Shown here: positions 1 through 64,000 of the stretch, piece after piece | Position numbering within the stretch: the stretch's first letter is position 1 | Layout: each line of letters begins with the position of its first letter | DNA from: Treponema sp. Marseille-Q4130 | GTDB taxonomy: Bacteria > Spirochaetota > Spirochaetia > Treponematales > Treponemataceae | Assembly: GCF_014334325.1 (NCBI RefSeq) | Contig: NZ_JACSET010000001.1 | Span: 29,769-93,768, forward strand | Direction: 5' to 3' | DNA: 64,000 bases | Position numbers and translations under genes: made by a program | Notes under the pieces: generated by a model | Databases searched by the model: none | Told to the model about the DNA's origin: nothing | What the model saw: the letters and a program-made list of their open reading frames with translations, nothing else

Positions 1-796
1 TTGCAAGCGTCGTAAAAAATCCGAAAAAGAACGTCGCGCCTAAAATACCGAGCGGCTTCCACTGCCCGAAGATGAGCGCCGCGATCGACAAAAAGCCGAG
101 ACCTGCGACGCTGCCGTTGAACTCGCCGCTGTACGTGACGAGCATAACGCCGCCGCCGAGTCCCGAAAGCGCACCGCTTGCGAGCACTCCGAACCAGCGC
201 ATTCTGTGCACGTTGACGCCTGCGCTTTCTACCGCCGACGGGTGTTCGCCGCAGGCGCGTAAGCGCAACCCGAAGGACGTGCTGTATAAAAGCCAAAACG
301 AAAAGCCCCACACCGCAAGCACGAGCCACGTCGACCAGTACGAGCGCGAAAAAAACAGCGCGCCGATTACGGGAATCCTTGAAAGAAACGGAATGTCGTC
401 ACGCACGATGCCCATGACGATAGGAATATTGCCGCTTCCGGTGACGAGGCGCGCGACGTACACGGTGAGAGCGGCCGCGAGCATATTGATCGCCGTTCCG
501 GAAATCGTCTGATCGGCTTTCAGATTGATCGATGCGAACGCGTGAAGCGACGCGACGAGCATACCGCACAGCACTCCCGCCGCCAAGCCGAGTGCGATAT
601 ACGCGGTGTGCGGCATTGCATTTTCGGTGAGTTTGATGACGAATGCGCTTCCGAAATAGCCTGAAAGCATGAGCCCTTCAAGCCCCAAGTTCGTAACGCC
701 GGAACGTTCACTGTAGAGACCGCCCAAGCTTGTAACGAGCATGGGAATCGTATATGCGATGACGTACGGAAAAATCTGCGAAAAAAGTTCCCACAT
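1..796 (-). CDS. ABC transporter permease, nucleoside (BMP/Nup) type, 3' end outside window
   Basis: Inner-membrane permease of an importer of the branched-chain-amino-acid-like superfamily (NupQ/YufQ and PnrE-like). The reading frame begins with ATG at 796, one base after the stop of the upstream permease, and stays open to the window edge (about 265 codons), so the C terminus is missing. Residues near 25-40 carry the family segment Ser-Glu-Arg-x-Gly-x-x-Asn-Leu-Gly-x-Glu-Gly, followed by several hydrophobic helices. The typical family length of about 300 residues suggests only 30-50 residues are cut off. Position after ATPase and permease 1 makes it the third gene of one transcript. Substrate is inferred from family (purine nucleosides are the best characterised), not shown by sequence. 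Confidence 0.85.
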   Translation of the reverse strand, partial: MWELFSQIFPYVIAYTIPMLVTSLGGLYSERSGVTNLGLEGLMLSGYFGSAFVIKLTENAMPHTAYIALGLAAGVLCGMLVASLHAFASINLKADQTISGTAINMLAAALTVYVARLVTGSGNIPIVMGIVRDDIPFLSRIPVIGALFFSRSYWSTWLVLAVWGFSFWLLYSTSFGLRLRACGEHPSAVESAGVNVHRMRWFGVLASGALSGLGGGVMLVTYSGEFNGSVAGLGFLSIAALIFGQWKPLGILGATFFFGFFTTLA

Positions 797-797
797 A

Positions 798-1976
798 TCA
801 GCGGCCTCCCTGCGCCGCACGCTGCGCGCTATCGGCATTGTTACTATTTGCTTTTCGCTTTCCACGCACGGCACGGAAAACACCGTTCCACAGCCGTTCG
901 AACAAAATACTCGTCGCGGTAAAGTAAATGATGACGGAGATGATCGTGTCGGCGATTTCAGGCGGAACGGACGTCATCGCGTTCATAAATCCTTTGCCCG
1001 ACTGCAGTATGCCGAAAAATATCGACGCGAGCAAAACACCGACGGGCGTCGAAGCACCGAGTAGGGCGACCGCTATGCCGTCGAAGCCTTGAGAAGGCAT
1101 GACACCGATCTGCATATTGAGCGAATAGCCCGTGTAATAAGAAAGACCGGCCAGTCCTGCAAGCGCGCCTGAAATCATCATGGACAAAATGATGCTCGAA
1201 TTTACGTTGATACCTGCATATTCCGCGCAGCTTTTATTTGCGCCGACGGCTTTTAAACTGAAACCGAGCGTCGTTTTACTCAAGCAAAACTGCACGGCGC
1301 CGAGGGCGACGATCGCGATAAAAACGCTTAAATTGATATACGTGGAACCCGCAAAGAGATCCGTAAGCCACGGAGTACGGAGCGATTGCGTTACAGCGAT
1401 TGCGGAACTTTCCGTTTCGAGCGACGGCCCTTTGAGATACGCGGGAATATAATAATACACGCTCCAATAAGCGATCCAATTCATCATAATCGTCGATACG
1501 ACTTCATGCACGTTGAATTTCGCTTTAAAAAAACCGGGGATTGCAGCCCACAGCGCTCCGCCGAGCGCTGCGCACAGGATCAATGCAATGAGATAGAGCG
1601 GACGCGGCAAAAAGAGATAATGCGCAGCTATCGTCGCGACCAGTCCTCCCGCGAGCATTTGCCCGGAACAGCCGATATTGAACAAGCCCGTTTTATACGC
1701 GAACGCAAACGCGAGTCCGGTAAAAAACAGCGTCGTCGATGTTGCGATCGTGTTTCCGATGCGCTCCGCATTCATAAGGCTGCCGCGGAACATATAGAGA
1801 TAAGCTTCAAGCGGATTTTCTCCGATAACCGCCATGAGGATGCCGCCCGCGACAAGACCGAGCACGACGGCACTCAACGCAATTAAAAACGTCCCGCTTT
1901 TCCGCTCTTCGTGCTTTTTTCCCCGACGCTTTTTCGCTTCGGCGTGTTTTTCGATATGCGTTGTCCCGTGCTTCAT
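798..1976 (-). CDS. ABC transporter permease 1, nucleoside (BMP/Nup) type
   Basis: Membrane permease of 392 residues, related to NupP/YufP and PnrD. A basic, Lys/Arg/Glu-rich cytoplasmic N terminus (about 30 residues) precedes about eight to ten hydrophobic segments. The segment Tyr-Lys-Thr-Gly-Leu-Phe-Asn-Ile-Gly near residue 92 is typical of this permease family, and a conserved cytoplasmic loop (Ala-Val-Gly-Ala-Asn-x-x-x-Ala-x-Tyr-Ala-Gly-Ile) lies near residue 245. Its start overlaps the ATPase stop by 4 nt (ATGA) and its stop lies one base from the next permease start, so translational coupling is likely. It should pair with the following permease to form the heteromeric channel. Confidence 0.88.
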   Translation of the reverse strand: MKHGTTHIEKHAEAKKRRGKKHEERKSGTFLIALSAVVLGLVAGGILMAVIGENPLEAYLYMFRGSLMNAERIGNTIATSTTLFFTGLAFAFAYKTGLFNIGCSGQMLAGGLVATIAAHYLFLPRPLYLIALILCAALGGALWAAIPGFFKAKFNVHEVVSTIMMNWIAYWSVYYYIPAYLKGPSLETESSAIAVTQSLRTPWLTDLFAGSTYINLSVFIAIVALGAVQFCLSKTTLGFSLKAVGANKSCAEYAGINVNSSIILSMMISGALAGLAGLSYYTGYSLNMQIGVMPSQGFDGIAVALLGASTPVGVLLASIFFGILQSGKGFMNAMTSVPPEIADTIISVIIYFTATSILFERLWNGVFRAVRGKRKANSNNADSAQRAAQGGR

Positions 1977-3502
1977 CGCTGCGTTCCTCCGTGTTTGACG
2001 CCCGCCATCATAAGGCCGACCGCGTGTTCGTTCGTCTCTTGTGTTTTTACGATATCGATAAGTTCGCCGCCGCTTATGACGGCGATTTTATCCGACAGAT
2101 TGAACACTTCGTCGAGTTCGAGCGAAACGAGCAGCACGGCGTTTCCCTTGTCGCGCTGAGCGACGATCTGTTTGTGGATGTATTCGATCGCGCCGACATC
2201 GAGTCCGCGCGTCGGCTGAACGGCGATGAGCAGTTTCGGTTTAACGGAAAGCTCTCGTCCGATGATGAGCTTTTGCTGGTTTCCGCCGGAAAGTTTTCCT
2301 GCAGGCGATTTTATCCCTTCGCCCGAGCGAACGTCGAAATTATTAACGACGTCTTCGGCGTAGGAGTTGATGCATTTATCGTCAAGGATGCCCCGCTTGC
2401 TGAACGGCCAGCGGTAAAAATCCTTTACGGCGATATTTTCCGCAATCGATTCGGTCGGGATGATGCCGCGCTTTTGCCGATCTTCCGGAATATGCGCGAT
2501 GCCGCTTTCGTTCCGTTCGCGGATCGTAAAGGACGTCGCATCTTCCCCATCGATAAAAATCGAACCGTCTGCGATCGGCGTCAAACCCGTGATCGCTTCG
2601 ACGAGTTCGCTCTGCCCGTTCCCATCGACGCCGGCAAGTCCGACGATTTCACCTTCATGCACCGAAAGCGAAAAGTTTTTGACGCCGGCAACGTTTTTCG
2701 CATTCATGACGGAGAGGTTTTTGATTTCGAGGATCGCACGTCCCGGACGCGACGGCGCTTTATCGACTTTAAAACTTACGGGGTGTCCGACCATCTTCGC
2801 CGCCATATCCTGCATACTCGTAGAAGCGACATCGACGACGCCGATCATTTTTCCGCGCCGGATGATCGTACAGCGGTCGGCGACCGTCTTTATTTCGTTG
2901 AGCTTATGCGTGATGAGGATAATCGATTTACCTTCTTTGACAAGATTTTTCATAATCCGCATGAGATCGTCGATCTCCTGCGGTGTGAGCACCGCCGTCG
3001 GTTCGTCGAAGATCAATATCTTCGCGTCGCGGTACAGCATTTTGAGTATTTCGACTCTTTGCTGCATACCGACGGAAATGTCTTCGATCTTCATATCGGG
3101 ATCGATATTGAGTCCGTATTTTTCGCTGAGCGCTTTAATTTTTTTCGACGCTTCCCTCCGGCGCAAAACGAAAGCACCTTCGTTTCCGAGGATGATATTT
3201 TCGGTGACGGTAAAATTGCGCACGAGTTGAAAATGCTGATGCACCATGCTTATGCCGAGTTTCGTCGCATCGTTCGGATTTTTGACGGCGACTTCTTTAC
3301 CGTGTACTTTTATCGTACCGCGGTCGGCATGATAGAGGCCGAACAAAATACTCATGAGCGTCGATTTGCCCGCGCCGTTTTCGCCGAGTATCGCGTGGAT
3401 TTCACCGTCTTTTACCTGCAGCGTGATATCGTCGTTCGCAACGATGCCGGGAAATTCCTTTCTGATGTGAAGCATTTCGATTACGTAATTATCGCCGCCC
3501 AT
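1973..3502 (-). CDS. ABC transporter ATP-binding protein with two nucleotide-binding domains (nucleoside type)
   Basis: Energises the importer formed with the two downstream permeases. At 509 residues it is a fused double ATPase. Domain 1 has Walker A GENGAGKS (residues 40-47), signature SVGMQQR and Walker B LIFDEP. Domain 2 has a degenerate Walker A, GVDGNGQSE, where the P-loop Lys is replaced, and signature SGGNQQK. Such asymmetry is normal in NupO, RbsA and PnrC-like proteins, where one site is weak. Start is ATG at 3502 with GGAGG upstream. No substrate-binding lipoprotein lies immediately upstream, although such a gene often leads these operons; it may be beyond the window or elsewhere. 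Confidence 0.93.
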   Translation of the reverse strand: MGGDNYVIEMLHIRKEFPGIVANDDITLQVKDGEIHAILGENGAGKSTLMSILFGLYHADRGTIKVHGKEVAVKNPNDATKLGISMVHQHFQLVRNFTVTENIILGNEGAFVLRRREASKKIKALSEKYGLNIDPDMKIEDISVGMQQRVEILKMLYRDAKILIFDEPTAVLTPQEIDDLMRIMKNLVKEGKSIILITHKLNEIKTVADRCTIIRRGKMIGVVDVASTSMQDMAAKMVGHPVSFKVDKAPSRPGRAILEIKNLSVMNAKNVAGVKNFSLSVHEGEIVGLAGVDGNGQSELVEAITGLTPIADGSIFIDGEDATSFTIRERNESGIAHIPEDRQKRGIIPTESIAENIAVKDFYRWPFSKRGILDDKCINSYAEDVVNNFDVRSGEGIKSPAGKLSGGNQQKLIIGRELSVKPKLLIAVQPTRGLDVGAIEYIHKQIVAQRDKGNAVLLVSLELDEVFNLSDKIAVISGGELIDIVKTQETNEHAVGLMMAGVKHGGTQR

Positions 3503-3691
3503 TCACGCCTCCGGTTATACACTTGAATCGTATAAAACAGTATAACACAGATTGTGAAATTTCGGTATAGAATTTTTTATCGTGTGCTTTACCGGCGGGT
3601 ATCTGTTTTATCGGCGATATGTAGGAGATTCGGATATCCCGATCGACATCGGACAGAGTTTTTCGAAAACCGATGATAAAGTGTCAATCGG

Positions 3692-3844
3692 ATGAAAGCG
3701 TATATTGAGCAAATTATAAATGTTGCCGCAATATGCGGCGCAAGAGTCGCCTTGGCAAATATCGTCGCACTTGATAATCAACAACTGCGACGCAGACCAT
3801 CGCTCATGACATGTTTTCGTGCTTTTGCTATGATAGGCTTATGA
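3692..3844 (+). pseudogene. Fragment of a DJ-1/PfpI-family gene
   Basis: A 50-codon open frame runs from ATG 3692 to a TGA that overlaps the uppP start. Its first 31 codons match the middle of the PfpI-like protein at 7012-7487: both read K-A-Y-I-E-Q, then V-A-A-I-C-G-A, then L-A-N and A-L-D-N. The match includes the nucleophile elbow Ala-Ile-Cys-Gly-Ala. It stops abruptly after Asp-Asn; the remaining codons resemble nothing. There is no ribosome-binding site and no room for the first or last third of the fold. I read it as a relic of a second copy of the gene, now serving partly as the promoter region of uppP. Confidence 0.7.
3806..3834 (+). promoter_or_regulatory. uppP promoter, leaderless arrangement
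   Basis: ATGACA (3806-3811), a 17-bp spacer ending in TGC, then TATGAT (3829-3834): an extended -10. Six bases separate the -10 from the ATG at 3841, so transcription should start on the A of the start codon. No Shine-Dalgarno is present. Confidence 0.65.
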
Positions 3845-4683
3845 CGATTTTACAAAGCCTTTTGCTCGGCGTCCTTCAGGGCCTAACGGAATTTTTGCCC
3901 GTTTCTTCTTCCGGCCATCTCGCTGTTGCGCAGCATCTGTTTTCGCTCGGCGACGTGCCGCTTTTATTCGATGTATTTCTTCATCTAGCAACGCTCGCCG
4001 CGGTCGTACTCTATTTCAGGCACGATATTCTGAAACTCTTTTCTGCGCTCGGAAAAATGATTACGCGACGCCCCGTCGATTCCGGCGTTTCGGGCGAAAG
4101 CGGTTTGACGAAAACCGATGAAGCTTCCCGAAAAACGGTTGCCGCAGTTATCATCGCAACGCTCGTGACGGGCGTCATCGGCATCGCTGCGGAAAAAATG
4201 CTGCCCTCTCTTTCGATACGCTTTGTGTGCGCCTTCTTTATCGTTACGGCCTGCCTTTTGCTTTTTTCGCAATACATGAGCCGAAAGAGAAAAAGCGCGA
4301 ACGACGGGAAGGGCATTTCACGGAAGCAGGCCCTCGCGGTCGGCATTGCGCAGGGTATCGGAACGCTGCCCGGCATTTCGAGGAGCGGTTCAACCATCGC
4401 AGGCGCTTTGCTTTCAGGCGTCGGACAGGCGGATGCGGGCGAATTTTCGTTTATCGTTTCGATTCCCGCGATACTCGGCGCTTTTATCCTTGAGCTTAAA
4501 GATTTTGATAAAATGTCGGAATCGATCGGCGCGTTGCAAATCGTTGTCGGGTGCACGGCAGCCTTCGTCGTCGGCTGGGCGTCCCTTTCGCTCCTTATGA
4601 AAATTATTAAAAAAGGAAAGCTCGGTTGGTTCGCGTGTTATCTCGTTCCGCTCGGCATAGCGGGATTGTTATTTTTTAAATAA
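3841..4683 (+). CDS. uppP: Undecaprenyl-diphosphatase UppP (BacA)
   Basis: Integral membrane phosphatase that converts undecaprenyl diphosphate to the monophosphate and so recycles the lipid carrier for peptidoglycan; it also confers bacitracin tolerance. The 280-residue protein has the two family signatures: Glu17-Phe-Leu-Pro-Val-Ser-Ser-Ser-Gly-His26 and Pro-Gly-Ile-Ser-Arg-Ser-Gly-Ser-Thr near residue 180, which form the active site. About eight hydrophobic helices follow the family pattern. The frame could start at 3811, but the family N terminus (MTILQSLLLG) and the promoter spacing both favour ATG 3841. A loop near residues 70-95 is longer and more polar than in E. coli UppP. Confidence 0.95.
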   Translation: MTILQSLLLGVLQGLTEFLPVSSSGHLAVAQHLFSLGDVPLLFDVFLHLATLAAVVLYFRHDILKLFSALGKMITRRPVDSGVSGESGLTKTDEASRKTVAAVIIATLVTGVIGIAAEKMLPSLSIRFVCAFFIVTACLLLFSQYMSRKRKSANDGKGISRKQALAVGIAQGIGTLPGISRSGSTIAGALLSGVGQADAGEFSFIVSIPAILGAFILELKDFDKMSESIGALQIVVGCTAAFVVGWASLSLLMKIIKKGKLGWFACYLVPLGIAGLLFFK

Positions 4684-4695
4684 GCGGAGTTAATT

Positions 4696-5247
4696 ATGCA
4701 TTTATCGAAAATTATTAAAATTATAGCGGCAGTGTCGCTGCTTGTTATTGTTTTGCCGGTCGCCGCCGATTCGGACAAAAATTCTTCCATAAAACAGGAA
4801 TGGAAAGAGTTCGGCAAAAAGTCCGCCGACGCCTTAAAATCCTTCGGTAAAGCAATGGGCGAGACGGGTAAAAAAATCGGCGAAGACGTGCAGAACGCGC
4901 TTACGCCGAAATACTACGGAACGTGGGTATACGAAGGAAAAAGCGAAACGACGACCGTCGAAATCAAACAGGATAAAATGATGACGGTCATGCAAAAGGC
5001 GGCGCTCGATATGCGATATTGGAGCGGCACGTATTCGGCGACTCAGGCGCTCATCGTTTTTACCGTCGAAAAATCCGGAACGGATACGGGTTACTCCAGA
5101 AGCGAATCCGATGATGAAAAGACGTGGCGGATTTTATATTCGTTCGACGAAGAAAAGGGTACGCTCACGCTTCGCTGCTCGCATATTCCGACAGACAAAG
5201 ACGGTCACGACTTTTCCGAGCCGACGATTTTCAAAAAACAAAAATAA
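4696..5247 (+). CDS. Secreted protein of unknown function
   Basis: A 183-residue protein that I cannot assign to a family. Residues 1-25 form a Sec signal peptide ending near Val-Ala-Ala-Asp, with no lipobox Cys, so a soluble periplasmic location is likely. A Lys/Gly-rich amphipathic helical stretch (about residues 35-70) precedes a domain that seems to be mostly beta-strands and opens with Tyr-Tyr-Gly-Thr-Trp-Val-Tyr-Glu, a lipocalin-like Gly-x-Trp start. It lies 12 bp after uppP with GGAG upstream of the ATG, so it is probably cotranscribed. A lipocalin-like ligand-binding role would be a guess from the pattern only. Confidence 0.7.
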   Translation: MHLSKIIKIIAAVSLLVIVLPVAADSDKNSSIKQEWKEFGKKSADALKSFGKAMGETGKKIGEDVQNALTPKYYGTWVYEGKSETTTVEIKQDKMMTVMQKAALDMRYWSGTYSATQALIVFTVEKSGTDTGYSRSESDDEKTWRILYSFDEEKGTLTLRCSHIPTDKDGHDFSEPTIFKKQK

Positions 5248-5255
5248 CTGTATAG

Positions 5256-5288
5256 GGCATCTCGAAAAACTCGCCTTTAGCGATTTTT
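5256..5288. repeat. 33-bp dispersed repeat, copy 1
   Basis: GGCATCTCGAAAAACTC followed by CCTTTA and CGATTTTT. The same 33 bases occur at 51341-51373 with two differences. Both copies sit just after a stop codon on the same strand. The T-rich end could act in transcript termination, but the hairpin potential is weak. Confidence 0.65.
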
Positions 5289-5346
5289 CCGGACAGATTA
5301 TTAATTAACAATATAGCTGTCGGAGCCGTTTTGCGGGAGTACGAAT

Positions 5347-6963
5347 ATGCAAAAGGTTTTTATCGATGTAAAGGATCTTGAAAAGCGCATGCACGAAGCC
5401 TTCGGCATCACCGAAGACGTTATGATCGAAAACGCTGCAAGCGCGCTTGAAGCCGAAGTGCGGAAAGCTTTGTACGATCGAAATATCGTGCGGACTTCCG
5501 AAAAGCGGCCGGCTCATCGTACGGAGCAGTCGAGCATATCGTGTGCGGCTCTTCACGCCGCGCGATCGAGAGCATCGCAGCCGTACCTCGTTTCAGCATC
5601 TTCGCTCGATGTGTTGATCGTGTGCGGAAGCGGCAATAACGGAGCCGACGGTTACGCGCTCGCCCGCCGGATACTAGGCGATATTCCCGCCGCCGTTTAC
5701 GCCTCATTCGACGCAAAAACGGAAAACTGCAAACGGGAGCGGGATGCGGCGCTTGCGACCGGTGTAAAACTCGTGAGCCGATCGTCGTTTTTAAAACGAC
5801 TTGCATCCTGTGCGCTCGTCGTCGATTGCTTATACGGCACGGGCTTTCACGGAACGCTCATGCCCGACGTTTCCGCACTCATCGATAAAATTAATAAGGC
5901 TCCGTGTTTCCGCATCGCCTGCGACATACCGAGCGGCATCGATAAGCGCGGAGCTGTTTCAACCGAATACAAACATACGGCGCTCGCGTTCAATGCCGAC
6001 GTAACGGTTGCGATGGGCGCGCTCAAAGCGGCGTACTTCGGAGACGTTGCGAAAGATTTTTGCGGAATTATTAAAAAATACGGTATCGGCGTAAGCGGCT
6101 GCGTATTTGAAGCGGGCAGGGCAGCCGACCTGTACCTCCTCGAAGCGGGCGATATGAGCCTTCCCGTGCGGACAAAAAAATCGGTACACAAAGGACACTT
6201 CGGACACGCTGTGATCGCCGCGGGAGAAAAAGCCGGAGCTGCGATCATTGCGGGGGAAGCGGCGCTCGGCTTCGGCGCGGGTCTTGCGACGCTTGTCGAA
6301 ACGGAAAAAGGAGCTGCGTCGCGATTTAAACTCCCGTCCGATTTGATGATTGCAAAATCCTTTCCTCAAAACACGACGGCGATTTTACTCGGAAGCGGAT
6401 TCGGACGCGATCGGACGGACGCGTTTCAAAGCGTATGCGCACACATCGAAGAGCACAAAGGTGCAGGAATCGTGCTCGACGCCGACTCTTTTTATTACGG
6501 CGATATCGTAAACCTGCTCGACGCGCTCGCAAAGCGTCGGACGCGGGTTGTCCTCACACCTCATCCGAAAGAATTTCAATCCCTTTTAAAATTGTGTTCG
6601 CTCGGCGACTATACGATCGCGGAGATTGCAGACGACAGGATCGAAATCGTTAAAAAATTTTCCGCGCGCTTTCCGCATACCGTGCTCGTGCTCAAAGGGG
6701 CGAATACGGTGATCGCGTCGGAGCGCGGCGTATTCGTAAGCGTCGAAGGAAATCAAAGCCTTGCAAAAGCCGGAAGCGGCGACGTGCTCGCAGGTCTCGT
6801 CTGCGCGCTGCTCGCCGAGCGATACGGCGCCGAAGATGCGGCTGTTACGGCAGTCCTTGCACACGGCATTGCATCTCAGCGCTTTGCGCGCTCGTACAAT
6901 TTGACACCGCCGAAATTGATCGATGCCGTCGGAGGTTTGATGTCCGGATTACAATCGATGTAA
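5347..6963 (+). CDS. nnr: Bifunctional NAD(P)H-hydrate epimerase / ADP-dependent NAD(P)H-hydrate dehydratase
   Basis: Cytosolic metabolite-repair enzyme that restores hydrated NADH and NADPH. The N-terminal YjeF_N epimerase domain (about residues 1-235) shows CGSGNNGADGYALAR near residue 92, Asp-Cys-Leu-Tyr-Gly-Thr-Gly and Asp-Ile-Pro-Ser-Gly-Ile-Asp. The C-terminal ribokinase-like dehydratase domain (about 265-538) shows KGHFGHAVIAAG, Leu-Thr-Pro-His-Pro-Lys-Glu, Leu-Lys-Gly-Ala-Asn-Thr and GNQSLAKAGSGDVLAG, which is the ADP-binding and catalytic region. At 538 residues it is a little longer than E. coli Nnr; a Ser/Ala/Arg-rich insert of about 35 residues sits before the Rossmann glycine loop. 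Start ATG 5347 has GCGGGAG upstream. Confidence 0.93.
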   Translation: MQKVFIDVKDLEKRMHEAFGITEDVMIENAASALEAEVRKALYDRNIVRTSEKRPAHRTEQSSISCAALHAARSRASQPYLVSASSLDVLIVCGSGNNGADGYALARRILGDIPAAVYASFDAKTENCKRERDAALATGVKLVSRSSFLKRLASCALVVDCLYGTGFHGTLMPDVSALIDKINKAPCFRIACDIPSGIDKRGAVSTEYKHTALAFNADVTVAMGALKAAYFGDVAKDFCGIIKKYGIGVSGCVFEAGRAADLYLLEAGDMSLPVRTKKSVHKGHFGHAVIAAGEKAGAAIIAGEAALGFGAGLATLVETEKGAASRFKLPSDLMIAKSFPQNTTAILLGSGFGRDRTDAFQSVCAHIEEHKGAGIVLDADSFYYGDIVNLLDALAKRRTRVVLTPHPKEFQSLLKLCSLGDYTIAEIADDRIEIVKKFSARFPHTVLVLKGANTVIASERGVFVSVEGNQSLAKAGSGDVLAGLVCALLAERYGAEDAAVTAVLAHGIASQRFARSYNLTPPKLIDAVGGLMSGLQSM

Positions 6964-7011
6964 ATACCGTGTATCATATACGGGGAGTGCAATTCCGAAC
7001 GGAATTCCCCG

Positions 7012-7487
7012 CTAGTTGTTCAGCGACTGCATAAGTTCGAAAAAATATTTAGACTCTTTTGTTGTGTAGAGTTTATACCAATTCATCAAAGTATCTTCAC
7101 CGAACACATTCAACAACTTTAAAACTTCAAATGTAAATTCAAGCGGCGCAATACCTGTTGCCGTAATTAAATTACCGTCCCTTACGACGGGCGTATCTTC
7201 ATATAGATGTTCGCCTTTATAATTTTTGCACACTTGTTTTAAGAATGCCTTATCGTTGCTCGTGTGCTTTTTATTATCAAGAGCGCCGACATTCGCCAAA
7301 CCGAGTGTTGCGCCGCATATTGCGGCAACCTTTATATCTTGCTCAATATATGCTTTCGCTTTTAAGAGGATCGGTTCATGTTCTTTTTCAAACCAATGAT
7401 CGGAACCCGGCAAAATGAGGATATCGCTGTCGGAAATATTCATATCGCCGATACGTCGATCGGGCGTAATCAGGAGTCCGCCCATAG
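7012..7487 (-). pseudogene. DJ-1/PfpI (type 1 glutamine amidotransferase-like) gene, 5' end lost
   Basis: The frame encodes the C-terminal four-fifths of a DJ-1/PfpI-type protein: Ile-Leu-Pro-Gly-Ser-Asp, the nucleophile elbow Ala-Ile-Cys-Gly-Ala, His-Thr-Ser-Asn and Ile-Thr-Ala-Thr-Gly. Family members have about 35-40 further N-terminal residues with the first beta-strand and the Glu of the catalytic site; these are absent. The first Met (7485) is internal to the fold, and directly upstream the sequence switches, in another frame, to the beginning of a methyltransferase gene. It could still be translated from that Met, but a functional enzyme is doubtful. A fragment of a second copy lies at 3692-3844. 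Confidence 0.75.
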
Positions 7488-7627
7488 TTTGTCGGTGTCA
7501 ACAAAACCGACCATTGTCCTGCTTGTGCCTTCAGGTATGTTTCGCGGTCAATCGGCTTTCCCCATTCCCGGCCTTCGGCTATCCATCGGTCGATTATCGC
7601 GGCATTTGCGTCTTGATATGCGTTCAT
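7488..7627 (-). pseudogene. N-terminal fragment of a SAM-dependent methyltransferase gene
   Basis: From ATG 7627, with GAGAGG seven bases upstream, about 46 codons read like the start of a class I methyltransferase: M-N-A-Y-Q-D-A-N-A-A-I-I-D-R-W, then W-G-K-P-I and W-S-V-L-L-T-P-T. In that family the next residues are usually Lys-Pro-Val-Pro and the SAM-binding Gly motif, but here the sequence jumps into the truncated PfpI gene in a different frame. The join is consistent with a deletion that removed the rest of the methyltransferase and the front of the PfpI gene. Family recognition rests on memory of related N termini, so it is moderate. Confidence 0.55.
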
Positions 7628-7674
7628 AGTTCCTCTCATATTAATTATTAATTCGACAGCTCGGGAAAAAACGT

Positions 7675-8385
7675 TCACCGCCACAGCGAGGTCGTTTTCG
7701 GCGCAAACGGAGTAAAGTGCACGCCGTCGAGTTTTGCATCGATGCGGTAAAATACGGCGTTGCTGTTTTTTCCGTCGAGTTCGAGAATTGCAAACGACGG
7801 CGGCGTAAGCGCGCGAGGATAGGAAATGCTTCCGGGGTTTACGATGTAGACGCTCCGGCGGATTTCAGCCGCGATATGCGTGTGTCCGTAGACTGCGATG
7901 TCGGCGCCGGCCGCTTTGCATTCGCGTTCGATCGCATCCGTTCCGTAATACGCGCCCTGTTCGTGACCGTGTACGGCATAGATCACGTGACCGGCCGCTT
8001 TCAAAATCTGCCGCTTCGGAATAATCAGTTCATATAAACCGCCGGACGATTTTTTGCCGCATGGATCAAAACGGGAAGGGAAGCGGTCGGCGTCTCCGTT
8101 CCCTTCGACAAAGGCTGCCACCGGCGGTACGAGATGCGCGAAAGCCGCATCGCTCGCCGCATCGTCCATGCACGAAACGAAATCGCCCGCGCCGTCGCCG
8201 CAAAACACGAGCGCGTCGCACGAAGGGCCGGTTTTCTCCACGATGAGACGGAAGAGTTCCCGCTGTCCGTGAGAATCGGAAAGCACGAGAATGCGCGCGC
8301 TTTCTTTTTTTGCGAGAAAAGCGATATCGCGCTTTGCACCGAGCAGATGATGCTCCGTTTGTTCCAGCGTAATCATAAAAATCAA
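7675..8385 (-). CDS. YfcE/MJ0936-type metallophosphoesterase
   Basis: Cytosolic calcineurin-like phosphodiesterase or phosphatase, 236 residues, with a two-metal active site. The motifs appear in order: LSDSHG (Asp-x-His), Gly-Asp (FCGDGAGD), Gly-Asn-Gly-Asp in place of the more usual Gly-Asn-Cys-Asp or Gly-Asn-His-Asp, Val-His-Gly-His, and Tyr-Gly-His-Thr-His, followed by Asn-Pro-Gly-Ser, all typical of the family. Its ATG (8385) overlaps the upstream lipoprotein's stop by ATGA, so the two are translationally coupled. An N-terminal extension of about 30 residues precedes the first metal motif. The physiological substrate is unknown. Confidence 0.9.
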   Translation of the reverse strand: MIFMITLEQTEHHLLGAKRDIAFLAKKESARILVLSDSHGQRELFRLIVEKTGPSCDALVFCGDGAGDFVSCMDDAASDAAFAHLVPPVAAFVEGNGDADRFPSRFDPCGKKSSGGLYELIIPKRQILKAAGHVIYAVHGHEQGAYYGTDAIERECKAAGADIAVYGHTHIAAEIRRSVYIVNPGSISYPRALTPPSFAILELDGKNSNAVFYRIDAKLDGVHFTPFAPKTTSLWR

Positions 8386-9170
8386 TCGGCGAGGATAAAG
8401 TGATTGACGGACTGCAAGCCCGACTCGGGATCGACGTAGCGGCGCAGCTTTGCGTTTCCGACGATTTTTTTCAGATACGTGAGCAGATCGTTGTTTTTCG
8501 CAAGCTGACCGTCGACGGCAAGCATAAAATCGACGGAGCGGCGGACAAAATCCGGTACTTCTTTTACGAAAGTCTGTTCCGATTCGTTTTTAATAATGCC
8601 GTCGATGCCGGCTTCCTGCGCTTTATCGAGCACGATGTCCGCAGTGCCTTCCGTACCCGATACGTCGTCCTGTGAAAAAAACGAAAACACGGGAAACGGA
8701 AAGACGCCGTCGTGTCTGTCCTGCAGGTGAGCGACGCCGAAATGCGTATTTTCCGGTGCGCCGAGCAGGATGAGACCGCGCAATTTTTTTCCCCCGACAA
8801 AGAGCGGCAGCTCCGCCGCAACCGAACGGGAACCGCGTCTGAAATCGTCGGGAAAAACGATCGGTAAAATAAGACCGCCGTCCGAAGCGAATCCGTATTT
8901 TGCCGACAAGGTTTCCGTCATCGAAGCGACAAAAGCCGCCTCGTTATAGCCGTAGCCGAAGAATATGCAGACGACTTCATCGGAACAGTGCCACCGCTGT
9001 GTCGGCAGCTTGAGGTTCGCCGCGTCTTTTCCTGCAGCGGAAACGGGAATCGCCCTTTCTTCAGTTATCACTGAGGCCGACTTCGTTTGTCCGCCGCACG
9101 AAAGCAGGAGGCAACACAGTGCGATTGCAGTAAGCGATATACGGACTTTCATGTTTTTCTGCCAAGCCAT
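8382..9170 (-). CDS. Putative lipoprotein of unknown function
   Basis: A 262-residue protein with a lipoprotein signal: hydrophobic residues 11-23 end in Leu-Leu-Ser-Cys25, followed by Gly-Gly. I do not recognise the family. The body alternates hydrophobic strands and helices (CIFFGYGYNE, LRGLILLGAPENTHFG, FPVFSFFSQDD), reminiscent of a periplasmic-binding-protein-like alpha/beta fold, but this is only an impression. Start at ATG 9170 is chosen because TATACT lies seven bases upstream and no ribosome-binding site precedes either Met; the second Met (9152) would also leave a good signal peptide. The gene forms an operon with the phosphoesterase. Confidence 0.7.
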   Translation of the reverse strand: MAWQKNMKVRISLTAIALCCLLLSCGGQTKSASVITEERAIPVSAAGKDAANLKLPTQRWHCSDEVVCIFFGYGYNEAAFVASMTETLSAKYGFASDGGLILPIVFPDDFRRGSRSVAAELPLFVGGKKLRGLILLGAPENTHFGVAHLQDRHDGVFPFPVFSFFSQDDVSGTEGTADIVLDKAQEAGIDGIIKNESEQTFVKEVPDFVRRSVDFMLAVDGQLAKNNDLLTYLKKIVGNAKLRRYVDPESGLQSVNHFILAD

Positions 9171-9177
9171 TGTCCGA

Positions 9178-9206
9178 AGTATAACGGATTTATCCGGCCA
9201 TGAAAA
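9178..9206 (-). promoter_or_regulatory. Promoter of the lipoprotein/phosphoesterase operon, leaderless arrangement
   Basis: On the minus strand TTTTCA (9206-9201), a 17-bp spacer and TATACT (9183-9178). Seven bases then separate it from the ATG at 9170, and there is no Shine-Dalgarno. Confidence 0.6.
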
Positions 9207-9414
9207 TACGCTCTGCCGTTCGCCGCAGTTTTCGATTCCTTAAAAGCGACGCGCTATTTGAGCGGAGCTTTTAAAAGCCTACGCCCGCGTGGAGCGCCGC
9301 GAAGCGTTCTCGCCGCAAGCGGAAGCGGCGGCGGGAATGAGGGTTACCGAAGCGCGGAAGGCGGGATGGCAAAACGGTGTCGTCCGAACCGACTTTAATT
9401 GTGACAAACGGAAC

Positions 9415-9443
9415 TTGTTGATTTGCTCATAATCGAGTATATT
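9415..9443 (+). promoter_or_regulatory. Promoter of the HdeD-like gene, leaderless arrangement
   Basis: TTGTTG (9415-9420), 17-bp spacer, TATATT (9438-9443), then six bases to the ATG at 9450. No ribosome-binding site. The 240 bases between this gene and the divergent lipoprotein hold nothing else I can name, apart from a copy of a short dispersed repeat near 9306-9319. Confidence 0.6.
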
Positions 9444-9449
9444 TACGGT

Positions 9450-10064
9450 ATGAGAAAAACAGATTTTATGCTCGGCGCGCTGCTTGCACTCGTTGCACTC
9501 ATGATGATCATAGCGCCGGAGCAATGTATAAAAGTCGCCGTCATCGCACTCGGTATCGAAGCCGTCATAAACGGTCTATTCAATTTAATTAAAATCCGGC
9601 AGCTCGTCGATGATAAATCCTTTCAACTCACCGTCATCGTTCGAAGTCTTATCAGCATCTTCATCGGCATCCTCGCGATCGTTTTGCCGCTGCGTTTTGC
9701 CGAAGCGATGTGGACGGTTATGCTCTACGTGCTTGCGGCCTACCTTCTTGCGTCGGCCTTCCTCGAACTGTACATGCTTGCAAAACTCCGCGATACGAAT
9801 ATAGAGCGCCGCCGTTATATGCTCGAAGTGATCATATCGTTCGTCGGCGCTATCGTGCTGTTTATCGTTCCGCAGCAGATAGGTCTTGTGCTCGTGCGCA
9901 TCCTCGGTCTTTTGCTGCTTGCGGTCAGCGCGGGATATATACTGTTCGAATGGCATGACCGTCCGATCGTCGTCGATGAAGTCGAAGTCGTCGACGATGT
10001 TCAGCCGCCCGTTTCGGATACGCTGCCGAACAACGATGCAAAAAACCGCCGCACGGAAAAATGA
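9450..10064 (+). CDS. HdeD/DUF308 family membrane protein
   Basis: A 204-residue inner-membrane protein with about six hydrophobic helices arranged as repeated pairs, as in the DUF308 (HdeD) family; the helix pattern starts at residue 6 and ends near 170. A Val/Asp/Glu-rich acidic tail (Val-Asp-Glu-Val-Glu-Val-Val-Asp-Asp) and a polar end face the cytosol. HdeD in E. coli is linked to acid resistance, but most homologues are uncharacterised. The frame could open upstream at 9423, but ATG 9450 is preferred because a -10 sequence lies six bases before it. It is the only gene of its transcript, followed by a hairpin and T-run. Confidence 0.8.
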   Translation: MRKTDFMLGALLALVALMMIIAPEQCIKVAVIALGIEAVINGLFNLIKIRQLVDDKSFQLTVIVRSLISIFIGILAIVLPLRFAEAMWTVMLYVLAAYLLASAFLELYMLAKLRDTNIERRRYMLEVIISFVGAIVLFIVPQQIGLVLVRILGLLLLAVSAGYILFEWHDRPIVVDEVEVVDDVQPPVSDTLPNNDAKNRRTEK

Positions 10065-10156
10065 CGGCAGGGCATTTCTGCCGCTCTTGATCGGCTTTAT
10101 AAATTATTAAATTCGATGTCCGAACGGTGATTCGGAAAAACGTAATGCAGCGGAGT

Positions 10157-10186
10157 AATCGTCGAATGAGCGTCGATTGATTTTTT
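10157..10186 (+). terminator. Rho-independent terminator after the HdeD-like gene
   Basis: An 8-bp stem, AATCGTCG with CGTCGATT (one T-T mismatch), around a 6-base loop, followed by GATTTTTT. It lies between the HdeD-like gene and thyX. Confidence 0.5.
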
Positions 10187-10211
10187 ATTAATTATTAGAT
10201 TAGGAGTATAT

Positions 10212-11048
10212 ATGGCTCACTGTGTTGTTCCCGAAGCGGAAGCGATTCTCGATAAAGAATATCCCGTGCTCGACAAGGGTTTTGTCCGCCTTGTCGATTA
10301 TTTCGGCGGAGACGCGCGGATCGTCCAAGCGGCGCGCGTTTCGTACGGAGAAGGAACGAAGACGGTTTCGCAGGACGGCGCGCTCATCGATTATCTTTTG
10401 CGCCACGAACACACTTCTCCCTTCGAACAGGTGGTGATGACCTTTCACCTTAAAATGCCGATATTCGTCGCGCGTCAATGGGTACGCCACCGCACGGGCA
10501 GGATGAACGAAGTGTCCGGCCGCTATTCGATCATGAAAGACGAATTCTACGTTCCCTCCGATGAAAACATCGCGCCGCAGAGTAAGGACAACAAGCAGGG
10601 GCGGGCGGCCGAACCCTTTTCAAAAGACGAAGCCGAAAAAATTCGATCGGCGCTCGAAGAAGGACAAAAGGCTGCCTACGAAACGTATACGAAACTCATC
10701 GATGCGTCTCTTGCGCGGGAAATCGCGCGCATCGATTTGCCGCTTGCGCTCTACACCGAATTTTATTGGCAAATGGATCTGCACAATCTCTTTCGCTTTT
10801 TGAAACTGCGGCTCGACGAACACGCGCAGTATGAAATCCGCGAATACGCAAAAGTTATCCTTGCGCTGTGCCGCACGGTCGCCCCTCTTGCGACGGGATC
10901 TTTTATCAATCACATAAACGAAGGCGTGCGCTTTTCGGCCGAAGAGATGGAAGCGCTGCGCAAAATACTTTCGGGCGAGCAAAATCCGCTCGAAGGAAAA
11001 AAGCGCGAACGTTTCGAAGAAAAACTGCGGACGGGAGTGCAGATGTAG
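10212..11048 (+). CDS. thyX: Flavin-dependent thymidylate synthase ThyX
   Basis: Makes dTMP from dUMP using methylenetetrahydrofolate and FAD, with NAD(P)H as reductant; cytosolic homotetramer. The ThyX signature RHR-x7-S is present as RHRTGRMNEVSGRYS near residue 92. Other family regions are the early VQAARVSYGEGTK and the C-terminal helical part with Glu-Phe-Tyr-Trp-Gln and Asn-Leu-x-Arg-Phe-Leu-x-Leu-Arg. At 278 residues it is slightly longer than the usual 220-260 because of a charged Lys/Glu insert around residues 122-150. ATG 10212 follows TTAGGAG. No thyA is in the window; ThyX use is known in treponemes. Confidence 0.96.
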   Translation: MAHCVVPEAEAILDKEYPVLDKGFVRLVDYFGGDARIVQAARVSYGEGTKTVSQDGALIDYLLRHEHTSPFEQVVMTFHLKMPIFVARQWVRHRTGRMNEVSGRYSIMKDEFYVPSDENIAPQSKDNKQGRAAEPFSKDEAEKIRSALEEGQKAAYETYTKLIDASLAREIARIDLPLALYTEFYWQMDLHNLFRFLKLRLDEHAQYEIREYAKVILALCRTVAPLATGSFINHINEGVRFSAEEMEALRKILSGEQNPLEGKKRERFEEKLRTGVQM

Positions 11049-11086
11049 TGCAACAGCGGAAAAGCGTTTTGCGTTTGCATAATGAA

Positions 11087-11118
11087 TCAAAAACGCTCTT
11101 CAAACGCTGCAGCTTTTA
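11087..11118 (+). repeat. CTCT/AGAG hairpin repeat, copy downstream of thyX
   Basis: CTCTTCAAACGCTGCAGCTTTTAGAGGC folds into an imperfect hairpin. It resembles the perfect hairpin at 60620-60645 and the imperfect one at 63404-63430 in its AGAGG right end and A/T-rich stem. It probably acts as a terminator of thyX. Confidence 0.45.
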
Positions 11119-11135
11119 GAGGCAACTTTGCCCAT

Positions 11136-11750
11136 TTATTTGTTTTTAATAATTATTTTATCGACGATCGTTTTCGCCGTCGTCAGGTGTGAAACGTCTG
11201 TGTAAATCTTTCCGTCGCTGCCGTCTTCGGAGCCCGTTCCCGAAAGTGTAAGCTCGATTTCGCCGCTCGCGTCCGCAGGTATCTTCGCTTCGTATACGAC
11301 GGAAGGCTGACCGTTGACGCCGGAATTTTTCTTCGTGTAAAAATCGTTGTAGTCGAAGCTCGTGTTGAACTCCGCTTTAATAACGTATGCTCCGTCTCCG
11401 ATTTCGGCCGTGAATACGACTCCTCCTTTCGGCGTTGCGGCCGTTACGGCGTCCACGTCGGCGTTGCCCGGAGCGCCTTTCGTGCTTTCGTAGTTTGCTG
11501 CATGATACCATACCGGAAGCGATTCCGGTCGCCCGGTTTTCGGTCCGACGATCCAATTACGCTTGCTTGCGCGCTGCGTGACGTAGAGCGTGCGCACGTA
11601 GTTTCCATTCGTATCTTCAAGCCAAACGGCGCATTGCGACGCCATTTTTTCTTTCCAATTTTTTCCGGCTCCGATGCTGACGGTTACTTCTCTTGCAAAA
11701 AGTCCCGCGCTCAAAAGCAGGATTCCCATAACTGCAAATGCTTTTTTCAT
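11136..11750 (-). CDS. DUF2271 domain secreted protein
   Basis: A 204-residue exported protein: residues 1-19 are a signal peptide ending Gly-Leu-Phe-Ala-Arg. The mature part has the DUF2271 pattern Cys-Ala-Val-Trp-Leu-Glu-Asp, Tyr-Val-Arg-Thr-Leu-Tyr-Val-Thr, then Arg-Pro-Glu-Ser-Leu-Pro-Val-Trp-Tyr-His-Ala, and a beta-rich C-terminal half with Tyr-Val-Ile-Lys-Ala-Glu-Phe-Asn. Function is unknown; in other bacteria DUF2271 proteins occur near flavin-transfer or redox lipoproteins. Start is ATG 11750, which overlaps the stop of the tetR gene by 4 nt, so regulator and target are probably one transcript. A longer frame to 11822 lies within tetR and is not used. Confidence 0.8.
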   Translation of the reverse strand: MKKAFAVMGILLLSAGLFAREVTVSIGAGKNWKEKMASQCAVWLEDTNGNYVRTLYVTQRASKRNWIVGPKTGRPESLPVWYHAANYESTKGAPGNADVDAVTAATPKGGVVFTAEIGDGAYVIKAEFNTSFDYNDFYTKKNSGVNGQPSVVYEAKIPADASGEIELTLSGTGSEDGSDGKIYTDVSHLTTAKTIVDKIIIKNK

Positions 11751-12346
11751 TGTATACCTCCGAAGATTGCATTCATCCATATTGCGATAAAGCGATTCGT
11801 ATATCGCTTTCCGTCGTTCCAATATTTTTTATCGCACTTTTTTAAAATGACCGATTCGATGCAGCCCCACAGTCCCGAAACGAGTATGCCCACGTCGAGC
11901 TCGGGATTTGCAGAACGCGCGATGCCGCTTTGGACACATTCTTTGAGCAGCGCGGCTCCTGTTCTGTTGCACACATAATACTGTTCGATGATTTTATCAT
12001 CCGCATCCGATGCCGATTTGATGCCCTGCATGACAAGCAGCGCTCTTCGCGGATTTTCAAAGCACCATGTGCGGAACGCATCGATCGCGCTGTACAGCCG
12101 TTTTTTACCGGGCCGCGAGCCTTTCGCTCCGTCAACGATTCGGGCGTTAAGTTCGTTTAAACAGTCGAGGCTGATCGCTTGAAAGAGTTCGTCTTTGTTC
12201 TTGTAGTAATGATAGATGTTTGCTGCCGTAATCCCGCAATTCGCCGCGATATCGCGCATGACGATCGCGTCGGGATTTTTGTGCATGAGCAGATCGAGCG
12301 TTTTCGCCTTTATCGCCGCGACGAGTTCCGGATTCGCGTTCCGCAT
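11747..12346 (-). CDS. TetR/AcrR family transcriptional regulator
   Basis: A 199-residue one-component repressor. The N-terminal helix-turn-helix is clear at about residues 25-50: ALVMRDIAANCGITAANIYHYYKNKDELF in family terms, with the conserved Ile-Tyr-x-Tyr-Tyr-x-x-Lys. The C-terminal part is the variable ligand-binding helical bundle with two Trp and several Cys. Start is ATG 12346 after GGGAGG. It shares a transcript with the DUF2271 gene through an ATGA overlap, suggesting that it controls its own operon. The inducer cannot be told from sequence. Confidence 0.92.
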   Translation of the reverse strand: MRNANPELVAAIKAKTLDLLMHKNPDAIVMRDIAANCGITAANIYHYYKNKDELFQAISLDCLNELNARIVDGAKGSRPGKKRLYSAIDAFRTWCFENPRRALLVMQGIKSASDADDKIIEQYYVCNRTGAALLKECVQSGIARSANPELDVGILVSGLWGCIESVILKKCDKKYWNDGKRYTNRFIAIWMNAIFGGIQ

Positions 12347-12539
12347 AGCGCCTCCCGTAAAGTTTTAGTAAACGATGATAATTTAACACTGTTTAATTAT
12401 CGTGTCAAGCGATGCCTATAAAACAGAGGGCAATGCAAAAATATATATAAGGACAGGGTTTAATGTATGGTATAAGCGCCGGAGAGCAAATTATTTACAG
12501 GATTCGCAAGTTTGCCGGACATCTGCAAGTGTTCTAGAA

Positions 12540-12737
12540 AATGTCGTTTTGTATGTACTCTTTGATTGCGTTTTGAAAGCTGTTTTTAGTATAATTGATA
12601 TTCGTCACGCTGACACCGACTTCGAGACTCGGCTTTTCAGGTATTGTCATAGAGGAAATTGTTTTTTGCGTTTTTGTCTTCATCGAAGAGATCAACGAAG
12701 ACGGAATCTTTATTCCGACGATTGTGTTTTGCCATAA
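12540..12737 (-). pseudogene. Rpn/PD-(D/E)XK transposase-type nuclease, internally deleted remnant
   Basis: From ATG 12737, with CGGAGA upstream and a TATAGT -10 further up, the frame reads like the exact N terminus of the Rpn (recombination-promoting nuclease, PDDEXK) family: M-A-K-H-N-R-x-x-K-D-S-V-F-V-D-L-F. After 32 codons it meets a stop. In the next frame a stretch follows that resembles later parts of the same family (V-S-V-T-N-I-N-Y-T-K-N-S and A-I-K-E-Y-I-Q-N-D-I), ending at TAG 12540. The nuclease core is therefore missing and the gene dead. It lies on the same strand as, and downstream of, the C-terminal fragment at 12914-13351, but cannot be its other half because the order is reversed. 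Confidence 0.6.
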
Positions 12738-12913
12738 AATCTCCGTAAAACCTCTACTATAACATATCGCGGAAATGTTGCGATTTCGGAGTTTTGCGAA
12801 AAAAATTATCGAAAAGACGTTGAGGATATAAAAGAGGGCATGAGGAATGAGAGCGGTAAAATCGATTTACAATGAGCCGATTACTTATACACTATACATC
12901 ACCGATTAATAAT

Positions 12914-13351
12914 TTACAGCTTTTCGACTTCTTCTTCGGTGAGGCCGGTCGCTTTTGCAATGTTTTCGATCGATAATTTGAGGGCGAGCAAGTTCTTTGC
13001 CGTTTCAAGCGCTTTTTGATGCGAACCGGCGGAAAATCCTTGCGCTTCGCCGCGTGAAAAGCCTTGTCGAACACCTTCCAGCATACCGACCCGTCTCGCA
13101 TCCGCTTCAAATGCAGTCATTATCATATATTCGCGCCTCCTTTCGTCGTTTTCTTTTACTTCCCGAATCTTGCTTTCGAGTTCCCCGATAAATCCGCTTT
13201 CGCCCTTTATGCCGTTCATATATTCCAACAGTGCTTTCAATTCAGGATTCGTCTCTTTTGCGGCCGCCGCACTATTTAAAATAACCTTTGTCACGCCGTC
13301 GGGTAACAACAGATCGGGATCTTCTTCACAGAAATTCTTAAACGTATACAC
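12914..13351 (-). pseudogene. C-terminal fragment of an Rpn/PD-(D/E)XK nuclease transposase
   Basis: About 145 codons match the C-terminal part of Rpn-family proteins: Val-Tyr-Thr-Phe-Lys-Asn-Phe-Cys-Glu-Glu, Asp-Gly-Val-Thr-Lys-Val-Ile-Leu-Asn, a Leu-Leu-Glu-Tyr-Met-Asn-Gly segment, a charged coiled-coil-like helix with Arg-Arg-Glu-Tyr-Met, a Gly-rich stretch, and the terminal Ile-Ala-x-x-Thr-Gly-Leu-Thr-Glu-Glu-Glu-Val-Glu-Lys. The catalytic N-terminal half is absent. Upstream of about 13351 the frame runs into the 3' end of the methyltransferase gene on the same strand, so the fragment was joined to that gene by deletion or insertion. A GTG at 13351 could start it, without a convincing ribosome-binding site. 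Confidence 0.7.
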
Positions 13352-14648
13352 GGGATGTCCCCGATTCCTGCAGCAACTTCTGCAGTATCGGCTCGGCGTG
13401 CAGTGCATCGGTGAGCGCTTTTGCTTCTCCGCTTGCACGGGCTTCCGCTTGAGCGGCGGCAGCATTCGCTTTTTCGCTTGCTCTTTTTGCCGGCGCACTT
13501 CCTTTTGTACCGCCGCCCGCTTCCCGTTTGACGGCGCGGATCAAAATATTTTTCGGCGTGTGTTCGAGCGCGATGAATTCGAGGAGCTTGACGTCGTACC
13601 CCGCTTTTTCGAGGTATTCGGCACGGAGCGCATCGGTTGCAAGGGCGGCAAAGCGCTCTTTGATGATGCCGTATTTTAAAAGCGGAGCGAACGCGGCGTC
13701 CGCGGTATTTTTATCGAGAGCGGCGTTCAGTTCGTGCTGACAGCAGGGTACGCTTAAAATCGCTTTGCAACCGCAGTTTACGGCATAGGCGAGTGCGTAA
13801 TCGGTCGCCGTATCGCATGCGTGCAGCGTGATGATGATGTCGGCTTTATCTCCGTCCGCATAAGAGGCGATGTCGCCTGCGGCAAAGTCGAGCCCTTCCG
13901 CTCCGAGCGCCGCCGCCGTTTTATTGCAATAAGCGACGACATCTTTTTTCAAATCGAGTCCCGTAATGAGAGCGTCGATTTTTTTTATCTCTTTGAGATA
14001 ATAGTGAAGCGCAAAGGTGAGGTACGATTTTCCCGAGCCGAAGTCGATGATGCGCAGCGGACGCGAACTGCCTGCCGCGCGCATGACAGCAGGAATGATA
14101 TCGTCGATGAATTCGAGAAAGCGGTTTATTTGCCGGAACTTATCGTACTTCGACGCGACGACTTTTCCTTCGGCCGTCATCACTCCGAGAAGCACGAAAA
14201 ACGGCGCGGGCTTTCCTTCGGGGATGAGGTAATTTTTTGTACGGTTGTGTCCTCTCGCACTCGATTGACCGGCGCAGGAATTTTCGCGTTCTGCATCGCC
14301 GCATTCCGTATCACCGCAGTTCGAGCCGAATTGCCGGCGAGGTACGTTTTCGATCGACTTTCGGAGCGTCGTCGTTTTTCCGTTTTTATTTCCGAGTATC
14401 GTGATGATTTCGATTTCCGTACGCTCGACGCAGTTTTTAAACGTCGTACCCGCGTGCGCTTTCAAAAAATCGCCGAATTCTTCTTCCGTGTAATACTCCT
14501 GAAAGACCTGCGTCGCAGTAAATTTTTCCGCAAAATACGCTTTGCCCGAAGAAGCTGCGTGCCGCTTTATTTTTATGCGGGTATACGGTTTGCCCAAAAT
14601 CGCTTCGACGTTTTTTACCGGTTTTGAAAACGTTGCCGAAAGTATCAT
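13338..14648 (-). CDS. SAM-dependent methyltransferase (Methyltransf_32-like)
   Basis: A 436-residue protein whose central domain (about residues 195-375) is a Rossmann methyltransferase: IIDFGSGKSYLTFALHYYL is motif I, then Gly-Leu-Asp-Leu-Lys-Lys, Ala-Gly-Asp-Ile, and the family-specific TLHACDTATD and VPCCQHELN. The last two recall the METTL25/RRNAD1-type Methyltransf_32 family; the substrate is not known. Between residues 100 and 145 is a low-complexity Ser/Arg/Cys insert, and the last 60 residues are Ala/Lys/Glu rich. ATG 14648 is selected because TATACT lies seven bases upstream; the longer frame to 14990 is antisense to parA. The stop lies inside the joint with the Rpn fragment, so the natural C terminus may be altered. 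Confidence 0.85.
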   Translation of the reverse strand: MILSATFSKPVKNVEAILGKPYTRIKIKRHAASSGKAYFAEKFTATQVFQEYYTEEEFGDFLKAHAGTTFKNCVERTEIEIITILGNKNGKTTTLRKSIENVPRRQFGSNCGDTECGDAERENSCAGQSSARGHNRTKNYLIPEGKPAPFFVLLGVMTAEGKVVASKYDKFRQINRFLEFIDDIIPAVMRAAGSSRPLRIIDFGSGKSYLTFALHYYLKEIKKIDALITGLDLKKDVVAYCNKTAAALGAEGLDFAAGDIASYADGDKADIIITLHACDTATDYALAYAVNCGCKAILSVPCCQHELNAALDKNTADAAFAPLLKYGIIKERFAALATDALRAEYLEKAGYDVKLLEFIALEHTPKNILIRAVKREAGGGTKGSAPAKRASEKANAAAAQAEARASGEAKALTDALHAEPILQKLLQESGTSRVYV

Positions 14649-14655
14649 ACTATCG

Positions 14656-14661
14656 AGTATA
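14656..14661 (-). promoter_or_regulatory. -10 element of the methyltransferase gene, leaderless arrangement
   Basis: TATACT on the minus strand, then seven bases to ATG 14648, no Shine-Dalgarno. It faces the parA -10 element across only 19 bp, so the two divergent promoters overlap and may exclude each other. Confidence 0.55.
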
Positions 14662-14677
14662 CTATTTTCCGAAAAAA

Positions 14678-14686
14678 TGATATAGT
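14678..14686 (+). promoter_or_regulatory. parA extended -10 element, leaderless arrangement
   Basis: TGA-TATAGT, with the hexamer at 14681-14686, then seven bases to the ATG at 14694. No ribosome-binding site is present. Confidence 0.55.
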
Positions 14687-14693
14687 AAAGCGT

Positions 14694-15449
14694 ATGGGTA
14701 AATGTCTCGTATTCGTAAATCAAAAAGGCGGCGTCGGCAAGACGACGTCGGTTATCAATATCGGCGCATATATGGCGCTCGCCGGCAAAAAAACGCTCCT
14801 TGTCGATTTCGATCCGCAGGGCAATATGTCCAGCGGCGTCGGAGTGTCGAAAGACAAGCCGACCGTTTACGAGCTCATCGCCGGTCTCGCATCTCCCGCC
14901 GACGTCATCAAACACGCATCGGTAAAAAATCTCGACGCCGTCAGCGCTTCCATCGATTTGTCGGGAGCCGCGATAGAACTCGTCGATCAAAGCGACCGCG
15001 AATTTTACCTCAAAAAATCGCTCGAAAACTTAAAGAACGAATACGATTACATTCTCATCGATTGTCCCCCGTCTCTCGGCATTTTGACGCTGAACGGTCT
15101 TGCCGCCGCGGACGCGGTGCTCGTTCCGATGCAGTGCGAATACTTTGCGCTCGAAGGCATTACGCTCCTGCTCCAGACGGTAAAAAAAGTGCAGCAGGGC
15201 ATCAACAAAAATCTTGTGATCGGCGGTATATTTTTTACGATGTACGATTCGCGCACGCGTCTCGCACAGGATGTCGTAACGCAGGTAAAGTCGTATTTTA
15301 AAGATCTCGTTTTTTCTACGATCATCCCGCGCAACGTGCGTCTTTCAGAAGCGCCGTCCAGAGGTCAGCCGATCTGCGAATACGATCCGTCGTGCGTCGG
15401 AGCGGTCAGTTATAAAAAACTTGCGGAAGAGGTGATGCGCCGTGGCTAA
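14694..15449 (+). CDS. parA: Chromosome-partitioning ATPase ParA (Soj)
   Basis: A 251-residue P-loop ATPase that binds DNA non-specifically and moves ParB-parS complexes to segregate chromosomes. The deviant Walker A motif KGGVGKTT lies at residues 11-18, with Asp-Phe-Asp-Pro-Gln-Gly-Asn (Walker A') at about 39-45 and Ile-Asp-Cys-Pro-Pro-Ser (Walker B) near 122. Length and absence of an N-terminal HTH match the chromosomal Soj type. It overlaps parB by 8 nt. No Shine-Dalgarno is present; the start is set by the -10 element and the family N terminus. Confidence 0.96.
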   Translation: MGKCLVFVNQKGGVGKTTSVINIGAYMALAGKKTLLVDFDPQGNMSSGVGVSKDKPTVYELIAGLASPADVIKHASVKNLDAVSASIDLSGAAIELVDQSDREFYLKKSLENLKNEYDYILIDCPPSLGILTLNGLAAADAVLVPMQCEYFALEGITLLLQTVKKVQQGINKNLVIGGIFFTMYDSRTRLAQDVVTQVKSYFKDLVFSTIIPRNVRLSEAPSRGQPICEYDPSCVGAVSYKKLAEEVMRRG

Positions 15450-16389
15450 AAAAGGCGGACTCGGACTGGGGCGGGGACTCGACGCGCTCATGAATACGGG
15501 CGGAGAAAGCGCTTCCGTCGATGCGGATGTCGTTTCCGTGTCGGATATCGCCGTAGGTGCGAAGCTGCCCGAAGGTATAGAATCGGATGCGGACGGCGCG
15601 CTGTGGGCGGACGTCGCTCTATTGCAGCCGAATCCCCGTCAGCCGCGCAGAGAATTCGATCAGACCTTGCTCGAAGAACTCGCTTCTTCGATCAAAGAGC
15701 ACGGCGTCGTGCAGCCGATCATCATCGAACCTGCAGGTGAAAAAAACTTTTTTATCATCGCCGGTGAGCGCCGCACGCGCGCGGCAAAGCTTGCGGGGCT
15801 TCAAAAAGTTCCCGTGCAGATACGGCGCTACAACGATCAAAAAAAACTCGAAATCGCGCTCATCGAAAATATTCAGCGTACCGATTTGAATCCGATCGAA
15901 GAAGCGGCGGCGTATTACAATCTCATGCAGATGGGAGATCTGAGCCAGGACGAAGCGGCGCAGCGCGTGGGCAAAAAACGTTCCACCGTTGCAAATGCGC
16001 TCCGCCTCTTAAAACTCCCCGACGATATGCAGGCTTCTCTCATCGAAGGAAAGCTCACGGCAGGTCATGCGCGTGCGCTGCTTTCGGTCGTAAACCCCGC
16101 AGACCAGCGCGTACTTTTTAATAAAATTATCGCAGACGGTCTTTCCGTGCGCCAAGCCGAAGAAAGTGCCTCATCGTTCAACGGCGGAGGCAGAGCTGCG
16201 GACGCGAAAAAAAAGCAAAAAAAGAGCGGAGCAAAAGATACCGATATCGCCGCAATCGAACAGAGATTTATCGAAAAGCTCGGTACAAAGTGCAAAATCA
16301 ACGGGACGCTTGAAAAGGGTTCGATCGAAATCGATTATTTCAGCCGCGCCGATTTGGACAGGCTCTACGACGTCATCTCCGGAACATAA
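15442..16389 (+). CDS. parB: Chromosome-partitioning protein ParB (Spo0J)
   Basis: A 315-residue CTPase-type clamp that loads at parS and stimulates ParA. Domains in order: a short basic N terminus with the ParA-stimulating Leu-Gly-Arg-Gly-Leu-Asp-Ala-Leu (residues 7-15), the CTP-binding region with Gln-Pro-Asn-Pro-x-Gln-Pro-Arg and GERRTRAAKLAGL, the ENIQR-x-DLNPIEEA box, the HTH LSQDEAAQRVGKKRSTVAN, a Lys-rich linker near residue 255, and the C-terminal dimer domain. The start is GTG 15442, overlapping the end of parA. No consensus parS was seen in the window. Confidence 0.96.
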   Translation: MAKKGGLGLGRGLDALMNTGGESASVDADVVSVSDIAVGAKLPEGIESDADGALWADVALLQPNPRQPRREFDQTLLEELASSIKEHGVVQPIIIEPAGEKNFFIIAGERRTRAAKLAGLQKVPVQIRRYNDQKKLEIALIENIQRTDLNPIEEAAAYYNLMQMGDLSQDEAAQRVGKKRSTVANALRLLKLPDDMQASLIEGKLTAGHARALLSVVNPADQRVLFNKIIADGLSVRQAEESASSFNGGGRAADAKKKQKKSGAKDTDIAAIEQRFIEKLGTKCKINGTLEKGSIEIDYFSRADLDRLYDVISGT

Positions 16390-16491
16390 TTTTCAGTTTT
16401 ACGTTCAGCGGTGCCGGAGACTGCGGTACCGAAATGTACGCCTCTTTTTGTAACTGCATACGTGTGCATCTGTTTTTCTACGGAGGATGCC

Positions 16492-16713
16492 GTGAAACAT
16501 ATTTTATTAATATCAATTTCGAGTTTTCTAAAACTCGAAATCTTCCATCCTGTCCGCAGATCAAGTGAATGGCGATTTTTGAAAACAAATAATATTGTGC
16601 GGAGACGAGGTTCCGGCCGCGTGCCGTTTCGAGCGTTAGGCTTACGGAAGCCTGCTTCAAAAGCTCGACTGCGGCTAAGCGGACGGGTTCTCGCCGAAAG
16701 CACATCTTTTATT
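16492..16713 (+). other. Possible duplicated or displaced 5' end of the DUF4139 gene
   Basis: A GTG at 16492 with GGAGG seven bases upstream is in frame with the DUF4139 gene. The bases from about 16497 closely resemble those from about 16735, inside the signal peptide of that gene: both contain CAT, then ATTAATATC. Between them lie a perfect 8-bp inverted repeat (CGAGTTTT/AAAACTCG, near 16519-16536) and a piece of a dispersed repeat (16682-16709). An insertion into an ancestral start region, with partial duplication, would explain why ATG 16714 has no ribosome-binding site while the GTG does. Confidence 0.4.
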
Positions 16714-18741
16714 ATGTCTCAATTTCAAAAATCGACATTCATACTATTAATATCTTTATCGATTGCATCTGCAGCTGTTTTTGCACAAGGAGCGGCTATG
16801 TATAAGGACACGACGGTTCCGCTGAAAAACGTGACGCTGTATTCGTCGGGCGTCGCCTATTACGAACACGAAGGAGAAGCATCGGGCGCTTCCCGCATCG
16901 GCTTATCGTTTACGCCGGAACAGATCAACGACGTTTTAAAATCGCTTATCGTTTCCGATTCGGCGGCGAAAAATATTTCGGTCGCCTATCAGTCGGAAGA
17001 CGCGCTTCGGAAAATCCTCGAAAGTTTGAGCGTCAACCTGAGCGAAGTTTCGGATTTGGCCGATATATTATACGCCCAGCGCGGCGCGGAGCTTGAAGTC
17101 GTCACCGGAGAAAAGGCAGCCGAAAAACTCGTCGGAAAAATTCTGACGGTCGACAGACGCGAGCGCGAAGCAGGCGGCGATACGCTTTCGCTCCTTGTTT
17201 TCGACGGCGTTCATATCCTTCCGTTCAAAGAGATAAAATCGTTCCGCTTTACCGATCCGAAGCGCGGAGAAGATTTAAATACCGCACTTTCCGTTTTACT
17301 TCGATCCTCGTCCGCTTCGAAAAAAAATCTTTCGATTCTCATCGATGCTGCGGGAAAGCGCGACGTTCGCCTCGCATACGTTATGGAATCTCCCGTGTGG
17401 AAGCCGACGTACCGCATCGACGCGGGTTCCGGCACAGCGGAGTTTCAAGCGTGGGCAATCGTCGACAATTCGACCGACATCGACTGGAACGAGGTGCGCT
17501 TGACGCTGACGACCGGACGTCCCGTCGGTTTTAAGCAGGATCTGTATCCGCCGTATTTTACATACCGTCCGACGCTGCCCCTCATGGCGGGTGCGGCAGC
17601 CGCTGCGGAAACCTACGATTCCGCGTACGGAGAAGCCGATGAAGCGTACACGGAAGCTTCGTCCCCGCGCATGATGATGTCCATGAACAAAGTCGCCGCC
17701 GAAGCGAAAATCGGTTCAAGTTACGATTACGACGGTTCGCTTCGGGACACCGTAAACCGGAACGTCGCGGCATCCGACGTGTCCGCCGAAATGTTTACGT
17801 TTACGCCGGTAAAACCCGTTACGATCGGCCGGCAGGAAAGCGTTATGATTCCTATCGCTGCGGTAAAACTTCCCGCCGAAAAGTTTTCCGTTTTTTCGAA
17901 TATGCATCTCAGAGAAAACACGCACCCGAAATTCTGCGTCCGCATCGAAAATACGTCCGGCATGAAATTCCCTGCAGGTCCCGTTTCCGTTTTGTCAGAA
18001 GGCGCGTATGCGGGAGACGCCGTGCTCGAATTTTTGCCTGCGGGAGATACGCGCATCATCGGCTACGGCGACGATATGGAAGTAAACGGCAGCTTAACAA
18101 AAAAAACTTCGTCATCGATCGATACGGTGAAAATCGCGGGCGGGCTTTTGCACACCACGAAAAAACGCGTTTACGATTCGACGTATACGATAAAAAACTC
18201 CGCCGCAAAATCGCGGAAAGTCCTCATCGAACACCCGATCACGGGCAATGCCGCCCTCGTTGCGACGAAAGCGCTGCTTGAAAAAACGCCCGCCCTCTAC
18301 CGCTTTACGCTTTCGGTCGATAAAAATTCAACCGGAACGCTCACGGTAAGCGAAAGCGAAATCGTCGAAACTACTACCGCTCTCATAAAGATGAACGTAA
18401 ACGATTTTATCGCCTGCTCAAGCGATGCCGATATGCCGAAAGAGGTGCGGAAAGCGTTTGAAAACATCGCGGCAAAAAAGGCAAAGCTCGACGAAGCGAA
18501 GAGCGCATACGAAAAGCTTTCCGCCGACTGCAAAACAATCGGCGACGAGCAAAGACGTGCGCGTGAAAATCTCGAAGCGACGGGCTCTTCGACTGCGCAG
18601 GGCAAACAATTCCTCGACAAACTGATGCGCCTCGAAAGCGAACTCGATTCGCTTAACACGAAGACGGAAGCCGCCCGCGCAAATCTCGATAAAGCCGAAA
18701 AAGATTTTTCCGATTATCTGAAAACGGTAAAGGCCGGCTGA
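16714..18741 (+). CDS. Secreted DUF4139 domain protein
   Basis: A 675-residue exported protein. Residues 1-25 form a signal peptide ending Ala-Val-Phe-Ala-Gln. The mature part begins Val-Thr-Leu-Tyr-Ser-Ser-Gly-Val-Ala-Tyr, then has the DUF4139 signature Val-Trp-Lys-Pro-Thr-Tyr-Arg-Ile (near residue 230) and Thr-Asp-Ile-Asp-Trp-Asn-Glu-Val-Arg-Leu-Thr-Leu-Thr-Thr-Gly-Arg-Pro. The C-terminal third is beta-rich and ends in a predicted coiled coil (about residues 585-675). Relatives include mucoidy-inhibitor MuiA-type proteins, but here no N-terminal coiled coil is present. The stretch after Arg-Pro contains an Ala/Tyr/Met-rich low-complexity insert. Function unknown; location periplasmic or surface. 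The in-frame GTG at 16492 is an alternative start. Confidence 0.8.
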   Translation: MSQFQKSTFILLISLSIASAAVFAQGAAMYKDTTVPLKNVTLYSSGVAYYEHEGEASGASRIGLSFTPEQINDVLKSLIVSDSAAKNISVAYQSEDALRKILESLSVNLSEVSDLADILYAQRGAELEVVTGEKAAEKLVGKILTVDRREREAGGDTLSLLVFDGVHILPFKEIKSFRFTDPKRGEDLNTALSVLLRSSSASKKNLSILIDAAGKRDVRLAYVMESPVWKPTYRIDAGSGTAEFQAWAIVDNSTDIDWNEVRLTLTTGRPVGFKQDLYPPYFTYRPTLPLMAGAAAAAETYDSAYGEADEAYTEASSPRMMMSMNKVAAEAKIGSSYDYDGSLRDTVNRNVAASDVSAEMFTFTPVKPVTIGRQESVMIPIAAVKLPAEKFSVFSNMHLRENTHPKFCVRIENTSGMKFPAGPVSVLSEGAYAGDAVLEFLPAGDTRIIGYGDDMEVNGSLTKKTSSSIDTVKIAGGLLHTTKKRVYDSTYTIKNSAAKSRKVLIEHPITGNAALVATKALLEKTPALYRFTLSVDKNSTGTLTVSESEIVETTTALIKMNVNDFIACSSDADMPKEVRKAFENIAAKKAKLDEAKSAYEKLSADCKTIGDEQRRARENLEATGSSTAQGKQFLDKLMRLESELDSLNTKTEAARANLDKAEKDFSDYLKTVKAG

Positions 18742-18816
18742 ACGGGCGGCAGATACCGTCGGCAAGCTTGTGTACTGCTGAGCTAAAGAGAAAACGTACT
18801 ATCGCATTTTTTACTC

Positions 18817-18856
18817 ACTATCATAAAATGATAGTATTTCCTCGCTATAGTATAAT
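18817..18856 (+). promoter_or_regulatory. Promoter with a perfect palindrome, AT-rich islet
   Basis: ACTATCAT-AAA-ATGATAGT (18817-18835) is a perfect 8-bp inverted repeat. Its right arm contains ATGATA (18828-18833), which is 17 bp upstream of TATAAT (18851-18856). The palindrome thus covers the -35 region, as an operator would. The ATG of the next gene is at 18885 after GAGGAG. Confidence 0.55.
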
Positions 18857-18884
18857 CATTACGCGATGACGAGGAGAAGAGAAA

Positions 18885-19757
18885 ATGACTGATTTGTTTC
18901 AATGCTGCAATCTTTTAAAGGATTTTATAAGTGAAAGATTGGACGGAGATATAGAAAATTTCAAACAGTATAATTTTCTGCTTTTAGAAAATGATAAAAA
19001 ATTCGGACGATGCAGTGAGTTCGGAACCGGCTTTGACCCCGATGATACGGAGATAGGGCGAGCCGTTTATTATCTGTTATTCAGCAACAAAGTACATGAT
19101 ACCGATTTGGATTTTTCATTTTCCGATATAGGAACTCATAAAAAATATCGAGGGGACACGCTGAATACATTTAATACGTTATTCGGCGAAAATATGGAAA
19201 GAGCTGTAAAATATTCAAACAATGATACGGCTTTTATAAAAGAAGTTGAACAGTTTAAAAATAAATGTTATGTGCTGGGAAACTTTACGATGCTGCCGAA
19301 CCTTTATGCAAACGAGCAAACGATCAATCTGTATCGCGGCAATTGGAACACATATAAAGATTATTTTGATGTCTTCCTTTATGAATTGAATAGATGCTAC
19401 GAAGATGTTCCCGATAAAGATAAAACCTTATCTGCATTGATGAAAGCAAATTCATTTTATTTTGATATAGTAAACTCGATGGAATTGTTTAAAAGGTATA
19501 ATTTTATTTTTCCGTATTTTACAACGGAAGGAACTATTCGAGATTCTTTTAGGAGCAAAGTCGAAAATTGGGACAGAGAACCTTTAAGATATGTTGCGTT
19601 TGCCTACAATTATATTTGCATATCGGAGCATTTGATAGATATGCGGATACAAGCCATTCTCAGAATTTTAAAACGCGTTATCGCAAATGTTGAGATAAAA
19701 ATAAAATATGATGAAATAAACCGAAAATTCGAAAACGGAAAAATCACGAAAGAATAG
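18885..19757 (+). CDS. Protein of unknown function in an AT-rich islet; in-frame TAG near the end
   Basis: A 290-residue soluble-looking protein, no signal peptide or membrane helix. I cannot name its family with certainty; the run Tyr-Arg-Gly-Asp-Thr-Leu-Asn-Thr-Phe, Cys-Tyr-Val-Leu-Gly-Asn-Phe-Thr-Met-Leu-Pro and Ile-Asn-Leu-Tyr-Arg-Gly weakly recalls DUF6994-type proteins. Base composition is much richer in A and T than its neighbours, suggesting transfer. The frame stops at TAG (19755-19757) but stays open in the same frame for 30 more codons to TAA 19848, reading E-R-S-E-K-E-A-L-L-R-K-Y-D-P and ending in Y-W-F-M-K-Y-E-L, which continues the final charged helix smoothly. The amber may be a recent nonsense mutation or sequencing error. 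Confidence 0.6.
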   Translation: MTDLFQCCNLLKDFISERLDGDIENFKQYNFLLLENDKKFGRCSEFGTGFDPDDTEIGRAVYYLLFSNKVHDTDLDFSFSDIGTHKKYRGDTLNTFNTLFGENMERAVKYSNNDTAFIKEVEQFKNKCYVLGNFTMLPNLYANEQTINLYRGNWNTYKDYFDVFLYELNRCYEDVPDKDKTLSALMKANSFYFDIVNSMELFKRYNFIFPYFTTEGTIRDSFRSKVENWDREPLRYVAFAYNYICISEHLIDMRIQAILRILKRVIANVEIKIKYDEINRKFENGKITKE

Positions 19758-19927
19758 GAAAGGTCGGAAAAAGAAGCTTTATTGAGAAAATACGATCCTA
19801 ATCGAAAAATGGATGGAACTTATTGGTTTATGAAATATGAACTATAAATGCTGTCGACAACAAAGCGGTTTATCGGTGACGAAATCGGCTGACCGGGAAT
19901 AGAATAATATTAACAAGGGGATAGACG

Positions 19928-20458
19928 ATGGAAGAAATTATTTATGGTTACGGCGGAAAGAAATATACGGTGGAAAAATTAAAAGATTTATGTCCGTCAA
20001 GTTCTGAGATAGAAGATCAAAATAAAATAGAGCGGGAAACCCATAGACTTAAAATCTATCATTCCGAACGATATAACAGTCAAGTCGAAAATTTACCCGG
20101 AGAAATCTGGGTCAGATTATCGCAAAAAGGCTGGGAAAAGATATTTGTAAGTAATCAAGCGCGTATAAAATATTTAAAAGATGACGGCAACTTTGAATTT
20201 TTAAATCAAGATGAAGACCCTGGCAGATCGGATTTCGGATATTTAGTAATTGATCCCGAAAAAAAGTATCCTAAATTACATGAAGTCGCTTATCCTCTTG
20301 TATACAAGTTAGTAGCTATGGCTTTTTTAGGAAAAAACGAATACGAAGGAGATCGCTCTGTCATTCACCATATCGATAATAACGGATATGATAATCGTCC
20401 GGAAAATCTAATCTGGCTGAGTGAAAAAGAACACGGCCAAATACATAGTTCTAAATAA
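19928..20458 (+). CDS. HNH endonuclease (NUMOD4-like plus HNH), free-standing homing or phage type
   Basis: A 176-residue putative DNA nuclease. The C-terminal HNH module reads Val-Ile-His-His-Ile-Asp-Asn-Asn-Gly-Tyr-Asp-Asn-Arg-Pro-Glu-Asn-Leu-Ile-Trp-Leu and then Glu-His-Gly-Gln-Ile-His, supplying the metal-binding and catalytic His/Asn. The middle part, Gly-Glu-Ile-Trp followed by Val-Ser-Asn-Gln-Ala-Arg-Ile-Lys, looks like a diverged NUMOD4 DNA-binding motif. ATG 19928 follows AAGGGG. Composition is AT-rich like the gene before it. Such proteins are common in phages and as selfish nucleases; no intron or phage structural gene is nearby. Confidence 0.8.
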   Translation: MEEIIYGYGGKKYTVEKLKDLCPSSSEIEDQNKIERETHRLKIYHSERYNSQVENLPGEIWVRLSQKGWEKIFVSNQARIKYLKDDGNFEFLNQDEDPGRSDFGYLVIDPEKKYPKLHEVAYPLVYKLVAMAFLGKNEYEGDRSVIHHIDNNGYDNRPENLIWLSEKEHGQIHSSK

Positions 20459-20464
20459 AACATG

Positions 20465-21514
20465 TTATCTTTTCCCGTCATTTATCTTTTTATACATCGC
20501 GGAGATTTCTTTTTTCCAACGGGTGACAAGGCGCTTGGGAGCAAGCGGTTCGGCTTGAGTTCCCCAGCTTAGGATCAGCTCGAAAATTTTGTCGTACTGA
20601 CTTGAAGAAAATGTGATCAGGGTAGAGTCCTCGTCTTCCGTGAATTTTTGATCGTCCGCCCACTTGTGTTGTTTGATCCACTCCTTTGCGTAGCCGGTAA
20701 ATTTAATTTTATATTTTTCGATCTTATTGCCTTTGTATGCTCCGAGCCGTCCTCCGCCGCAATAGTAAGAGAAGTCGTATTTTTCGGGAAGTTCGAATGC
20801 TTCATCCGTAACGACGATATCCGTCATAAAGTTTAAGTCGTATAAAAGTACAAGGTCGGCGTATTCGCTGTAAGCGAAAAGATACACGGAACCGTTATCC
20901 AACAAAAGTTGATACGGCCGTACGATTCTGAGAGCTTTCGTGTCCGTATATGATTTTGTATAGCGGAAATTGATTTTGTGATTTTTTTGAATCGCTTCGT
21001 AAACCTTATCCCAATTTTTTACATTGACGTCATATTCTATCTGAGGCGGAACGATTACGCGGGCGGAAGATAAAACCGTATCGTCCTTTGCGACCTTGGG
21101 TTCAAGAAAATAAATCAGCTTTGTAACACTGTCGAAGAGGGGCGTGTTTTTGTATTGCTGCAGCAAACCTTTCAAGCCGGCGACTAAAGCGAGGTTTTGC
21201 CGCGTTTTTTTTGAGTAAATCTGTTCGACTTCTTTTTTTATTACGTAGCTTCCGTGAACTTGCCTTTCTTCCAGTAAGTCCATGTCCTTTAGGGTTTTTA
21301 TCGCTCTGAGTATTGTTATGTTGGCAACTTTAAAGTGATTTTCAAAATACTTTGAATTGTATTTGACATCCGGATGATTCGGCGCATCTCGCAGTATGCG
21401 AAGAATTTCGTAGCAGCGCTCGTCAAGTTCAGGATTGAGTTCCTTTTGCAGTTTTTTTTCATCGCGCGTCAGCTGTCTCTGTTTTTTTTCTTCTTCGGAA
21501 AGGGCTTTGCTCAT
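20465..21514 (-). CDS. WYL-domain transcriptional regulator
   Basis: A 349-residue regulator. After a Lys/Glu-rich N-terminal helix comes a winged-helix region (about residues 30-95; Glu-Ile-Leu-Arg-Ile-Leu and Ile-Leu-Arg-Ala-Ile-Lys-Thr-Leu-Lys) and then a WYL domain, recognised by Ile-Asn-Phe-Arg-Tyr near residue 180, Arg-Pro-Tyr-Gln-Leu-Leu and Gly-Ser-Val-Tyr-Leu-Phe-Ala-Tyr, followed by the WCX-like C-terminal region. WYL regulators often sense nucleic-acid ligands and often sit beside defence genes. It converges on the HNH gene with a 6-bp gap and has its own leaderless promoter. Confidence 0.85.
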   Translation of the reverse strand: MSKALSEEEKKQRQLTRDEKKLQKELNPELDERCYEILRILRDAPNHPDVKYNSKYFENHFKVANITILRAIKTLKDMDLLEERQVHGSYVIKKEVEQIYSKKTRQNLALVAGLKGLLQQYKNTPLFDSVTKLIYFLEPKVAKDDTVLSSARVIVPPQIEYDVNVKNWDKVYEAIQKNHKINFRYTKSYTDTKALRIVRPYQLLLDNGSVYLFAYSEYADLVLLYDLNFMTDIVVTDEAFELPEKYDFSYYCGGGRLGAYKGNKIEKYKIKFTGYAKEWIKQHKWADDQKFTEDEDSTLITFSSSQYDKIFELILSWGTQAEPLAPKRLVTRWKKEISAMYKKINDGKR

Positions 21515-21520
21515 AAGTAC

Positions 21521-21529
21521 AGTATAGCA
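21521..21529 (-). promoter_or_regulatory. Extended -10 element of the WYL regulator, leaderless arrangement
   Basis: On the minus strand TGC-TATACT, with the hexamer at 21526-21521, then six bases to the ATG at 21514. There is no Shine-Dalgarno. Confidence 0.6.
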
Positions 21530-21644
21530 CGTAAAACGATTGCGATCATTCGATTTTTATCGCCGAATGCGAGTTCGGAAAGTATCGGCTGATAAAGATG
21601 TGCTTGCGGCGAGAACTTCGTTTTACCGTCGGATTTGCGTTTTG

Positions 21645-22577
21645 CTACAGTCCGGATTTTTTCGCGTCGTTCCAAAACGCATCTTCGTCTTGCAGGTGAT
21701 CGCCGTCCATCGGAATGCCGGCCTTTGTCATCCGCTCTTCGACATACGCAAATCGCCTGTAAAACTTGCGGTTCGCCCTGTCCATCGCGGTTTCGGGATC
21801 GACACCTGAGTGCCGCATATAATTGACGACGGCAAAGAGGAGGTCGCCGAATTCTTCTTCGAGGTGCAGCGCCGCGCGTTCGGCCTGGCTCATGCGAGCG
21901 GGCGGTGCATTGCGTCCATCGGATGCCGCTCCGCACTCGGAAGTGTCGCCCGCAGATTTTGCATCCTGCAGCGCTTGAAACGCATCCCGCACTTCTTCAA
22001 GTTCTTCGTACACTTTTGCCGAAACACTTTCGATCGATTGCCAATCGAAGCCTTTTTTTGCCGCTTTTTTTTGCATTTTATACGCACGCAGGAGCGGAGG
22101 AAAGCCTTCGGGCACTTCATCGAGGATCGTCTTCACGCTCTTTCTTCCCTCGACGTTTTCTTTGATCCTGTCCCATTGATTTAAAACTTCTTCGCCCGTC
22201 GTCACTTTCTCCGTCACTTCCGACATGCCGTCGCTCTGCGGGAAAACGTGCGGATGCCGCCGTATCAATTTGTCGGTGAGTTCATCCAAGGCTTCCGCGA
22301 CGGAAAAATCGTTTTGCTGTTCGTACATATACGCGATCATCGATGCGTTGAGTATGACGTCTCCGAGCTCTTCTCTTGCATGCGCCGCATCCCCTGTCGA
22401 AACGGCGTCCACGGCTTCGAAAGTCTCTTCGATCAGATCGCGCCGCATCGTAAGCGGCGTCTGCTCTCTGTCCCACGGACAGCCGCCCGGTGCGCGAAGC
22501 GTTCGTATCGTTTCGTACAGCCGCTTGTACGCCGCAGCCGTTTTGTCTGCGCTTGTATCGTTTTGTATATCGCTCAT
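21645..22577 (-). CDS. mazG: Nucleoside triphosphate pyrophosphohydrolase MazG
   Basis: Cytosolic house-cleaning enzyme that hydrolyses NTPs to NMP and diphosphate. The protein has 310 residues and the two tandem MazG domains. Domain 1 has GGCPWDREQT near residue 33, then Glu-Glu-x-x-Glu and Arg-Glu-Glu-Leu-Gly-Asp-Val for Mg binding. Domain 2 has Leu-Glu-Glu-Glu-Phe-Gly-Asp-Leu-Leu-Phe-Ala. A Gly/Ala/Ser-rich insert of about 25 residues splits domain 2. Start ATG 22577 is preceded by AAGGA; the longer frame to 22619 lacks such a signal. Confidence 0.95.
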   Translation of the reverse strand: MSDIQNDTSADKTAAAYKRLYETIRTLRAPGGCPWDREQTPLTMRRDLIEETFEAVDAVSTGDAAHAREELGDVILNASMIAYMYEQQNDFSVAEALDELTDKLIRRHPHVFPQSDGMSEVTEKVTTGEEVLNQWDRIKENVEGRKSVKTILDEVPEGFPPLLRAYKMQKKAAKKGFDWQSIESVSAKVYEELEEVRDAFQALQDAKSAGDTSECGAASDGRNAPPARMSQAERAALHLEEEFGDLLFAVVNYMRHSGVDPETAMDRANRKFYRRFAYVEERMTKAGIPMDGDHLQDEDAFWNDAKKSGL

Positions 22578-22741
22578 AGTATAATCCTTAACAATTATTA
22601 ATATATCATTCTGCGGCATTCGTCGGTGCGGCGGATACGGATCGGAAAAGCGTCTAGCCTCTGCACGAATAAAGCTGTGCCGTGCTTTCTACGGGAACTT
22701 CGTTCGGTGCCTCACGCCGTCCGACTTTTGCTTCATCGTTC

Positions 22742-24892
22742 CTACACTTTGAATTTTCGTATTTCGGCGGACAGATTTTCAATGCTCTGCTTATTCTTTT
22801 GAGTCAGCGTATCTACGTGTTGTACGGCGTTATTGATCTGTATCGCGCCCTCGGCCATTTCGTTCATGCTGTCGGTGATCGTGCGCGTCAAATCGTTCAG
22901 CTTATTGATTTCTTTCATCATCTCGCGGCTGCCGTCAAACATCTGCGTCGAATCGTCTTTTACCCGAACGGTTACCGTATCGATGTCGCGCACTGCGGTC
23001 AGCACTTCGCGGCTTCCCCCTTCCTGCTCCCGCAGAGCGTCCGTTATGCGCGCGCTCATATCGTTTACTTCGGTCGTATAGGAATCGATGATATGAAATT
23101 TATCGCTGACAAGATCGGCGGCGGCGGACATGGCGGCGATTTGGTCGCTCAGCGCTTTCAGCGAATCGGAAATCGTTTTTCCCTGCCTGCTCGATTCCGT
23201 CGCAAGTTTTCTGATTTCGCTTGCGACGACGGCGAATCCCTTGCCCGATTTACCCGCGTGCGCCGCTTCGATCGCCGCATTCATTGCCAAAAGATTCGTC
23301 TGATCGGCAATATGCTGGATGATGCGTCCGGCTTCGACAAGGGTACTCGACGCCGAAATGATTTCCTGAAGCGCGTCGCTCGCTTTTCCGACGGTCTGCA
23401 CGCCGTCGTCGGTCGCAGCCGAAAGGTCTTTAATAACGGCGGTCATACGCTCAAGCGTTTTTGTGATCGACGCGATATTTCCGACCATCTCTTCGATCGC
23501 CGCCGAAGACTGCGTGACGCTTGCCGCCTGCACTTCGATGTTTTCGTTTACGTGCCGAATCATCTGCATGGAACTGTCTACCGCGCGAGTCGTCTCTTCG
23601 ACACCGGCCGCTTGGTTGAGCGCCTGCTGTTTTGTGCTTTCGATATTCGCCGTAATTTCATGGATCGCGGCGGCCGTTTCCGTCATATTTGACGACAGCT
23701 CGATACCGCCGTCAGAAAGGGCGGTCGCATTTTCCTGAATGACATTGATGAGATTGCGGACATTGCGAACCATATCGTTAAAGTGTTCGGCAAGGCGGGA
23801 AAACTCGTCGTTGCTCGTAATATGCAAACTGCCGGTAAAATCGCCTTCGGAAATATTTTTCAGCATTTTGAGAATATCGTCGACGGGTTTCAGCGTTTTG
23901 ACCGCAAACAGCGAAATAACGACGGCAAATATGACGAGCAGCGCAAAGCCGATGATGCCCATCGTGCGGATCATATAATAAAATTCGCCGAACACTTCAT
24001 CTTCCTGCATAAACGCGATGAGCTTCCAGTTCGGATCGCTTATGGAATATACTTGTGAAAACCAGCGTTTTCCGTCTATATCGACTTTTACGGTACCGTC
24101 CTCCGCCGTCAGTAAATTTGCAAAATCGGGTACTCCGGTTTCCGCGAGCGTTTTAAAATTGAAATCGGGATGTTTCGGATCCGCGAGGATCACACCGTCA
24201 TCCTGCATGATAATGACATAGCCCGTCCGCCCGATCGTGGAATTCGCGATAATGCCCGTCAGCGTATCGAGCGAAACTTCGATGCTGACATTTCCGATAA
24301 AAATATTGTCATAAGAATATACGCTTTTCGACAAGCCGACCGCGTTGCTTCCGATAGTCGACGCAAAGGCTTTTGTGATAACCGTTTCCCCATTCGCCGA
24401 CGACGCCAGCGCATACCATCCGCGCTTTCTCGGATCATAGCCGCCGCTCATTGTATCTTCTGAACTTGTGGCGTATCCTCCCCACCTCGTACCCAGATAT
24501 ACTTCGATATATTCGGGAAAAGACGTAAACACGTTTTTGAAAAGTGCGACAAGGCGCTGTTCGGTTTCGCTCTTTACGGTATTGCGGATCTGCACTGTAC
24601 CGCGCTCGTTCACATAACTGTGTAAGGATGCATCGGCAGTACGGACATCGGGATGGCGGGAAAGCATCGTAAGGACATTTTTCGTATCGTCGAAAAAAAT
24701 CGATATGCCGTCGCCGATATATTTCAAATCTTGAGCGGTACGGACGCTGAAACTCGTTTTATTTTCCTCCCTGATATGCAGACCCACGGCAAGGGAAATC
24801 AGCCAAATGAGCAGCATAATGCACAGCGTAAACATGAGTACGAGTTTTATCCTGATGGAACGGAATTTTTTCTTGACGGGTACTGTTGTCAT
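22742..24892 (-). CDS. Methyl-accepting chemotaxis protein with periplasmic Cache domain
   Basis: A 716-residue transmembrane chemoreceptor. Order: cytoplasmic basic N terminus, TM1 (about residues 14-36), a large periplasmic dCache_1 domain (about 40-300) with the typical Asp-Pro-Arg-Lys-Arg-Gly-Trp-Tyr near residue 152, TM2 (about 312-332), HAMP (335-390), and the signalling helices with the hairpin tip [20 protein letters not shown] near 545. It signals to CheA/CheW; dCache domains commonly bind amino acids or other small ligands. The promoter region carries a perfect 8-bp inverted repeat. Its signalling domain resembles that of the receptor at 26086 closely, including the unusual tail Leu-x-x-Glu-Ile/Val-Arg-Lys-Phe. 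Confidence 0.95.
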
Positions 24893-24920
24893 ACATTACT
24901 CTCTATAAAAATTTGCGATG

Positions 24921-24942
24921 GGTATAATAATATAATTATACC
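24921..24942. promoter_or_regulatory. Perfect inverted repeat upstream of the chemoreceptor gene
   Basis: GGTATAAT-6-ATTATACC: both 8-base arms are perfect. On the minus strand the repeat includes TATAAT-like -10 sequences about 30-50 bases before ATG 24892. It could be an operator or just two facing -10 elements. Confidence 0.4.
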
Positions 24943-24993
24943 TCGTCTTTCCGATTTGTCAATAATTATTAATGTAATAAATATTATTAAAAA

Positions 24994-25887
24994 TTAATCT
25001 TTCGGGCGCAGATAAAATTGGCCGAGTATCTGTTTCGAATGCAGGATATTGATAAATGCAAGCGGGTCGGCTTCTTTTATCTTCCGCGCAACTTTTTGCA
25101 CTTCATCCGCAGCGACAACCGAATACACCAAATCGCGTTCCGCTCCCTGATAGCAGCCCTTGCCTTTAAAGACCGTCGCATCGTGGTTCGTTATTTCATG
25201 AATCGTCCTGTATACGTCGGCGGGACGGTTCGTAATGACAAAGAGCGTCGTCTTTTGATATCGCTTGTATATGGAATTGAGCAGCTGCGTCGCGGAAAAT
25301 TGGAAAAAGATCGAATAGAGTGCGCGCTCCCAACCGAAGATCGCGCCGGCGACCAAAAGGATCGCAGCGTTAAAGACCAGCATATAGTTCCACGCGTCTT
25401 TGCCGTATTTTTCGGAAATGAAAATCGCGATGATTTCGGTACCGCCGCCGCACGCACCTGCACGAAGGCACAGGTATCCGCAAAACGCAGCAATGATACC
25501 GCCGAAAACGGCTGACAGCAGCACGTCGTCGATGATCGCAAAATCGGGAAAGAGGTCGACGAGTACGGAAGAGGTGACGACCATGAGACAGGTGTACAGC
25601 GTAAAACGCCTGCCGATGTATTTAAAACCGATGACGATAGGGATGACGTTCATGACAAGCATGACGGGACTGTACGGAAGCTCAAACGAAAAATACGTCC
25701 GTGCGACGTGCTGAATGAGCAGCGTCAATCCGGTAAAACCGCCGGGGAAGAGATCGCCCGCACGGATAAAGGTTTTCATATTCAACGCCGAGATAACGGC
25801 CGCAATGAGAATGAGCGCTATTCGCCGAAGACTCGCACCGACGCCGCCGACGCGTTCTTTAACAATTTTTTGTACCGCCTGTCGCAT
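24994..25887 (-). CDS. YitT family (DUF161/DUF2179) membrane protein
   Basis: A 297-residue inner-membrane protein. Five to six hydrophobic helices form the YitT membrane region: Asn-Met-Lys-Thr-Phe, Phe-Pro-Gly-Gly-Phe-Thr-Gly, and Gly-Ala-Cys-Gly-Gly-Gly-Thr-Glu-Ile-Ile. The C-terminal cytoplasmic DUF2179 domain (about residues 212-290) has the pattern Lys-Thr-Thr-Leu-Phe-Val-Ile-Thr and Val-Phe-Lys-Gly-Lys-Gly-Cys-Tyr. Function unknown in general. ATG 25887 is chosen over the ATG at 25899 because a full -35/-10 pair ends seven bases before it. Cotranscription with the chemoreceptor downstream is possible, but an inverted repeat lies between. Confidence 0.9.
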   Translation of the reverse strand: MRQAVQKIVKERVGGVGASLRRIALILIAAVISALNMKTFIRAGDLFPGGFTGLTLLIQHVARTYFSFELPYSPVMLVMNVIPIVIGFKYIGRRFTLYTCLMVVTSSVLVDLFPDFAIIDDVLLSAVFGGIIAAFCGYLCLRAGACGGGTEIIAIFISEKYGKDAWNYMLVFNAAILLVAGAIFGWERALYSIFFQFSATQLLNSIYKRYQKTTLFVITNRPADVYRTIHEITNHDATVFKGKGCYQGAERDLVYSVVAADEVQKVARKIKEADPLAFINILHSKQILGQFYLRPKD

Positions 25888-25894
25888 AGGCGCA

Positions 25895-25923
25895 AGCATA
25901 TACTATTTTCGCATTCGTGGCAA
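25895..25923 (-). promoter_or_regulatory. yitT-like gene promoter, leaderless arrangement
   Basis: On the minus strand TTGCCA (25923-25918), 17-bp spacer, TATGCT (25900-25895), then seven bases to ATG 25887. There is no Shine-Dalgarno. Confidence 0.6.
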
Positions 25924-26085
25924 ACGGCATCGCCGAACCGCACGGGACGACCGTAGACAAATCGTATAAAAAGCTCTAGGATAATGAAGACCCTTGATTC
26001 CATCCGACAACATCGAACAGCGATTATTAAGAGTATCCTAAAAATTTATTCGTGGCGTAAGAAATTTTACAAGGAGGACTTTAAT

Positions 26086-28218
26086 ATGACCGGCCGAAAA
26101 AGCGATGATACGCTGCCTGCGAAAACGACGAAAAGAAGAGGCTTGGTATTCAAAACCTCATGCATCGTATCCGTTATTTTTATCGTATCGATAACATTGC
26201 TGAGTACGATCATCTTTAAACAATTTTCATCCATCATTCTGACCAATACGAAAAACAGTTTACGGAACAGGGTCGAACGGGAATCGATGGTCATCTATGA
26301 AAAGATATTTTCAAAAGTGGAAAGCATTGCAACCAATTATGCATTACTAATCAATACTTTCGGTTTTGCCGATCTCAAAAGACTTGAAGATATAAGCGGT
26401 GCGATGATCGCCGCCGACGATACGATCGTCGGCGGCGGTTTTTGGCTTGAACCGTATACGATACCGGGTCAAAAATTATACGGTCCGTATTGGTTCCGCG
26501 ATAATGACAAAATACAGATGACGTGGGAATATAATACCGACGCGAATAATTACACGCAGTTCAATTGGTATACGCACGACGGCCTTGCGGAAAACAAAAA
26601 AGTCGTGTGGAGCGCGCTCTATCACGATGCGGTAACCGGCGTTCCGATGATAACCGCGACGTCGGTGCTGTCGGCGGGAAAGAAAAAACAGGGCGTCGTA
26701 ACGATCGATTTGGGGCTTGCGCCGTTGATCGATTATTTTTCCACCGTACGTTTTCAAAATATCCGCGAGTATGTTTTATCGCTCGTTGACGGCTCCGGCA
26801 GGTGCTTAAACAGTAACGACAAAGAATCGATCGGAAAACAAATACTCGGCAACGCGGAGATGAACGGACAAACCGTTATCGAAAATAAAGGCAATATTAT
26901 CTTCGTCGCCCCGATCGCCGAAACGGGTGTCTTTATGTATCTCGAAGTAAAAAAGCGCGTTATATTCGAATCCTTTTATACATTATTAATCGTAAATATT
27001 GCAATCGCGCTGTTTTTTATCGCCGTTTTAATAATTACGGTGATAACGTTTATGAAATCGACTTTAATAAAACCGATCCATAAAACGGTGCAGGCACTTA
27101 AAAGCATTTCGGAAGGGAAACTGAATACGCGCTTACCCGTAAAAGGCAACGACGAACTGACCGATCTGTCGAAATACTTTAACTACGCGATGGAAAACGT
27201 CGGAACTTCGATCAAAGCGGTCGATTCGAACACCGGCATAATGGAAGAAATCGGCGCTGAACTCGTAAGCAATATGACCGAAACCGCAAGCTCGATAAAG
27301 CAGATCAGCGGAAACATCAACGATGTCAAAATGAAAGCGACGGTACAAGCGGCAAGCGTAACGGAAACGGCCGTAACGGTTGAGAGAATCATCAACGCGA
27401 TTCAGGAACTCAACACGAGCATCGAAACGCAGGCGGCGAGCGTTTCCGTTTCATCGACCGCTATCGAGCAGATGGTCGCGAACATTGCGGCGATCACGCA
27501 GACGCTCGAAAAGACGGACGACACCATAAAAATGCTTGCGTCCGCTACGGAAGACGGCAAAGGAACGATAACGGATTCGAACAGTATCACGCAAAAAATC
27601 ATCGAAGCGTCCGGCGGTTTATTGGAAGCGAGCACGGTCATTCAAAACATAGCGCGGCAGACGAACTTACTCGCAATGAACGCGGCGATCGAAGCGGCGC
27701 ATGCAGGCGAAACGGGAAAGGGTTTTGCGGTCGTTGCGGATGAAATCAGAAAGCTTGCGGAAGACTCGGCGGCACAGGGCAAAAACATAACGGTGACTTT
27801 AAAGATGCTGTCGTCCGAAATCGATACGCTCGCAGCCGCCGCAAAAACGGTAGAAGAAAAATTTACGGTGATCTTCGATCTGTCGGAACAGGTCAAAATT
27901 ATGAGCGATGAATTGATAAAAGCGATGCAGGAACAGGAATACGGCAGCAAAGAAGTGCTGACCGCGATTAAAAACATCAATACGGTGACGGCGCAAGTGA
28001 GCAGCAATTCCGCGGAAATGCTGAAAGGCAGCGAAAACGTTGCCGAAGAAATGAAACGGCTCGACGATTTAACCGGTATCATCACCGACAGCATGGATGA
28101 AATGGCGCTCGGCGCAAATCAAATAAACGACGCCGTTCAAGACGTAAGCAAAATAACGCAAAAAAACAAACACAGCATCGAAATACTGACGGACGAAGTG
28201 CGGAAGTTTACGCTGTAG
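26086..28218 (+). CDS. Methyl-accepting chemotaxis protein with periplasmic Cache domain
   Basis: A 710-residue transmembrane chemoreceptor. TM1 lies at about residues 24-46, followed by a dCache-like sensor (about 50-310; Gly-Gly-Gly-Phe-Trp-Leu-Glu-Pro-Tyr and Val-Val-Thr-Ile-Asp-Leu-Gly), TM2 at about 315-340, HAMP, and the MCP signalling domain with tip [23 protein letters not shown] 26086 follows a perfect AAGGAGG; the frame open from 25984 is ignored. Its periplasmic part differs from that of the receptor at 22742, so the two probably sense different ligands through the same array. Confidence 0.95.
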
Positions 28219-28330
28219 CGTTGACGGCACTCGCCGCCGATACTGTCCGCTGCCGTTATACACGGCGGATGGCACGGCTTTCGGCAACGCGCTTCGTCGG
28301 TATAGACAATGCCCTCAGTCGGTGCACGAT

Positions 28331-28378
28331 AAAAAAGGGGCCGCCTCAAAAGTCGCTTAACTTTTTCGGCAGCCCTCA
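28331..28378 (-). terminator. Intrinsic terminator
   Basis: Read on the minus strand: GGGCTGCC, an inner AAGT/ACTT stem, GGCGGCCCC, then TTTTTT. It would end minus-strand transcription coming from the beta-helix and four-helix genes. A related hairpin closes the Gld-like operon at 41456-41500. Confidence 0.6.
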
Positions 28379-28405
28379 TGCAAAAACAATTTTACGGCGT
28401 AGCGC

Positions 28406-28572
28406 TTATTTATGATTCGACGTATAAATCGCGTTCCACCGTTCGAGCACCGCTTTTTTATTCGCAATCAGCCAATCGATATCGCGGCTTAGTTTTTTAT
28501 AGCGGTGTTTTATAGCAGTTATCGCGGCATGAAGAATGGTGCAGCCGATTTTACGACTGAGCGGGTTGCAGA
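28406..28572 (-). pseudogene. Short coding-like fragment, unknown
   Basis: After an in-frame TGA near 28572, 54 codons without a start codon read like a C-terminal end: C-N-P-L-S-R-K-I-G-C, then H-R-Y-K-K-L, D-W-L-I-A-N-K-K-A-V-L-E-R-W-N, to TAA 28406. Amino-acid pattern (two Trp, amphipathic helices) suggests a gene relic rather than noise. I do not recognise it. Confidence 0.35.
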
Positions 28573-28640
28573 TTCACTTGTATTCTACCACACTTTCGAC
28601 CAATTTTAAAAGAGCCTCTTTTTTTTAATGTGTAATTTGT

Positions 28641-28729
28641 AATGGGTAATGCACTTTCAATTGGTAATTTGTAATGTGTAATGGGTAATTATTTGGAGAA
28701 GTCAATTGCTTTGCCGGACATCCATTACC
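28641..28729. repeat. 89-bp direct repeat, copy 1
   Basis: Matches 29146-29234 with one difference (GGAGAAG against GGAAAAG). It contains the units TAATGGGTAAT and AATTGGTAATTTGTAAT and the segment CAATTGCTTTGCCGGACATC. Offset between copies is 505 bp, and the four-helix gene lies between them. Confidence 0.85.
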
Positions 28730-28745
28730 AATTACCAATTATCAA

Positions 28746-29099
28746 TTATCCATTGCTTTTGTGCTTCGTTATAGCGACGAGGATTTTGATGATTTCTTGG
28801 CAATCTTGGTAGATTGCACAAAACTCCTTCTCGCCGATATATTCGCTTTCGTGTAAAAGCTCCAGCCAATATTCCGTTTCGCTTGCCTCTTTGAGAGCGA
28901 TATAGAGCTTTGCATAAAAGTCCGCCTTGCTTTGCCCCTGCTCGGCTTCTTTAATGTTTGCTCCGATACTCGTTCCACTTTTTAAAAGCTGCTTCGACAT
29001 AACGAATTCGCGGTTCTTATCGCAGAGCTTTTTGTACAAGGCGATTACCTTCAACGCAAACGCCTTTGATTTATCAACAATAACGTTATCAGTCTTCAT
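28746..29099 (-). CDS. Four-helix bundle protein (23S rRNA intervening-sequence protein family)
   Basis: A 117-residue protein of the S23/IVP four-helix bundle family (TIGR02436). Family marks are Gln-Leu-Leu-Lys-Ser-Gly-Thr-Ser-Ile-Gly-Ala-Asn-Ile-Lys-Glu-Ala near residue 42 and Lys-Glu-Ala-x-Glu-Thr-Glu-Tyr-Trp-Leu near 72. Such genes often lie in or near variable or mobile DNA, and their molecular role is unclear. Start ATG 29099 (GGAAG upstream) gives the family N terminus; the frame open to 29237 only translates the flanking repeats. The 505-bp spacing of the direct repeats suggests that the gene moved or was duplicated as a unit. Confidence 0.9.
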   Translation of the reverse strand: MKTDNVIVDKSKAFALKVIALYKKLCDKNREFVMSKQLLKSGTSIGANIKEAEQGQSKADFYAKLYIALKEASETEYWLELLHESEYIGEKEFCAIYQDCQEIIKILVAITKHKSNG

Positions 29100-29145
29100 T
29101 TCTTCCAATTTGTAATGCGCTTTCAATTGGTAATTTGTAATGTGT

Positions 29146-29256
29146 AATGGGTAATGCACTTTCAATTGGTAATTTGTAATGTGTAATGGGTAATTATTTG
29201 GAAAAGTCAATTGCTTTGCCGGACATCCATTACCCATTACCCATTACCCATTATTG
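29146..29256. repeat. 89-bp direct repeat copy 2, followed by CATTACC tandem units
   Basis: 29146-29234 repeats 28641-28729 with one mismatch. It runs straight into (CATTACC)n units up to the stop codon of the beta-helix gene at 29257. Similar CATTACC units occur at 36583-36606 beyond the other end of that gene. Confidence 0.8.
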
Positions 29257-32200
29257 TTACGGCGTCTTTAGTGTCCCGTCGCTGTCTACCGACCAAGTTT
29301 GAGTGCCTTTCGGTGTTACGGTGAACTTATTCGTATAAGCCCCTACCGATGAGCCGTCCGTCATCCGTACTACAGTCACGTCAAGTCCATAGCTCTCGGG
29401 AGTAATACAGGCAACCTTCGATTCCGTTATGGGATTGCCGCTATCGATTTTTATGCTGGCAGGCGCGCCGCTGTCATCGTTTTCTTTTAAATACACATCA
29501 TTGCCGTCTTTTAGGGTACCGTCGCTTCCCCAGTCCCCGACACAGGCTTTACCGCCCATGATAAAGTAACCGTCTTGGTTGCCCATCCCACCGGAAGAGG
29601 CTGCTACATAAACGCCTTTTCCCACATTGCTTGTATTATTTTTAATTGTACCGCCATGCATCGTAAATCTACTGTTCATATCTACATACACGCCGCCGCC
29701 GAAGCCGCCGCCGAAGCCGCTATTTGCGGTGTTGCCTTTAACGATGCAGCCTTCATTTTGGTCGTTGTTTTTAAGCGTTACTGTACAGTTGCCGCCGACA
29801 TAGATGCCGCCGCCGTTGCCTTCATTTGCTCCGGTTCCGGTCGCTTTGTTTGAGTTCGTACCTGTCCCGCCGATGGTGCCGCCCATGATTGTTATTGAGG
29901 CGGCAGCGGTGTCGTCCTTTTGTACAAAGATTGCGCCGCCGTTTTTCGCCTGATTTCCCGTAAGGGTACAGTTTGTCATATCGGCAGTTCCGCCCTCGAT
30001 AATCATGCCGCCGCCGTTGTTGTTCGCCGTGTTGTCCGTAAAAGTACAGCGCGTCATGGTGAGCGTTCCCCTGTGGGTATACACACCGCCGCCTCCGCCT
30101 AAGTTGGTGGAGTCTGTCGCCGTGTTGCCGCTGACGGTGCAGCCTGTCATGGTAACGGTTGAGTTGTTTGCACGCACGCCGCCACCCCTCGCCGCCTCGT
30201 TGCCGATAATCCGTACGCCATGCTTGCCGCCGCCGTCTGTGTACTCGTTAAGCGTCAAAGAGCAGTCATCGTTGATATAGATGCCACCGCCGAATCCCCA
30301 CGAACCGGTCACTTTGTTTGCGTCCGTGCCCGTGCCGCCGATAGTACCGCCGCTGATTGTGACAGTGGAGGGAGTGCTGCCGTCCTTTTGTGCAAAGATT
30401 GCACCTCCGGCGCCGGAAGAGTCTGTCGCCGTGTTGCCTGTAAGGGTGCAGTTTGTTATGTTGACGGTTGAGCCGCTTACAAAGATTGCGCCGCCGTTTA
30501 ATGCCGCAACACAGCTGTTTATTTTCGTGTTTGTCAAGGTAATTCCGGCACCACCTTCTGCATACACGCCGCCGCCGTTTTTGGCGTTATTGGTTTTAAT
30601 TTCCCCGCCTGTCGTAGTGAATGTGCCGCCGTTAATGTACACACCGCCGCCCGATCCTTCGTAACTGCCGCTGTTTTCTCCTGCACCGTTTCCTTCTATG
30701 CTGCCGCCGCTCATATCAAGCTTTCCCTTATGAGTATAGTCTCCGTACACATACACGCCGCCGCCCATACCGGTACCGCCTGAGGTTTTTGTCGCCTTAT
30801 TCGATTTTATCGAACCGCCTTTTATTTCGAGCTTTCCGGTTGAATCGACGTAGATGCCGCCACCGTTTTTACCCGCGGCGGTATTACTTTCAATAGAGGC
30901 GCTGCCGGAAAGCGTAAAAGTTCCCGAATGCACGTATACGCCGCCTCCTCCGCCGTTTGCGTTATTGGTTTTTATTTTACCGCCGGTCATCGTAAACGAC
31001 GCACTGTTATCAACATGTACGCCGCCGCCTAAATAGTCTACCGTATTTGTCGTAAGAAAACCGCTTTCCATACTTACCGAGCCTGTTTGGCGAACGACGA
31101 CAGCTCCGCCGTAGTCGGCTTTGTTTTCGCTTATAGTCGCAGTTTTAAGCGTAAAACGTCCGTTTTTCTGTATGCAGATACCGCCGCCTTGCATTGCTTT
31201 GTTGCCGTCGGCTGCAGAACCGCCGATAGTGCCGCCGTCCAAGGTCAGCTCGCCTTCTGAACAAATGCCGCCGCCGAATTTATCTGCCACACAGTTTTTA
31301 ATAATGCAGTTTGTAAGTTTCGCCTTGCATCCCGCTTTGACAAATATGGCGCCGCCGCATTTTTTGTCATCTGTAGTTCCTGCCGCCTTGCCGCCTGTAA
31401 GCGTAATATCTTCAAGTGTGAGTTCTCCGCCGTCTTCTACGGTAAAGATTCGATGAGGCGTTAGAGGATGATTGCTGCCGCTGCTGTTTGCATCGAGTAT
31501 GGAACTTGCCCCCTCACCTTTTACGGTGATCTTTTTTGTTACGCTGATCGCACCGTGATGATCTGTCATGGCAATTGCCGTTATAGTACTCTGTATAACA
31601 AATTCGTCGCCGTCTTCCAGCGTAGACGCTTCTATCGCATTTTTCAGCGTTTTCCACGTAGCGGTACTTGGTATGACCGTCGTCGCGGATTTGAGTACAA
31701 GGGTATTATTGCTGTTATATCTGAGCTTCCACGGAACCGTCGAAGGCGGCGATATGATAGTTTGCTTGGTTATTTTAAACCTGTCCGCATACCCGCTGAG
31801 ACTTACGCCGAGAGCGGCGTTTACGGCTGTAACGCCCGCCGTATAATCTTCAGGCGTTATCTTTGCAACGGTGTGGGTGCCCGTAAGAGGCGCCGTTACA
31901 GTCAGCTTTGCGTTTTTAGATTGATCGCTTGCATGCTTTGCCAAATAGACGTCGTGCGTTTGGAACTCGTTCCCTTCGTCGATCTTCGTACTGCCTGCTA
32001 TATTGCATATGCCGCCGCTTTCGACATAGATGCCCGCGCCCTTACCCTTATTCGGCGAACCGTCTTTTACCGTATTATTCTTCATCGTATCTACATCGTA
32101 GAGGCTGCATGTGCCGCCCTGTGCAACATATATACCGCCGCCCTTTCCTTCGCTCGATGACGAAGTACCGCCGTCGGCGTAATTCTCGAGTATCTTCGTT

Positions 32201-35200
32201 TCGGTAATGGTGCAGCTGCCGTTATGTTCGACATAGATGCCGCCGCCGTATTTTGCCTGATTGCCTTCTTGAGAACCCGTTCCGCCGATCGAACCGCGCG
32301 TTAAACGGAGCGTACCTTGCGTATACACGGCTCCGCCGTTTCCGAGAGAGGACACACAGTCTATAATACGGCAATCGGTAAGGGATGCGACTGCACCGGG
32401 TTGGATATACATACCGCCGCCGCTGGGTCCGCTGGTGCGCCTGCCGCCTTGGAGCGTAAGGTTTTCAAGCGTAAGCGTACCGGACTTCACGTGGAAGATG
32501 CGGTGCTCCTGTTTACCGCCGACGATTTTATTTGCGTTTATAACGGCAGAACTTGCGTCTTCAGCTTTTTTTATCGTGAGGTCTTTGGTAATTTCAATTT
32601 CGTCCCAGTTGGCATCGTCGCCTGCTGCGCCTTCCTTTGTCGCTTTGATTTCGCCCTTTATCGTGACGGTTTCGCCTGCTTGAGCATCGGAGACAGCATC
32701 TTTAAGCGCCTTCCACGCTTTGGGCTTTGTGCCGTCTACTACACGCACCAGCTTGCCTTGTTTATCAACTTCCCAATACAGTGTCTTGCTGCCGTCTTTT
32801 TTCGGCGTTACGGTAAATCGGTTCGTATCGGAGACAGTGAGCGCATAGCCGTCGCCTTTCACGACCGCTCTTCCGGCGATATACCGACTCGGCGTAATGC
32901 TCGCAACCGGAGCCGTACCGGTAAGAGAGTTCTTAAGCGTAATATACTTATCCGGCATCAAATAGACGTCGTTTTTGCCGGCATCGGTGAGGGTTGAAGG
33001 AACAACGATGGCATCTTCAGCCATAACAAAGGTTCCGGCCACATATACGCCGCCGCCGTTACTTCCGGCGTCAGTAACAAAATTATCGTCGCTCCCACCC
33101 CCCAGAATCGTTCCATCTTTAAGGGTACAGCTGCCGCCTGCAACGTAGATGCCGCCGCCGGCTGTCACCGCAGTGTTTCTTTTGATTTCCGTATGCTCCG
33201 TAGTAAGCGTACCCAGCATCTGATAAATACCGCCGCCCCACGTTCCGCTATTGTCTAATATATCGACTTTTACGCCGGAGCTTCCTTTTATCTCCAATGT
33301 ACCAAAACTACATATACCGCCGCCGCTTACAGAACTGTTAGTTGTAATTTTTGTCATGTCGCTTATCTTACAAACTCCAAGAGTTCCGATATGTAAGCCG
33401 CCGCCCATACTAGTACTGCCATTTAACCAGATAGAAGTCGGTATTGCGTTCTCCGGACCGATGGTACATTCTCCCTTCATAATACATATACCTCCACCGA
33501 GCTGAGCAGCTTTGTTATAACTTATATCCGTACCCAAAATCGTACATAGTGCAGAGTCGGCCGTATTGCTGTATATTGCCCCACCGCTTGACGTAGCTTC
33601 GTTCGGCTTACCGCTAGCGCCTATATGACAAAGGGACAAACGGAGCGAGCCTTCGTTACAGATTGCGCCGCCGTTTAGCGCTTTACAGCCGTAGATGCGC
33701 GTATTGCGTATATCCCCAGCTGATCCCGTTTTAATAAGGATTGCCCCTCCGTAGTCGGAGCCTGCATTGCCGCCTTTAAGCGTCAGGTTTTCAAGCGTAA
33801 GTTCTCCGCCGTCCTCTACTGTAAAGATTCGGTGAGGCGTTGCAGGCGCATCGGCAGGCGGAGCGCCCGTATGGTTGCTGTTTGCGTCGAGTTCAGGATT
33901 TGTGCCGTCGCCTCTTACGGTAATCTTTTTTGTTACGGTAATTTCACCGCTGTTTCCGGAAGCGTTTGTCGCTTTTATCGTACCTCTTATAATGAATTCG
34001 TCGCCGTCTTCCACGATCGCCGCCTCAATCGCCTCTTTCAGAGTCTTCCATGCGTTAGGATCGGTTCCGTCGACTGTTATCGGAACATTAGCTTTTAGTA
34101 CAAGAGTATTATTGCTGTTATATCTGAGTTTCCACAGAACCGTCGAAGGCGGCGATATGATAGTTTGGCCTGTTATTTTAAACCTTTCCGAGTACCCGCT
34201 GAGACTTACGCCGGAAGCGGCGTTTACGGCTGTAACGCCTACAGTATAATCTTGAGGCGTTATCTTTGCGACGGTGTCGGTGCCTGTAAGAGGCGCCGTT
34301 ACGGTTATCTTTGCATTTTTGGACGAGTCAGACGGAAAATCTTCGTTCTTTTTCAAGTACACGTCGTTGTTTTCGTCTATCTTCGCATCGCCTGCTATAT
34401 TGAATGTGCCGCCGCTTTGTACATATATACCATCTCCGTTTCCGCCTGAAGCAGTGTTGCCGGAGATCACACAGCCTGATCCGACAGTAAGGCTTCCGCT
34501 TTCTCTGATATATACCGCACCGCCCAGTCTAGCTCCTGCGGTGACAGTACAGTCTTTAATATCAGTATCGGTCATCACTAAAGAAGAGCCGTTGTCACCT
34601 ATATTGATACCGCCGCCGTAGCCGCCGACATTATTTTTAGCATTTTGCAGCGTTACATTTTTAAGGATGAGTTTTCCGTTGTACTCTATAGTAAATACGC
34701 TGCACAAATTATTCGCATCGAGTATTGAAGAAGCTTTGTTATCTCCTATGAGGGTAACCGTTCTGCCCGGATAATCGCCCGAATCGCGTTCTCCACTGAC
34801 ATCTATAGTGCTATCGTTTACTACAGGTACAGGTGGAGTGCCGGGAAGCGGAGGATAGCTTATATTTTGTGCTTTTACGGTTCCGCTTATTTTGACGGTG
34901 CCTGCCCCGCCTAAGGGGATTTTCTCTATGGCGGCGCCGAGCATGTACCACATCGGCAAATTGTTAACCGCCTTTATTTCCCTTCGCACTTTGTAGTACA
35001 GCGTGCGTTCGGCGCTGTCGTCAAAGCCTTCTCCCGTTGCCTTAAAGACTACTTTATACACGACTTCCCCTCCGCCGTCCGTCGGAGAAGGAAGCGTAAC
35101 AACGGCACTTTGTCCCGCCGTAAATGATGCAGTGCCCGACGCGGAATCACCCGAGTGTTTTTCCGCGCTTCCCGTTACGGTAACCCCTGCAGGATAATCT

Positions 35201-36468
35201 GTCCCGTCAGGTTTTTTAATTGTAAGCTTTACGGCGCTTCCGTATGCGCTGTACACGGGGATCGCGTGAGTTTCGTCCGAACCGTCCGGAGCTACGCCGC
35301 CGATCGGGGTACCGCCGCCGTTTAAGTCATTGCCGTCTACGGTAGCTATGGTACTCGGCGTAACAATTTTAGTCGCTTCCGTATACACACCGAAAGCGGC
35401 TACATTGTCTATGTCCGTATGGGCGAATACCTTAGGAACGGAAAGCTCGCGCGTACTGGTAGACTTTTGCGCATAATCCGAATAGAGCTTTCCGTCAAAG
35501 AGCCGTATACGGTATTTTGCCGTAGCGCCGCCTACGGGAACGTCCGTTTTAAAATAGAGCACCCACGGACCGGAAGGAACGTTGCCCGGCAGAGGACTGC
35601 CCGAACCGGGAGAAGCCTCCGCTTCTGCGTTTGATAACTTATCGACATCCGTTTTCGCGATAAAAGTACCGCCCGAATGGGTAATATCAAAATCGGCTGT
35701 AGTAAGCGTCACGGGACATGGAGTTTCATCACCGCCGTTTTTGCTCACATATACGTGTGTAAGGTCGCTGTGTAAATCCGTCGCACCCGATTCGGTAAAG
35801 CCCGCAACTTTAAAGCACAGAACGTAATAGCGTTTGCCCTGCGAATCGGGTGTACGCGTTTTAAAAAGCGCGATATGATTATCGTCCGATGCGAAAACGG
35901 GCGCGGGATCCGGCGGCGGCGTATTCGCTTCCAAATTAAACGAATAGATTTGATTGAACTTTCTGCCGTCGGTACTGTAGAGTTTGATCGAAGCTCCGAT
36001 GTTCGCGCTGCTGCGTTCATTCGCCTTTAAAAAGGCAGCCATATACGTCAGTCTGAGCGCTTTGCCGTCCGAGGTCGGCGCAAGCGTATAATCGGTGCCG
36101 TAGATTGGCTTAGCTCCGCCCGAGCCTTTTACCTTGTCGTCCCCGAACATTACGATATCCGCCGGTGCTCCGGGATCATTCGGCATGATGAACGAAAAGT
36201 TTTTAGGATTGCGCACGGTGAGCGTGATGACCGCATCGCTTGCCGACGGCACGCATTGAACGCCTGCAGGGCTCGTCTGTGCCGGAGATGCCGCTCTGAA
36301 GCCGGTTATGGTCGGTTCCGACGCCCAATACGAAAAATCTTCCTCTATATCTGCAAACAGTTCTTTGCAGCCGGTTATCGCGAGCAGCGCCGCAGCTGAA
36401 ACGGCGCAGAAAAGGACGGTCACACATGTACGCATGACACGATTTTGCATTTCTTTTTGATTTATCAC
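29257..36468 (-). CDS. Giant right-handed beta-helix lipoprotein with polymorphic-outer-membrane-protein-like repeats
   Basis: About 2403 residues, from GTG 36468 with AGAGAGG upstream (the frame also opens with TTG at 36483). A signal peptide ends at Ile-Thr-Gly-Cys, a lipobox, so the protein is probably membrane-anchored and periplasmic or surface-exposed. Residues about 40-500 are beta-rich, Ig-like in pattern. Then four beta-helix modules follow, each full of Gly-Gly-Gly-Ile-Tyr and Gly-Gly-Ala-Ile/Val repeats plus Thr-Ile-x-Gly-Asn turns. Modules close with a conserved cap around Asn-Asp-Val-Tyr-Leu and Ala-x-Ile-Thr-Pro-x-x-Tyr; three internal linkers repeat Ala-Trp-Lys-x-Leu-Lys-x-Ala. 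No autotransporter beta-barrel is seen. DNA copies of the modules are similar enough to recombine. Likely an adhesin or surface structure, by inference. Confidence 0.85.
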   Translation of the reverse strand: MINQKEMQNRVMRTCVTVLFCAVSAAALLAITGCKELFADIEEDFSYWASEPTITGFRAASPAQTSPAGVQCVPSASDAVITLTVRNPKNFSFIMPNDPGAPADIVMFGDDKVKGSGGAKPIYGTDYTLAPTSDGKALRLTYMAAFLKANERSSANIGASIKLYSTDGRKFNQIYSFNLEANTPPPDPAPVFASDDNHIALFKTRTPDSQGKRYYVLCFKVAGFTESGATDLHSDLTHVYVSKNGGDETPCPVTLTTADFDITHSGGTFIAKTDVDKLSNAEAEASPGSGSPLPGNVPSGPWVLYFKTDVPVGGATAKYRIRLFDGKLYSDYAQKSTSTRELSVPKVFAHTDIDNVAAFGVYTEATKIVTPSTIATVDGNDLNGGGTPIGGVAPDGSDETHAIPVYSAYGSAVKLTIKKPDGTDYPAGVTVTGSAEKHSGDSASGTASFTAGQSAVVTLPSPTDGGGEVVYKVVFKATGEGFDDSAERTLYYKVRREIKAVNNLPMWYMLGAAIEKIPLGGAGTVKISGTVKAQNISYPPLPGTPPVPVVNDSTIDVSGERDSGDYPGRTVTLIGDNKASSILDANNLCSVFTIEYNGKLILKNVTLQNAKNNVGGYGGGINIGDNGSSLVMTDTDIKDCTVTAGARLGGAVYIRESGSLTVGSGCVISGNTASGGNGDGIYVQSGGTFNIAGDAKIDENNDVYLKKNEDFPSDSSKNAKITVTAPLTGTDTVAKITPQDYTVGVTAVNAASGVSLSGYSERFKITGQTIISPPSTVLWKLRYNSNNTLVLKANVPITVDGTDPNAWKTLKEAIEAAIVEDGDEFIIRGTIKATNASGNSGEITVTKKITVRGDGTNPELDANSNHTGAPPADAPATPHRIFTVEDGGELTLENLTLKGGNAGSDYGGAILIKTGSAGDIRNTRIYGCKALNGGAICNEGSLRLSLCHIGASGKPNEATSSGGAIYSNTADSALCTILGTDISYNKAAQLGGGICIMKGECTIGPENAIPTSIWLNGSTSMGGGLHIGTLGVCKISDMTKITTNSSVSGGGICSFGTLEIKGSSGVKVDILDNSGTWGGGIYQMLGTLTTEHTEIKRNTAVTAGGGIYVAGGSCTLKDGTILGGGSDDNFVTDAGSNGGGVYVAGTFVMAEDAIVVPSTLTDAGKNDVYLMPDKYITLKNSLTGTAPVASITPSRYIAGRAVVKGDGYALTVSDTNRFTVTPKKDGSKTLYWEVDKQGKLVRVVDGTKPKAWKALKDAVSDAQAGETVTIKGEIKATKEGAAGDDANWDEIEITKDLTIKKAEDASSAVINANKIVGGKQEHRIFHVKSGTLTLENLTLQGGRRTSGPSGGGMYIQPGAVASLTDCRIIDCVSSLGNGGAVYTQGTLRLTRGSIGGTGSQEGNQAKYGGGIYVEHNGSCTITETKILENYADGGTSSSSEGKGGGIYVAQGGTCSLYDVDTMKNNTVKDGSPNKGKGAGIYVESGGICNIAGSTKIDEGNEFQTHDVYLAKHASDQSKNAKLTVTAPLTGTHTVAKITPEDYTAGVTAVNAALGVSLSGYADRFKITKQTIISPPSTVPWKLRYNSNNTLVLKSATTVIPSTATWKTLKNAIEASTLEDGDEFVIQSTITAIAMTDHHGAISVTKKITVKGEGASSILDANSSGSNHPLTPHRIFTVEDGGELTLEDITLTGGKAAGTTDDKKCGGAIFVKAGCKAKLTNCIIKNCVADKFGGGICSEGELTLDGGTIGGSAADGNKAMQGGGICIQKNGRFTLKTATISENKADYGGAVVVRQTGSVSMESGFLTTNTVDYLGGGVHVDNSASFTMTGGKIKTNNANGGGGGVYVHSGTFTLSGSASIESNTAAGKNGGGIYVDSTGKLEIKGGSIKSNKATKTSGGTGMGGGVYVYGDYTHKGKLDMSGGSIEGNGAGENSGSYEGSGGGVYINGGTFTTTGGEIKTNNAKNGGGVYAEGGAGITLTNTKINSCVAALNGGAIFVSGSTVNITNCTLTGNTATDSSGAGGAIFAQKDGSTPSTVTISGGTIGGTGTDANKVTGSWGFGGGIYINDDCSLTLNEYTDGGGKHGVRIIGNEAARGGGVRANNSTVTMTGCTVSGNTATDSTNLGGGGGVYTHRGTLTMTRCTFTDNTANNNGGGMIIEGGTADMTNCTLTGNQAKNGGAIFVQKDDTAAASITIMGGTIGGTGTNSNKATGTGANEGNGGGIYVGGNCTVTLKNNDQNEGCIVKGNTANSGFGGGFGGGVYVDMNSRFTMHGGTIKNNTSNVGKGVYVAASSGGMGNQDGYFIMGGKACVGDWGSDGTLKDGNDVYLKENDDSGAPASIKIDSGNPITESKVACITPESYGLDVTVVRMTDGSSVGAYTNKFTVTPKGTQTWSVDSDGTLKTP

Positions 36469-36582
36469 GGGAACCTCTCTCAAATCATATCGTTCGATAC
36501 AGCCGCTTTATCCTCTGCCGCTGTTATAAACCGCTATACATACTATTATACACGTTCCTTTAAAATTGTTCCATATTATTGA

Positions 36583-36606
36583 CATTACCCATTACCCATT
36601 ACCCAT
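36583..36606. repeat. CATTACC tandem units upstream of the beta-helix gene
   Basis: Three CATTACC units and a partial fourth (CATTG). The same unit borders the gene on its other side (29227-29256), so the beta-helix gene sits between identical short repeats. Confidence 0.75.
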
Positions 36607-36624
36607 TGATTTCGTAACCTGCGC

Positions 36625-36653
36625 TTGTCATAATTTTTTTTAATAGATATAGT
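36625..36653 (+). promoter_or_regulatory. Promoter of the Gld-like export operon
   Basis: TTGTCA (36625-36630), 17-bp spacer, TATAGT (36648-36653). The transcript would have a leader of about 120 nt containing the nested hairpin at 36726-36770. Confidence 0.55.
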
Positions 36654-36725
36654 ACAATTTGTTTTTAAAATACGCCGACGCGCTTTCTGCGAAATACGCG
36701 CACGACTGATTTTTTTTCGAAAGTT

Positions 36726-36770
36726 AAAACTTTGCTTGAAGCTTCGCTGCAAGTACCTGCAAAAGTTTTT
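36726..36770 (+). repeat. Leader hairpin, copy 1 (upstream of the ABC ATPase)
   Basis: Outer stem AAAACTTTGC with GCAAAAGTTTT and inner stem CTTG/CAAG. The right arm CCTGCAAAAGTTTTTAT followed by GGAGG recurs at 42079-42104 before the metal ATPase gene, where the outer stem is also AAAACTTTT-like. The ribosome-binding site GGAGG follows at once. Confidence 0.55.
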
Positions 36771-36781
36771 ATGGAGGATAT

Positions 36782-37732
36782 ATGATAGAAGTTTCGCACT
36801 TGTCCCGAAATTACGGGACATTCCGTGCGGTAAACGATGTGAGCTTTTCGATCCCGACGGGGCAAATCGTCGGTCTGCTCGGTCCGAACGGCGCGGGCAA
36901 AACGACGACGATGCGTATGATTACCGGTTTTTTAAAACCGTCCGGCGGCACGATTTCGATCGACGGTACGAACATCGAAGATGCAAGCGTCGCATCGAAA
37001 CGAAAGATCGGTTACATGCCCGAAGCCGCGCCTCTCTACGGCGATATGATAGTCGAAGATTACCTGCGCTATATCGCGGACATGCAGGGCGAAAATGCCG
37101 ATGAAAAAATTCCCCGTCTGTGCGAAGAGTGCGGTCTCAAAGAAGTGATGGATAAAAATATCTCCGAGCTTTCGCGCGGCTACAGGCAGCGTGTCGGGCT
37201 CGCGCACGCGCTCATGCACGATCCGGAAATATTGATTTTGGACGAACCGACGAGCGGGCTCGACCCGAATCAAATCGGCGAAGTGCGGAACTTGATCCGC
37301 GAAATCGGAAAGACGCGTACGGTTATCGTTTCGACGCACATCCTCGGCGAAGTGGAAACGCTGTGCAGCCGCGTCATCATCATCGCAAACGGTAAGCTCG
37401 TCGCCGACAGTCCGACCGATGAACTGCGCGAACGATACGGTCATAAAGCCGCTCTCAAACTCACCGCAGGCGGATGTTCAAAAGACGATATTGCAGCCGA
37501 ACTCAAATCGATTGCGGGAGTCGAAAACGTTTCGGCGGTAAGCGGAGAAACCGTAAACGGAGATGCGGATGCGTTTTCTCTCCTCGTTTCGGTTTCGGGA
37601 ACGGCTGAAGTCCGGCCGGCTCTCTTCAAAGCGATCGCAGCGAAGGGCGGCTGGTTATACGAACTTGCAATGCAGCGGAACAGTCTCGAAGACGTGTTCC
37701 ACGAACTCACTACAGCGGAGGCGCAAAAATGA
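36782..37732 (+). CDS. ABC transporter ATP-binding protein, GldA-like
   Basis: A 316-residue cytosolic ATPase of an ABC-2-type exporter. Walker A GPNGAGKT at residues 35-42, signature Leu-Ser-Arg-Gly-Tyr-Arg-Gln-Arg near 140, Walker B Ile-Leu-Ile-Leu-Asp-Glu-Pro near 160, and switch His in Val-Ser-Thr-His. A C-terminal extension of about 90 residues is typical of drug- or lipid-type exporters. It overlaps the permease gene by ATGA, and the following GldG-like and DUF4340 genes complete the set. The Gld name comes from Bacteroidetes gliding genes; in spirochaetes the role and substrate of this set are unknown. Confidence 0.93.
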   Translation: MIEVSHLSRNYGTFRAVNDVSFSIPTGQIVGLLGPNGAGKTTTMRMITGFLKPSGGTISIDGTNIEDASVASKRKIGYMPEAAPLYGDMIVEDYLRYIADMQGENADEKIPRLCEECGLKEVMDKNISELSRGYRQRVGLAHALMHDPEILILDEPTSGLDPNQIGEVRNLIREIGKTRTVIVSTHILGEVETLCSRVIIIANGKLVADSPTDELRERYGHKAALKLTAGGCSKDDIAAELKSIAGVENVSAVSGETVNGDADAFSLLVSVSGTAEVRPALFKAIAAKGGWLYELAMQRNSLEDVFHELTTAEAQK

Positions 37733-38460
37733 GCGACACGCTTAACAAAAAACATTCTCCCGCCGCCGTCATCATGAAGCGGGAACTCGCCGCGTATTTT
37801 ACGAGTCCCGTCGCATACATCGTCACGGCACTCTTTCTCATCATCGCGGGTATCACCTTTTTCGTCTTTTTCTTTTTTCAAGATCGGGCGGAGCTGCGGA
37901 ATTATTTTTCGCTCCTTCCGATTTTGCTTTCGTTTTTTATTCCGGCGCTGACGATGCGGCTGTTCGCCGAAGAAAAGCGAAGCGGCTCGATCGAAACGCT
38001 CATGACGCTTCCCGTCACCGAAAGCTCCGTCGCTGCAGGTAAATGGCTTGCAGCCTTTTTAAGCGCTGCCGTCATGGTCGCTCCGACAATGCTGTACGTC
38101 ATTCCGCTTTTTATATTCGGCTCTCCCGATATGGGACCCGTCGTCGGAGGCTTTTTGGGCGCTTTCTTTTTGTGCGCCGCCTTTTCGGCGATCGGAGTAT
38201 TCGCGTCGGCGGTTACGAAAAATCAAATCATCGCGTTTTTCGCAGCCTTTATCATCTGCATTTCGCTAACGCTGATCGATTCGTTTTTGATTTTCCTGCC
38301 GGCCGAAATCGTCGCCGCACTGTCGTACATCTCCGCATCGTCGCATTTTTCATCGATCGCACGAGGCATCATCGACACGCGCGACCTCTTGTACTTCGCT
38401 TCGCTCACCGTATTTTTCTTTTATCTCACGGTGATCGTTCAGCAAAATGAAAGGAAGTAA
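37729..38460 (+). CDS. ABC-2 type permease, GldF-like
   Basis: A 243-residue inner-membrane permease with six hydrophobic helices. Typical features are the N-terminal Met-Lys-Arg-Glu-Leu-Ala-Ala-Tyr-Phe-x-Ser-Pro and, after TM2, Arg-Leu-Phe-Ala-Glu-Glu-Lys-Arg-Ser-Gly-Ser-Ile-Glu-Thr-Leu-Met-Thr-Leu-Pro-Val-Thr, the coupling region of the family. Start ATG 37729 overlaps the ATPase stop. It ends two bases before the GldG-like gene. Confidence 0.93.
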   Translation: MSDTLNKKHSPAAVIMKRELAAYFTSPVAYIVTALFLIIAGITFFVFFFFQDRAELRNYFSLLPILLSFFIPALTMRLFAEEKRSGSIETLMTLPVTESSVAAGKWLAAFLSAAVMVAPTMLYVIPLFIFGSPDMGPVVGGFLGAFFLCAAFSAIGVFASAVTKNQIIAFFAAFIICISLTLIDSFLIFLPAEIVAALSYISASSHFSSIARGIIDTRDLLYFASLTVFFFYLTVIVQQNERK

Positions 38461-38462
38461 AA

Positions 38463-40523
38463 ATGAAAAAAATCATCAACTGGTTTCGCTCCCCTTCGAG
38501 CGATTTTGTGCTTCTCATCGTTTTATTAATTCTCGCAAACCTTGTCGGGCGCAGGGCATTTTTGCGTTTCGATTTGACACGCCCGAAATCCTATTCGTTG
38601 TCGGAGGCGAGCAGACAGCTTGTCAAAACGCTCGACGAACCGCTGTCGGTCCGCGCGTTTTTCAGCAGCAACTTGCCCGCCCCGTACAGCACAACCGCGC
38701 AGTACATACGCGATATCCTTCTCGAATACAAGGGAGCGGCAAACCGCAACTTTTCCTATTCGATCGTCGATATGAGCAAAGCGGAAAACGAAATGCTCGC
38801 GCAGCAGTACGGACTGCAGCAAGTGCAGATACAACAGGTCGCAAACAACGAAGTAGGCTTCAAGCAGGCGTATATGGGACTCGTCATCTCTTATGCCGAC
38901 TCGGTCGAAACGCTCGACGGTATAACATCGTCCGAGGGATTCGAATACAAGCTTACGACGAAGATCAGCAAAATGATTTCGGCGGCGAACGTGCTTTCAG
39001 GTCTTCCGAAAGACGAGCGCATCAAACTGACGCTCTACGTAACCGATGCGCTCAAACAGTTTGACATACGGGGCTTCGACGATATCGAAAAGACCGTGCG
39101 CGAAGCGTATGAAAGCGTCAACAAGCAAAGCATGGGCAGAATCGATTATGAAAAAATAAATCCTTCTTCATCCGATTTGAATACGCTGCAGTCGCGCTTC
39201 GGCATACCGCTCATCAATTGGACGACGGAAAACGGTTCGACGGGCTCGGGCGCGATCGGCCTCGTGCTGGAACACGGAAACGCGTTCCGCCTCATCCCGC
39301 TTTCGATGCAGCGATCGCTCATAGGCTACGTCATCGCGGGACTCGGAGAACTCGAACAATCGCTTTCCGAAAGTCTTCAAAGCCTGCTCTTAAAGGCGAC
39401 GAAGATCGGCTACGTAACGGGGCACGGAGAGGCGCCGCTTTATTCGCAGGCCGGAGTCTCTCCTCTCATATCCCTTACAAGCGATATGTACGAACTCGAT
39501 GAAATCGATCTTTCAAAAGATGCGATTCCCGCAAATGTCGCATCCCTCATCGTCAACGGACCGAAAACGGAATTCTCCGACGAAGAGTTGTATAAAATCG
39601 ATCAGTTTATCATGCGCGGCGGCAACGCTCTCTTTTTTGTCGACCCCTTCGATTCGCAGTCGGCAGGCTATTATCAAGCGCCGTCGTTCGCGCCGCTTTC
39701 GACAAAGCTTGAAAAATTATTAAACGCTTACGGCATCAAGCCGGAAACGAACTACGTGCTCGACGAAAACTGTTATAAACCGCGTCAGCAAAATTACGGA
39801 AACGTATCGTTGTGGTGGGCGCCGTTTATCCCTGCAGAACAGCTTGCAAAAAAGAACGCGATCACGGCTAATCTCGGCAGGATCCTTTTTTTGCAAACAT
39901 CCGCAATCGACACGAGCGGCGCCGAAAGCAACGCAGACGTGAAAGTGACAAAGCTCGTGCAGTCCTCTCCGAAATCGTGGCTGCTTTCGGACAATATACA
40001 GTTGAATCCGATGATGCCGCCGCCCTACGACAAGTCCGTCGAAAAAGCGGAAACGCTTGCCGCGCTCGCCGAAGGCAAATTCAAAAGCGCTTTCGATTCC
40101 GAGCCCGCTTCATCCGCAGACGGAGCGCTAACGGCAAAAACGCACTTGGCTGAAAACGTGCAGAGCGGAAAAATCTTCGTCGCGGGAACGTCCGAAATCA
40201 CGGGGCCGCAGCTCATCGAAGAAAACAGCTCCGAACCGATTGCTCTTTTCACGCGCAACGTCATCGACTATATGAACGGCAACGGCGATTTTTGCGCCAT
40301 GCGCACGAAGGGGCTTTCTCTCAATACGCTGCATAACTCAGGAAGCGCGCTCGCATTTGCCGTGCAGTATTTCAACGAATTCGGACTTGCCGTCATGGTC
40401 GTCATTGCGGGCTTTATCGTGTGGCGCATGCGCAACAAACGCCGAGAACGCATCCGCGCAAAATACAATCCGAACGATGCGCGCATCATCGATACGAAAT
40501 CGAAGGAAGGTGATACAAAATGA
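38463..40523 (+). CDS. GldG-like ABC auxiliary protein
   Basis: A 686-residue protein of the ABC_transp_aux/GldG family. TM1 lies near residues 14-31, after Trp-Phe-Arg-Ser-Pro. The segment Asp-Leu-Thr-x-x-x-x-Tyr-Ser-Leu-Ser-Glu-Ala-Ser follows directly, as is typical of GldG. The periplasmic middle has the IFT52/GldG-like fold pattern with Gly-His-Gly-Glu and Leu-Ile-Val-Asn-Gly-Pro, and a second TM near residues 635-655 precedes a basic tail. It is thought to work with the ATPase and permease in export or assembly at the cell envelope. GGAAG precedes the ATG. Confidence 0.92.
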   Translation: MKKIINWFRSPSSDFVLLIVLLILANLVGRRAFLRFDLTRPKSYSLSEASRQLVKTLDEPLSVRAFFSSNLPAPYSTTAQYIRDILLEYKGAANRNFSYSIVDMSKAENEMLAQQYGLQQVQIQQVANNEVGFKQAYMGLVISYADSVETLDGITSSEGFEYKLTTKISKMISAANVLSGLPKDERIKLTLYVTDALKQFDIRGFDDIEKTVREAYESVNKQSMGRIDYEKINPSSSDLNTLQSRFGIPLINWTTENGSTGSGAIGLVLEHGNAFRLIPLSMQRSLIGYVIAGLGELEQSLSESLQSLLLKATKIGYVTGHGEAPLYSQAGVSPLISLTSDMYELDEIDLSKDAIPANVASLIVNGPKTEFSDEELYKIDQFIMRGGNALFFVDPFDSQSAGYYQAPSFAPLSTKLEKLLNAYGIKPETNYVLDENCYKPRQQNYGNVSLWWAPFIPAEQLAKKNAITANLGRILFLQTSAIDTSGAESNADVKVTKLVQSSPKSWLLSDNIQLNPMMPPPYDKSVEKAETLAALAEGKFKSAFDSEPASSADGALTAKTHLAENVQSGKIFVAGTSEITGPQLIEENSSEPIALFTRNVIDYMNGNGDFCAMRTKGLSLNTLHNSGSALAFAVQYFNEFGLAVMVVIAGFIVWRMRNKRRERIRAKYNPNDARIIDTKSKEGDTK

Positions 40524-41425
40524 GCAAACGAAAAATAATTCTTTTGACGGCGTGCGTACTTTTGCTCGGCATATATATCGCGCAGCTCGCCTCTTCTCTG
40601 CGAAGTTCGGTAAAAAACAAAACGCTCGGTGCGGATCCCGATAAGCTTACAATCGAAAACGCGAGCGCCGTAATCGAGCTTGCAAAATCTGACGACGGTT
40701 GGACGGTCGGAGAGAGGCGCTACAAGGCGGATACGAATACCGTCGATGCGCTTGTCAATGCGGTAAAAAACATACGCGTTCTCGACACCGTTGCCCAAGC
40801 CGGAAGCGATGCGGTCGATGAGCGCTACGAAATCGACAAGACGAATGCGATCGTCGTAAAGGCATACAAAGGGAACGAACTTGTGCGTACGCTCACGATA
40901 GGAAAAACGTCGTCGACGGGTTCGCAGTCCTACCTTACGCTCGACGGCAAAAAAGACATATACCTCGTATCGGGAACGCTGCGCGACACGTTCAAAAAAG
41001 ACGTCGCCGCGTTGCGCAGCAAATCGGTGTACGCCGTCGATACGAGCGACCTCACCGCCGTTTCCGAAAGCATGGGAAGCACGGTGCTGTCGATTGTAAA
41101 ATCAGGCGATCCCGCTGCATGGACTGCTTCCGGAGGCACGGCAAGCGTCGATGCGGAAAAAGCTGCGAATTGGGCGGCATCGCTTACAAGGCTCAATGCG
41201 GACTCGTGGCTCGACGACGATTTTGTCCTGCCGCCTGTAAGCGAATCCGTTACCGTCATAACGGCCGGCGGCAAAGCGATTACGGTGAGCGTGTATAAAG
41301 AAGGAGACGGCGACGATGCGAAATACTACGGCACGTGCAGCGAAACGCCGTACAAGTTTTCGCTCTCCCGCTACTCCGCGGGAAAATACCTTAAAACCGC
41401 AGCAGATATAAGTACAAAGCAGTAA
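40520..41425 (+). CDS. DUF4340 domain protein of the Gld-like operon
   Basis: A 301-residue protein with one N-terminal membrane anchor (about residues 5-22), the rest predicted periplasmic and beta-rich. DUF4340 repeats are recognised from Trp-Thr-Val-Gly-Glu-Arg-Arg-Tyr-Lys-Ala-Asp and Val-Asp-Ala-Leu-Val-Asn-Ala-Val-Lys-Asn-Ile. Start ATG overlaps the GldG-like stop by 4 nt. DUF4340 genes commonly end GldFG-type operons, so it is probably a component of the same envelope complex. Function otherwise unknown. Confidence 0.9.
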   Translation: MSKRKIILLTACVLLLGIYIAQLASSLRSSVKNKTLGADPDKLTIENASAVIELAKSDDGWTVGERRYKADTNTVDALVNAVKNIRVLDTVAQAGSDAVDERYEIDKTNAIVVKAYKGNELVRTLTIGKTSSTGSQSYLTLDGKKDIYLVSGTLRDTFKKDVAALRSKSVYAVDTSDLTAVSESMGSTVLSIVKSGDPAAWTASGGTASVDAEKAANWAASLTRLNADSWLDDDFVLPPVSESVTVITAGGKAITVSVYKEGDGDDAKYYGTCSETPYKFSLSRYSAGKYLKTAADISTKQ

Positions 41426-41455
41426 AATCGACAATCGATAAAATAAATCGAAAGA

Positions 41456-41500
41456 GAGGCTGTCAAAAAGGTCACTGACTTTTGCGACGGCCTTTTTATT
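41456..41500 (+). terminator. Intrinsic terminator of the Gld-like operon
   Basis: Stem AGGCTGTC with GACGGCCT around an inner A/T-rich stem, followed by TTTTATTTTTT. It separates this operon from the arsR promoter, which begins seven bases later. Confidence 0.75.
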
Positions 41501-41506
41501 TTTTAC

Positions 41507-41551
41507 TTGACAAACAGCATTTTTACTGCTAATATATGAACAGTTGTTCAT
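41507..41551 (+). promoter_or_regulatory. arsR promoter and ArsR/SmtB-type operator
   Basis: TTGACA (41507-41512), 17-bp spacer, TAATAT (41530-41535). The perfect palindrome ATGAACA-GT-TGTTCAT (41536-41551; arms of seven) starts immediately after the -10. TGAACA-N2-TGTTCA is the well-known SmtB/CzrA-type operator core, so metal-free repressor should block this start site. Confidence 0.85.
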
Positions 41552-41589
41552 TCATTTGTTATAAAACAAATCGCGTATGGAGGAGCGGC

Positions 41590-41937
41590 GTGGCGAAAAA
41601 AAAGATCGAAGGCGGACAAAGCGACAAGTGCTTTCAAGATATTTTAAACAAACTGCCTGACGAAGACGAACTGTTCGATTTGGCGGAGCTGTTTAAGATT
41701 TTCGGAGACTCGACGCGCATAAAGATTTTGTTTGTACTGCTCGAATCGAATATGGCGGTAAACGACATCGCAAACGTCCTTAAAATGACGCAGTCGGCGA
41801 TAAGTCATCAGCTGCGTATTTTAAAAACGAACGGTCTCGTAAAATATACGCGAAACGGAAAATCGCTTATCTATTCCCTCGCCGACGGCCACGTAACGAC
41901 GATTTTAAGCCAAGGCATCGAACATATAAGCGAATAA
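41590..41937 (+). CDS. ArsR/SmtB family metal-sensing repressor
   Basis: A 115-residue winged-helix repressor. The start is GTG 41590 after GGAGGAG; the ATG at 41536 lies in the operator. The HTH is Val-Asn-Asp-Ile-Ala-Asn-Val-Leu-Lys-Met-Thr-Gln-Ser-Ala-Ile-Ser-His-Gln-Leu-Arg, with the preceding Phe-Gly-Asp-Ser-Thr-Arg-Ile-Lys-Ile-Leu typical of SmtB and CzrA. The N-terminal Cys and the C-terminal alpha5 region with Asp, His and Glu residues (Asp-Gly-His and Gly-Ile-Glu-His) fit a Zn/Cd-type alpha5 site. Operator sequence and the downstream P-type ATPase point to Zn, Cd or Pb. Confidence 0.9.
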   Translation: MAKKKIEGGQSDKCFQDILNKLPDEDELFDLAELFKIFGDSTRIKILFVLLESNMAVNDIANVLKMTQSAISHQLRILKTNGLVKYTRNGKSLIYSLADGHVTTILSQGIEHISE

Positions 41938-41944
41938 AATTTAT

Positions 41945-42106
41945 TATTAGGAGGAGCGAAAGAAGCACGGCTGAAATTGCGCCGCACTTCTTTCGTACGA
42001 GTTTGTTTTCAACAAACTCGGGTTATTGAACGTGTGCGCTCTCGCGCACGGCTAAAAACTTTTTCGGAAATTGATATTTCCTGCAAAAGTTTTTATTAGG
42101 AGGAGC
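41945..42106 (+). repeat. 149-bp hairpin cassette bounded by a 14-bp direct repeat
   Basis: TTATTAGGAGGAGC occurs at 41944-41957 and again at 42093-42106, where it is the ribosome-binding site of the ATPase gene. Between them lie four hairpins: CGAAAGAAG/CTTCTTTCG (41957-41995), CGAGTTTGTT/AACAAACTCG (41998-42020, perfect), CGTGTGCG/CGCGCACG (42031-42050) and AAAAACTTTT/AAAAGTTTTT (42054-42094). No ORF is present. The layout suggests an inserted or duplicated non-coding element. Confidence 0.75.
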
Positions 42107-42107
42107 T

Positions 42108-44111
42108 ATGAGTCACGAATGTCACTGTCATGCATGCTGCAAAAGCGAACACGAACATGGACATACACACGGACATGAACATGAAGAAGAGAGCGAATTA
42201 AGCGTCCGTGAAATCGTCATTGCGGCGGTGCTGTTTGCACTCGGTTTAATCGTCGAACACGCGCATCCTTTCAGGGCGATCGTTGTTTCGCTCGGTAAAT
42301 TCGCGTCGGCGGATGAACTCGTTTCAATCGTACTTTTACTCGCAGCATACCTCGTGTGCGGCAGGAGCGTCGTCATCGACGCGGTAAAAAATATTATTAA
42401 AGGAAATTTCTTCGATGAAAAATTCTTGATGAGCGTTGCGTCTCTCGGCGCCGTCGCAGTCGGACAATATCCCGAAGCTGTCGGCGTCATGCTGCTCTAT
42501 CAAATCGGGGAATACGCACAGGACAAAGCGGTCGACAAATCGCGCGATTCGATTCAATCGCTCATGGAAATCCGGCCGGATAAAGCATTCGTAAAACGCG
42601 GCGATAAAATAATCGAAGTATCGCCCGACGATGTGAACGTCGGCGAAACCATACTCGTGAAGCCCGGAGAGCGCATTCCGATCGACGGCACGGTCGTACA
42701 GGGAAAATCGTTTCTCGATACGTCCGCCCTTACCGGAGAAGCGGTGCCGCGCCGCGTATTCGTCGGAAGCGACGTTATGGCGGGCGCGATCAATACGGAC
42801 AGCGTGATCGAAATCGAAACGACGAAGATCGCCGGAGAATCGGCCGCCGCTCGCATCATCGAGCTGGTCGAAAAAGCGCAGGAAAAAAAAGCGAAATCGG
42901 AGCGCTTTATCACGCGCTTTTCAAAAGCGTATACGCCTATCGTGTGTATAGCGGCGGTTTTGCTTGCGCTCATTCCGTCCCTCATCACGGGTGATGCGCA
43001 CACGTGGGTGTACCGCGCGCTCATCTTTCTCGTCGTCTCCTGCCCCTGTGCGCTCGTCATATCGGTACCGCTCGGATTTTTCAGCGGCATCGGAACGGCA
43101 AGCAAAAACGGCATCCTCATCAAAGGAAGCGAATGCGTCGAAACGCTTGCGCGGACACAAACGGCGGTATTCGATAAAACGGGAACTTTAACAAAAGGCG
43201 TATTCGCCGTCACGGGAGTTCACCCGACGGACGAAGAACGCATATCGGCGGACGAACTCATCGCAATCGCGGCGCATGCGGAAACCTATTCGAATCATCC
43301 GATATCGAATTCGATCAAAGCGGCACACTCGGGAGCGTGCTGCAATCTCGTAAAGATCGCCGACGCGGAAGAGATAAGCGGAGAGGGCATCAGCGTCGTC
43401 CTCGACGGAAAGCGCGTACTTGCCGGCAATATGAAACTCATGGAATCGCACGCGGTAGAAGGCATCGTTCCGTGCAGCTTAAACGATTTCGGAACGGTCG
43501 TACACGTCGCAGTCGACGGACTGTATGCGGGACACATCGTTATAGCCGATCAAACGAAAGACGACGCGGCCTTCGCCGTCAAAAAGCTCCGAAAACTCGG
43601 CGTCAAAAAAATCGTCATGCTCACTGGCGACAATAAAGAAACGGCGGAAGAAGTCGCGTCCGAAATCGGAGTCGATACCGTTTTTTCGGAACTCCTTCCT
43701 GCAGATAAAGTCGATAAAGTGGAAGCGCAGCTTGCAGAGCTCGGCAAAAAACCGCGGCGTCCGACGCTCCTCTTTGCCGGCGACGGCATCAACGATGCAC
43801 CGGTGCTCGCGCGGGCCGACACGGGGATCGCGATGGGCGGACTCGGAAGCGATGCCGCGATAGAATCGGCCGATGCCGTTATCATGACCGACGAACCGGC
43901 AAAGATAGCGGACGCGATTTCGATTTCACGGAAAACCGTACGCATCGTCACCGAAAACATCGTCGTTTCGCTCATCGTAAAAATCGGCATCATGGCGCTC
44001 GGCGCGTTCGGTATCGCAAATATGTGGACTGCCGTTTTCGGCGATACGGGCGTAGCTCTCCTCGCCGTAGCGAATTCGATGCGCGTCATGCTGTGGAAAA
44101 AGCGAGGGTGA
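42108..44111 (+). CDS. P1B-type heavy-metal ATPase (Zn/Cd/Pb efflux type)
   Basis: A 667-residue inner-membrane cation pump. The N terminus is a His/Cys-rich metal-binding stretch (residues 1-28) instead of an HMA domain. Motifs in order: Thr-Gly-Glu in the actuator domain, Ser-Cys-Pro-Cys-Ala-Leu in TM6 (about 310), phosphorylated Asp in Phe-Asp-Lys-Thr-Gly-Thr (about 355), His-Pro for nucleotide binding, Gly-Asp-Gly-Ile-Asn-Asp (about 557), and Gly-Asp-Thr-Gly-Val-Ala-Leu-Leu in the last TM, where Asp is the P1B-2 metal ligand. It follows the ArsR gene; the pair forms a standard metal-efflux operon. TTAGGAGGAG precedes the ATG. Confidence 0.93.
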   Translation: MSHECHCHACCKSEHEHGHTHGHEHEEESELSVREIVIAAVLFALGLIVEHAHPFRAIVVSLGKFASADELVSIVLLLAAYLVCGRSVVIDAVKNIIKGNFFDEKFLMSVASLGAVAVGQYPEAVGVMLLYQIGEYAQDKAVDKSRDSIQSLMEIRPDKAFVKRGDKIIEVSPDDVNVGETILVKPGERIPIDGTVVQGKSFLDTSALTGEAVPRRVFVGSDVMAGAINTDSVIEIETTKIAGESAAARIIELVEKAQEKKAKSERFITRFSKAYTPIVCIAAVLLALIPSLITGDAHTWVYRALIFLVVSCPCALVISVPLGFFSGIGTASKNGILIKGSECVETLARTQTAVFDKTGTLTKGVFAVTGVHPTDEERISADELIAIAAHAETYSNHPISNSIKAAHSGACCNLVKIADAEEISGEGISVVLDGKRVLAGNMKLMESHAVEGIVPCSLNDFGTVVHVAVDGLYAGHIVIADQTKDDAAFAVKKLRKLGVKKIVMLTGDNKETAEEVASEIGVDTVFSELLPADKVDKVEAQLAELGKKPRRPTLLFAGDGINDAPVLARADTGIAMGGLGSDAAIESADAVIMTDEPAKIADAISISRKTVRIVTENIVVSLIVKIGIMALGAFGIANMWTAVFGDTGVALLAVANSMRVMLWKKRG

Positions 44112-44218
44112 TGCGTAAAAGCGGAAGCCGCATACGGCTATAAAGGGAACGGGGACGGTACGCGAAGTAAAGCATAATAATTCGCTTCCCCGGCCGATTT
44201 CCCACTCCGCCGTTTTTG

Positions 44219-44227
44219 TGCTATACT
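44219..44227 (+). promoter_or_regulatory. pth extended -10 element, leaderless arrangement
   Basis: TGC-TATACT, hexamer at 44222-44227, then six bases to the ATG at 44234. No Shine-Dalgarno. The stretch 44112-44218 shows nothing else recognisable. Confidence 0.65.
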
Positions 44228-44233
44228 CCGTCT

Positions 44234-44869
44234 ATGATTCGGCTTGTCGCTTTTCTCGGAAATTACGGGCGCACATACGAAAATACGCGCCACAACGCCG
44301 CGTGGCTTTTTGCGGATTCATTGCCCTTTGCACACCGTCTTTCGTGGCAGCATAAATTCAAAGGCGCTTTTTGTTCGCTCGATGTATCCCGCCTCGCTTC
44401 TTGGGCGGACGAATATCATCTCGGCACTTCAAACGCCCGAATCGCTTCCGACGCGATATATTTTTTAAAGCCCGAAACCTATATGAACGCATCCGGTGAA
44501 AGTATCGGCGAACTCGCAAACTTTTACAAACTCACGGCGGATCACATACTCGTCGTACACGATGAGCTTGAACTTCCGGCTGGCACGATCGGCTTAAAGA
44601 AAGGAGGCGGACTCGGCGGACACAACGGACTGCGTTCGACAAAAGCCGTTTTAAATACGGCGGATTTTTGGAGATTCCGCTTCGGCATCGGGCGGCCGGA
44701 TAATCCCGACGTGGCCGGCTACGTGCTCTCGCCTTTTACAAGCGACGAGCGCATAACGATGGCGCAGACGTTTAGCGCAGCGGCGATCCCGTTTACCGAA
44801 GCAATTCTTTCAAACGATCCGGCAAAACTCGTCGCGGCGTGGGGTAAGAAAAAAGTGTCCGCCGACTGA
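44234..44869 (+). CDS. pth: Peptidyl-tRNA hydrolase
   Basis: Frees tRNA from peptidyl-tRNA that drops off ribosomes; cytosolic monomer. The 211-residue protein keeps Asn10 (Leu-Gly-Asn-Tyr-Gly), catalytic His20 (Thr-Arg-His-Asn), Glu-Thr-Tyr-Met-Asn, Val-His-Asp-Glu-Leu-Glu-Leu-Pro with the catalytic Asp, and Gly-Gly-His-Asn-Gly-Leu-Arg-Ser. The usual glycine after Asn10 is kept but Pro is replaced by Tyr (Asn-Tyr-Gly rather than Asn-Pro-Gly). ATG 44234 gives the family N terminus and sits six bases after the -10 element. It is a single-gene unit. Confidence 0.95.
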   Translation: MIRLVAFLGNYGRTYENTRHNAAWLFADSLPFAHRLSWQHKFKGAFCSLDVSRLASWADEYHLGTSNARIASDAIYFLKPETYMNASGESIGELANFYKLTADHILVVHDELELPAGTIGLKKGGGLGGHNGLRSTKAVLNTADFWRFRFGIGRPDNPDVAGYVLSPFTSDERITMAQTFSAAAIPFTEAILSNDPAKLVAAWGKKKVSAD

Positions 44870-45100
44870 AAGAGGGCAGGCGCGGTACTGCTCCGCATCC
44901 GACAGCCGCGTCATACACGGCGGCTTTGCGGAATAAATTCGCCGTTCGGTTTATTCGTGCGGATGGTTATCTCATATGCCGTGTCGTAACAAAGGGTATT
45001 AAAGCCGACTGCAACCACCTTATGAGAACAACATACTTCGACGCTCTGCGTCGAGGTTGTTGATTAAAAATATCCGCTCGCATATACATCGTATTATCGA

Positions 45101-45106
45101 TATACT
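45101..45106 (+). promoter_or_regulatory. -10 element of the MFS gene, leaderless arrangement
   Basis: TATACT, then seven bases to ATG 45114; no Shine-Dalgarno and no clear -35. The 240 bases from 44870 to here hold no convincing gene; a short inverted repeat (CGACGCT/GCGTCG) lies near 45039-45054. Confidence 0.5.
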
Positions 45107-45113
45107 CTCCGAT

Positions 45114-46277
45114 ATGGTCATGGCGATTCCCGAATTTCTTTTGTTTGCCGTCCACTGCGCTCCGACAGTGTATTTACCGCTGTTTTTAAATACGCTCGGC
45201 TACACGGCGACGGAGATTGGTTTGCTCTTCGCATTTTTCAATGGGGCGGGAATCATCGTGCCGCTGCTCATCGCTCCTTCCCTAACACACGCGAAGCGGC
45301 TCGGCATTGCGCTCTGTGTCATAGCTGCGGGACTTGCTGCGACGCCCGTTTTTCTTTTCCGCAGCAGCGGATTTTTGGCAACGGCTTTGTGTATGTCCGT
45401 GTATGCGTCGTTTCTCCGATCTTCAATTCCGGTTTGCGATTCGATGGTGAATACGGTACTTGCGCTCAAACGGGAACAATACGGTTATGTACGCGGAGCC
45501 GGCAGCGTCGGCTTTATCGCGATGAGCTGTATCATGCAGCGCTTTATCGATTTGAAAAATTGTACACCTCTTGCAATGACCGCGTGGATGAGTTTTCCCG
45601 CTGTGCTCCTCGGTGCGGCAGCTGTTCCTTTTGTTCGATTGCGGCAAAGTCCGCAGAGTATCGAAGAGTATGACGACGGTAATCGTTCCGCTTCGGTCAA
45701 ATCGATTTTGGCGTCTTTCGGCAAAAAATATTATCTCGTGCTGTTTGTCGTTTTTATGCAGTACATCGGCATGGTTCCGGCAAATCAATTCGTATCGCTG
45801 TATGTGCGCGATGCGCTGCACAGCGATAATGTCGGCTTGATATGGGCGATAAGCGTCATAGGGGAAATACCTCTTATGCTTTTCAGCTCTCGATTTATTC
45901 GGCGGTACGGTGCGCTTAAACTTATCTTCTTCGGAACGGCAGCGGTCACCGTTCGTATGTTTGGCTATGCCTTTGTCCCGAATATCGCAGGAGTCGTTTT
46001 CGCTCAGCTTTTCCACAGTGTGACCTTCGGCTTATTTTATCCGGCCTGTATTTCGTTTTGCGCAAAAGGAAAATACGGCCGCCCCCTCGTCGTAAGCATG
46101 ACGCTTTTTGCCGTCATCAACAATCTTGCAAGCGCGGCGGGCGCATCTTTCGGAGGTATGCTCGTCGATGTGGCGGGCTACCGCACTATGTTTTGCACCT
46201 TCGCACTCATACCGCTTGCGGGGCTTGCCGTATACGCTTTCGTGAAACAATCCTCTTCTTGCCTACATAGCGTTTGA
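45114..46277 (+). CDS. Major facilitator superfamily transporter (MFS_1-like / LacY-type)
   Basis: A 387-residue transporter with about twelve hydrophobic helices in two halves, separated by a polar loop around residues 185-205. The start Phe-Leu-Leu-Phe-Ala-Val then Pro-Leu-Phe-Leu-Asn-Thr-Leu-Gly-Tyr-Thr-Ala-Thr-Glu-Ile-Gly-Leu-Leu matches the MFS_1-like (PF12832) and nucleoside/sugar symporter N termini. Substrate unknown. A TTG at 45057 opens the same frame, but ATG 45114 is favoured by the -10 seven bases upstream and by the family N terminus. The fprA-type promoter lies inside the last codons of this gene. Confidence 0.85.
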   Translation: MVMAIPEFLLFAVHCAPTVYLPLFLNTLGYTATEIGLLFAFFNGAGIIVPLLIAPSLTHAKRLGIALCVIAAGLAATPVFLFRSSGFLATALCMSVYASFLRSSIPVCDSMVNTVLALKREQYGYVRGAGSVGFIAMSCIMQRFIDLKNCTPLAMTAWMSFPAVLLGAAAVPFVRLRQSPQSIEEYDDGNRSASVKSILASFGKKYYLVLFVVFMQYIGMVPANQFVSLYVRDALHSDNVGLIWAISVIGEIPLMLFSSRFIRRYGALKLIFFGTAAVTVRMFGYAFVPNIAGVVFAQLFHSVTFGLFYPACISFCAKGKYGRPLVVSMTLFAVINNLASAAGASFGGMLVDVAGYRTMFCTFALIPLAGLAVYAFVKQSSSCLHSV

Positions 46278-46278
46278 C

Positions 46279-46287
46279 TGCTAAAAT
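46279..46287 (+). promoter_or_regulatory. Extended -10 element of the flavoprotein gene, leaderless arrangement
   Basis: TGC-TAAAAT, hexamer at 46282-46287, then six bases to the ATG at 46294. TTGCCT lies 17 bp upstream (46259-46264), inside the MFS gene. No Shine-Dalgarno. Confidence 0.65.
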
Positions 46288-46293
46288 AGCGGT

Positions 46294-47532
46294 ATGAGAA
46301 CTATTTCAATTGCACCATATATTTCCGTCATCCATTCGGATATCCGTCACCAGCCCTTATTCGAAGGCTATTGGTCTATCCCCAGCGGCGTGACGCTCAA
46401 TTCGTATTTTGTGCGCGGAGAAAAAAATGCACTCATCGATCTTACCGCCGACTGGAGCGAAGCCGTCGATCTGCTCGAAAAGCAGCTCGGCGAAATCGAC
46501 GGCGGCGCAAAAATCGACTATCTCATTCTCAATCACCTTGAGCCGGATCACACGGGATTTTTGCCCGAGTTCGTAAAGCGGAATCCGAACGTCGAAATCG
46601 TTGCGACCGCAAAGGGTGCGACCCTCGTAAAAAATTTTATCAAAGCAGCCGACGAATGTCCCTCTCTTAAAATCCGCGAAGTAAAATCGGACGATACGCT
46701 CGATCTCGGCGGCGGCAAAGCGCTCGCGTTTTATGAAATCCCGAACGTGCACTGGCCTGAAACGATGTGCACGTTCGATGCGGACTCGGGAACGCTTTTC
46801 AGCTGCGACGCTTTCGGCGGCTACGGCACGACAGGCGAGCGCGTGTTCGACGACGAATTTTCCGAAAGCGAACTCGCGTCGTTCGAAGAAGAAAGTCTTC
46901 GCTACTATGCAACGATCGTTGCAAGCTTCAGCCCCTTTGTCAAAAAAGCGATCGAAAAATTCCGCGCCGAAAACCTTGCAATCAAAACGATTGCGCCGAG
47001 CCACGGCATCATTTGGAGAGCGCATCCCGAACGGATTATCGCCGCTTACGAACGCTTCGCTTCGTACAATACGACGGGAGCCGGCGAAAAAGAAATCTGC
47101 GTCATCTGCTCGTCCATGTACGGGAACACGAAAAAAGGTGCGGAAGCCATTGTGCACGGCATCAAAGGGACCGACGCTTCGATCAAAGTCGATTTTTTGC
47201 AGGTTCCCGGAACCGACGATTCTCACGTGCTCGCAGCCGCTCTCCGTTCCCGCGGCATCGTCATAGCGGCTCCGACCTACGAATACAAACTCTTTCCGGC
47301 TATGGCGCACATTCTCGACCTCTTTAACCGCAAACACATTACCAGGAAAAAAGCGATTCGCATCGGAAGCTGGGGCTGGTCGGGCGGTGCAAAAAAAGAG
47401 TATGACGAAATCTCCGCGCCGCTCAAGTGGGAACAGTTCGAACAGTACGAATGGCAGGGAGTTCCGACCGAAGCGGATTTACAGGCTCTTGAAAAAAAAG
47501 GTGCGGAGTTTGCCGCCGCCGTTTTAAATTAA
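46294..47532 (+). CDS. A-type flavoprotein (FprA/ROO-like diiron flavoprotein)
   Basis: Cytosolic enzyme that reduces O2 to water or NO to N2O using electrons from rubredoxin or a related donor, protecting anaerobes. The 412-residue protein has the N-terminal metallo-beta-lactamase-like diiron domain (about 1-255): Asn-His-Leu-Glu-Pro-Asp-His near residue 81 gives the HxExDH iron ligands, with further ligands in Pro-Asn-Val-His-Trp-Pro-Glu, Phe-Ser-Cys-Asp-Ala-Phe-Gly and Ser-His-Gly-Ile-Ile-Trp. The C-terminal flavodoxin domain (about 265-412) binds FMN through Ser-Met-Tyr-Gly-Asn-Thr. It lacks extra rubredoxin or flavin-reductase domains, so an external electron donor is needed. Confidence 0.95.
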   Translation: MRTISIAPYISVIHSDIRHQPLFEGYWSIPSGVTLNSYFVRGEKNALIDLTADWSEAVDLLEKQLGEIDGGAKIDYLILNHLEPDHTGFLPEFVKRNPNVEIVATAKGATLVKNFIKAADECPSLKIREVKSDDTLDLGGGKALAFYEIPNVHWPETMCTFDADSGTLFSCDAFGGYGTTGERVFDDEFSESELASFEEESLRYYATIVASFSPFVKKAIEKFRAENLAIKTIAPSHGIIWRAHPERIIAAYERFASYNTTGAGEKEICVICSSMYGNTKKGAEAIVHGIKGTDASIKVDFLQVPGTDDSHVLAAALRSRGIVIAAPTYEYKLFPAMAHILDLFNRKHITRKKAIRIGSWGWSGGAKKEYDEISAPLKWEQFEQYEWQGVPTEADLQALEKKGAEFAAAVLN

Positions 47533-47542
47533 TAAGCTGTAT

Positions 47543-47598
47543 GACGGGTTCGGAAAGAGTCGGCCGATAAAGCTGTGCTGCGAGCGAGAACCCGTCCG
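47543..47598. repeat. Dispersed element with GAACCCGTC/GACGGGTTC stem
   Basis: GACGGGTTC and GAACCCGTC form a 9-bp stem around a long loop with GATAAAGCTGTGCTG. A related element, with GATAAAGATGTGCTTGCGGCGAGAAC, lies at 21575-21620; partial copies lie at 16682-16709 (minus) and 9306-9319 (minus). Here it is the leader of the gene at 47618. Confidence 0.5.
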
Positions 47599-47617
47599 TT
47601 TGGACTAGGAGACGAAC

Positions 47618-48634
47618 ATGAAAAAAAAGTTTTTATTGATGATCGGATTTATTTGTTCGTGCAGTTTATATGCGCGGATGACCTATTCCGATTTCGGAGA
47701 TACGGCGGGTTCTTGCGTCGTCTATAAAGAGAGCGGCGGAAATTTTATAAACATTGTAAATATCGGAGACGGTTATATTACAAGATATAGAGATACGGAA
47801 AAACAACAGGCGTATACCGCGACCGTAAAAATCGTAAAAGGTTTTAATACCGCTGTAGAATTGATTGAAGTAAACGAAGGGACAAAAGAAGATTTTGAAA
47901 ATATTATAAAACCGAAAATAATAAATTTGTTTTTCTATACGGATATGAATATGCGGAAAAATCTTCCGGGAAGTTTCGTAACTGTAAAAAAAGATTTATT
48001 TTCCGGAGAAGTAACAAGATCGGGGCTTGTTGATTTTTTTATTCCGATCACCAATTTGATTTGGGAAAAAGACGAACATGATACCGTCATTACCGAATGC
48101 ATTCAATTCGGGGTTATTTCTCCTAATGAAATACATGATTTTTTAAATTCGGCTGATATCCCTGAGCCTAAAGTCAGGGAAGATATGAAAAAGATACAGC
48201 CTAAAAAATCAAAAAAAACCGCATATAATAATTTTGAATTACAGCTTCCGCAAAATTATCTTTCGGATTCCGGATATTATGTATTACCGAATACGACAAA
48301 ACGCGATTCAGTGATCTATACGGAAAAGATTTCTCTGCAAAAAGAAAATTTGGAAGATTTCTATGCGTATATCATGCGGGATATTCTTTTTACATCAATG
48401 AATGCATGCATTATTCCGGAATCGTTTAAAATGGAAAAAATCGGAAATGCGATTTGTGTAACATACGATGCCGTTACGTATCAATATTGGGAATTGAATA
48501 CGATGAAACTGTGTCTTTTTTCGGATGACGGAGAAAATTTTGATGTATTGAGAATCAACGGATATTCTTCGTTTATAGAGAAAAATATCGATATGATTAA
48601 TAAAATAATCGAATCGGCAAAAGTGATCAAATAA
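47618..48634 (+). CDS. Secreted protein of unknown function
   Basis: A 338-residue protein with an N-terminal signal peptide (about 1-20, ending near Cys-Ser-Leu-Tyr-Ala-Arg). The Cys of Phe-Ile-Cys-Ser-Cys-Ser could be a lipobox variant, but the position is not standard. I do not recognise a domain. A first part (about 20-165) is beta-rich; a Lys/Pro-rich linker (about 185-205) leads to a second alpha/beta part with Phe-Glu-Leu-Gln-Leu-Pro. AT content is higher than in neighbouring housekeeping genes. ATG 47618 follows AGGAGA. Confidence 0.65.
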   Translation: MKKKFLLMIGFICSCSLYARMTYSDFGDTAGSCVVYKESGGNFINIVNIGDGYITRYRDTEKQQAYTATVKIVKGFNTAVELIEVNEGTKEDFENIIKPKIINLFFYTDMNMRKNLPGSFVTVKKDLFSGEVTRSGLVDFFIPITNLIWEKDEHDTVITECIQFGVISPNEIHDFLNSADIPEPKVREDMKKIQPKKSKKTAYNNFELQLPQNYLSDSGYYVLPNTTKRDSVIYTEKISLQKENLEDFYAYIMRDILFTSMNACIIPESFKMEKIGNAICVTYDAVTYQYWELNTMKLCLFSDDGENFDVLRINGYSSFIEKNIDMINKIIESAKVIK

Positions 48635-48689
48635 CGACATACATCGATGCAGTACATCGGTGTATATTTATTAATTTCGGAGGGATCCG

Positions 48690-49205
48690 ATGATCGGATA
48701 CATCGTCAAACTGTTCCGCGCGCTCAATTCGAATTCGAAGCCGTCGGAAATCGCGAACGCCCTTTGTCTCGGGCTCATACTCGGCTTTATGCCGAAAAAC
48801 AATCTGCTGTGGTACCTGCTCGTGGTGCTGTTTTTATTCGTGCGTATAAACAAAGGCGCCTACCTTATCGCGATGGCGCTCGGCGCGCTCGCAGCTCCTT
48901 TGCTCGACCCGCTTTTCGATAGGATGGGCTATGCAGTTCTTACGTTTGCGCCGCTCGAACCCGTTTTTTCATACCTGCTCGACGTTCCGTTCGTCGGCTT
49001 TACGAGATTCAACAATACGATCGTGTGCGGTTCCCTGCTTTTCGGCATAGTCTGCTACGTGCCGCTTTTTATTATCGCAATCGTACTGATTAAACAGTGG
49101 CGCACGGTCATCGCGGGTGCAATCAAAAACAGTAAAATCGGAAAAGCGATAAGCGCGCTGCCGATCATTTCAAAAATCGCCGAAAAGGCATCGGAGCTTG
49201 TATAA
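48690..49205 (+). CDS. TIGR03546 family membrane protein
   Basis: A 171-residue inner-membrane protein with three to four hydrophobic helices, starting Met-Ile-Gly-Tyr-Ile-Val-Lys-Leu-Phe-Arg-Ala-Leu-Asn-Ser-Asn. This N terminus and the length match TIGR03546, a family found beside TIGR03545 in treponemes and some gammaproteobacteria. Function is unknown; conserved pairing suggests one complex with the next gene product. Start ATG follows GGAGGG. Confidence 0.85.
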   Translation: MIGYIVKLFRALNSNSKPSEIANALCLGLILGFMPKNNLLWYLLVVLFLFVRINKGAYLIAMALGALAAPLLDPLFDRMGYAVLTFAPLEPVFSYLLDVPFVGFTRFNNTIVCGSLLFGIVCYVPLFIIAIVLIKQWRTVIAGAIKNSKIGKAISALPIISKIAEKASELV

Positions 49206-49206
49206 A

Positions 49207-51327
49207 ATGAAAACGACAGTCGCTAAGACGCAAAAAACCGTCCCCGCAAAAAAACTTCCCGGATTGTTAAAAAAATCCTATACACAAAAACAATTCGAAA
49301 AGAAAATACTGAAAAAAATATACGTGGCGGCGGATAAAGAATTTATTAATAATTATTTTACCGCCGATGCGGATAAAACGGGCAGCGTGCGCATCCCGAA
49401 AAATTCGGAAATCGCCAAAGCGGATTTTATCCGTCTTAAAACCCTTGCAAAAGAAATACGGCAGCAGAAATTCGGCATCAAGCTTATCCCGCTTGCAGCC
49501 CTCATCGGTGCCGTCGCCGCAGTCTGCATCGTCGTTTCCCTGTTTAAAAACATCGTCGTAAAGCGCGCGATCGTTGCGGGCATGCAAAGCGCTTTTCAAG
49601 CGAAGACCGATATCGGTTACCTCGATTTTCAAATATTCGGCGCAAAGCTTACAATAAAAGATTTGCAGCAGGCGAATAAAAACGATGTGATGAAAAATAT
49701 TTTTCAAGTCGGAGAAATCACCTTCGATTTCAATTTGACTGAACTGCTGCGCGGTAAATTCGACGCGGAAAACATCACCGTCGCGGACGTGCTCATCGGT
49801 ACCGAGCGGAAAACGTCCGGCTATATTCCGGTAAAACAAAAGCGCGAAGAAAAGCAAAACGAAAGCCGCATTGCCGACATGCAAAAGGCGCTCCTTGCCG
49901 ACGTGCAAAAAACGCTTTCCGATACTTTTGCCGAATACAATCCCCAAACGATTATTAAAAACGTCGAAAACAATTTGAAATCTCCGGCGATGGCGGAAAG
50001 CACAAAGACCGCGATCGAAGAGACGGTCGCAAAGTGGAAGGACACGCCCGAATCGATGGAAAAATCGATACGCGAATTTTCGAGCAGTGTCGATACCCTC
50101 GTCAAAACCGATTGGGCAGGCGTAAAAGATCCGGTAAAATTAAAAGAAGCGCTCGATACGATCAATGCCGCCGTTTCGCAGGGAAAAAACATAAAAGCCC
50201 AGACGGAAAAAATTGCTTCGGACTTTAAGAGCGACACCGAAACGGCCCGGCGCCTTTCAAAGGACATCGGAGAAGCGATCGCGTCCGACAAAGCGCTCAT
50301 CGACAAAGAGATTGCCAAATTCAAAGCGCTCAAAAACGACGGCATCGGCGGTGTGTTCGACAAAGTGCTTACGGCCTTTATGTACAATTTGTTCGGCACG
50401 TATTATCCCTATGTGCAAAAAGGAATCGATACGGCACTTGAATTAAAAAGCAAAGCTTCGTCGCAGCCCGCAAAGAAAAAAGCGAAAAAAGTTTCGCGAC
50501 GCATGAAAGGTACGGATATCTATTATAAAAACGATACCGTTCCGAAGTTTTTAATCGAAAAAGCGTACGGCTCCGGTGCAAACTGGAGCTTGGCGGCAAA
50601 AGAGGTTTCAAGCGATCCCGACAAGCGCGGAAAACCCGCAGAGCTTTCCGCCGCCTTTGCCGTTAAAGGAATCGACAACGCGATAAGCGCCGTTATCGAC
50701 GGGAGACGCAAAACGGATAATCCGCTTTTGTCCGCAAAGTACAGCGGATCGGGTTTTCCGCTTTCGCTGAAAATCGACGATGCGTATTCGCTTGCCGCGC
50801 ACTCGTCCGCCCTTTCGTGTACCGTACTCGGCGATGACGACGGAAGCTTCAGCGTGCGCGGATCGGTCGATATGCGCGGCATGAAAATCACGACGCCGTC
50901 TTTCGAACCCGCTCCCGTATACGAAATCTACCGCAAAGCGACGGAACGCTTTACCGCGCTCAAAGTCGGCTTTACGGCAGGCTACACGGTCGAATCGGGC
51001 GTCACGCTTTCGCTCGACACCGACGCGGCCGAACGATTCGCCGCGGTTTTTCAAAGCCTGCTCGCATCCGAATTGACGTCGATCACCGCTTCCGCGCGCG
51101 AAAAAGTAAACGAACTGCTCGCTGAAAAGACGGGCGGCGTTTCCGCCGAAATCGCGAAGCTGGCGGATATTCAAAACGGCATCAAGCTGCAGGAAGCGAA
51201 CTTCGGCGATATGAACGCCGCGCTCGAAAAAGCTCAGCGGGACATACTCAAACAGCTCGCAGGACAAACAGGAAGCGATGCAGTGCAAAAAGCTGCGGGC
51301 GCACTCAAAGGATTGTTCGGAAGGTAG
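49207..51327 (+). CDS. TIGR03545 family protein
   Basis: A 706-residue protein with one membrane helix near residues 92-112 after a basic N-terminal cytoplasmic region, so most of it is probably periplasmic. The part after the helix (Phe-Gln-Ala-Lys-Thr-Asp-Ile and Leu-Thr-Ile-Lys-Asp-Leu-Gln-Gln-Ala) has an AsmA-like beta pattern. A long helical stretch follows (about 200-400), then beta-rich segments and a coiled-coil end. It matches TIGR03545, the partner of TIGR03546. Only one base separates the genes. AsmA-like resemblance would hint at lipid transport or envelope assembly, but that is inference. Start is ATG 49207; a TTG at 49198 is the outer limit. Confidence 0.85.
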   Translation: MKTTVAKTQKTVPAKKLPGLLKKSYTQKQFEKKILKKIYVAADKEFINNYFTADADKTGSVRIPKNSEIAKADFIRLKTLAKEIRQQKFGIKLIPLAALIGAVAAVCIVVSLFKNIVVKRAIVAGMQSAFQAKTDIGYLDFQIFGAKLTIKDLQQANKNDVMKNIFQVGEITFDFNLTELLRGKFDAENITVADVLIGTERKTSGYIPVKQKREEKQNESRIADMQKALLADVQKTLSDTFAEYNPQTIIKNVENNLKSPAMAESTKTAIEETVAKWKDTPESMEKSIREFSSSVDTLVKTDWAGVKDPVKLKEALDTINAAVSQGKNIKAQTEKIASDFKSDTETARRLSKDIGEAIASDKALIDKEIAKFKALKNDGIGGVFDKVLTAFMYNLFGTYYPYVQKGIDTALELKSKASSQPAKKKAKKVSRRMKGTDIYYKNDTVPKFLIEKAYGSGANWSLAAKEVSSDPDKRGKPAELSAAFAVKGIDNAISAVIDGRRKTDNPLLSAKYSGSGFPLSLKIDDAYSLAAHSSALSCTVLGDDDGSFSVRGSVDMRGMKITTPSFEPAPVYEIYRKATERFTALKVGFTAGYTVESGVTLSLDTDAAERFAAVFQSLLASELTSITASAREKVNELLAEKTGGVSAEIAKLADIQNGIKLQEANFGDMNAALEKAQRDILKQLAGQTGSDAVQKAAGALKGLFGR

Positions 51328-51340
51328 GGCAAATACATTT

Positions 51341-51373
51341 GGCATCTCGAAAAACTCACCTTTAACGATTTTT
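51341..51373. repeat. 33-bp dispersed repeat, copy 2
   Basis: Matches 5256-5288 in 31 of 33 positions. It is followed by a perfect 14-bp palindrome, CGAGTTATAACTCG (51387-51400), whose right half GCGAGTTATAAC recurs at 51411-51422. Confidence 0.65.
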
Positions 51374-51511
51374 TTCAAGACGCTGACGAGTTATAACTCG
51401 CTGTATTATTGCGAGTTATAACATCGCATTTTCAAAAAAAATTGTAATAATCGATGAACATACTATTATTTCTGTAACCGGCAGAACTTGTAAAGAAGGA
51501 CATGTTATACC

Positions 51512-52216
51512 ATGAAAAAAAAATTACTTTATATAGTTTTGATTTGTATAAGTTTAAATACTTTTGCTTCTCCTAAGAAAATTTTATATGATAGGATTCT
51601 TGAAAAGAATGATTCTTTCCGGATTCCGGAAAAATGCCTTAAAATACTGCATGCTGAAAATAAAGAAAGTATAAAGAAATATTTTACTAATATTGAAACT
51701 TTAACATTTTATCATGAATTAGAAGAGAAAACCATACAATGGGATGAGCAGGACTGTTTTTCTACTTTTTGCATTATAAAAGATTTATATCGTGACCAAG
51801 ACAATTTATGCGTAACTTGGGGGAAAGAATTAGATTTATTATCATTTTACATGGATGAGATCAACTATGAAAACGGATGTTTTTATATAAATGTTGTAAA
51901 AACATTCAACTGCAAAAAAAATGAAAATAAATCACCTTTTTCAAGTTGGCCGATACAGGAAGACGAATGTACAATAATTTTACGGTTTGACGGAGATTAT
52001 CTTGAAGTTTATCTCAATAATTTAACTGACTATTATGATACCTTTTGTAAAGTGGATAATGAAACATTGAATCAATACAATAATCTAATCCAAACGAATA
52101 AATGCGACCTCTCCCGCGTCACTTGGCCCCGCCACGCCGACGGCTCTTCGGACTACGGCGACAAAATCATAATGTCGGAACCGTTAATTCCTACGAAAAA
52201 ACACGAGCCCCGATAA
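51512..52216 (+). CDS. Secreted protein, SH3-family paralogue lacking its C-terminal domain
   Basis: A 234-residue protein with signal peptide (about 1-19, ending Asn-Thr-Phe-Ala-Ser). It is a paralogue of the next gene: both share a middle beta-rich domain with Phe-Asp/Ile-Asp-Gly-Asp-Tyr-Leu and the linker Cys-Asp-Leu-Ser-x-Val-Thr-Trp-Pro-Arg-His-Ala-Asp-Gly. After that linker one extra base relative to the paralogue shifts the frame, and the protein ends after His-Glu-Pro-Arg without the SH3 domain. Downstream bases still match the paralogue for about 25 nt, so the gene appears truncated. Very AT-rich apart from the linker. Confidence 0.65.
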   Translation: MKKKLLYIVLICISLNTFASPKKILYDRILEKNDSFRIPEKCLKILHAENKESIKKYFTNIETLTFYHELEEKTIQWDEQDCFSTFCIIKDLYRDQDNLCVTWGKELDLLSFYMDEINYENGCFYINVVKTFNCKKNENKSPFSSWPIQEDECTIILRFDGDYLEVYLNNLTDYYDTFCKVDNETLNQYNNLIQTNKCDLSRVTWPRHADGSSDYGDKIIMSEPLIPTKKHEPR

Positions 52217-52251
52217 AGCAACCGCCGGTAAAGATAATTGGAAGGATGAAA

Positions 52252-53304
52252 ATGAATAAATATCGAATTATAATAATATTTTCATTAATCCTTATTAGTT
52301 CCAAACTATTCTCTGATAATGTTGAAAAGAAATTAGCTGGAGAAAGTTTTGTCATTTATGAAGATTTTGAAGTATTAAAAGCACAAAATAGAGATAAATT
52401 AATTGAATTATATCCATCTGTTTATCATGCTCCGGAGCTATCAGAGGTAGATTTCAAAACATATTTGTATTGGTATACCGCAGTCCCAAACGCTTTTTTG
52501 GAATTCAAAGTTAATACTGATGAAGAGATGAAGCATAAAAGACTCGGTAATTTTTATTTAGCCTGGAATTACAGTGGTGAAACATTGTCTATATTTTGTT
52601 TCCCATATTATATGACCGTAAGAAATGTTACTGTAAAAAATAATGAGATTATTTTTTCTTTAATTGGGATTGTACAAAAGTCCGATTTATATTATAGCAA
52701 TTTTATAAAAACGAAAATCCCATTTAAAGAATATGAATATGATATTCATTCTGCAAAAATAATTATTGACGGGGATTATCTTGATTTTTATATCGATGAC
52801 GTGTTTATCCATACATTCTGCAGGATAAATGAAGCCACCCTTAAAGAATATGAAAACTTAATAAAAAATAATACTTGCGATCTTTCAAAAGTCACTTGGC
52901 CCCGCCACGCCGACGGCACTTCGGATTACGATGACAAAATCATAATGCCGGAACCGTTAATTCTTACAGGGAATACGGATATCGATAAAGCAACCGCCGA
53001 TAAAGAGAATATCGGCGGGTCTGAAAAAATAAAAAAAGTTCAGGTAAAATCTAAAAATCAAATAATGGCTGTAAAAATTCCGGCCGTATTACGTGCCGAT
53101 CCGTCGATGGAAAAAGGAACTCCGATGCTGAAAGCTGCTGACGGCTCGCGTGTACAAATAATAAAAGTCGGTAAAAAGCAAACAATCGATAACATAGAGA
53201 GCAATTGGGTAAAAGTAAAGTTTTTAGACGGAGCCAAAAAAGTAACGGGAAAGGATATCAGCCCCGATACTGTCGGTTGGCTATTCGGCGGATATTTAGA
53301 GTAG
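52252..53304 (+). CDS. Secreted protein with C-terminal bacterial SH3-like domain
   Basis: A 350-residue exported protein. Signal peptide at residues 1-20 (ending Lys-Leu-Phe-Ser-Asp); a beta-rich domain (about 25-205) related to the preceding protein; the conserved linker Trp-Pro-Arg-His-Ala-Asp-Gly; a Lys-rich spacer; and an SH3-like domain over the last 80 residues with Val-Leu-Arg-Ala-Asp-Pro and Trp-Val-Lys-Val-Lys, ending Gly-Trp-Leu-Phe-Gly-Gly-Tyr-Leu. Such SH3 domains usually bind peptidoglycan. ATG 52252 follows GGAAGG; the frame runs open from 52102 inside the previous gene. Confidence 0.75.
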   Translation: MNKYRIIIIFSLILISSKLFSDNVEKKLAGESFVIYEDFEVLKAQNRDKLIELYPSVYHAPELSEVDFKTYLYWYTAVPNAFLEFKVNTDEEMKHKRLGNFYLAWNYSGETLSIFCFPYYMTVRNVTVKNNEIIFSLIGIVQKSDLYYSNFIKTKIPFKEYEYDIHSAKIIIDGDYLDFYIDDVFIHTFCRINEATLKEYENLIKNNTCDLSKVTWPRHADGTSDYDDKIIMPEPLILTGNTDIDKATADKENIGGSEKIKKVQVKSKNQIMAVKIPAVLRADPSMEKGTPMLKAADGSRVQIIKVGKKQTIDNIESNWVKVKFLDGAKKVTGKDISPDTVGWLFGGYLE

Positions 53305-53328
53305 GTGCCGAAAATACCGGTAGATCAA

Positions 53329-53366
53329 AGAAACTGTCCGAAAGCTGAAGTTTTTGGACGGTTTCT
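53329..53366. terminator. Intrinsic terminator, probably bidirectional
   Basis: AGAAACTGTCC and GGACGGTTTCT form an 11-bp stem with one mismatch around a loop with a T-run. It lies between the SH3 gene and the convergent protease gene. The remaining 170 bases up to 53535 show nothing clear. Confidence 0.65.
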
Positions 53367-53535
53367 AACGCGCTGTCGTACCCGTTTATAGGCAAGCTAA
53401 AAGAAAACGTATCGCACGATGTACGTACAGGATAAAATGAAGAATAAAACACTTGTATTATTACTGTGTTTTACAGGGCAAAATATCCGCGTTGCAGCGC
53501 AAAAGCGTTCCGTCGGATAGTTTGCAATATACGGC

Positions 53536-54171
53536 TCACAACACCAACGACACGACTTTATTGACAAAGGCGCCGATAGGAATAAAGTCGATGCCTGTCG
53601 CCCGCTCGGCTGCGATGAGGGCAAACAAAGCGAAAGTGCCCCATTGCATGAAGCGCGCTTCTTTTTCTTTGCTGAGGTTCATTCCCGAAAAAAACACGTG
53701 ACTTCCGTCGAGCGGCGGGATGGGCAAAATATTGAAAATAAACAATCCGAGATTGATCGTCGCCGTATACAGGATCACGTAAAAAACGGTTCGATACACG
53801 GCGAACAGCGGCAGCGACGAAAAACTCACGCCTGCAAGCCTGAACAATTTTACGATAAAAAGAGAGACGATGCCGAGTACGAGATTTGACAGCGGACCTG
53901 CAAGCGCGATGATGACTCTGTCCCGTCTCGGATGCGCCAAGTTTCGCGGGTCGAACGAAACGGGTTTTGCCCAGCCGAAACCCGCGATGACGATGAACAG
54001 AAAACCGATCGGGTCGATATGCTTGAGCGGATCGAAGGTGAGTCTTCCGTCCGCTTTTGCCGTTCCGTCTCCGAGCTTGTACGCGGCGAGTGCGTGGCAG
54101 TATTCGTGCAGCGTAAGCCCGATGACGATCCCGGGCAGGGAATACAATGTATCGATGAGGTCGAAATGCAT
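53536..54171 (-). CDS. Site-2 protease family (M50) membrane metalloprotease
   Basis: A 211-residue intramembrane zinc protease of the short M50 type (Rce-like, without PDZ). The zinc site is Leu-His-Glu-Tyr-Cys-His near residue 20 (HExxH with Cys at the fourth position), with a later Asn-x-Leu-Pro-Ile-Pro-Pro-Leu-Asp-Gly-Ser-His supplying the Asp ligand. Four to six hydrophobic helices surround them. ATG 54171 is chosen because a -35/-10 pair ends seven bases upstream; ATG 54180 is possible, but the frame open to 54573 is antisense-like noise over the next gene. Substrate unknown; family members cleave membrane-bound regulators. Confidence 0.88.
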   Translation of the reverse strand: MHFDLIDTLYSLPGIVIGLTLHEYCHALAAYKLGDGTAKADGRLTFDPLKHIDPIGFLFIVIAGFGWAKPVSFDPRNLAHPRRDRVIIALAGPLSNLVLGIVSLFIVKLFRLAGVSFSSLPLFAVYRTVFYVILYTATINLGLFIFNILPIPPLDGSHVFFSGMNLSKEKEARFMQWGTFALFALIAAERATGIDFIPIGAFVNKVVSLVL

Positions 54172-54178
54172 ACGAAAC

Positions 54179-54207
54179 ATTGTATTGTATTTTTGCGGCG
54201 GCGGCAA
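54179..54207 (-). promoter_or_regulatory. Promoter of the site-2 protease gene, leaderless arrangement
   Basis: On the minus strand TTGCCG (54207-54202), 17-bp spacer, TACAAT (54184-54179), then seven bases to ATG 54171. No Shine-Dalgarno. Confidence 0.6.
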
Positions 54208-54236
54208 TGCGTGCACAACGCCTATTTTCGCCTGTC

Positions 54237-55445
54237 TCAGTGCGCGGCAAAAAACGCGCCGAACGATTTTACGATATCGGCTCCGGCGATAAAAGTGCCG
54301 GTCGAACTTCCGAGTGTCGAAAGCAAAAACACGAGGAGCACGCGGAGGAGGCGGTTTCGGTACCAACCTTTTATGCTTCCGGCATCGATTTGAAGGCTTT
54401 CCATATCGGACACTTTCGGTTTGCAAAAATACGTCTGCACGACGCCGGTGATGAGTCCGACGCCGATGACCGGCGTGAGAGACGTGATCGGAGCTCCTAC
54501 GGCTGCAGCCGCAATCGTAATCGGGTGTCCGCCTGCTGCAAGTGCGCCGAGCGCCGCAAGAGAAGCGTTCCACAGTATCCAGCTCCCGAGCATTTCACTT
54601 CCGACGTGTTTTCCGCCGAGCGCAAAGCCGAAGGCGACGAGGGCGATTATCGCGAGCGGGATTATCCATGGGGCGTATTTTGCAATCCCCCTTTTCGGCG
54701 GCACTTGATCGATGTCGCTTGTATCGGTAGTCTCCTCTCCGACTGCAATTTTTTTAAGATGCGCTTCCACGCCGGGAAGGTGCCCCGCGCCGAGGACTGC
54801 GAGCACTTTGTGGCCGTCCGCTTCCCAAATGCGGGAGGCGAGATAGCGGTCGCGCTCGTTTATGAGCACTTCCTTTACCGCAGGTAAATACTCTGCAAGT
54901 TCGGTCATCATCGAATCCATTTCATTAGATTTTTTCAAAGCTTCGATCTGTTCGCTCGATATCTTTTCTTTGTCGAATGCGCTTGCGATGAGCGCGGAAA
55001 TCAATTTGCTTTTTCCCCACAGCGAATTTTTCGCCCATGCACGGCGGAGCGTTACGGCTATCGGGCGGTCGACCATGACCGACGGAATGCCGAGTTCGGA
55101 AGCGGTGTTCATCGCGGCGAGCATTTCATCTCCGGGTTTTACGCCGACGTTTTCACCGAGCCGCTTTTGAAAAGACGCGAGTACCAAATTCGCCAAAAGC
55201 AAAAATCCTTCTTTGCGCTTCAGTACTGCGATGATGTCGAGCTTGCGGTAGCTTTCGGGATCGGTCATGGAACTGCGCCTCTTTTCGTCGAGCTCGATTG
55301 CGACGCAGTCGGGCTTTTGTTCTCTGATCGCGTCCGTCACTTCTTTGATGCTTTCGTTAGACACGTGCGCCGTTCCGAGCAGCGTAATCGTCCGTCCGTT
55401 TAATAAAATCGTTTTTTGCGTATTGCTCACTTTCCGAGGCTCCAT
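54237..55445 (-). CDS. TraB/PrgY family membrane protein
   Basis: A protein of about 400 residues. The N-terminal TraB/GumN-like domain (about 1-235) has Leu-Leu-Gly-Thr-Ala-His-Val-Ser near residue 22, Val-Ala-Ile-Glu-Leu-Asp and Asn-Glu-Arg-Asp, the putative metal-dependent protease residues; the linker near 215 has Leu-Gly-Ala-Gly-His-Leu-Pro-Gly. The C-terminal half carries four to five membrane helices. Relatives such as PrgY limit pheromone activity, though most are uncharacterised. ATG 55445 overlaps the TPR gene by 19 nt; GTG 55430, in a GTGA overlap, is an equally good start and gives 397 residues. Confidence 0.88.
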   Translation of the reverse strand: MEPRKVSNTQKTILLNGRTITLLGTAHVSNESIKEVTDAIREQKPDCVAIELDEKRRSSMTDPESYRKLDIIAVLKRKEGFLLLANLVLASFQKRLGENVGVKPGDEMLAAMNTASELGIPSVMVDRPIAVTLRRAWAKNSLWGKSKLISALIASAFDKEKISSEQIEALKKSNEMDSMMTELAEYLPAVKEVLINERDRYLASRIWEADGHKVLAVLGAGHLPGVEAHLKKIAVGEETTDTSDIDQVPPKRGIAKYAPWIIPLAIIALVAFGFALGGKHVGSEMLGSWILWNASLAALGALAAGGHPITIAAAAVGAPITSLTPVIGVGLITGVVQTYFCKPKVSDMESLQIDAGSIKGWYRNRLLRVLLVFLLSTLGSSTGTFIAGADIVKSFGAFFAAH

Positions 55446-57034
55446 TCGGCAAGCCGGTATTCGAAGAACATCGGCGCCTGCATTTTAATAATTTTCGAAT
55501 AATATTCGTTTGCGAGCTTTGCCGAACCTTTGAGCTCGTAGAACAATCCCATGTAGTACCACATCTTACCGCGCTCGGACGGTTTGTCGATTTTATCGAT
55601 TTTCAGACGGAGCGAATTTTCCGCGTTGAATCCCCCCTGGTCGTGATAGAGGCGCATCATTTCGTAGGCGAGCGACGTGCGATCCAAGGAGCGCATCGCC
55701 TGTGCTAGAAATTTTTTGCAGTCGACGATGTTTTTTTCTTTAAGATAGGCTGCCGCCGTCATGAGCACGTAGGAGAAATCGTTTTTGTTGTACGAATACG
55801 CTTTTTGAAACGCCGCCCGCGCGTTTGCCCAGTTCCCTTCGTGCCATTCGAGGAGTCCTATATCTTTATATGCGTAAAAATAATCGGGATTCGTTTCGGC
55901 AACTTTATTAAAATCGGCGAGCGCTTCTTTGTATTTTTTTTGTTCGTCGTAGAGTCCTGCGCGATACACGTATGCGAGAAAGTACGACGGATCGAGCGCT
56001 ATCGCTTTCGTCCACGCCGCTTCCGCTTCTTCGAATTTGCCGCGGTAGCGGAGGTAGGTTCCCAAGTCGAGATAAAAGTCGTAATTCGAATCGTCGGCTG
56101 CAATTGCCCTTTCTATATATTCCGATGCACGCAAATAATTACTGTCGTCCGCTTCGATTTTCCCCAAATACGAGAGGGCGAGCGCGTGAGAAGGATCCTT
56201 TGCGAGGATTGCTTCGAACGATTTTTTCGCTTCGTCTATGTCGCCGATATAAAACGCCGTTTGTCCGAAGCCGAAGAGAGCGTCGATGTTGCCGTTCTCT
56301 CTTTGCAGCGCTTTTTTATATGCGGCGTTTGCAAGTTTGAATCGGTGTTTGAGTGCGTATTGCTCGGCGAGCGCGATGTTCGCCTGAGCATTGTTCGGAT
56401 CGAAAGCGAGAAGGCGTTTCATAAACGCGTCCGCTTTTTTGTTGTCGCCGGAAGCAAGCGCCGTGCGCATATTGAGTTCGAGCACGTCGATATTGTCCGC
56501 GTCCCGTGCGAGCAGCGCTTCCCCGGCTCTTTTCGCTTCTTCGGTACGCCCTGTCGAAAGGAGGAGCGATGCGCGGAGAATTTCGATCTCTGTGTTTCCT
56601 TTGAGCGCATCGGGCAGATTTTCAAACGACGCGAGCGCTCCGGCCGTATCGTTTGCCGAAAGATGCGCTTGCAGTTCTCTGACGAATACGACGTCAGCCG
56701 GAACGGGCGGCGTTTTCTGTACCGTGTCGATCGGTTCCTCGCTCTGCACTGCGGGCGGTTCTTCTGCAGCCGACGGGGAGGACGGTTCCTTCGCTTCGAC
56801 TCTTTCCGCTTTACTTTCCGTACCGCCCGTTTGCCCTCCTGCCGTATCGGACCGCTTTTCCGTAGTTTCGGCGGGAAGGGCAGGCCCACTTTGCGGGAAA
56901 GGAAGCGACTCTGTGCTTTCCTGCACGCGGTTTGCATTCTGCCCGCTTTTCGGCGTACTTGCGCACGATATGAACGATATGACGAGTACGGCTGCGAATA
57001 CGCCGCTTATAGGGCGGCTGAGGGATTTTTTCAT
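55427..57034 (-). CDS. TPR-repeat lipoprotein
   Basis: A 535-residue protein. The signal peptide ends Phe-Ile-Ser-Cys24, a treponemal-type lipobox. A Pro/Glu/Thr-rich linker (about 30-115) leads to at least nine tetratricopeptide repeats (about 120-535), seen in Ala-x-x-x-Leu-Gly and Asp-Pro-x-x-Ala spaced about 34 residues apart; they probably act as a scaffold for protein complexes at the envelope. GAGGA lies before ATG 57034, so this gene has a normal leader. It overlaps the TraB-like gene downstream. Confidence 0.9.
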   Translation of the reverse strand: MKKSLSRPISGVFAAVLVISFISCASTPKSGQNANRVQESTESLPFPQSGPALPAETTEKRSDTAGGQTGGTESKAERVEAKEPSSPSAAEEPPAVQSEEPIDTVQKTPPVPADVVFVRELQAHLSANDTAGALASFENLPDALKGNTEIEILRASLLLSTGRTEEAKRAGEALLARDADNIDVLELNMRTALASGDNKKADAFMKRLLAFDPNNAQANIALAEQYALKHRFKLANAAYKKALQRENGNIDALFGFGQTAFYIGDIDEAKKSFEAILAKDPSHALALSYLGKIEADDSNYLRASEYIERAIAADDSNYDFYLDLGTYLRYRGKFEEAEAAWTKAIALDPSYFLAYVYRAGLYDEQKKYKEALADFNKVAETNPDYFYAYKDIGLLEWHEGNWANARAAFQKAYSYNKNDFSYVLMTAAAYLKEKNIVDCKKFLAQAMRSLDRTSLAYEMMRLYHDQGGFNAENSLRLKIDKIDKPSERGKMWYYMGLFYELKGSAKLANEYYSKIIKMQAPMFFEYRLAEWSLGK

Positions 57035-57095
57035 CGTATGTTCCTCATTGTTTCCTTGTAGTTATAATACATAAAAAGGCGCAAAATTACACCGG

Positions 57096-57124
57096 TTGCA
57101 ATTCCTTGTACCATTGAGTACACT
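57096..57124 (+). promoter_or_regulatory. Promoter of the anchored protein gene, leaderless arrangement
   Basis: TTGCAA (57096-57101), 17-bp spacer, TACACT (57119-57124), then seven bases to ATG 57132. No Shine-Dalgarno. It lies back-to-back with the TPR gene's leader. Confidence 0.6.
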
Positions 57125-57131
57125 GTCGGCA

Positions 57132-58994
57132 ATGTACGGGAATATCATCAGAAAGTCGCTGGGGCTCCTTTTTGCATATATCGTTATAATTGTCGGCATT
57201 TTTATCCTGCAATTTAGAAGCGATTCCATTATATCTGAGAAGATAGGAAATCTTCGCATATCGCTCGCCGAAACGCGTGGAGAGGACGGTACGACCGTTT
57301 TACGGAATCGGATGATCGCGTCTTTTAACGGTATCACGTTTACCGCCGACGATACGCATCCCCTGAGCCTTGCCGTGCGCGGGGATCGGAACCGTCGGAA
57401 CCTTGCACTCCTGTCGTGGAAAAAGCCGACCCCGCGTTCCTGCGAATTCGCGTTCGACGGCGGCGTTTTGCTTTCGTTTGCGGTGAGCGGCAGCGGAGAC
57501 GCGGAGCGTTTGACCGTACACGCTTTCCTTCCGGAAAACGCCGACGACGTGCGGCTGCACTATGAAATCGTTCCGGGAGCGGCCGTCGTTTCGGAAACCG
57601 ATACCCACGTACAGCTCGATATCAGAAACAGCCGATGGGAATTCGAAGCTGCGGAAATATCGGATGCTGCGGTTGCGTTTACTTCCCATGCTTCCGTCGC
57701 GTCATATTCGTATTACGATGCGACGAAAAAATTCTCGTTTGAAAATACGGCACGTTTTGCCTCTGCCGAGCGGAGCGCGTATTCGGTTACGGTCGCCGCT
57801 TTTAAGCAGAATTTAATAACGGCCTTTGCCGGCCAGCAGGATATCACCGAGCAGGAAGCCGTTTCGTTTGTCGCCGCGATGTCCGAGCGCGGTCGCTACA
57901 ACGAAGCGATCAACGCGGTGCCTTCCTCATTCAGGCGCGGAGTGCAGCGCACCTATTTTTCATCTCCGTATTTCGATTCCCTTGCGACGATGAACCGTTC
58001 GCTCGAACAGCAGATCGCACGCTGCCGCGATATCGTTGCGCAGAACACGATCGATGCGTTTGCCGTTTCCGACATCGTCGACTATATGTGTATGCATCCG
58101 AGATCTTCTGCTGTCAGAACGCTGCTTGCGACCGCGGCCGCCGTCAAGGAGAACTCGCTTACCGTTTCGCAGGCTGCATCGATCCTCGCGGCTTACGATT
58201 CGCTCCTTGCCAAAAACGGCGATTTGGCTGCAATAGTGCAGGGTGCCGCCCAAGTCTGCATCGATAAAATTACCGAGTCCTGTTCCGTCGAAAACGAAAG
58301 GATTACGATTTCCGAAAACGGTGTTTTCGTATCGGTCGTTCAGGCTGCGGAAATAGGGGATGCGCTTGTGCGTTACGGGCGTGCATCGGGGAACGTTGCG
58401 CTCGAGCGGGGCGGCTACGTGATATTGAATTCGTACCTCGCCGAAAGCGCTTCGTTCGATCTCCGTACGCTCGCCGCTTTGTATCCGATCGTCGTACACG
58501 ATAATCCGTACTATCCGCACTTCGCGCTCCTCGGTTTTGACAACGGGAATCCGGTGTGGGCGTGGACATGTGCGGCGAATATGACGTACCGAAACGACGG
58601 CAGCGGTACGGTTACGGTGACGATCGATTTTCCCCAGTCCTATACGCATTACGTTATCATAAACGGCATACAGCACTTCAAAACGATTTACATTTACGAT
58701 ATGGCATTCCGCACTGACCCGCGCTTCGAAACGTATAATTCGTCGGGCTATGTGTACCGCGCGGACACGAATACGCTGCTTTTAAAGTCGCGCCACAAAT
58801 CGCAGATAGAGACGATACGCTTTATCTATTCCGACGCGGCGAGAGAAGCGGCCGAACGCAGGACGATCACCGAAACCGATGCGGCCGGCAATGTCATAGC
58901 GCCTCCGCCCGAACCGCGCTCTCCTTCAAGCGCGCTTCCCGAAGGCAATATCCCGATGTCCACGGGCAATGCGTCTCCCGAATCCGCCGAATGA
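57132..58994 (+). CDS. Membrane-anchored protein of unknown function
   Basis: A 620-residue protein with a single N-terminal anchor (about residues 8-28) and the rest predicted periplasmic. The first part (about 35-230) is beta-rich, the middle (230-400) helical, and the C-terminal part again beta-rich with a Tyr-rich conserved-looking stretch (Tyr-Ile-Tyr-Asp-Met-Ala-Phe-Arg-Thr-Asp-Pro-Arg), before a Pro/Ser/Glu-rich tail. I do not recognise the family. A TTG at 57096 opens the frame but coincides with the -35 element; ATG 57132 is chosen from promoter spacing. Confidence 0.75.
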   Translation: MYGNIIRKSLGLLFAYIVIIVGIFILQFRSDSIISEKIGNLRISLAETRGEDGTTVLRNRMIASFNGITFTADDTHPLSLAVRGDRNRRNLALLSWKKPTPRSCEFAFDGGVLLSFAVSGSGDAERLTVHAFLPENADDVRLHYEIVPGAAVVSETDTHVQLDIRNSRWEFEAAEISDAAVAFTSHASVASYSYYDATKKFSFENTARFASAERSAYSVTVAAFKQNLITAFAGQQDITEQEAVSFVAAMSERGRYNEAINAVPSSFRRGVQRTYFSSPYFDSLATMNRSLEQQIARCRDIVAQNTIDAFAVSDIVDYMCMHPRSSAVRTLLATAAAVKENSLTVSQAASILAAYDSLLAKNGDLAAIVQGAAQVCIDKITESCSVENERITISENGVFVSVVQAAEIGDALVRYGRASGNVALERGGYVILNSYLAESASFDLRTLAALYPIVVHDNPYYPHFALLGFDNGNPVWAWTCAANMTYRNDGSGTVTVTIDFPQSYTHYVIINGIQHFKTIYIYDMAFRTDPRFETYNSSGYVYRADTNTLLLKSRHKSQIETIRFIYSDAAREAAERRTITETDAAGNVIAPPPEPRSPSSALPEGNIPMSTGNASPESAE

Positions 58995-59201
58995 CAAAAC
59001 CGGCGGCGAACGCCGTGTTGCGTGCTCATTTTGAAAGGCCGCATATACGGCGGGCTTGCGAAGCAAACGCGATAGTTTATGTACCGAACTGAGTTTTCAC
59101 CTCCGCATTATTTTATTTGGTTTCAAATCTCGTCATTCAAATTGCTATTATTTTGAATAGTGGTTTGGTGTAAATTTGCGGAAAAAAGTCGGTTTATGTA
59201 A

Positions 59202-59240
59202 AATGTAAACGTTGACATTTCGAAAAACTGCCCTTACCAT
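59202..59240 (+). promoter_or_regulatory. Promoter and LacI-type operator of the carbohydrate operon
   Basis: AATGTAAACGTTGACATT (59202-59219) is an 18-bp near-palindrome with the AACGTT centre typical of LacI/CcpA-family sites. The -35 TTGACA (59212-59217) lies within it; TACCAT (59235-59240) follows at 17 bp. The likely repressor is the LacI-type protein at 62427. A leader of about 55 nt with AGGAG precedes the ATG. The rest of 58995-59200 shows nothing clear. Confidence 0.75.
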
Positions 59241-59300
59241 AAGGATAAAGCGGATTCGTCCGTATGAAATGCGGTAAAGCAAAACTTTTAGGAGATCGCG

Positions 59301-60608
59301 ATGAAAAAACTCGGTATCGCTTGTATGTCGATTTTGATGTGTGTTGCCCCTGCGTTTATGCAGGCCGGTAAAAATTCTTCCTCCGCACAGGATGCCGTCG
59401 GAACGCCGTTTGCAAAGCGAGTGACGATCAGCATCATGAATTCGAAGCCGGAAATCACGGAAGCGCTGGAAGCGGGCGCCGCCAAATTCGGACGTGAGTT
59501 CAATGTCAAAGTGCAGCTCTACGAAACGTCGTCTCCCGGCGACACGCTTGCGCAAAAATACGCGGCGGGTGATGCGCCGACGATCGGTATTATGGATATT
59601 GCGAACGTCCGCGATCTCTATGCCGAAAAGCTTTCCGATCTTTCCGATCAAAAATGGGTCGCAACCGGAGGCCGTGCGCTCGGTGCGGTCATGAACGGTA
59701 AAGTGTACGGTATGCCGCTGACGATCGAGGGCATGTGCCTTTTGTACAATAAAACTGCGATCGAAAAAATCATCAAGCGGAAATTCAATGCAGCCGATTA
59801 TACGTCGCTGAAAAAATTTACGGCGCTCTTGGACGAACTCAAAGCCGGCGGTATGAAATATCCTGTGGTGCTGAACAAAGAAGACTGGTCTATCGGACAA
59901 AAAGGCTACCAGTGGATATACGATTATCAGGACGGAACGGCTGCAGGGGCGGTCGCATTTTTAAAAGACGTCAATTCCGGAAAAACCTCATTCGGAAAAA
60001 ATGCCGTTTTCCAAAAAGTATACGATGCGTTCGACCTGTTTATCGCAAATAATATCAATCGCGCCGATCCGCTTGCGGCCGACTACGATTTGAACGCAAG
60101 CTATGTCGCCGAAGGTGAAGCGGCGTTCTGGCTCAACGGAACGTGGGCATGGCCTGATTTTGCGCCCTATGCGGTCAAAGGCAGCGAATACGGCGTGTGC
60201 GCATTCCCGTTCGACGACGAGCCGAAGACACAGGGCAAAGTCGTCGTCGCCGCTACGAAGTTTATGACGGTCGATAAAGTCAACGCGTCCGCCGATCAGC
60301 AAAAAGCCGCGAAGATGTTTTTGAATTGGCTCGTCTTTACAAAAGACGGACAGGATTGTTTAATCAATAAGTGCGGTATCGTAACGGCGTTTACGAATAT
60401 ATCGCTTGCGCCGAATAATCCTTTTAATGTGAGTTTGAAAAAATTTATAGACGCGGGTCTTGTTGTGGACGGGGCGACCTATATGCCTTCCGATCACAGA
60501 AGCAAACTTGCGGCGAATATGCAGGCCTATCTCGCGGGAAAAATGACGCGGGCGCAGATCGCCGAAAAGCTTGACGCATATTGGCGCGAGCATTTGCCGA
60601 AACAATAA
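59301..60608 (+). CDS. ABC transporter extracellular solute-binding protein (carbohydrate, family 1)
   Basis: A 435-residue periplasmic sugar-binding protein. Residues 1-22 are a signal peptide ending Phe-Met-Gln-Ala-Gly; unusually for a treponeme no lipobox Cys is present. The mature protein shows the family pattern: Ile-Thr-Ile-Ser near the start, a Tyr-Gly-Met-Pro-Leu-Thr segment around residue 140, a Trp-rich ligand-binding part (Gly-Thr-Trp-Ala-Trp) near 275, and Phe-Leu-Asn-Trp-Leu-Val near 345. It opens the operon with two permeases, a LacI regulator and a GH13 phosphorylase, pointing to import of a sucrose-like or glucosyl-glycerate-like compound. ATG follows AGGAG. Confidence 0.92.
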   Translation: MKKLGIACMSILMCVAPAFMQAGKNSSSAQDAVGTPFAKRVTISIMNSKPEITEALEAGAAKFGREFNVKVQLYETSSPGDTLAQKYAAGDAPTIGIMDIANVRDLYAEKLSDLSDQKWVATGGRALGAVMNGKVYGMPLTIEGMCLLYNKTAIEKIIKRKFNAADYTSLKKFTALLDELKAGGMKYPVVLNKEDWSIGQKGYQWIYDYQDGTAAGAVAFLKDVNSGKTSFGKNAVFQKVYDAFDLFIANNINRADPLAADYDLNASYVAEGEAAFWLNGTWAWPDFAPYAVKGSEYGVCAFPFDDEPKTQGKVVVAATKFMTVDKVNASADQQKAAKMFLNWLVFTKDGQDCLINKCGIVTAFTNISLAPNNPFNVSLKKFIDAGLVVDGATYMPSDHRSKLAANMQAYLAGKMTRAQIAEKLDAYWREHLPKQ

Positions 60609-60619
60609 ACACAAGAGAA

Positions 60620-60645
60620 CCTCTAAAAACTGCGGTTTTTAGAGG
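60620..60645 (+). terminator. Hairpin between the binding protein and permease genes (attenuator)
   Basis: CCTCTAAAAAC and GTTTTTAGAGG form a perfect 11-bp stem with a TGCG loop. Its place just after the binding-protein gene suggests partial termination or mRNA stabilisation, giving more binding protein than permease. No T-run follows, so processing is an alternative. Confidence 0.65.
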
Positions 60646-60670
60646 TAACTTTAAAAACGCGGTGGTAAGC

Positions 60671-61552
60671 ATGAAATTTGCGGATAAGAAAAAGAACGCG
60701 CTGCTGTATGCGTCGTTTGTCGGGCCGTCGGTGCTTTTTTTCATACTTGTTTTTATCGTCCCGCTCCTCTACGGATTTTATCTTACCCTTACCGATTGGG
60801 ACGGCATCGCAAGCTCGATCGGTTTTACGGGATTTTCGAATTATGTCGAAGTCTTTACCGACCTCTCGTTCTGGCAATCGATGCGGCGGACTATCCTGTA
60901 TTCGGCCGCTTCGGTTATCGCCATCAACGTCATCGCGTTTTTGCTTGCGTATCTGCTGACCGGCGGCGTAAAGGCCGAAAGTTTTTTGCGCGCGGGATTT
61001 TTTACACCGAATTTGATCGGAGGACTCATTCTCGGCTATATATGGCAGTTCGTGTTCAGCAGGGTTTTTGTCAATATATATAAAATCATCCCCGTTGCGC
61101 TTTTCGAAAAGTCGTGGCTTTCTTCTCCGGGTACCGCTATGGCGTCTCTTATCATCGTTGCGACATGGCAGTATTCGGGGTATATGCTGCTCATCTATAT
61201 CGCGGGCTTCGTCGGTATTCCGCACGATTTGATCGAAGCGGCGCGCATCGACGGGGCGGGCGAAGGGCTTATTACGCGGAAAATCCGTATACCGCTCATG
61301 GTACCGTCTATCGTCATCAGTTTGTTTTTATCAATAACGCGGACGTTCAAAGTGTACGACGTCAACTTATCGCTGACAGCCGGCGGTCCTTATGATTCGA
61401 CGAAACTCGCCGCAATGCATATCTATTCGAAAGCGTTCGAAGAGCAGAGATACGGCGTAGGGCAAGCCGAAGCGCTCGTTATGTTTGTCTGTATGGCGGC
61501 CATCGCATTGACGCAAACTTATATCGGAAAAAAACGGGAATTGGAGATGTAG
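60671..61552 (+). CDS. Carbohydrate ABC transporter permease, MalF-like
   Basis: A 293-residue inner-membrane permease with six hydrophobic helices. The EAA motif is Glu-Ala-Ala-Arg-Ile-Asp-Gly-Ala-Gly-Glu-Gly near residue 195, in the loop that contacts the ATPase. The family N-terminal pattern, Pro-Leu-Leu-Tyr-Gly-Phe-Tyr-Leu-Thr-Leu-Thr-Asp-Trp, is present. Start ATG 60671 is chosen over the open frame from 60581, which includes the intergenic hairpin. No ATPase gene lies in the operon, so a shared MsmK-type ATPase is probably used, as is common. Confidence 0.93.
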   Translation: MKFADKKKNALLYASFVGPSVLFFILVFIVPLLYGFYLTLTDWDGIASSIGFTGFSNYVEVFTDLSFWQSMRRTILYSAASVIAINVIAFLLAYLLTGGVKAESFLRAGFFTPNLIGGLILGYIWQFVFSRVFVNIYKIIPVALFEKSWLSSPGTAMASLIIVATWQYSGYMLLIYIAGFVGIPHDLIEAARIDGAGEGLITRKIRIPLMVPSIVISLFLSITRTFKVYDVNLSLTAGGPYDSTKLAAMHIYSKAFEEQRYGVGQAEALVMFVCMAAIALTQTYIGKKRELEM

Positions 61553-61553
61553 T

Positions 61554-62414
61554 ATGCAAAACAGTATAGAAGTAAAACCCTCGTCGAAGGGTATCGCGCT
61601 GAGGACTGCGGCCGCCGTATTTCTTTTGTGTTTGTATTTCTTTCCGTTTTTTTTAGTTCTTATCAATTCTCTCAAACGCAAAGTGCAGATCGTAAAATAT
61701 CCGCTGCGCCTCATCGATGAAAGCGGTCTGCAATGGGGCAATTATAAAGCAGCCGTCGTCAAGATGGATTTCGCCCGCTCGTTTTTTAACAGCCTTTCGA
61801 TCACCGTTTTCAGCGTGTGTATATTGCTCGTCTTTTCTTCGATGGCGGCGTACTTTCTCGTGCGGCATTCGAATTGGAAATCTTCGAAAGTGACGTTTGC
61901 GCTTATGATGGCATCTATGGCGGTGCCGTTTCAAGTCGTCATGATACCGCTCATTTCCATTTACGGCGGCATGTTCCACATACTCAATTCGCGCACGGTA
62001 CTCGTTTTGATGAACTTCGGTTTCGGAACGGCGATGTGCATCTTTATGTGTCACGGATTTATTAAATCGAATATTCCGATCGCATTGGAAGAAGCCGCCG
62101 TGATCGACGGCTGCAATCCCCACACGATTTTTTTCCTCATCGTCTTTCCGCTTTTAAAACCGATCCTTTCGACGATCGCGATCCTGGAAACGCTCGGTTT
62201 TTGGAACGATTATCTTTTGCCCTCTCTCGTACTCGGTAAAAAAGAACTGTATACGCTCCCGCTTGCGATCAGAACGTTTTACGGTACTTTTTCAAACGAT
62301 TACGGCAATATCATGGCGGCTCTCGTGCTTTCGATGCTGCCCGTCATCGTTCTGTATATTTTCCTGCAAAAGTATATCGTCGGCGGTATCGTTTCCGGGG
62401 CGGTAAAATCATAA
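61554..62414 (+). CDS. Carbohydrate ABC transporter permease, MalG-like
   Basis: A 286-residue inner-membrane permease, six hydrophobic helices. EAA motif Glu-Glu-Ala-Ala-Val-Ile-Asp-Gly-Cys-Asn near residue 180, and Pro-Phe-Phe-Leu-Val-Leu-Ile-Asn-Ser-Leu-Lys near the N terminus, which is typical of the second permease. It begins one base after the MalF-like stop, with TTGGAGAT upstream, and ends 12 bases before the LacI gene. It pairs with the preceding permease. Confidence 0.93.
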   Translation: MQNSIEVKPSSKGIALRTAAAVFLLCLYFFPFFLVLINSLKRKVQIVKYPLRLIDESGLQWGNYKAAVVKMDFARSFFNSLSITVFSVCILLVFSSMAAYFLVRHSNWKSSKVTFALMMASMAVPFQVVMIPLISIYGGMFHILNSRTVLVLMNFGFGTAMCIFMCHGFIKSNIPIALEEAAVIDGCNPHTIFFLIVFPLLKPILSTIAILETLGFWNDYLLPSLVLGKKELYTLPLAIRTFYGTFSNDYGNIMAALVLSMLPVIVLYIFLQKYIVGGIVSGAVKS

Positions 62415-62426
62415 GCGGAGAAGGCT

Positions 62427-63398
62427 GTGTCGACAATCATCGATGTTGCAAAAGAAGCGGGCGTGTCTACGGCGACGGTTTCCCGCGTTTTAAACGACAG
62501 CACGAAGCTGCGCGGAACTACGAAAAAAAACGTTCTCGATGCGATGAAGCGCCTCCATTACCGGCCGAATGCGGTTGCCCGCTCCCTTGTGTGCGGCACG
62601 AACAGCTGTATCGGTATTATGCTGCCGGATTTGAATATGCCGTTTTGGGCGCAGACCGCGCACGAACTGGAACGTGCGGCTTCATTTCACGGCTATTCGA
62701 TCATGGTGACATCTTCTCCTCTCGAATGTGAAGATTATATAAAGGAATACCGCTCGCTCGGACGCAAGATGTCGAACGGCATTATAACGTCGTATATAAA
62801 CGATACGGAAGATTTTATACGGCAGTCGCTCGTGCCGACGGTCGTCATTGCCAATGCGGACTGCGCTCCGTCCGTTTCGTCGGATGACAAGCAGGGAGGA
62901 ACGCTCGCTGCCCGGCATTTGATTGCCAAAGGCTGCAAGTATATCATCCACATAAGCGGGGAGTTGAAATATCACCGCTCATCGAATGAGAGAACCTATG
63001 CGTTTATACGCGAGTGTGAAAAGAGCGGTACTGCGTACAAACTCTACGAAGCGCCCCTTGCTTTGCAAAAAGAAAACGATTATTCGGCAATCGTCGATAC
63101 CGTTTTTCGGGAAAACGAGGATTTCGACGGGATTTTCGCAAGCAACGATATCATCGCAAGCGTCTGCATTTCAGCCGCTCTTTCGCGCGGCAGGCGGATA
63201 CCGAACGACATAAAGATTGTCGGATACGACGATACGAATATCAGTTCCATGATATTCCCTCCGTTGACAACGATCCGCCAAGACTATAGACTGCTTGCCG
63301 ACACGGCGATTTCCACGCTCATCGATTTGATGGACGGACGCCGCGTTCCCGACAAACAGGTTTTTCCCGTAACGCTCATTGAACGAAAGACGACATAA
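62427..63398 (+). CDS. LacI family transcriptional regulator
   Basis: A 323-residue repressor or activator. The start is GTG 62427 with GGAGAAGG upstream. Residues 1-22 carry the classical HTH (Ile-Ile-Asp-Val-Ala-Lys-Glu-Ala-Gly-Val-Ser-Thr-Ala-Thr-Val-Ser-Arg-Val-Leu-Asn), and the hinge helix has Tyr-Arg-Pro-Asn-Ala-Val-Ala-Arg-Ser-Leu. The C-terminal part is the periplasmic-binding-protein-like effector domain with Gly-Tyr-Asp-Asp-Thr near residue 270. It lies inside the sugar operon and probably acts at the operator at 59202-59219. Confidence 0.93.
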   Translation: MSTIIDVAKEAGVSTATVSRVLNDSTKLRGTTKKNVLDAMKRLHYRPNAVARSLVCGTNSCIGIMLPDLNMPFWAQTAHELERAASFHGYSIMVTSSPLECEDYIKEYRSLGRKMSNGIITSYINDTEDFIRQSLVPTVVIANADCAPSVSSDDKQGGTLAARHLIAKGCKYIIHISGELKYHRSSNERTYAFIRECEKSGTAYKLYEAPLALQKENDYSAIVDTVFRENEDFDGIFASNDIIASVCISAALSRGRRIPNDIKIVGYDDTNISSMIFPPLTTIRQDYRLLADTAISTLIDLMDGRRVPDKQVFPVTLIERKTT

Positions 63399-63403
63399 GG
63401 CGC

Positions 63404-63430
63404 TCTGAAAACCCGCTTACATTTTTAGAG
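63404..63430 (+). repeat. CTCT/AGAG hairpin repeat before the phosphorylase gene
   Basis: CTCTGAAAACCCGC and ATTTTTAGAG form an imperfect stem related to the hairpin at 60620-60645. It lies in the 66-bp gap between the LacI gene and the phosphorylase gene. Confidence 0.4.
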
Positions 63431-63464
63431 GTTCACATAATTATTTCGAATACGGAGGGCTCTT

Positions 63465-64000
63465 ATGCCGCAGAAAATTACAAATAAAATCATGCTCATT
63501 ACCTATGCCGACTGCATGGGAAACAACCTGAAAGATCTCGCTCATGTGCTCGACCGCTATTTGGACGGAGCCGTCGGCGGTCTTCACATTCTGCCCTTTT
63601 TTCCGTCGTCGGCCGACCGCGGTTTTGCACCCTTGACATACAAAGAGGTCGATCCGCAATTCGGTACATGGGACGATATCGCTTTACTCGGGAAAAAATA
63701 TTATCTCATGTACGATTACATGATAAATCATCTTTCGTCGGCGAGTGCCGTGTATAAAGATTTTTTAGCAAAAAAAGAGACATCGCGCTACCGTGATTTT
63801 TTTATACGCTGGAAAGATTTTTGGACAAACGGAGAACCGACTGCCGAAGATTTCGACAAGCTGTATAAGCGGAAAAAGATTCCGTATATCGAAGCCGAAT
63901 TTGCCGACGGTTCGAAAGAAAAACTGTGGACGACGTTCAGCGATCATCAAATCGATATAAATCAATATTCGGAAGAAGCGAAAAATTTTTTAAAAGACAA
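63465..64000 (+). CDS. Sucrose-phosphorylase-like GH13 enzyme, 5' part
   Basis: The frame starts at ATG 63465 after GGAGGG and is open to the window edge (178 codons), so only the N-terminal third is present. It matches glycoside hydrolase family 13 subfamily 18: Leu-Ile-Thr-Tyr-Ala-Asp, Gly-Gly-Leu-His-Ile-Leu-Pro-Phe-Phe-Pro, Asp-Arg-Gly-Phe-Ala-Pro-Leu, Phe-Gly-Thr-Trp-Asp-Asp, and Tyr-Asp-Tyr-Met-Ile-Asn-His, where sucrose phosphorylase usually has Asp-x-x-x-Asn-His. The catalytic Asp, Glu and Asp lie later. The reaction is phosphorolysis of a glucoside to glucose-1-phosphate; sucrose, sucrose-6-phosphate, glucosylglycerol and glucosylglycerate are all possible substrates. Confidence 0.88.
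   Translation, partial: MPQKITNKIMLITYADCMGNNLKDLAHVLDRYLDGAVGGLHILPFFPSSADRGFAPLTYKEVDPQFGTWDDIALLGKKYYLMYDYMINHLSSASAVYKDFLAKKETSRYRDFFIRWKDFWTNGEPTAEDFDKLYKRKKIPYIEAEFADGSKEKLWTTFSDHQIDINQYSEEAKNFLKD

Follow-up and report, generated by a model that had tools for sequence, protein, structure and literature searches.

Leaderless transcription was predicted by GeneMarkS-2 for 21.6% of bacterial species, and leaderless messages are reported to escape some initiation inhibitors (both cited in PMC9581028). Zheng et al. (2011) took a TANNNT signal ~12 bp upstream of the start codon as leaderless (PMC3160421). As described there, a TA-led signal was present in 6 of 18 spirochaete genomes, where it covered 3.9% of genes on average (1.8–6.9), and leaderless genes reached a mean of 39.4% in Deinococcus-Thermus. 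The main text of that paper has 0 occurrences of the word Treponema. In Leptospira interrogans, dRNA-seq revealed ~440 genes with a 5′ UTR of <10 nt, and the 5′ end lay exactly on the start codon in 184 genes at 30 °C and 170 genes at 37 °C; the authors found no promoter motif there except sigma-54 sites (PMC5243855). Mycobacterium tuberculosis has a large leaderless class, and a figure legend describes closely juxtaposed divergent promoters and a divergent leaderless gene pair (PMC3898074).

The rumen-type Treponema studied here shares the TANNNT position with the prediction of Zheng et al., at ~9% of genes net (estimated differently, from a genome sample), but its box comes with a clear −35 element at 17 bp (PMC3160421). 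Leptospira interrogans belongs to the same phylum and its 5′ ends were mapped experimentally, without a motif, whereas in the studied Treponema both boxes are clear (PMC5243855). In the Mycobacterium tuberculosis legend a Val codon is the start of the leaderless mRNA shown; here the signal is found at ATG only (PMC3898074). The earlier note on this DNA had presented the architecture as undescribed in treponemes. We likewise found no report of leaderless initiation for treponemes, but the novelty was overstated, because the same signal had been reported in spirochaetes (PMC3160421) and leaderless mRNAs had been mapped in Leptospira interrogans (PMC5243855).

Twelve sites had been proposed in the window, that is, the whole 64,000-nucleotide stretch that was analysed. 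All 12 hexamers, their 6–7 nt spacings and their ATGs were found on the strands and at the positions given below, and TATACT is indeed used five times.

3806..3843, forward strand: uppP promoter and start; −10 TATGAT at 3829-3834, extended TG, 6 nt to ATG 3841; Pfam BacA/UppP.
9168..9206, reverse strand: promoter and start of a putative lipoprotein (so named in the earlier note); −10 TATACT at 9183-9178, 7 nt to ATG 9170; no Pfam family found.
9415..9452, forward strand: DUF308 (HdeD-like) promoter and start; −10 TATATT at 9438-9443, 6 nt to ATG 9450; Pfam match.
14646..14684, reverse strand: methyltransferase promoter and start; −10 TATACT at 14661-14656, 7 nt to ATG 14648; overlaps the parA promoter; Pfam match.
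14649..14693, no strand: intergenic region of 45 bp between the divergent parA and methyltransferase ATGs, with both −10 boxes inside.
14658..14696, forward strand: parA promoter and start; −10 TATAGT at 14681-14686, extended TG, 7 nt to ATG 14694; conserved in relatives; Pfam match.
21512..21549, reverse strand: WYL regulator promoter and start; −10 TATACT at 21526-21521, extended TG, 6 nt to ATG 21514; Pfam match.
25885..25923, reverse strand: YitT-family gene promoter and start; −10 TATGCT at 25900-25895, 7 nt to ATG 25887; Pfam match.
44199..44236, forward strand: pth promoter and start; −10 TATACT at 44222-44227, extended TG, 6 nt to ATG 44234; Pfam match.
45078..45116, forward strand: MFS transporter promoter and start; −10 TATACT at 45101-45106, 7 nt to ATG 45114; Pfam match.
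46259..46296, forward strand: promoter and start of an ODP-family gene (previously called a flavoprotein); −10 TAAAAT at 46282-46287, extended TG, 6 nt to ATG 46294; Pfam match.
54169..54207, reverse strand: possible promoter and start of an M50 site-2 protease; −10 TACAAT at 54184-54179, 7 nt to ATG 54171.
57096..57134, forward strand: promoter and start of an anchored protein (name from the earlier note); −10 TACACT at 57119-57124, 7 nt to ATG 57132; no Pfam family found.

Our codon-usage gene finder called 43 genes in the window. Its candidate starts include every one of the 12 ATGs but that of the MFS gene. Many sites had been said to carry a −35 element or an extended TGn, and among the 11 recovered, 7 agree with TTGACA in four or more of its 6 positions at 16–18 bp and 5 have TGn. 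The site-2 protease is the weakest of the twelve and its start is doubtful: another ATG lies in frame, 9 nt upstream of 54171.

The distance from TANNNT to ATG was compared with shuffled upstream regions over 844,667 bases, 30% of the genome. Gene calls were sparse (616 in 845 kb, with an ATG candidate in 579), and errors of start choice dilute or shift the counts. The null model consisted of 200 dinucleotide shuffles with three box classes (any TANNNT, middle threshold, strong). Strong boxes at 12–13 nt from the ATG were counted in 57 of 579 genes; the shuffles gave a mean of 9.1 and a maximum of 18. For any TANNNT the count was 89 (mean 37.0, maximum 53), and for the middle threshold 80 (mean 25.3), giving an excess of ~50 genes in the sampled genome. 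The peak is confined to −13/−12: at −11 and −14 we counted 5 and 12 boxes of any class against a background of 19.3, and 0 and 6 strong boxes against 6.8. GTG/TTG starts showed no excess (18 vs ~23 expected, 405 genes), nor did the negative control of 200 kb of E. coli (6 vs ~10 expected, 144 genes).

These counts bear on the possibility that the sites are chance boxes before misplaced starts, the best having been picked from many AT-rich upstream regions. At the middle threshold ~4% of genes carry a box at random, a rate that predicts ~2 among the 43 window genes, so one or two of the proposed sites may be chance; the doubtful protease start and the greater richness of the window (11/43 vs 69/573 in the rest of the sample, p 0.017) also fit this explanation. 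Against it stand the ~50-gene excess and the conservation of the box at parA, and in several of the genes the Pfam domain begins within a few residues of the N-terminus (pth residue 4, parA 3, Ham1 3, pyruvate kinase 4), which speaks against misplaced starts. The shuffles exclude chance for the class as a whole, and as a general account it is most improbable.

The boxes have the character of promoters. A TTG −35 element with a spacer of exactly 17 bp accompanies 31 of 80 boxes, compared with 0–3 for each of the remaining spacer lengths between 12 and 23. Extended TG occurs in 26% of the 86 candidate rows and in 5% of 456 control boxes. Two-element promoters number 15 at −13 and 16 at −12, against 1–2 per offset from −100 to −17. 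The upstream neighbour is divergent in 65% of candidate rows (34% of control boxes, 26% of all 579 ATG starts), and a same-strand upstream gene lies within 50 nt in 5% (19% and 34%, respectively). A pyrimidine at −1 is, however, only modestly more frequent in leaderless candidates than in Shine-Dalgarno (SD)-led genes (81% vs 66%, p 0.015). An AT-rich upstream bias in non-SD genes of some bacteria has been discussed as a signal for ribosomal protein S1 or as a promoter signal (PMC5397173), and TANNNT could likewise be an AT-rich translation signal. The −35 at exactly 17 bp, the extended TG and the scarcity of close same-strand upstream genes argue against this; we rejected it as the main reading and consider it very improbable. 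The box is phase-locked to ATG starts above chance, is accompanied by −35 or TG elements, comes without an SD and favours single or operon-first genes, operons being assigned from gene direction and distance alone. The computation supports a sigma-70-type leaderless promoter architecture with a first-gene bias that extends well past the window.

Outside the window, 34 candidates have a strong box plus a −35 or TG element. Of these, 31 lie inside one stretch, and 28 of the 30 scanned against Pfam matched a family (E 1e-5), including ffh, argS, a class I tRNA synthetase (W/Y type), two Mur-ligase proteins, pyruvate kinase and cheA. Codon bias is 0.146 in leaderless candidates, 0.165 in SD-led genes (p 0.005) and 0.146 in the remaining genes; the slightly lower value in candidates could at most hint at lower expression.

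Leaderless initiation had also been proposed as a dominant mode. This was not borne out, taking dominance as the Deinococcus-Thermus level, with leaderless initiation in at least one third of genes or in a class larger than the SD-led one. Among apparent first genes, 66 of 341 are candidates, and among those with divergent transcription 51 of 150, both counts still including the ~4% chance rate, and an SD core precedes 256 of 616 called starts, making SD-led genes the commoner class. The leaderless class would be a sizeable minority, about 9% of genes net (~1 in 11, several of them housekeeping) and about 30% of divergent genes. The absence of an SD at the proposed sites holds for all candidates (0 of 86 rows), though it is partly forced because the box fills the SD position. 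Loss of the anti-SD as a cause of leaderless genes was ruled out, as the 16S tail retains it intact.

The box peak is also present in three other sampled Treponema genomes, G015, G001 and G018, with a net 12–15 of 123–137 genes each. It is moderate in G033 (net 10/115) and weak in G036 (net 4/95), and the G026 sample (GC 69%) had a mere 41 genes with ATG candidates. Two-element promoters at −13 and −12 are few in these relatives: 4 and 5 in G015, 1 and 2 in G001, 2 and 3 in G018, 3 and 3 in G033, and 0 and 2 in G036. Individual genes differ. Relatives of uppP are mostly SD-led, not leaderless, and nine relatives of the ODP gene, from other families, carry an SD core instead of the box. By eye, a minority of genus relatives of pth have a like architecture, and 5 of 11 YitT relatives have a box upstream of an in-frame ATG. 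Both relatives found for the site-2 protease lack a box at the ATG, and one has an SD core.

The parA promoter is widely shared. Of 96 distinct upstream regions, mostly from close relatives, 84 have a box at 11–15 nt from the start. In 67/96 it is strictly at 12–13, and a box occurs at −14 in 10/96 and at −15 in 8/96, against ~2/96 per offset elsewhere. An SD core is present in 4/96. The 96 derive from 108 loci, less 9 in which the position assumed for the start codon held none and a further 3 that were duplicates or contained N; locus L181, whose 5′ end is cut, had been excluded beforehand. Loci from contig matches are the best 80 of 586 confirmed and hence lean to close relatives, and species may be shared between the two search sources. 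The parA/methyltransferase check processed 103 of 110 loci. The 45-bp spacer contains the palindrome AGTATACT at 14656-14663.

It is highly probable that the sites are sigma-70-type promoters whose −10 box, ending 6 or 7 nt short of the initiation codon, gives rise to leaderless mRNA. RNA polymerase would start most likely at the A of the ATG, or within a few nucleotides of it, because the box ends 6 or 7 nt upstream. The message would presumably be bound at its 5′-terminal AUG, without an SD, by 70S ribosomes or via 30S/IF2/initiator-tRNA, the routes used in other bacteria. Both the 5′ end at the start codon and the route of translation are inferred. As a variant, the promoters would be real but initiation would occur nearby, leaving leaders of 1–5 nt that are still translated without an SD. 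The parA boxes at −14 and −15 agree with such leaders, as do 7 two-element promoters at −16/−15 in the studied genome (3.5 per offset, above the level farther up). However, the peak of this genome stands at −13/−12 alone, with −11 and −14 at or below background, and sigma-70 promoters usually leave 6–7 nt between the box and the start; short leaders are unlikely.

Returning to leaderless initiation at the ATG, we tentatively propose that in treponemes it may be old and stable for particular housekeeping genes, with parA leaderless in most sampled relatives. Evolution may have turned divergent spacers of ~45 bp into single bidirectional leaderless promoters. Each −10 box would sit at the other's −35, polymerase could serve only one gene at a time and competition would set the ratio of products. 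This proposal is possible but doubtful. The ~45-bp double-leaderless divergent promoters, the use of ATG only and a status that is labile between species are the less expected aspects of our results.

Where automatic annotation looks for an SD, the starts of leaderless genes may be misplaced, and experiments on gene expression in treponemes would have to be designed with such genes in mind. Test cases for the coexistence and interchange of leaderless and SD-led initiation in one lineage are offered by parA, whose leaderless state is conserved, and by the 45-bp double promoters.

At all twelve start regions singled out in the earlier note, the last base of a TANNNT box lies 6 or 7 nt ahead of the ATG, as that note had described. 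Ten of the twelve genes gave Pfam matches: UppP/BacA, DUF308, methyltransferase, ParA-type ATPase, WYL, YitT, peptidyl-tRNA hydrolase, MFS, an ODP-family metallo-beta-lactamase-fold protein and an M50 protease. The same Pfam search gave none for the lipoprotein and the anchored protein. The largest open frame in the window (29257-36483, minus strand) spans 2,408 aa.

The excess over chance was assessed on 30% of the 2.79 Mb genome, taken as stretches, with genes called by codon usage independently of upstream signal. One stretch, the 5,614-base contig C9, has a GC content of 31% versus about 46-52% in the others and may be a mobile element or foreign contig. Boxes were counted per gene at each distance from plausible start codons. 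Any box occurred 44 times at 13 nt and 50 times at 12 nt before ATG, whereas positions farther upstream averaged 19 (maximum 30); strong boxes, defined by a stricter threshold, occurred 24 and 33 times against a background of 6.8 (maximum 15). Counts at the neighboring positions, 14 and 11 nt, were at or below background. In the same gene sample, GTG and TTG starts showed no box peak. Internal ATGs (n = 4,089) showed no comparable peak, with 16 boxes at 13 nt and 9 at 12 nt, a mean of 8.7 per position and up to 18 at other positions. The comparison with shuffled upstream regions that had been proposed for this genome, run on the 30% sample, confirmed a surplus at 12-13 nt, with 57 strong-box genes, while 200 dinucleotide shuffles averaged 9.1 and never exceeded 18. 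Four 50-kb stretches of E. coli K-12 (144 genes), handled identically, gave no excess (any box 6 versus about 10 expected, strong 1 versus about 2). The net surplus in this Treponema was about 50 of 579 genes, or about 9%.

Candidates were picked on the hexamer, as TANNNT agreeing with TATAAT at one or more additional positions. Counting one candidate per gene, with the -35 score influencing the choice in the few genes having two, 31 of 80 genes carried a TTG with a 17-bp spacer; every other spacer from 12 to 23 gave 0-3. Independently of that choice, 51% of all 86 candidates matched TTGACA in four or more bases at 16-18 bp, versus 18% of 456 control boxes taken from other distances, and a TGn extension was present in 26% versus 5%. 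Positions 13 and 12 nt ahead of ATG together yielded 31 two-element promoters (TTG, 17 bp, TANNNT), against 3.5 at 15-16 nt and 1-2 per position at 17-100 nt. The base preceding ATG was a pyrimidine in 81% of candidates versus 66% of Shine-Dalgarno (SD)-led genes (p 0.015), a modest preference that would fit transcription beginning at the A of ATG.

Among 341 apparent first genes, 66 were leaderless candidates, as were 51 of the 150 genes transcribed divergently; both counts include a chance rate of about 4%. An SD core preceded 256 of 616 called starts, and the 16S gene retains an intact anti-SD tail. Because of these shares and the retained tail, predicted leaderless initiation forms a substantial minority mode next to SD initiation, and not the dominant mode that the earlier note had envisaged.

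Relatives were sampled at 200 kb each. Three other Treponema genomes (G015, G001, G018) had an equally sharp box peak, with net surpluses of 14/123, 15/137 and 12/132 genes. Outside the family, the peak was moderate in G033 (net 10/115) and weak in G036 (4/95), and could not be judged in G026 (GC 69%). The two-element peak, positions 13 and 12 combined, was small in these smaller samples (G015 9, G001 3, G018 5, G033 6, G036 2). Start signals of individual genes differed between relatives. uppP was SD-led in most; pth, judged by eye, appeared leaderless in roughly one third of genus relatives and followed another gene or an SD in the rest; YitT had a box ahead of an in-frame ATG in 5 of 11; and the ODP-family gene had an SD core in 9 of 9, all from other families. 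Given these differences, leaderless status as predicted appears and disappears from one species to another, parA being a stable exception. Of 12 genomes from other families, 9 matched the ODP-family gene itself (window 46294-47532, plus strand), but a search of 17 genus relatives gave no match at E 1e-60, a distribution that suggests transfer or repeated loss.

A box 11-15 nt before the parA start was present in 84 of 96 distinct upstream regions, 67 of them strictly at 12-13 nt, versus about 2 of 96 at offsets away from the promoter; an SD core was present in 4. This set was drawn from the best matches listed and is weighted toward close relatives. Of the 12 regions without such a box, one comes from a sequence labelled as Treponema denticola and six from genomes belonging to other families. 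Among the matches listed from the genome contigs searched, the closest parA (88% identity) belongs to Treponema sp. RGIG3398 from goat reticulum, so the window probably derives from a rumen-type Treponema.

parA and the methyltransferase gene are divergent, their ATGs separated by 45 bp. The box rule classes both as leaderless, and each gene's -10 box falls at about the other's -35, partly as the palindrome AGTATACT. RNA polymerase covers more DNA than a spacer of about 45 bp, and two such promoters are therefore predicted to exclude each other. Of the 103 parA loci analysed, 49 had a methyltransferase match in the flank examined. This match began at residue 1, with a spacer of 43-57 bp, in 12 of the 49, among them the locus of this genome; in the remainder the spacer was shorter or longer, or the gene start was unmatched. 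By eye, both sides obey the 6-7 nt rule in at least five loci (L082, L090, L132, L148, L162). Locus L287, a methyltransferase relative from G018, reads with one in-frame TAA.

In this genome's sample, starts lay 75 bp or less apart in five of 77 divergent pairs, of which three were double leaderless (45, 47 and 45 bp), one was one-sided and one neither. Double leaderless pairs made up 3 of 3 short pairs in G001 (46, 56 and 65 bp), 1 of 3 in G036 and 0 of 1 in G018; the same samples held none in G033 and G026, and no divergent pair that short in G015. At the parA -35 position (window 14656-14663), TATACT, often inside AGTATACT, is kept in parA upstream regions (L083-L191) even where the divergent gene begins farther off. 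Strong boxes peak there at offsets -36 and -35. This TATACT may be a -10 element common to both directions, or an operator.

A 2011 survey describes the TANNNT signal, which 6 of 18 spirochaete genomes carried in 3.9% of genes on average (1.8-6.9) (PMC3160421), and leaderless mRNAs have been mapped in Leptospira interrogans (PMC5243855). For M. tuberculosis, a figure legend shows divergent promoters lying near one another and a pair of divergent leaderless genes (PMC3898074). Searches combining leaderless with Treponema, spirochaetes, Leptospira, Borrelia or GeneMarkS-2, and for Treponema transcription start sites, turned up, among the matches listed, none that deals with leaderless mRNAs of treponemes, judged by title and abstract start; subscription papers lay mostly outside the search. 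In the passages retrieved, "leaderless" refers to peptides in PMC9200625 and occurs in a reference title only in PMC12687308; those of a T. pallidum transcriptome paper mention start-site prediction in the methods (PMC12223175). From sequence comparison, assignment of this case to a known kind is well supported; by the present count this Treponema exceeds the range given for spirochaetes in the survey. Two features merit experimental follow-up: leaderless parA, which is conserved, and the double leaderless promoter of 45 bp.
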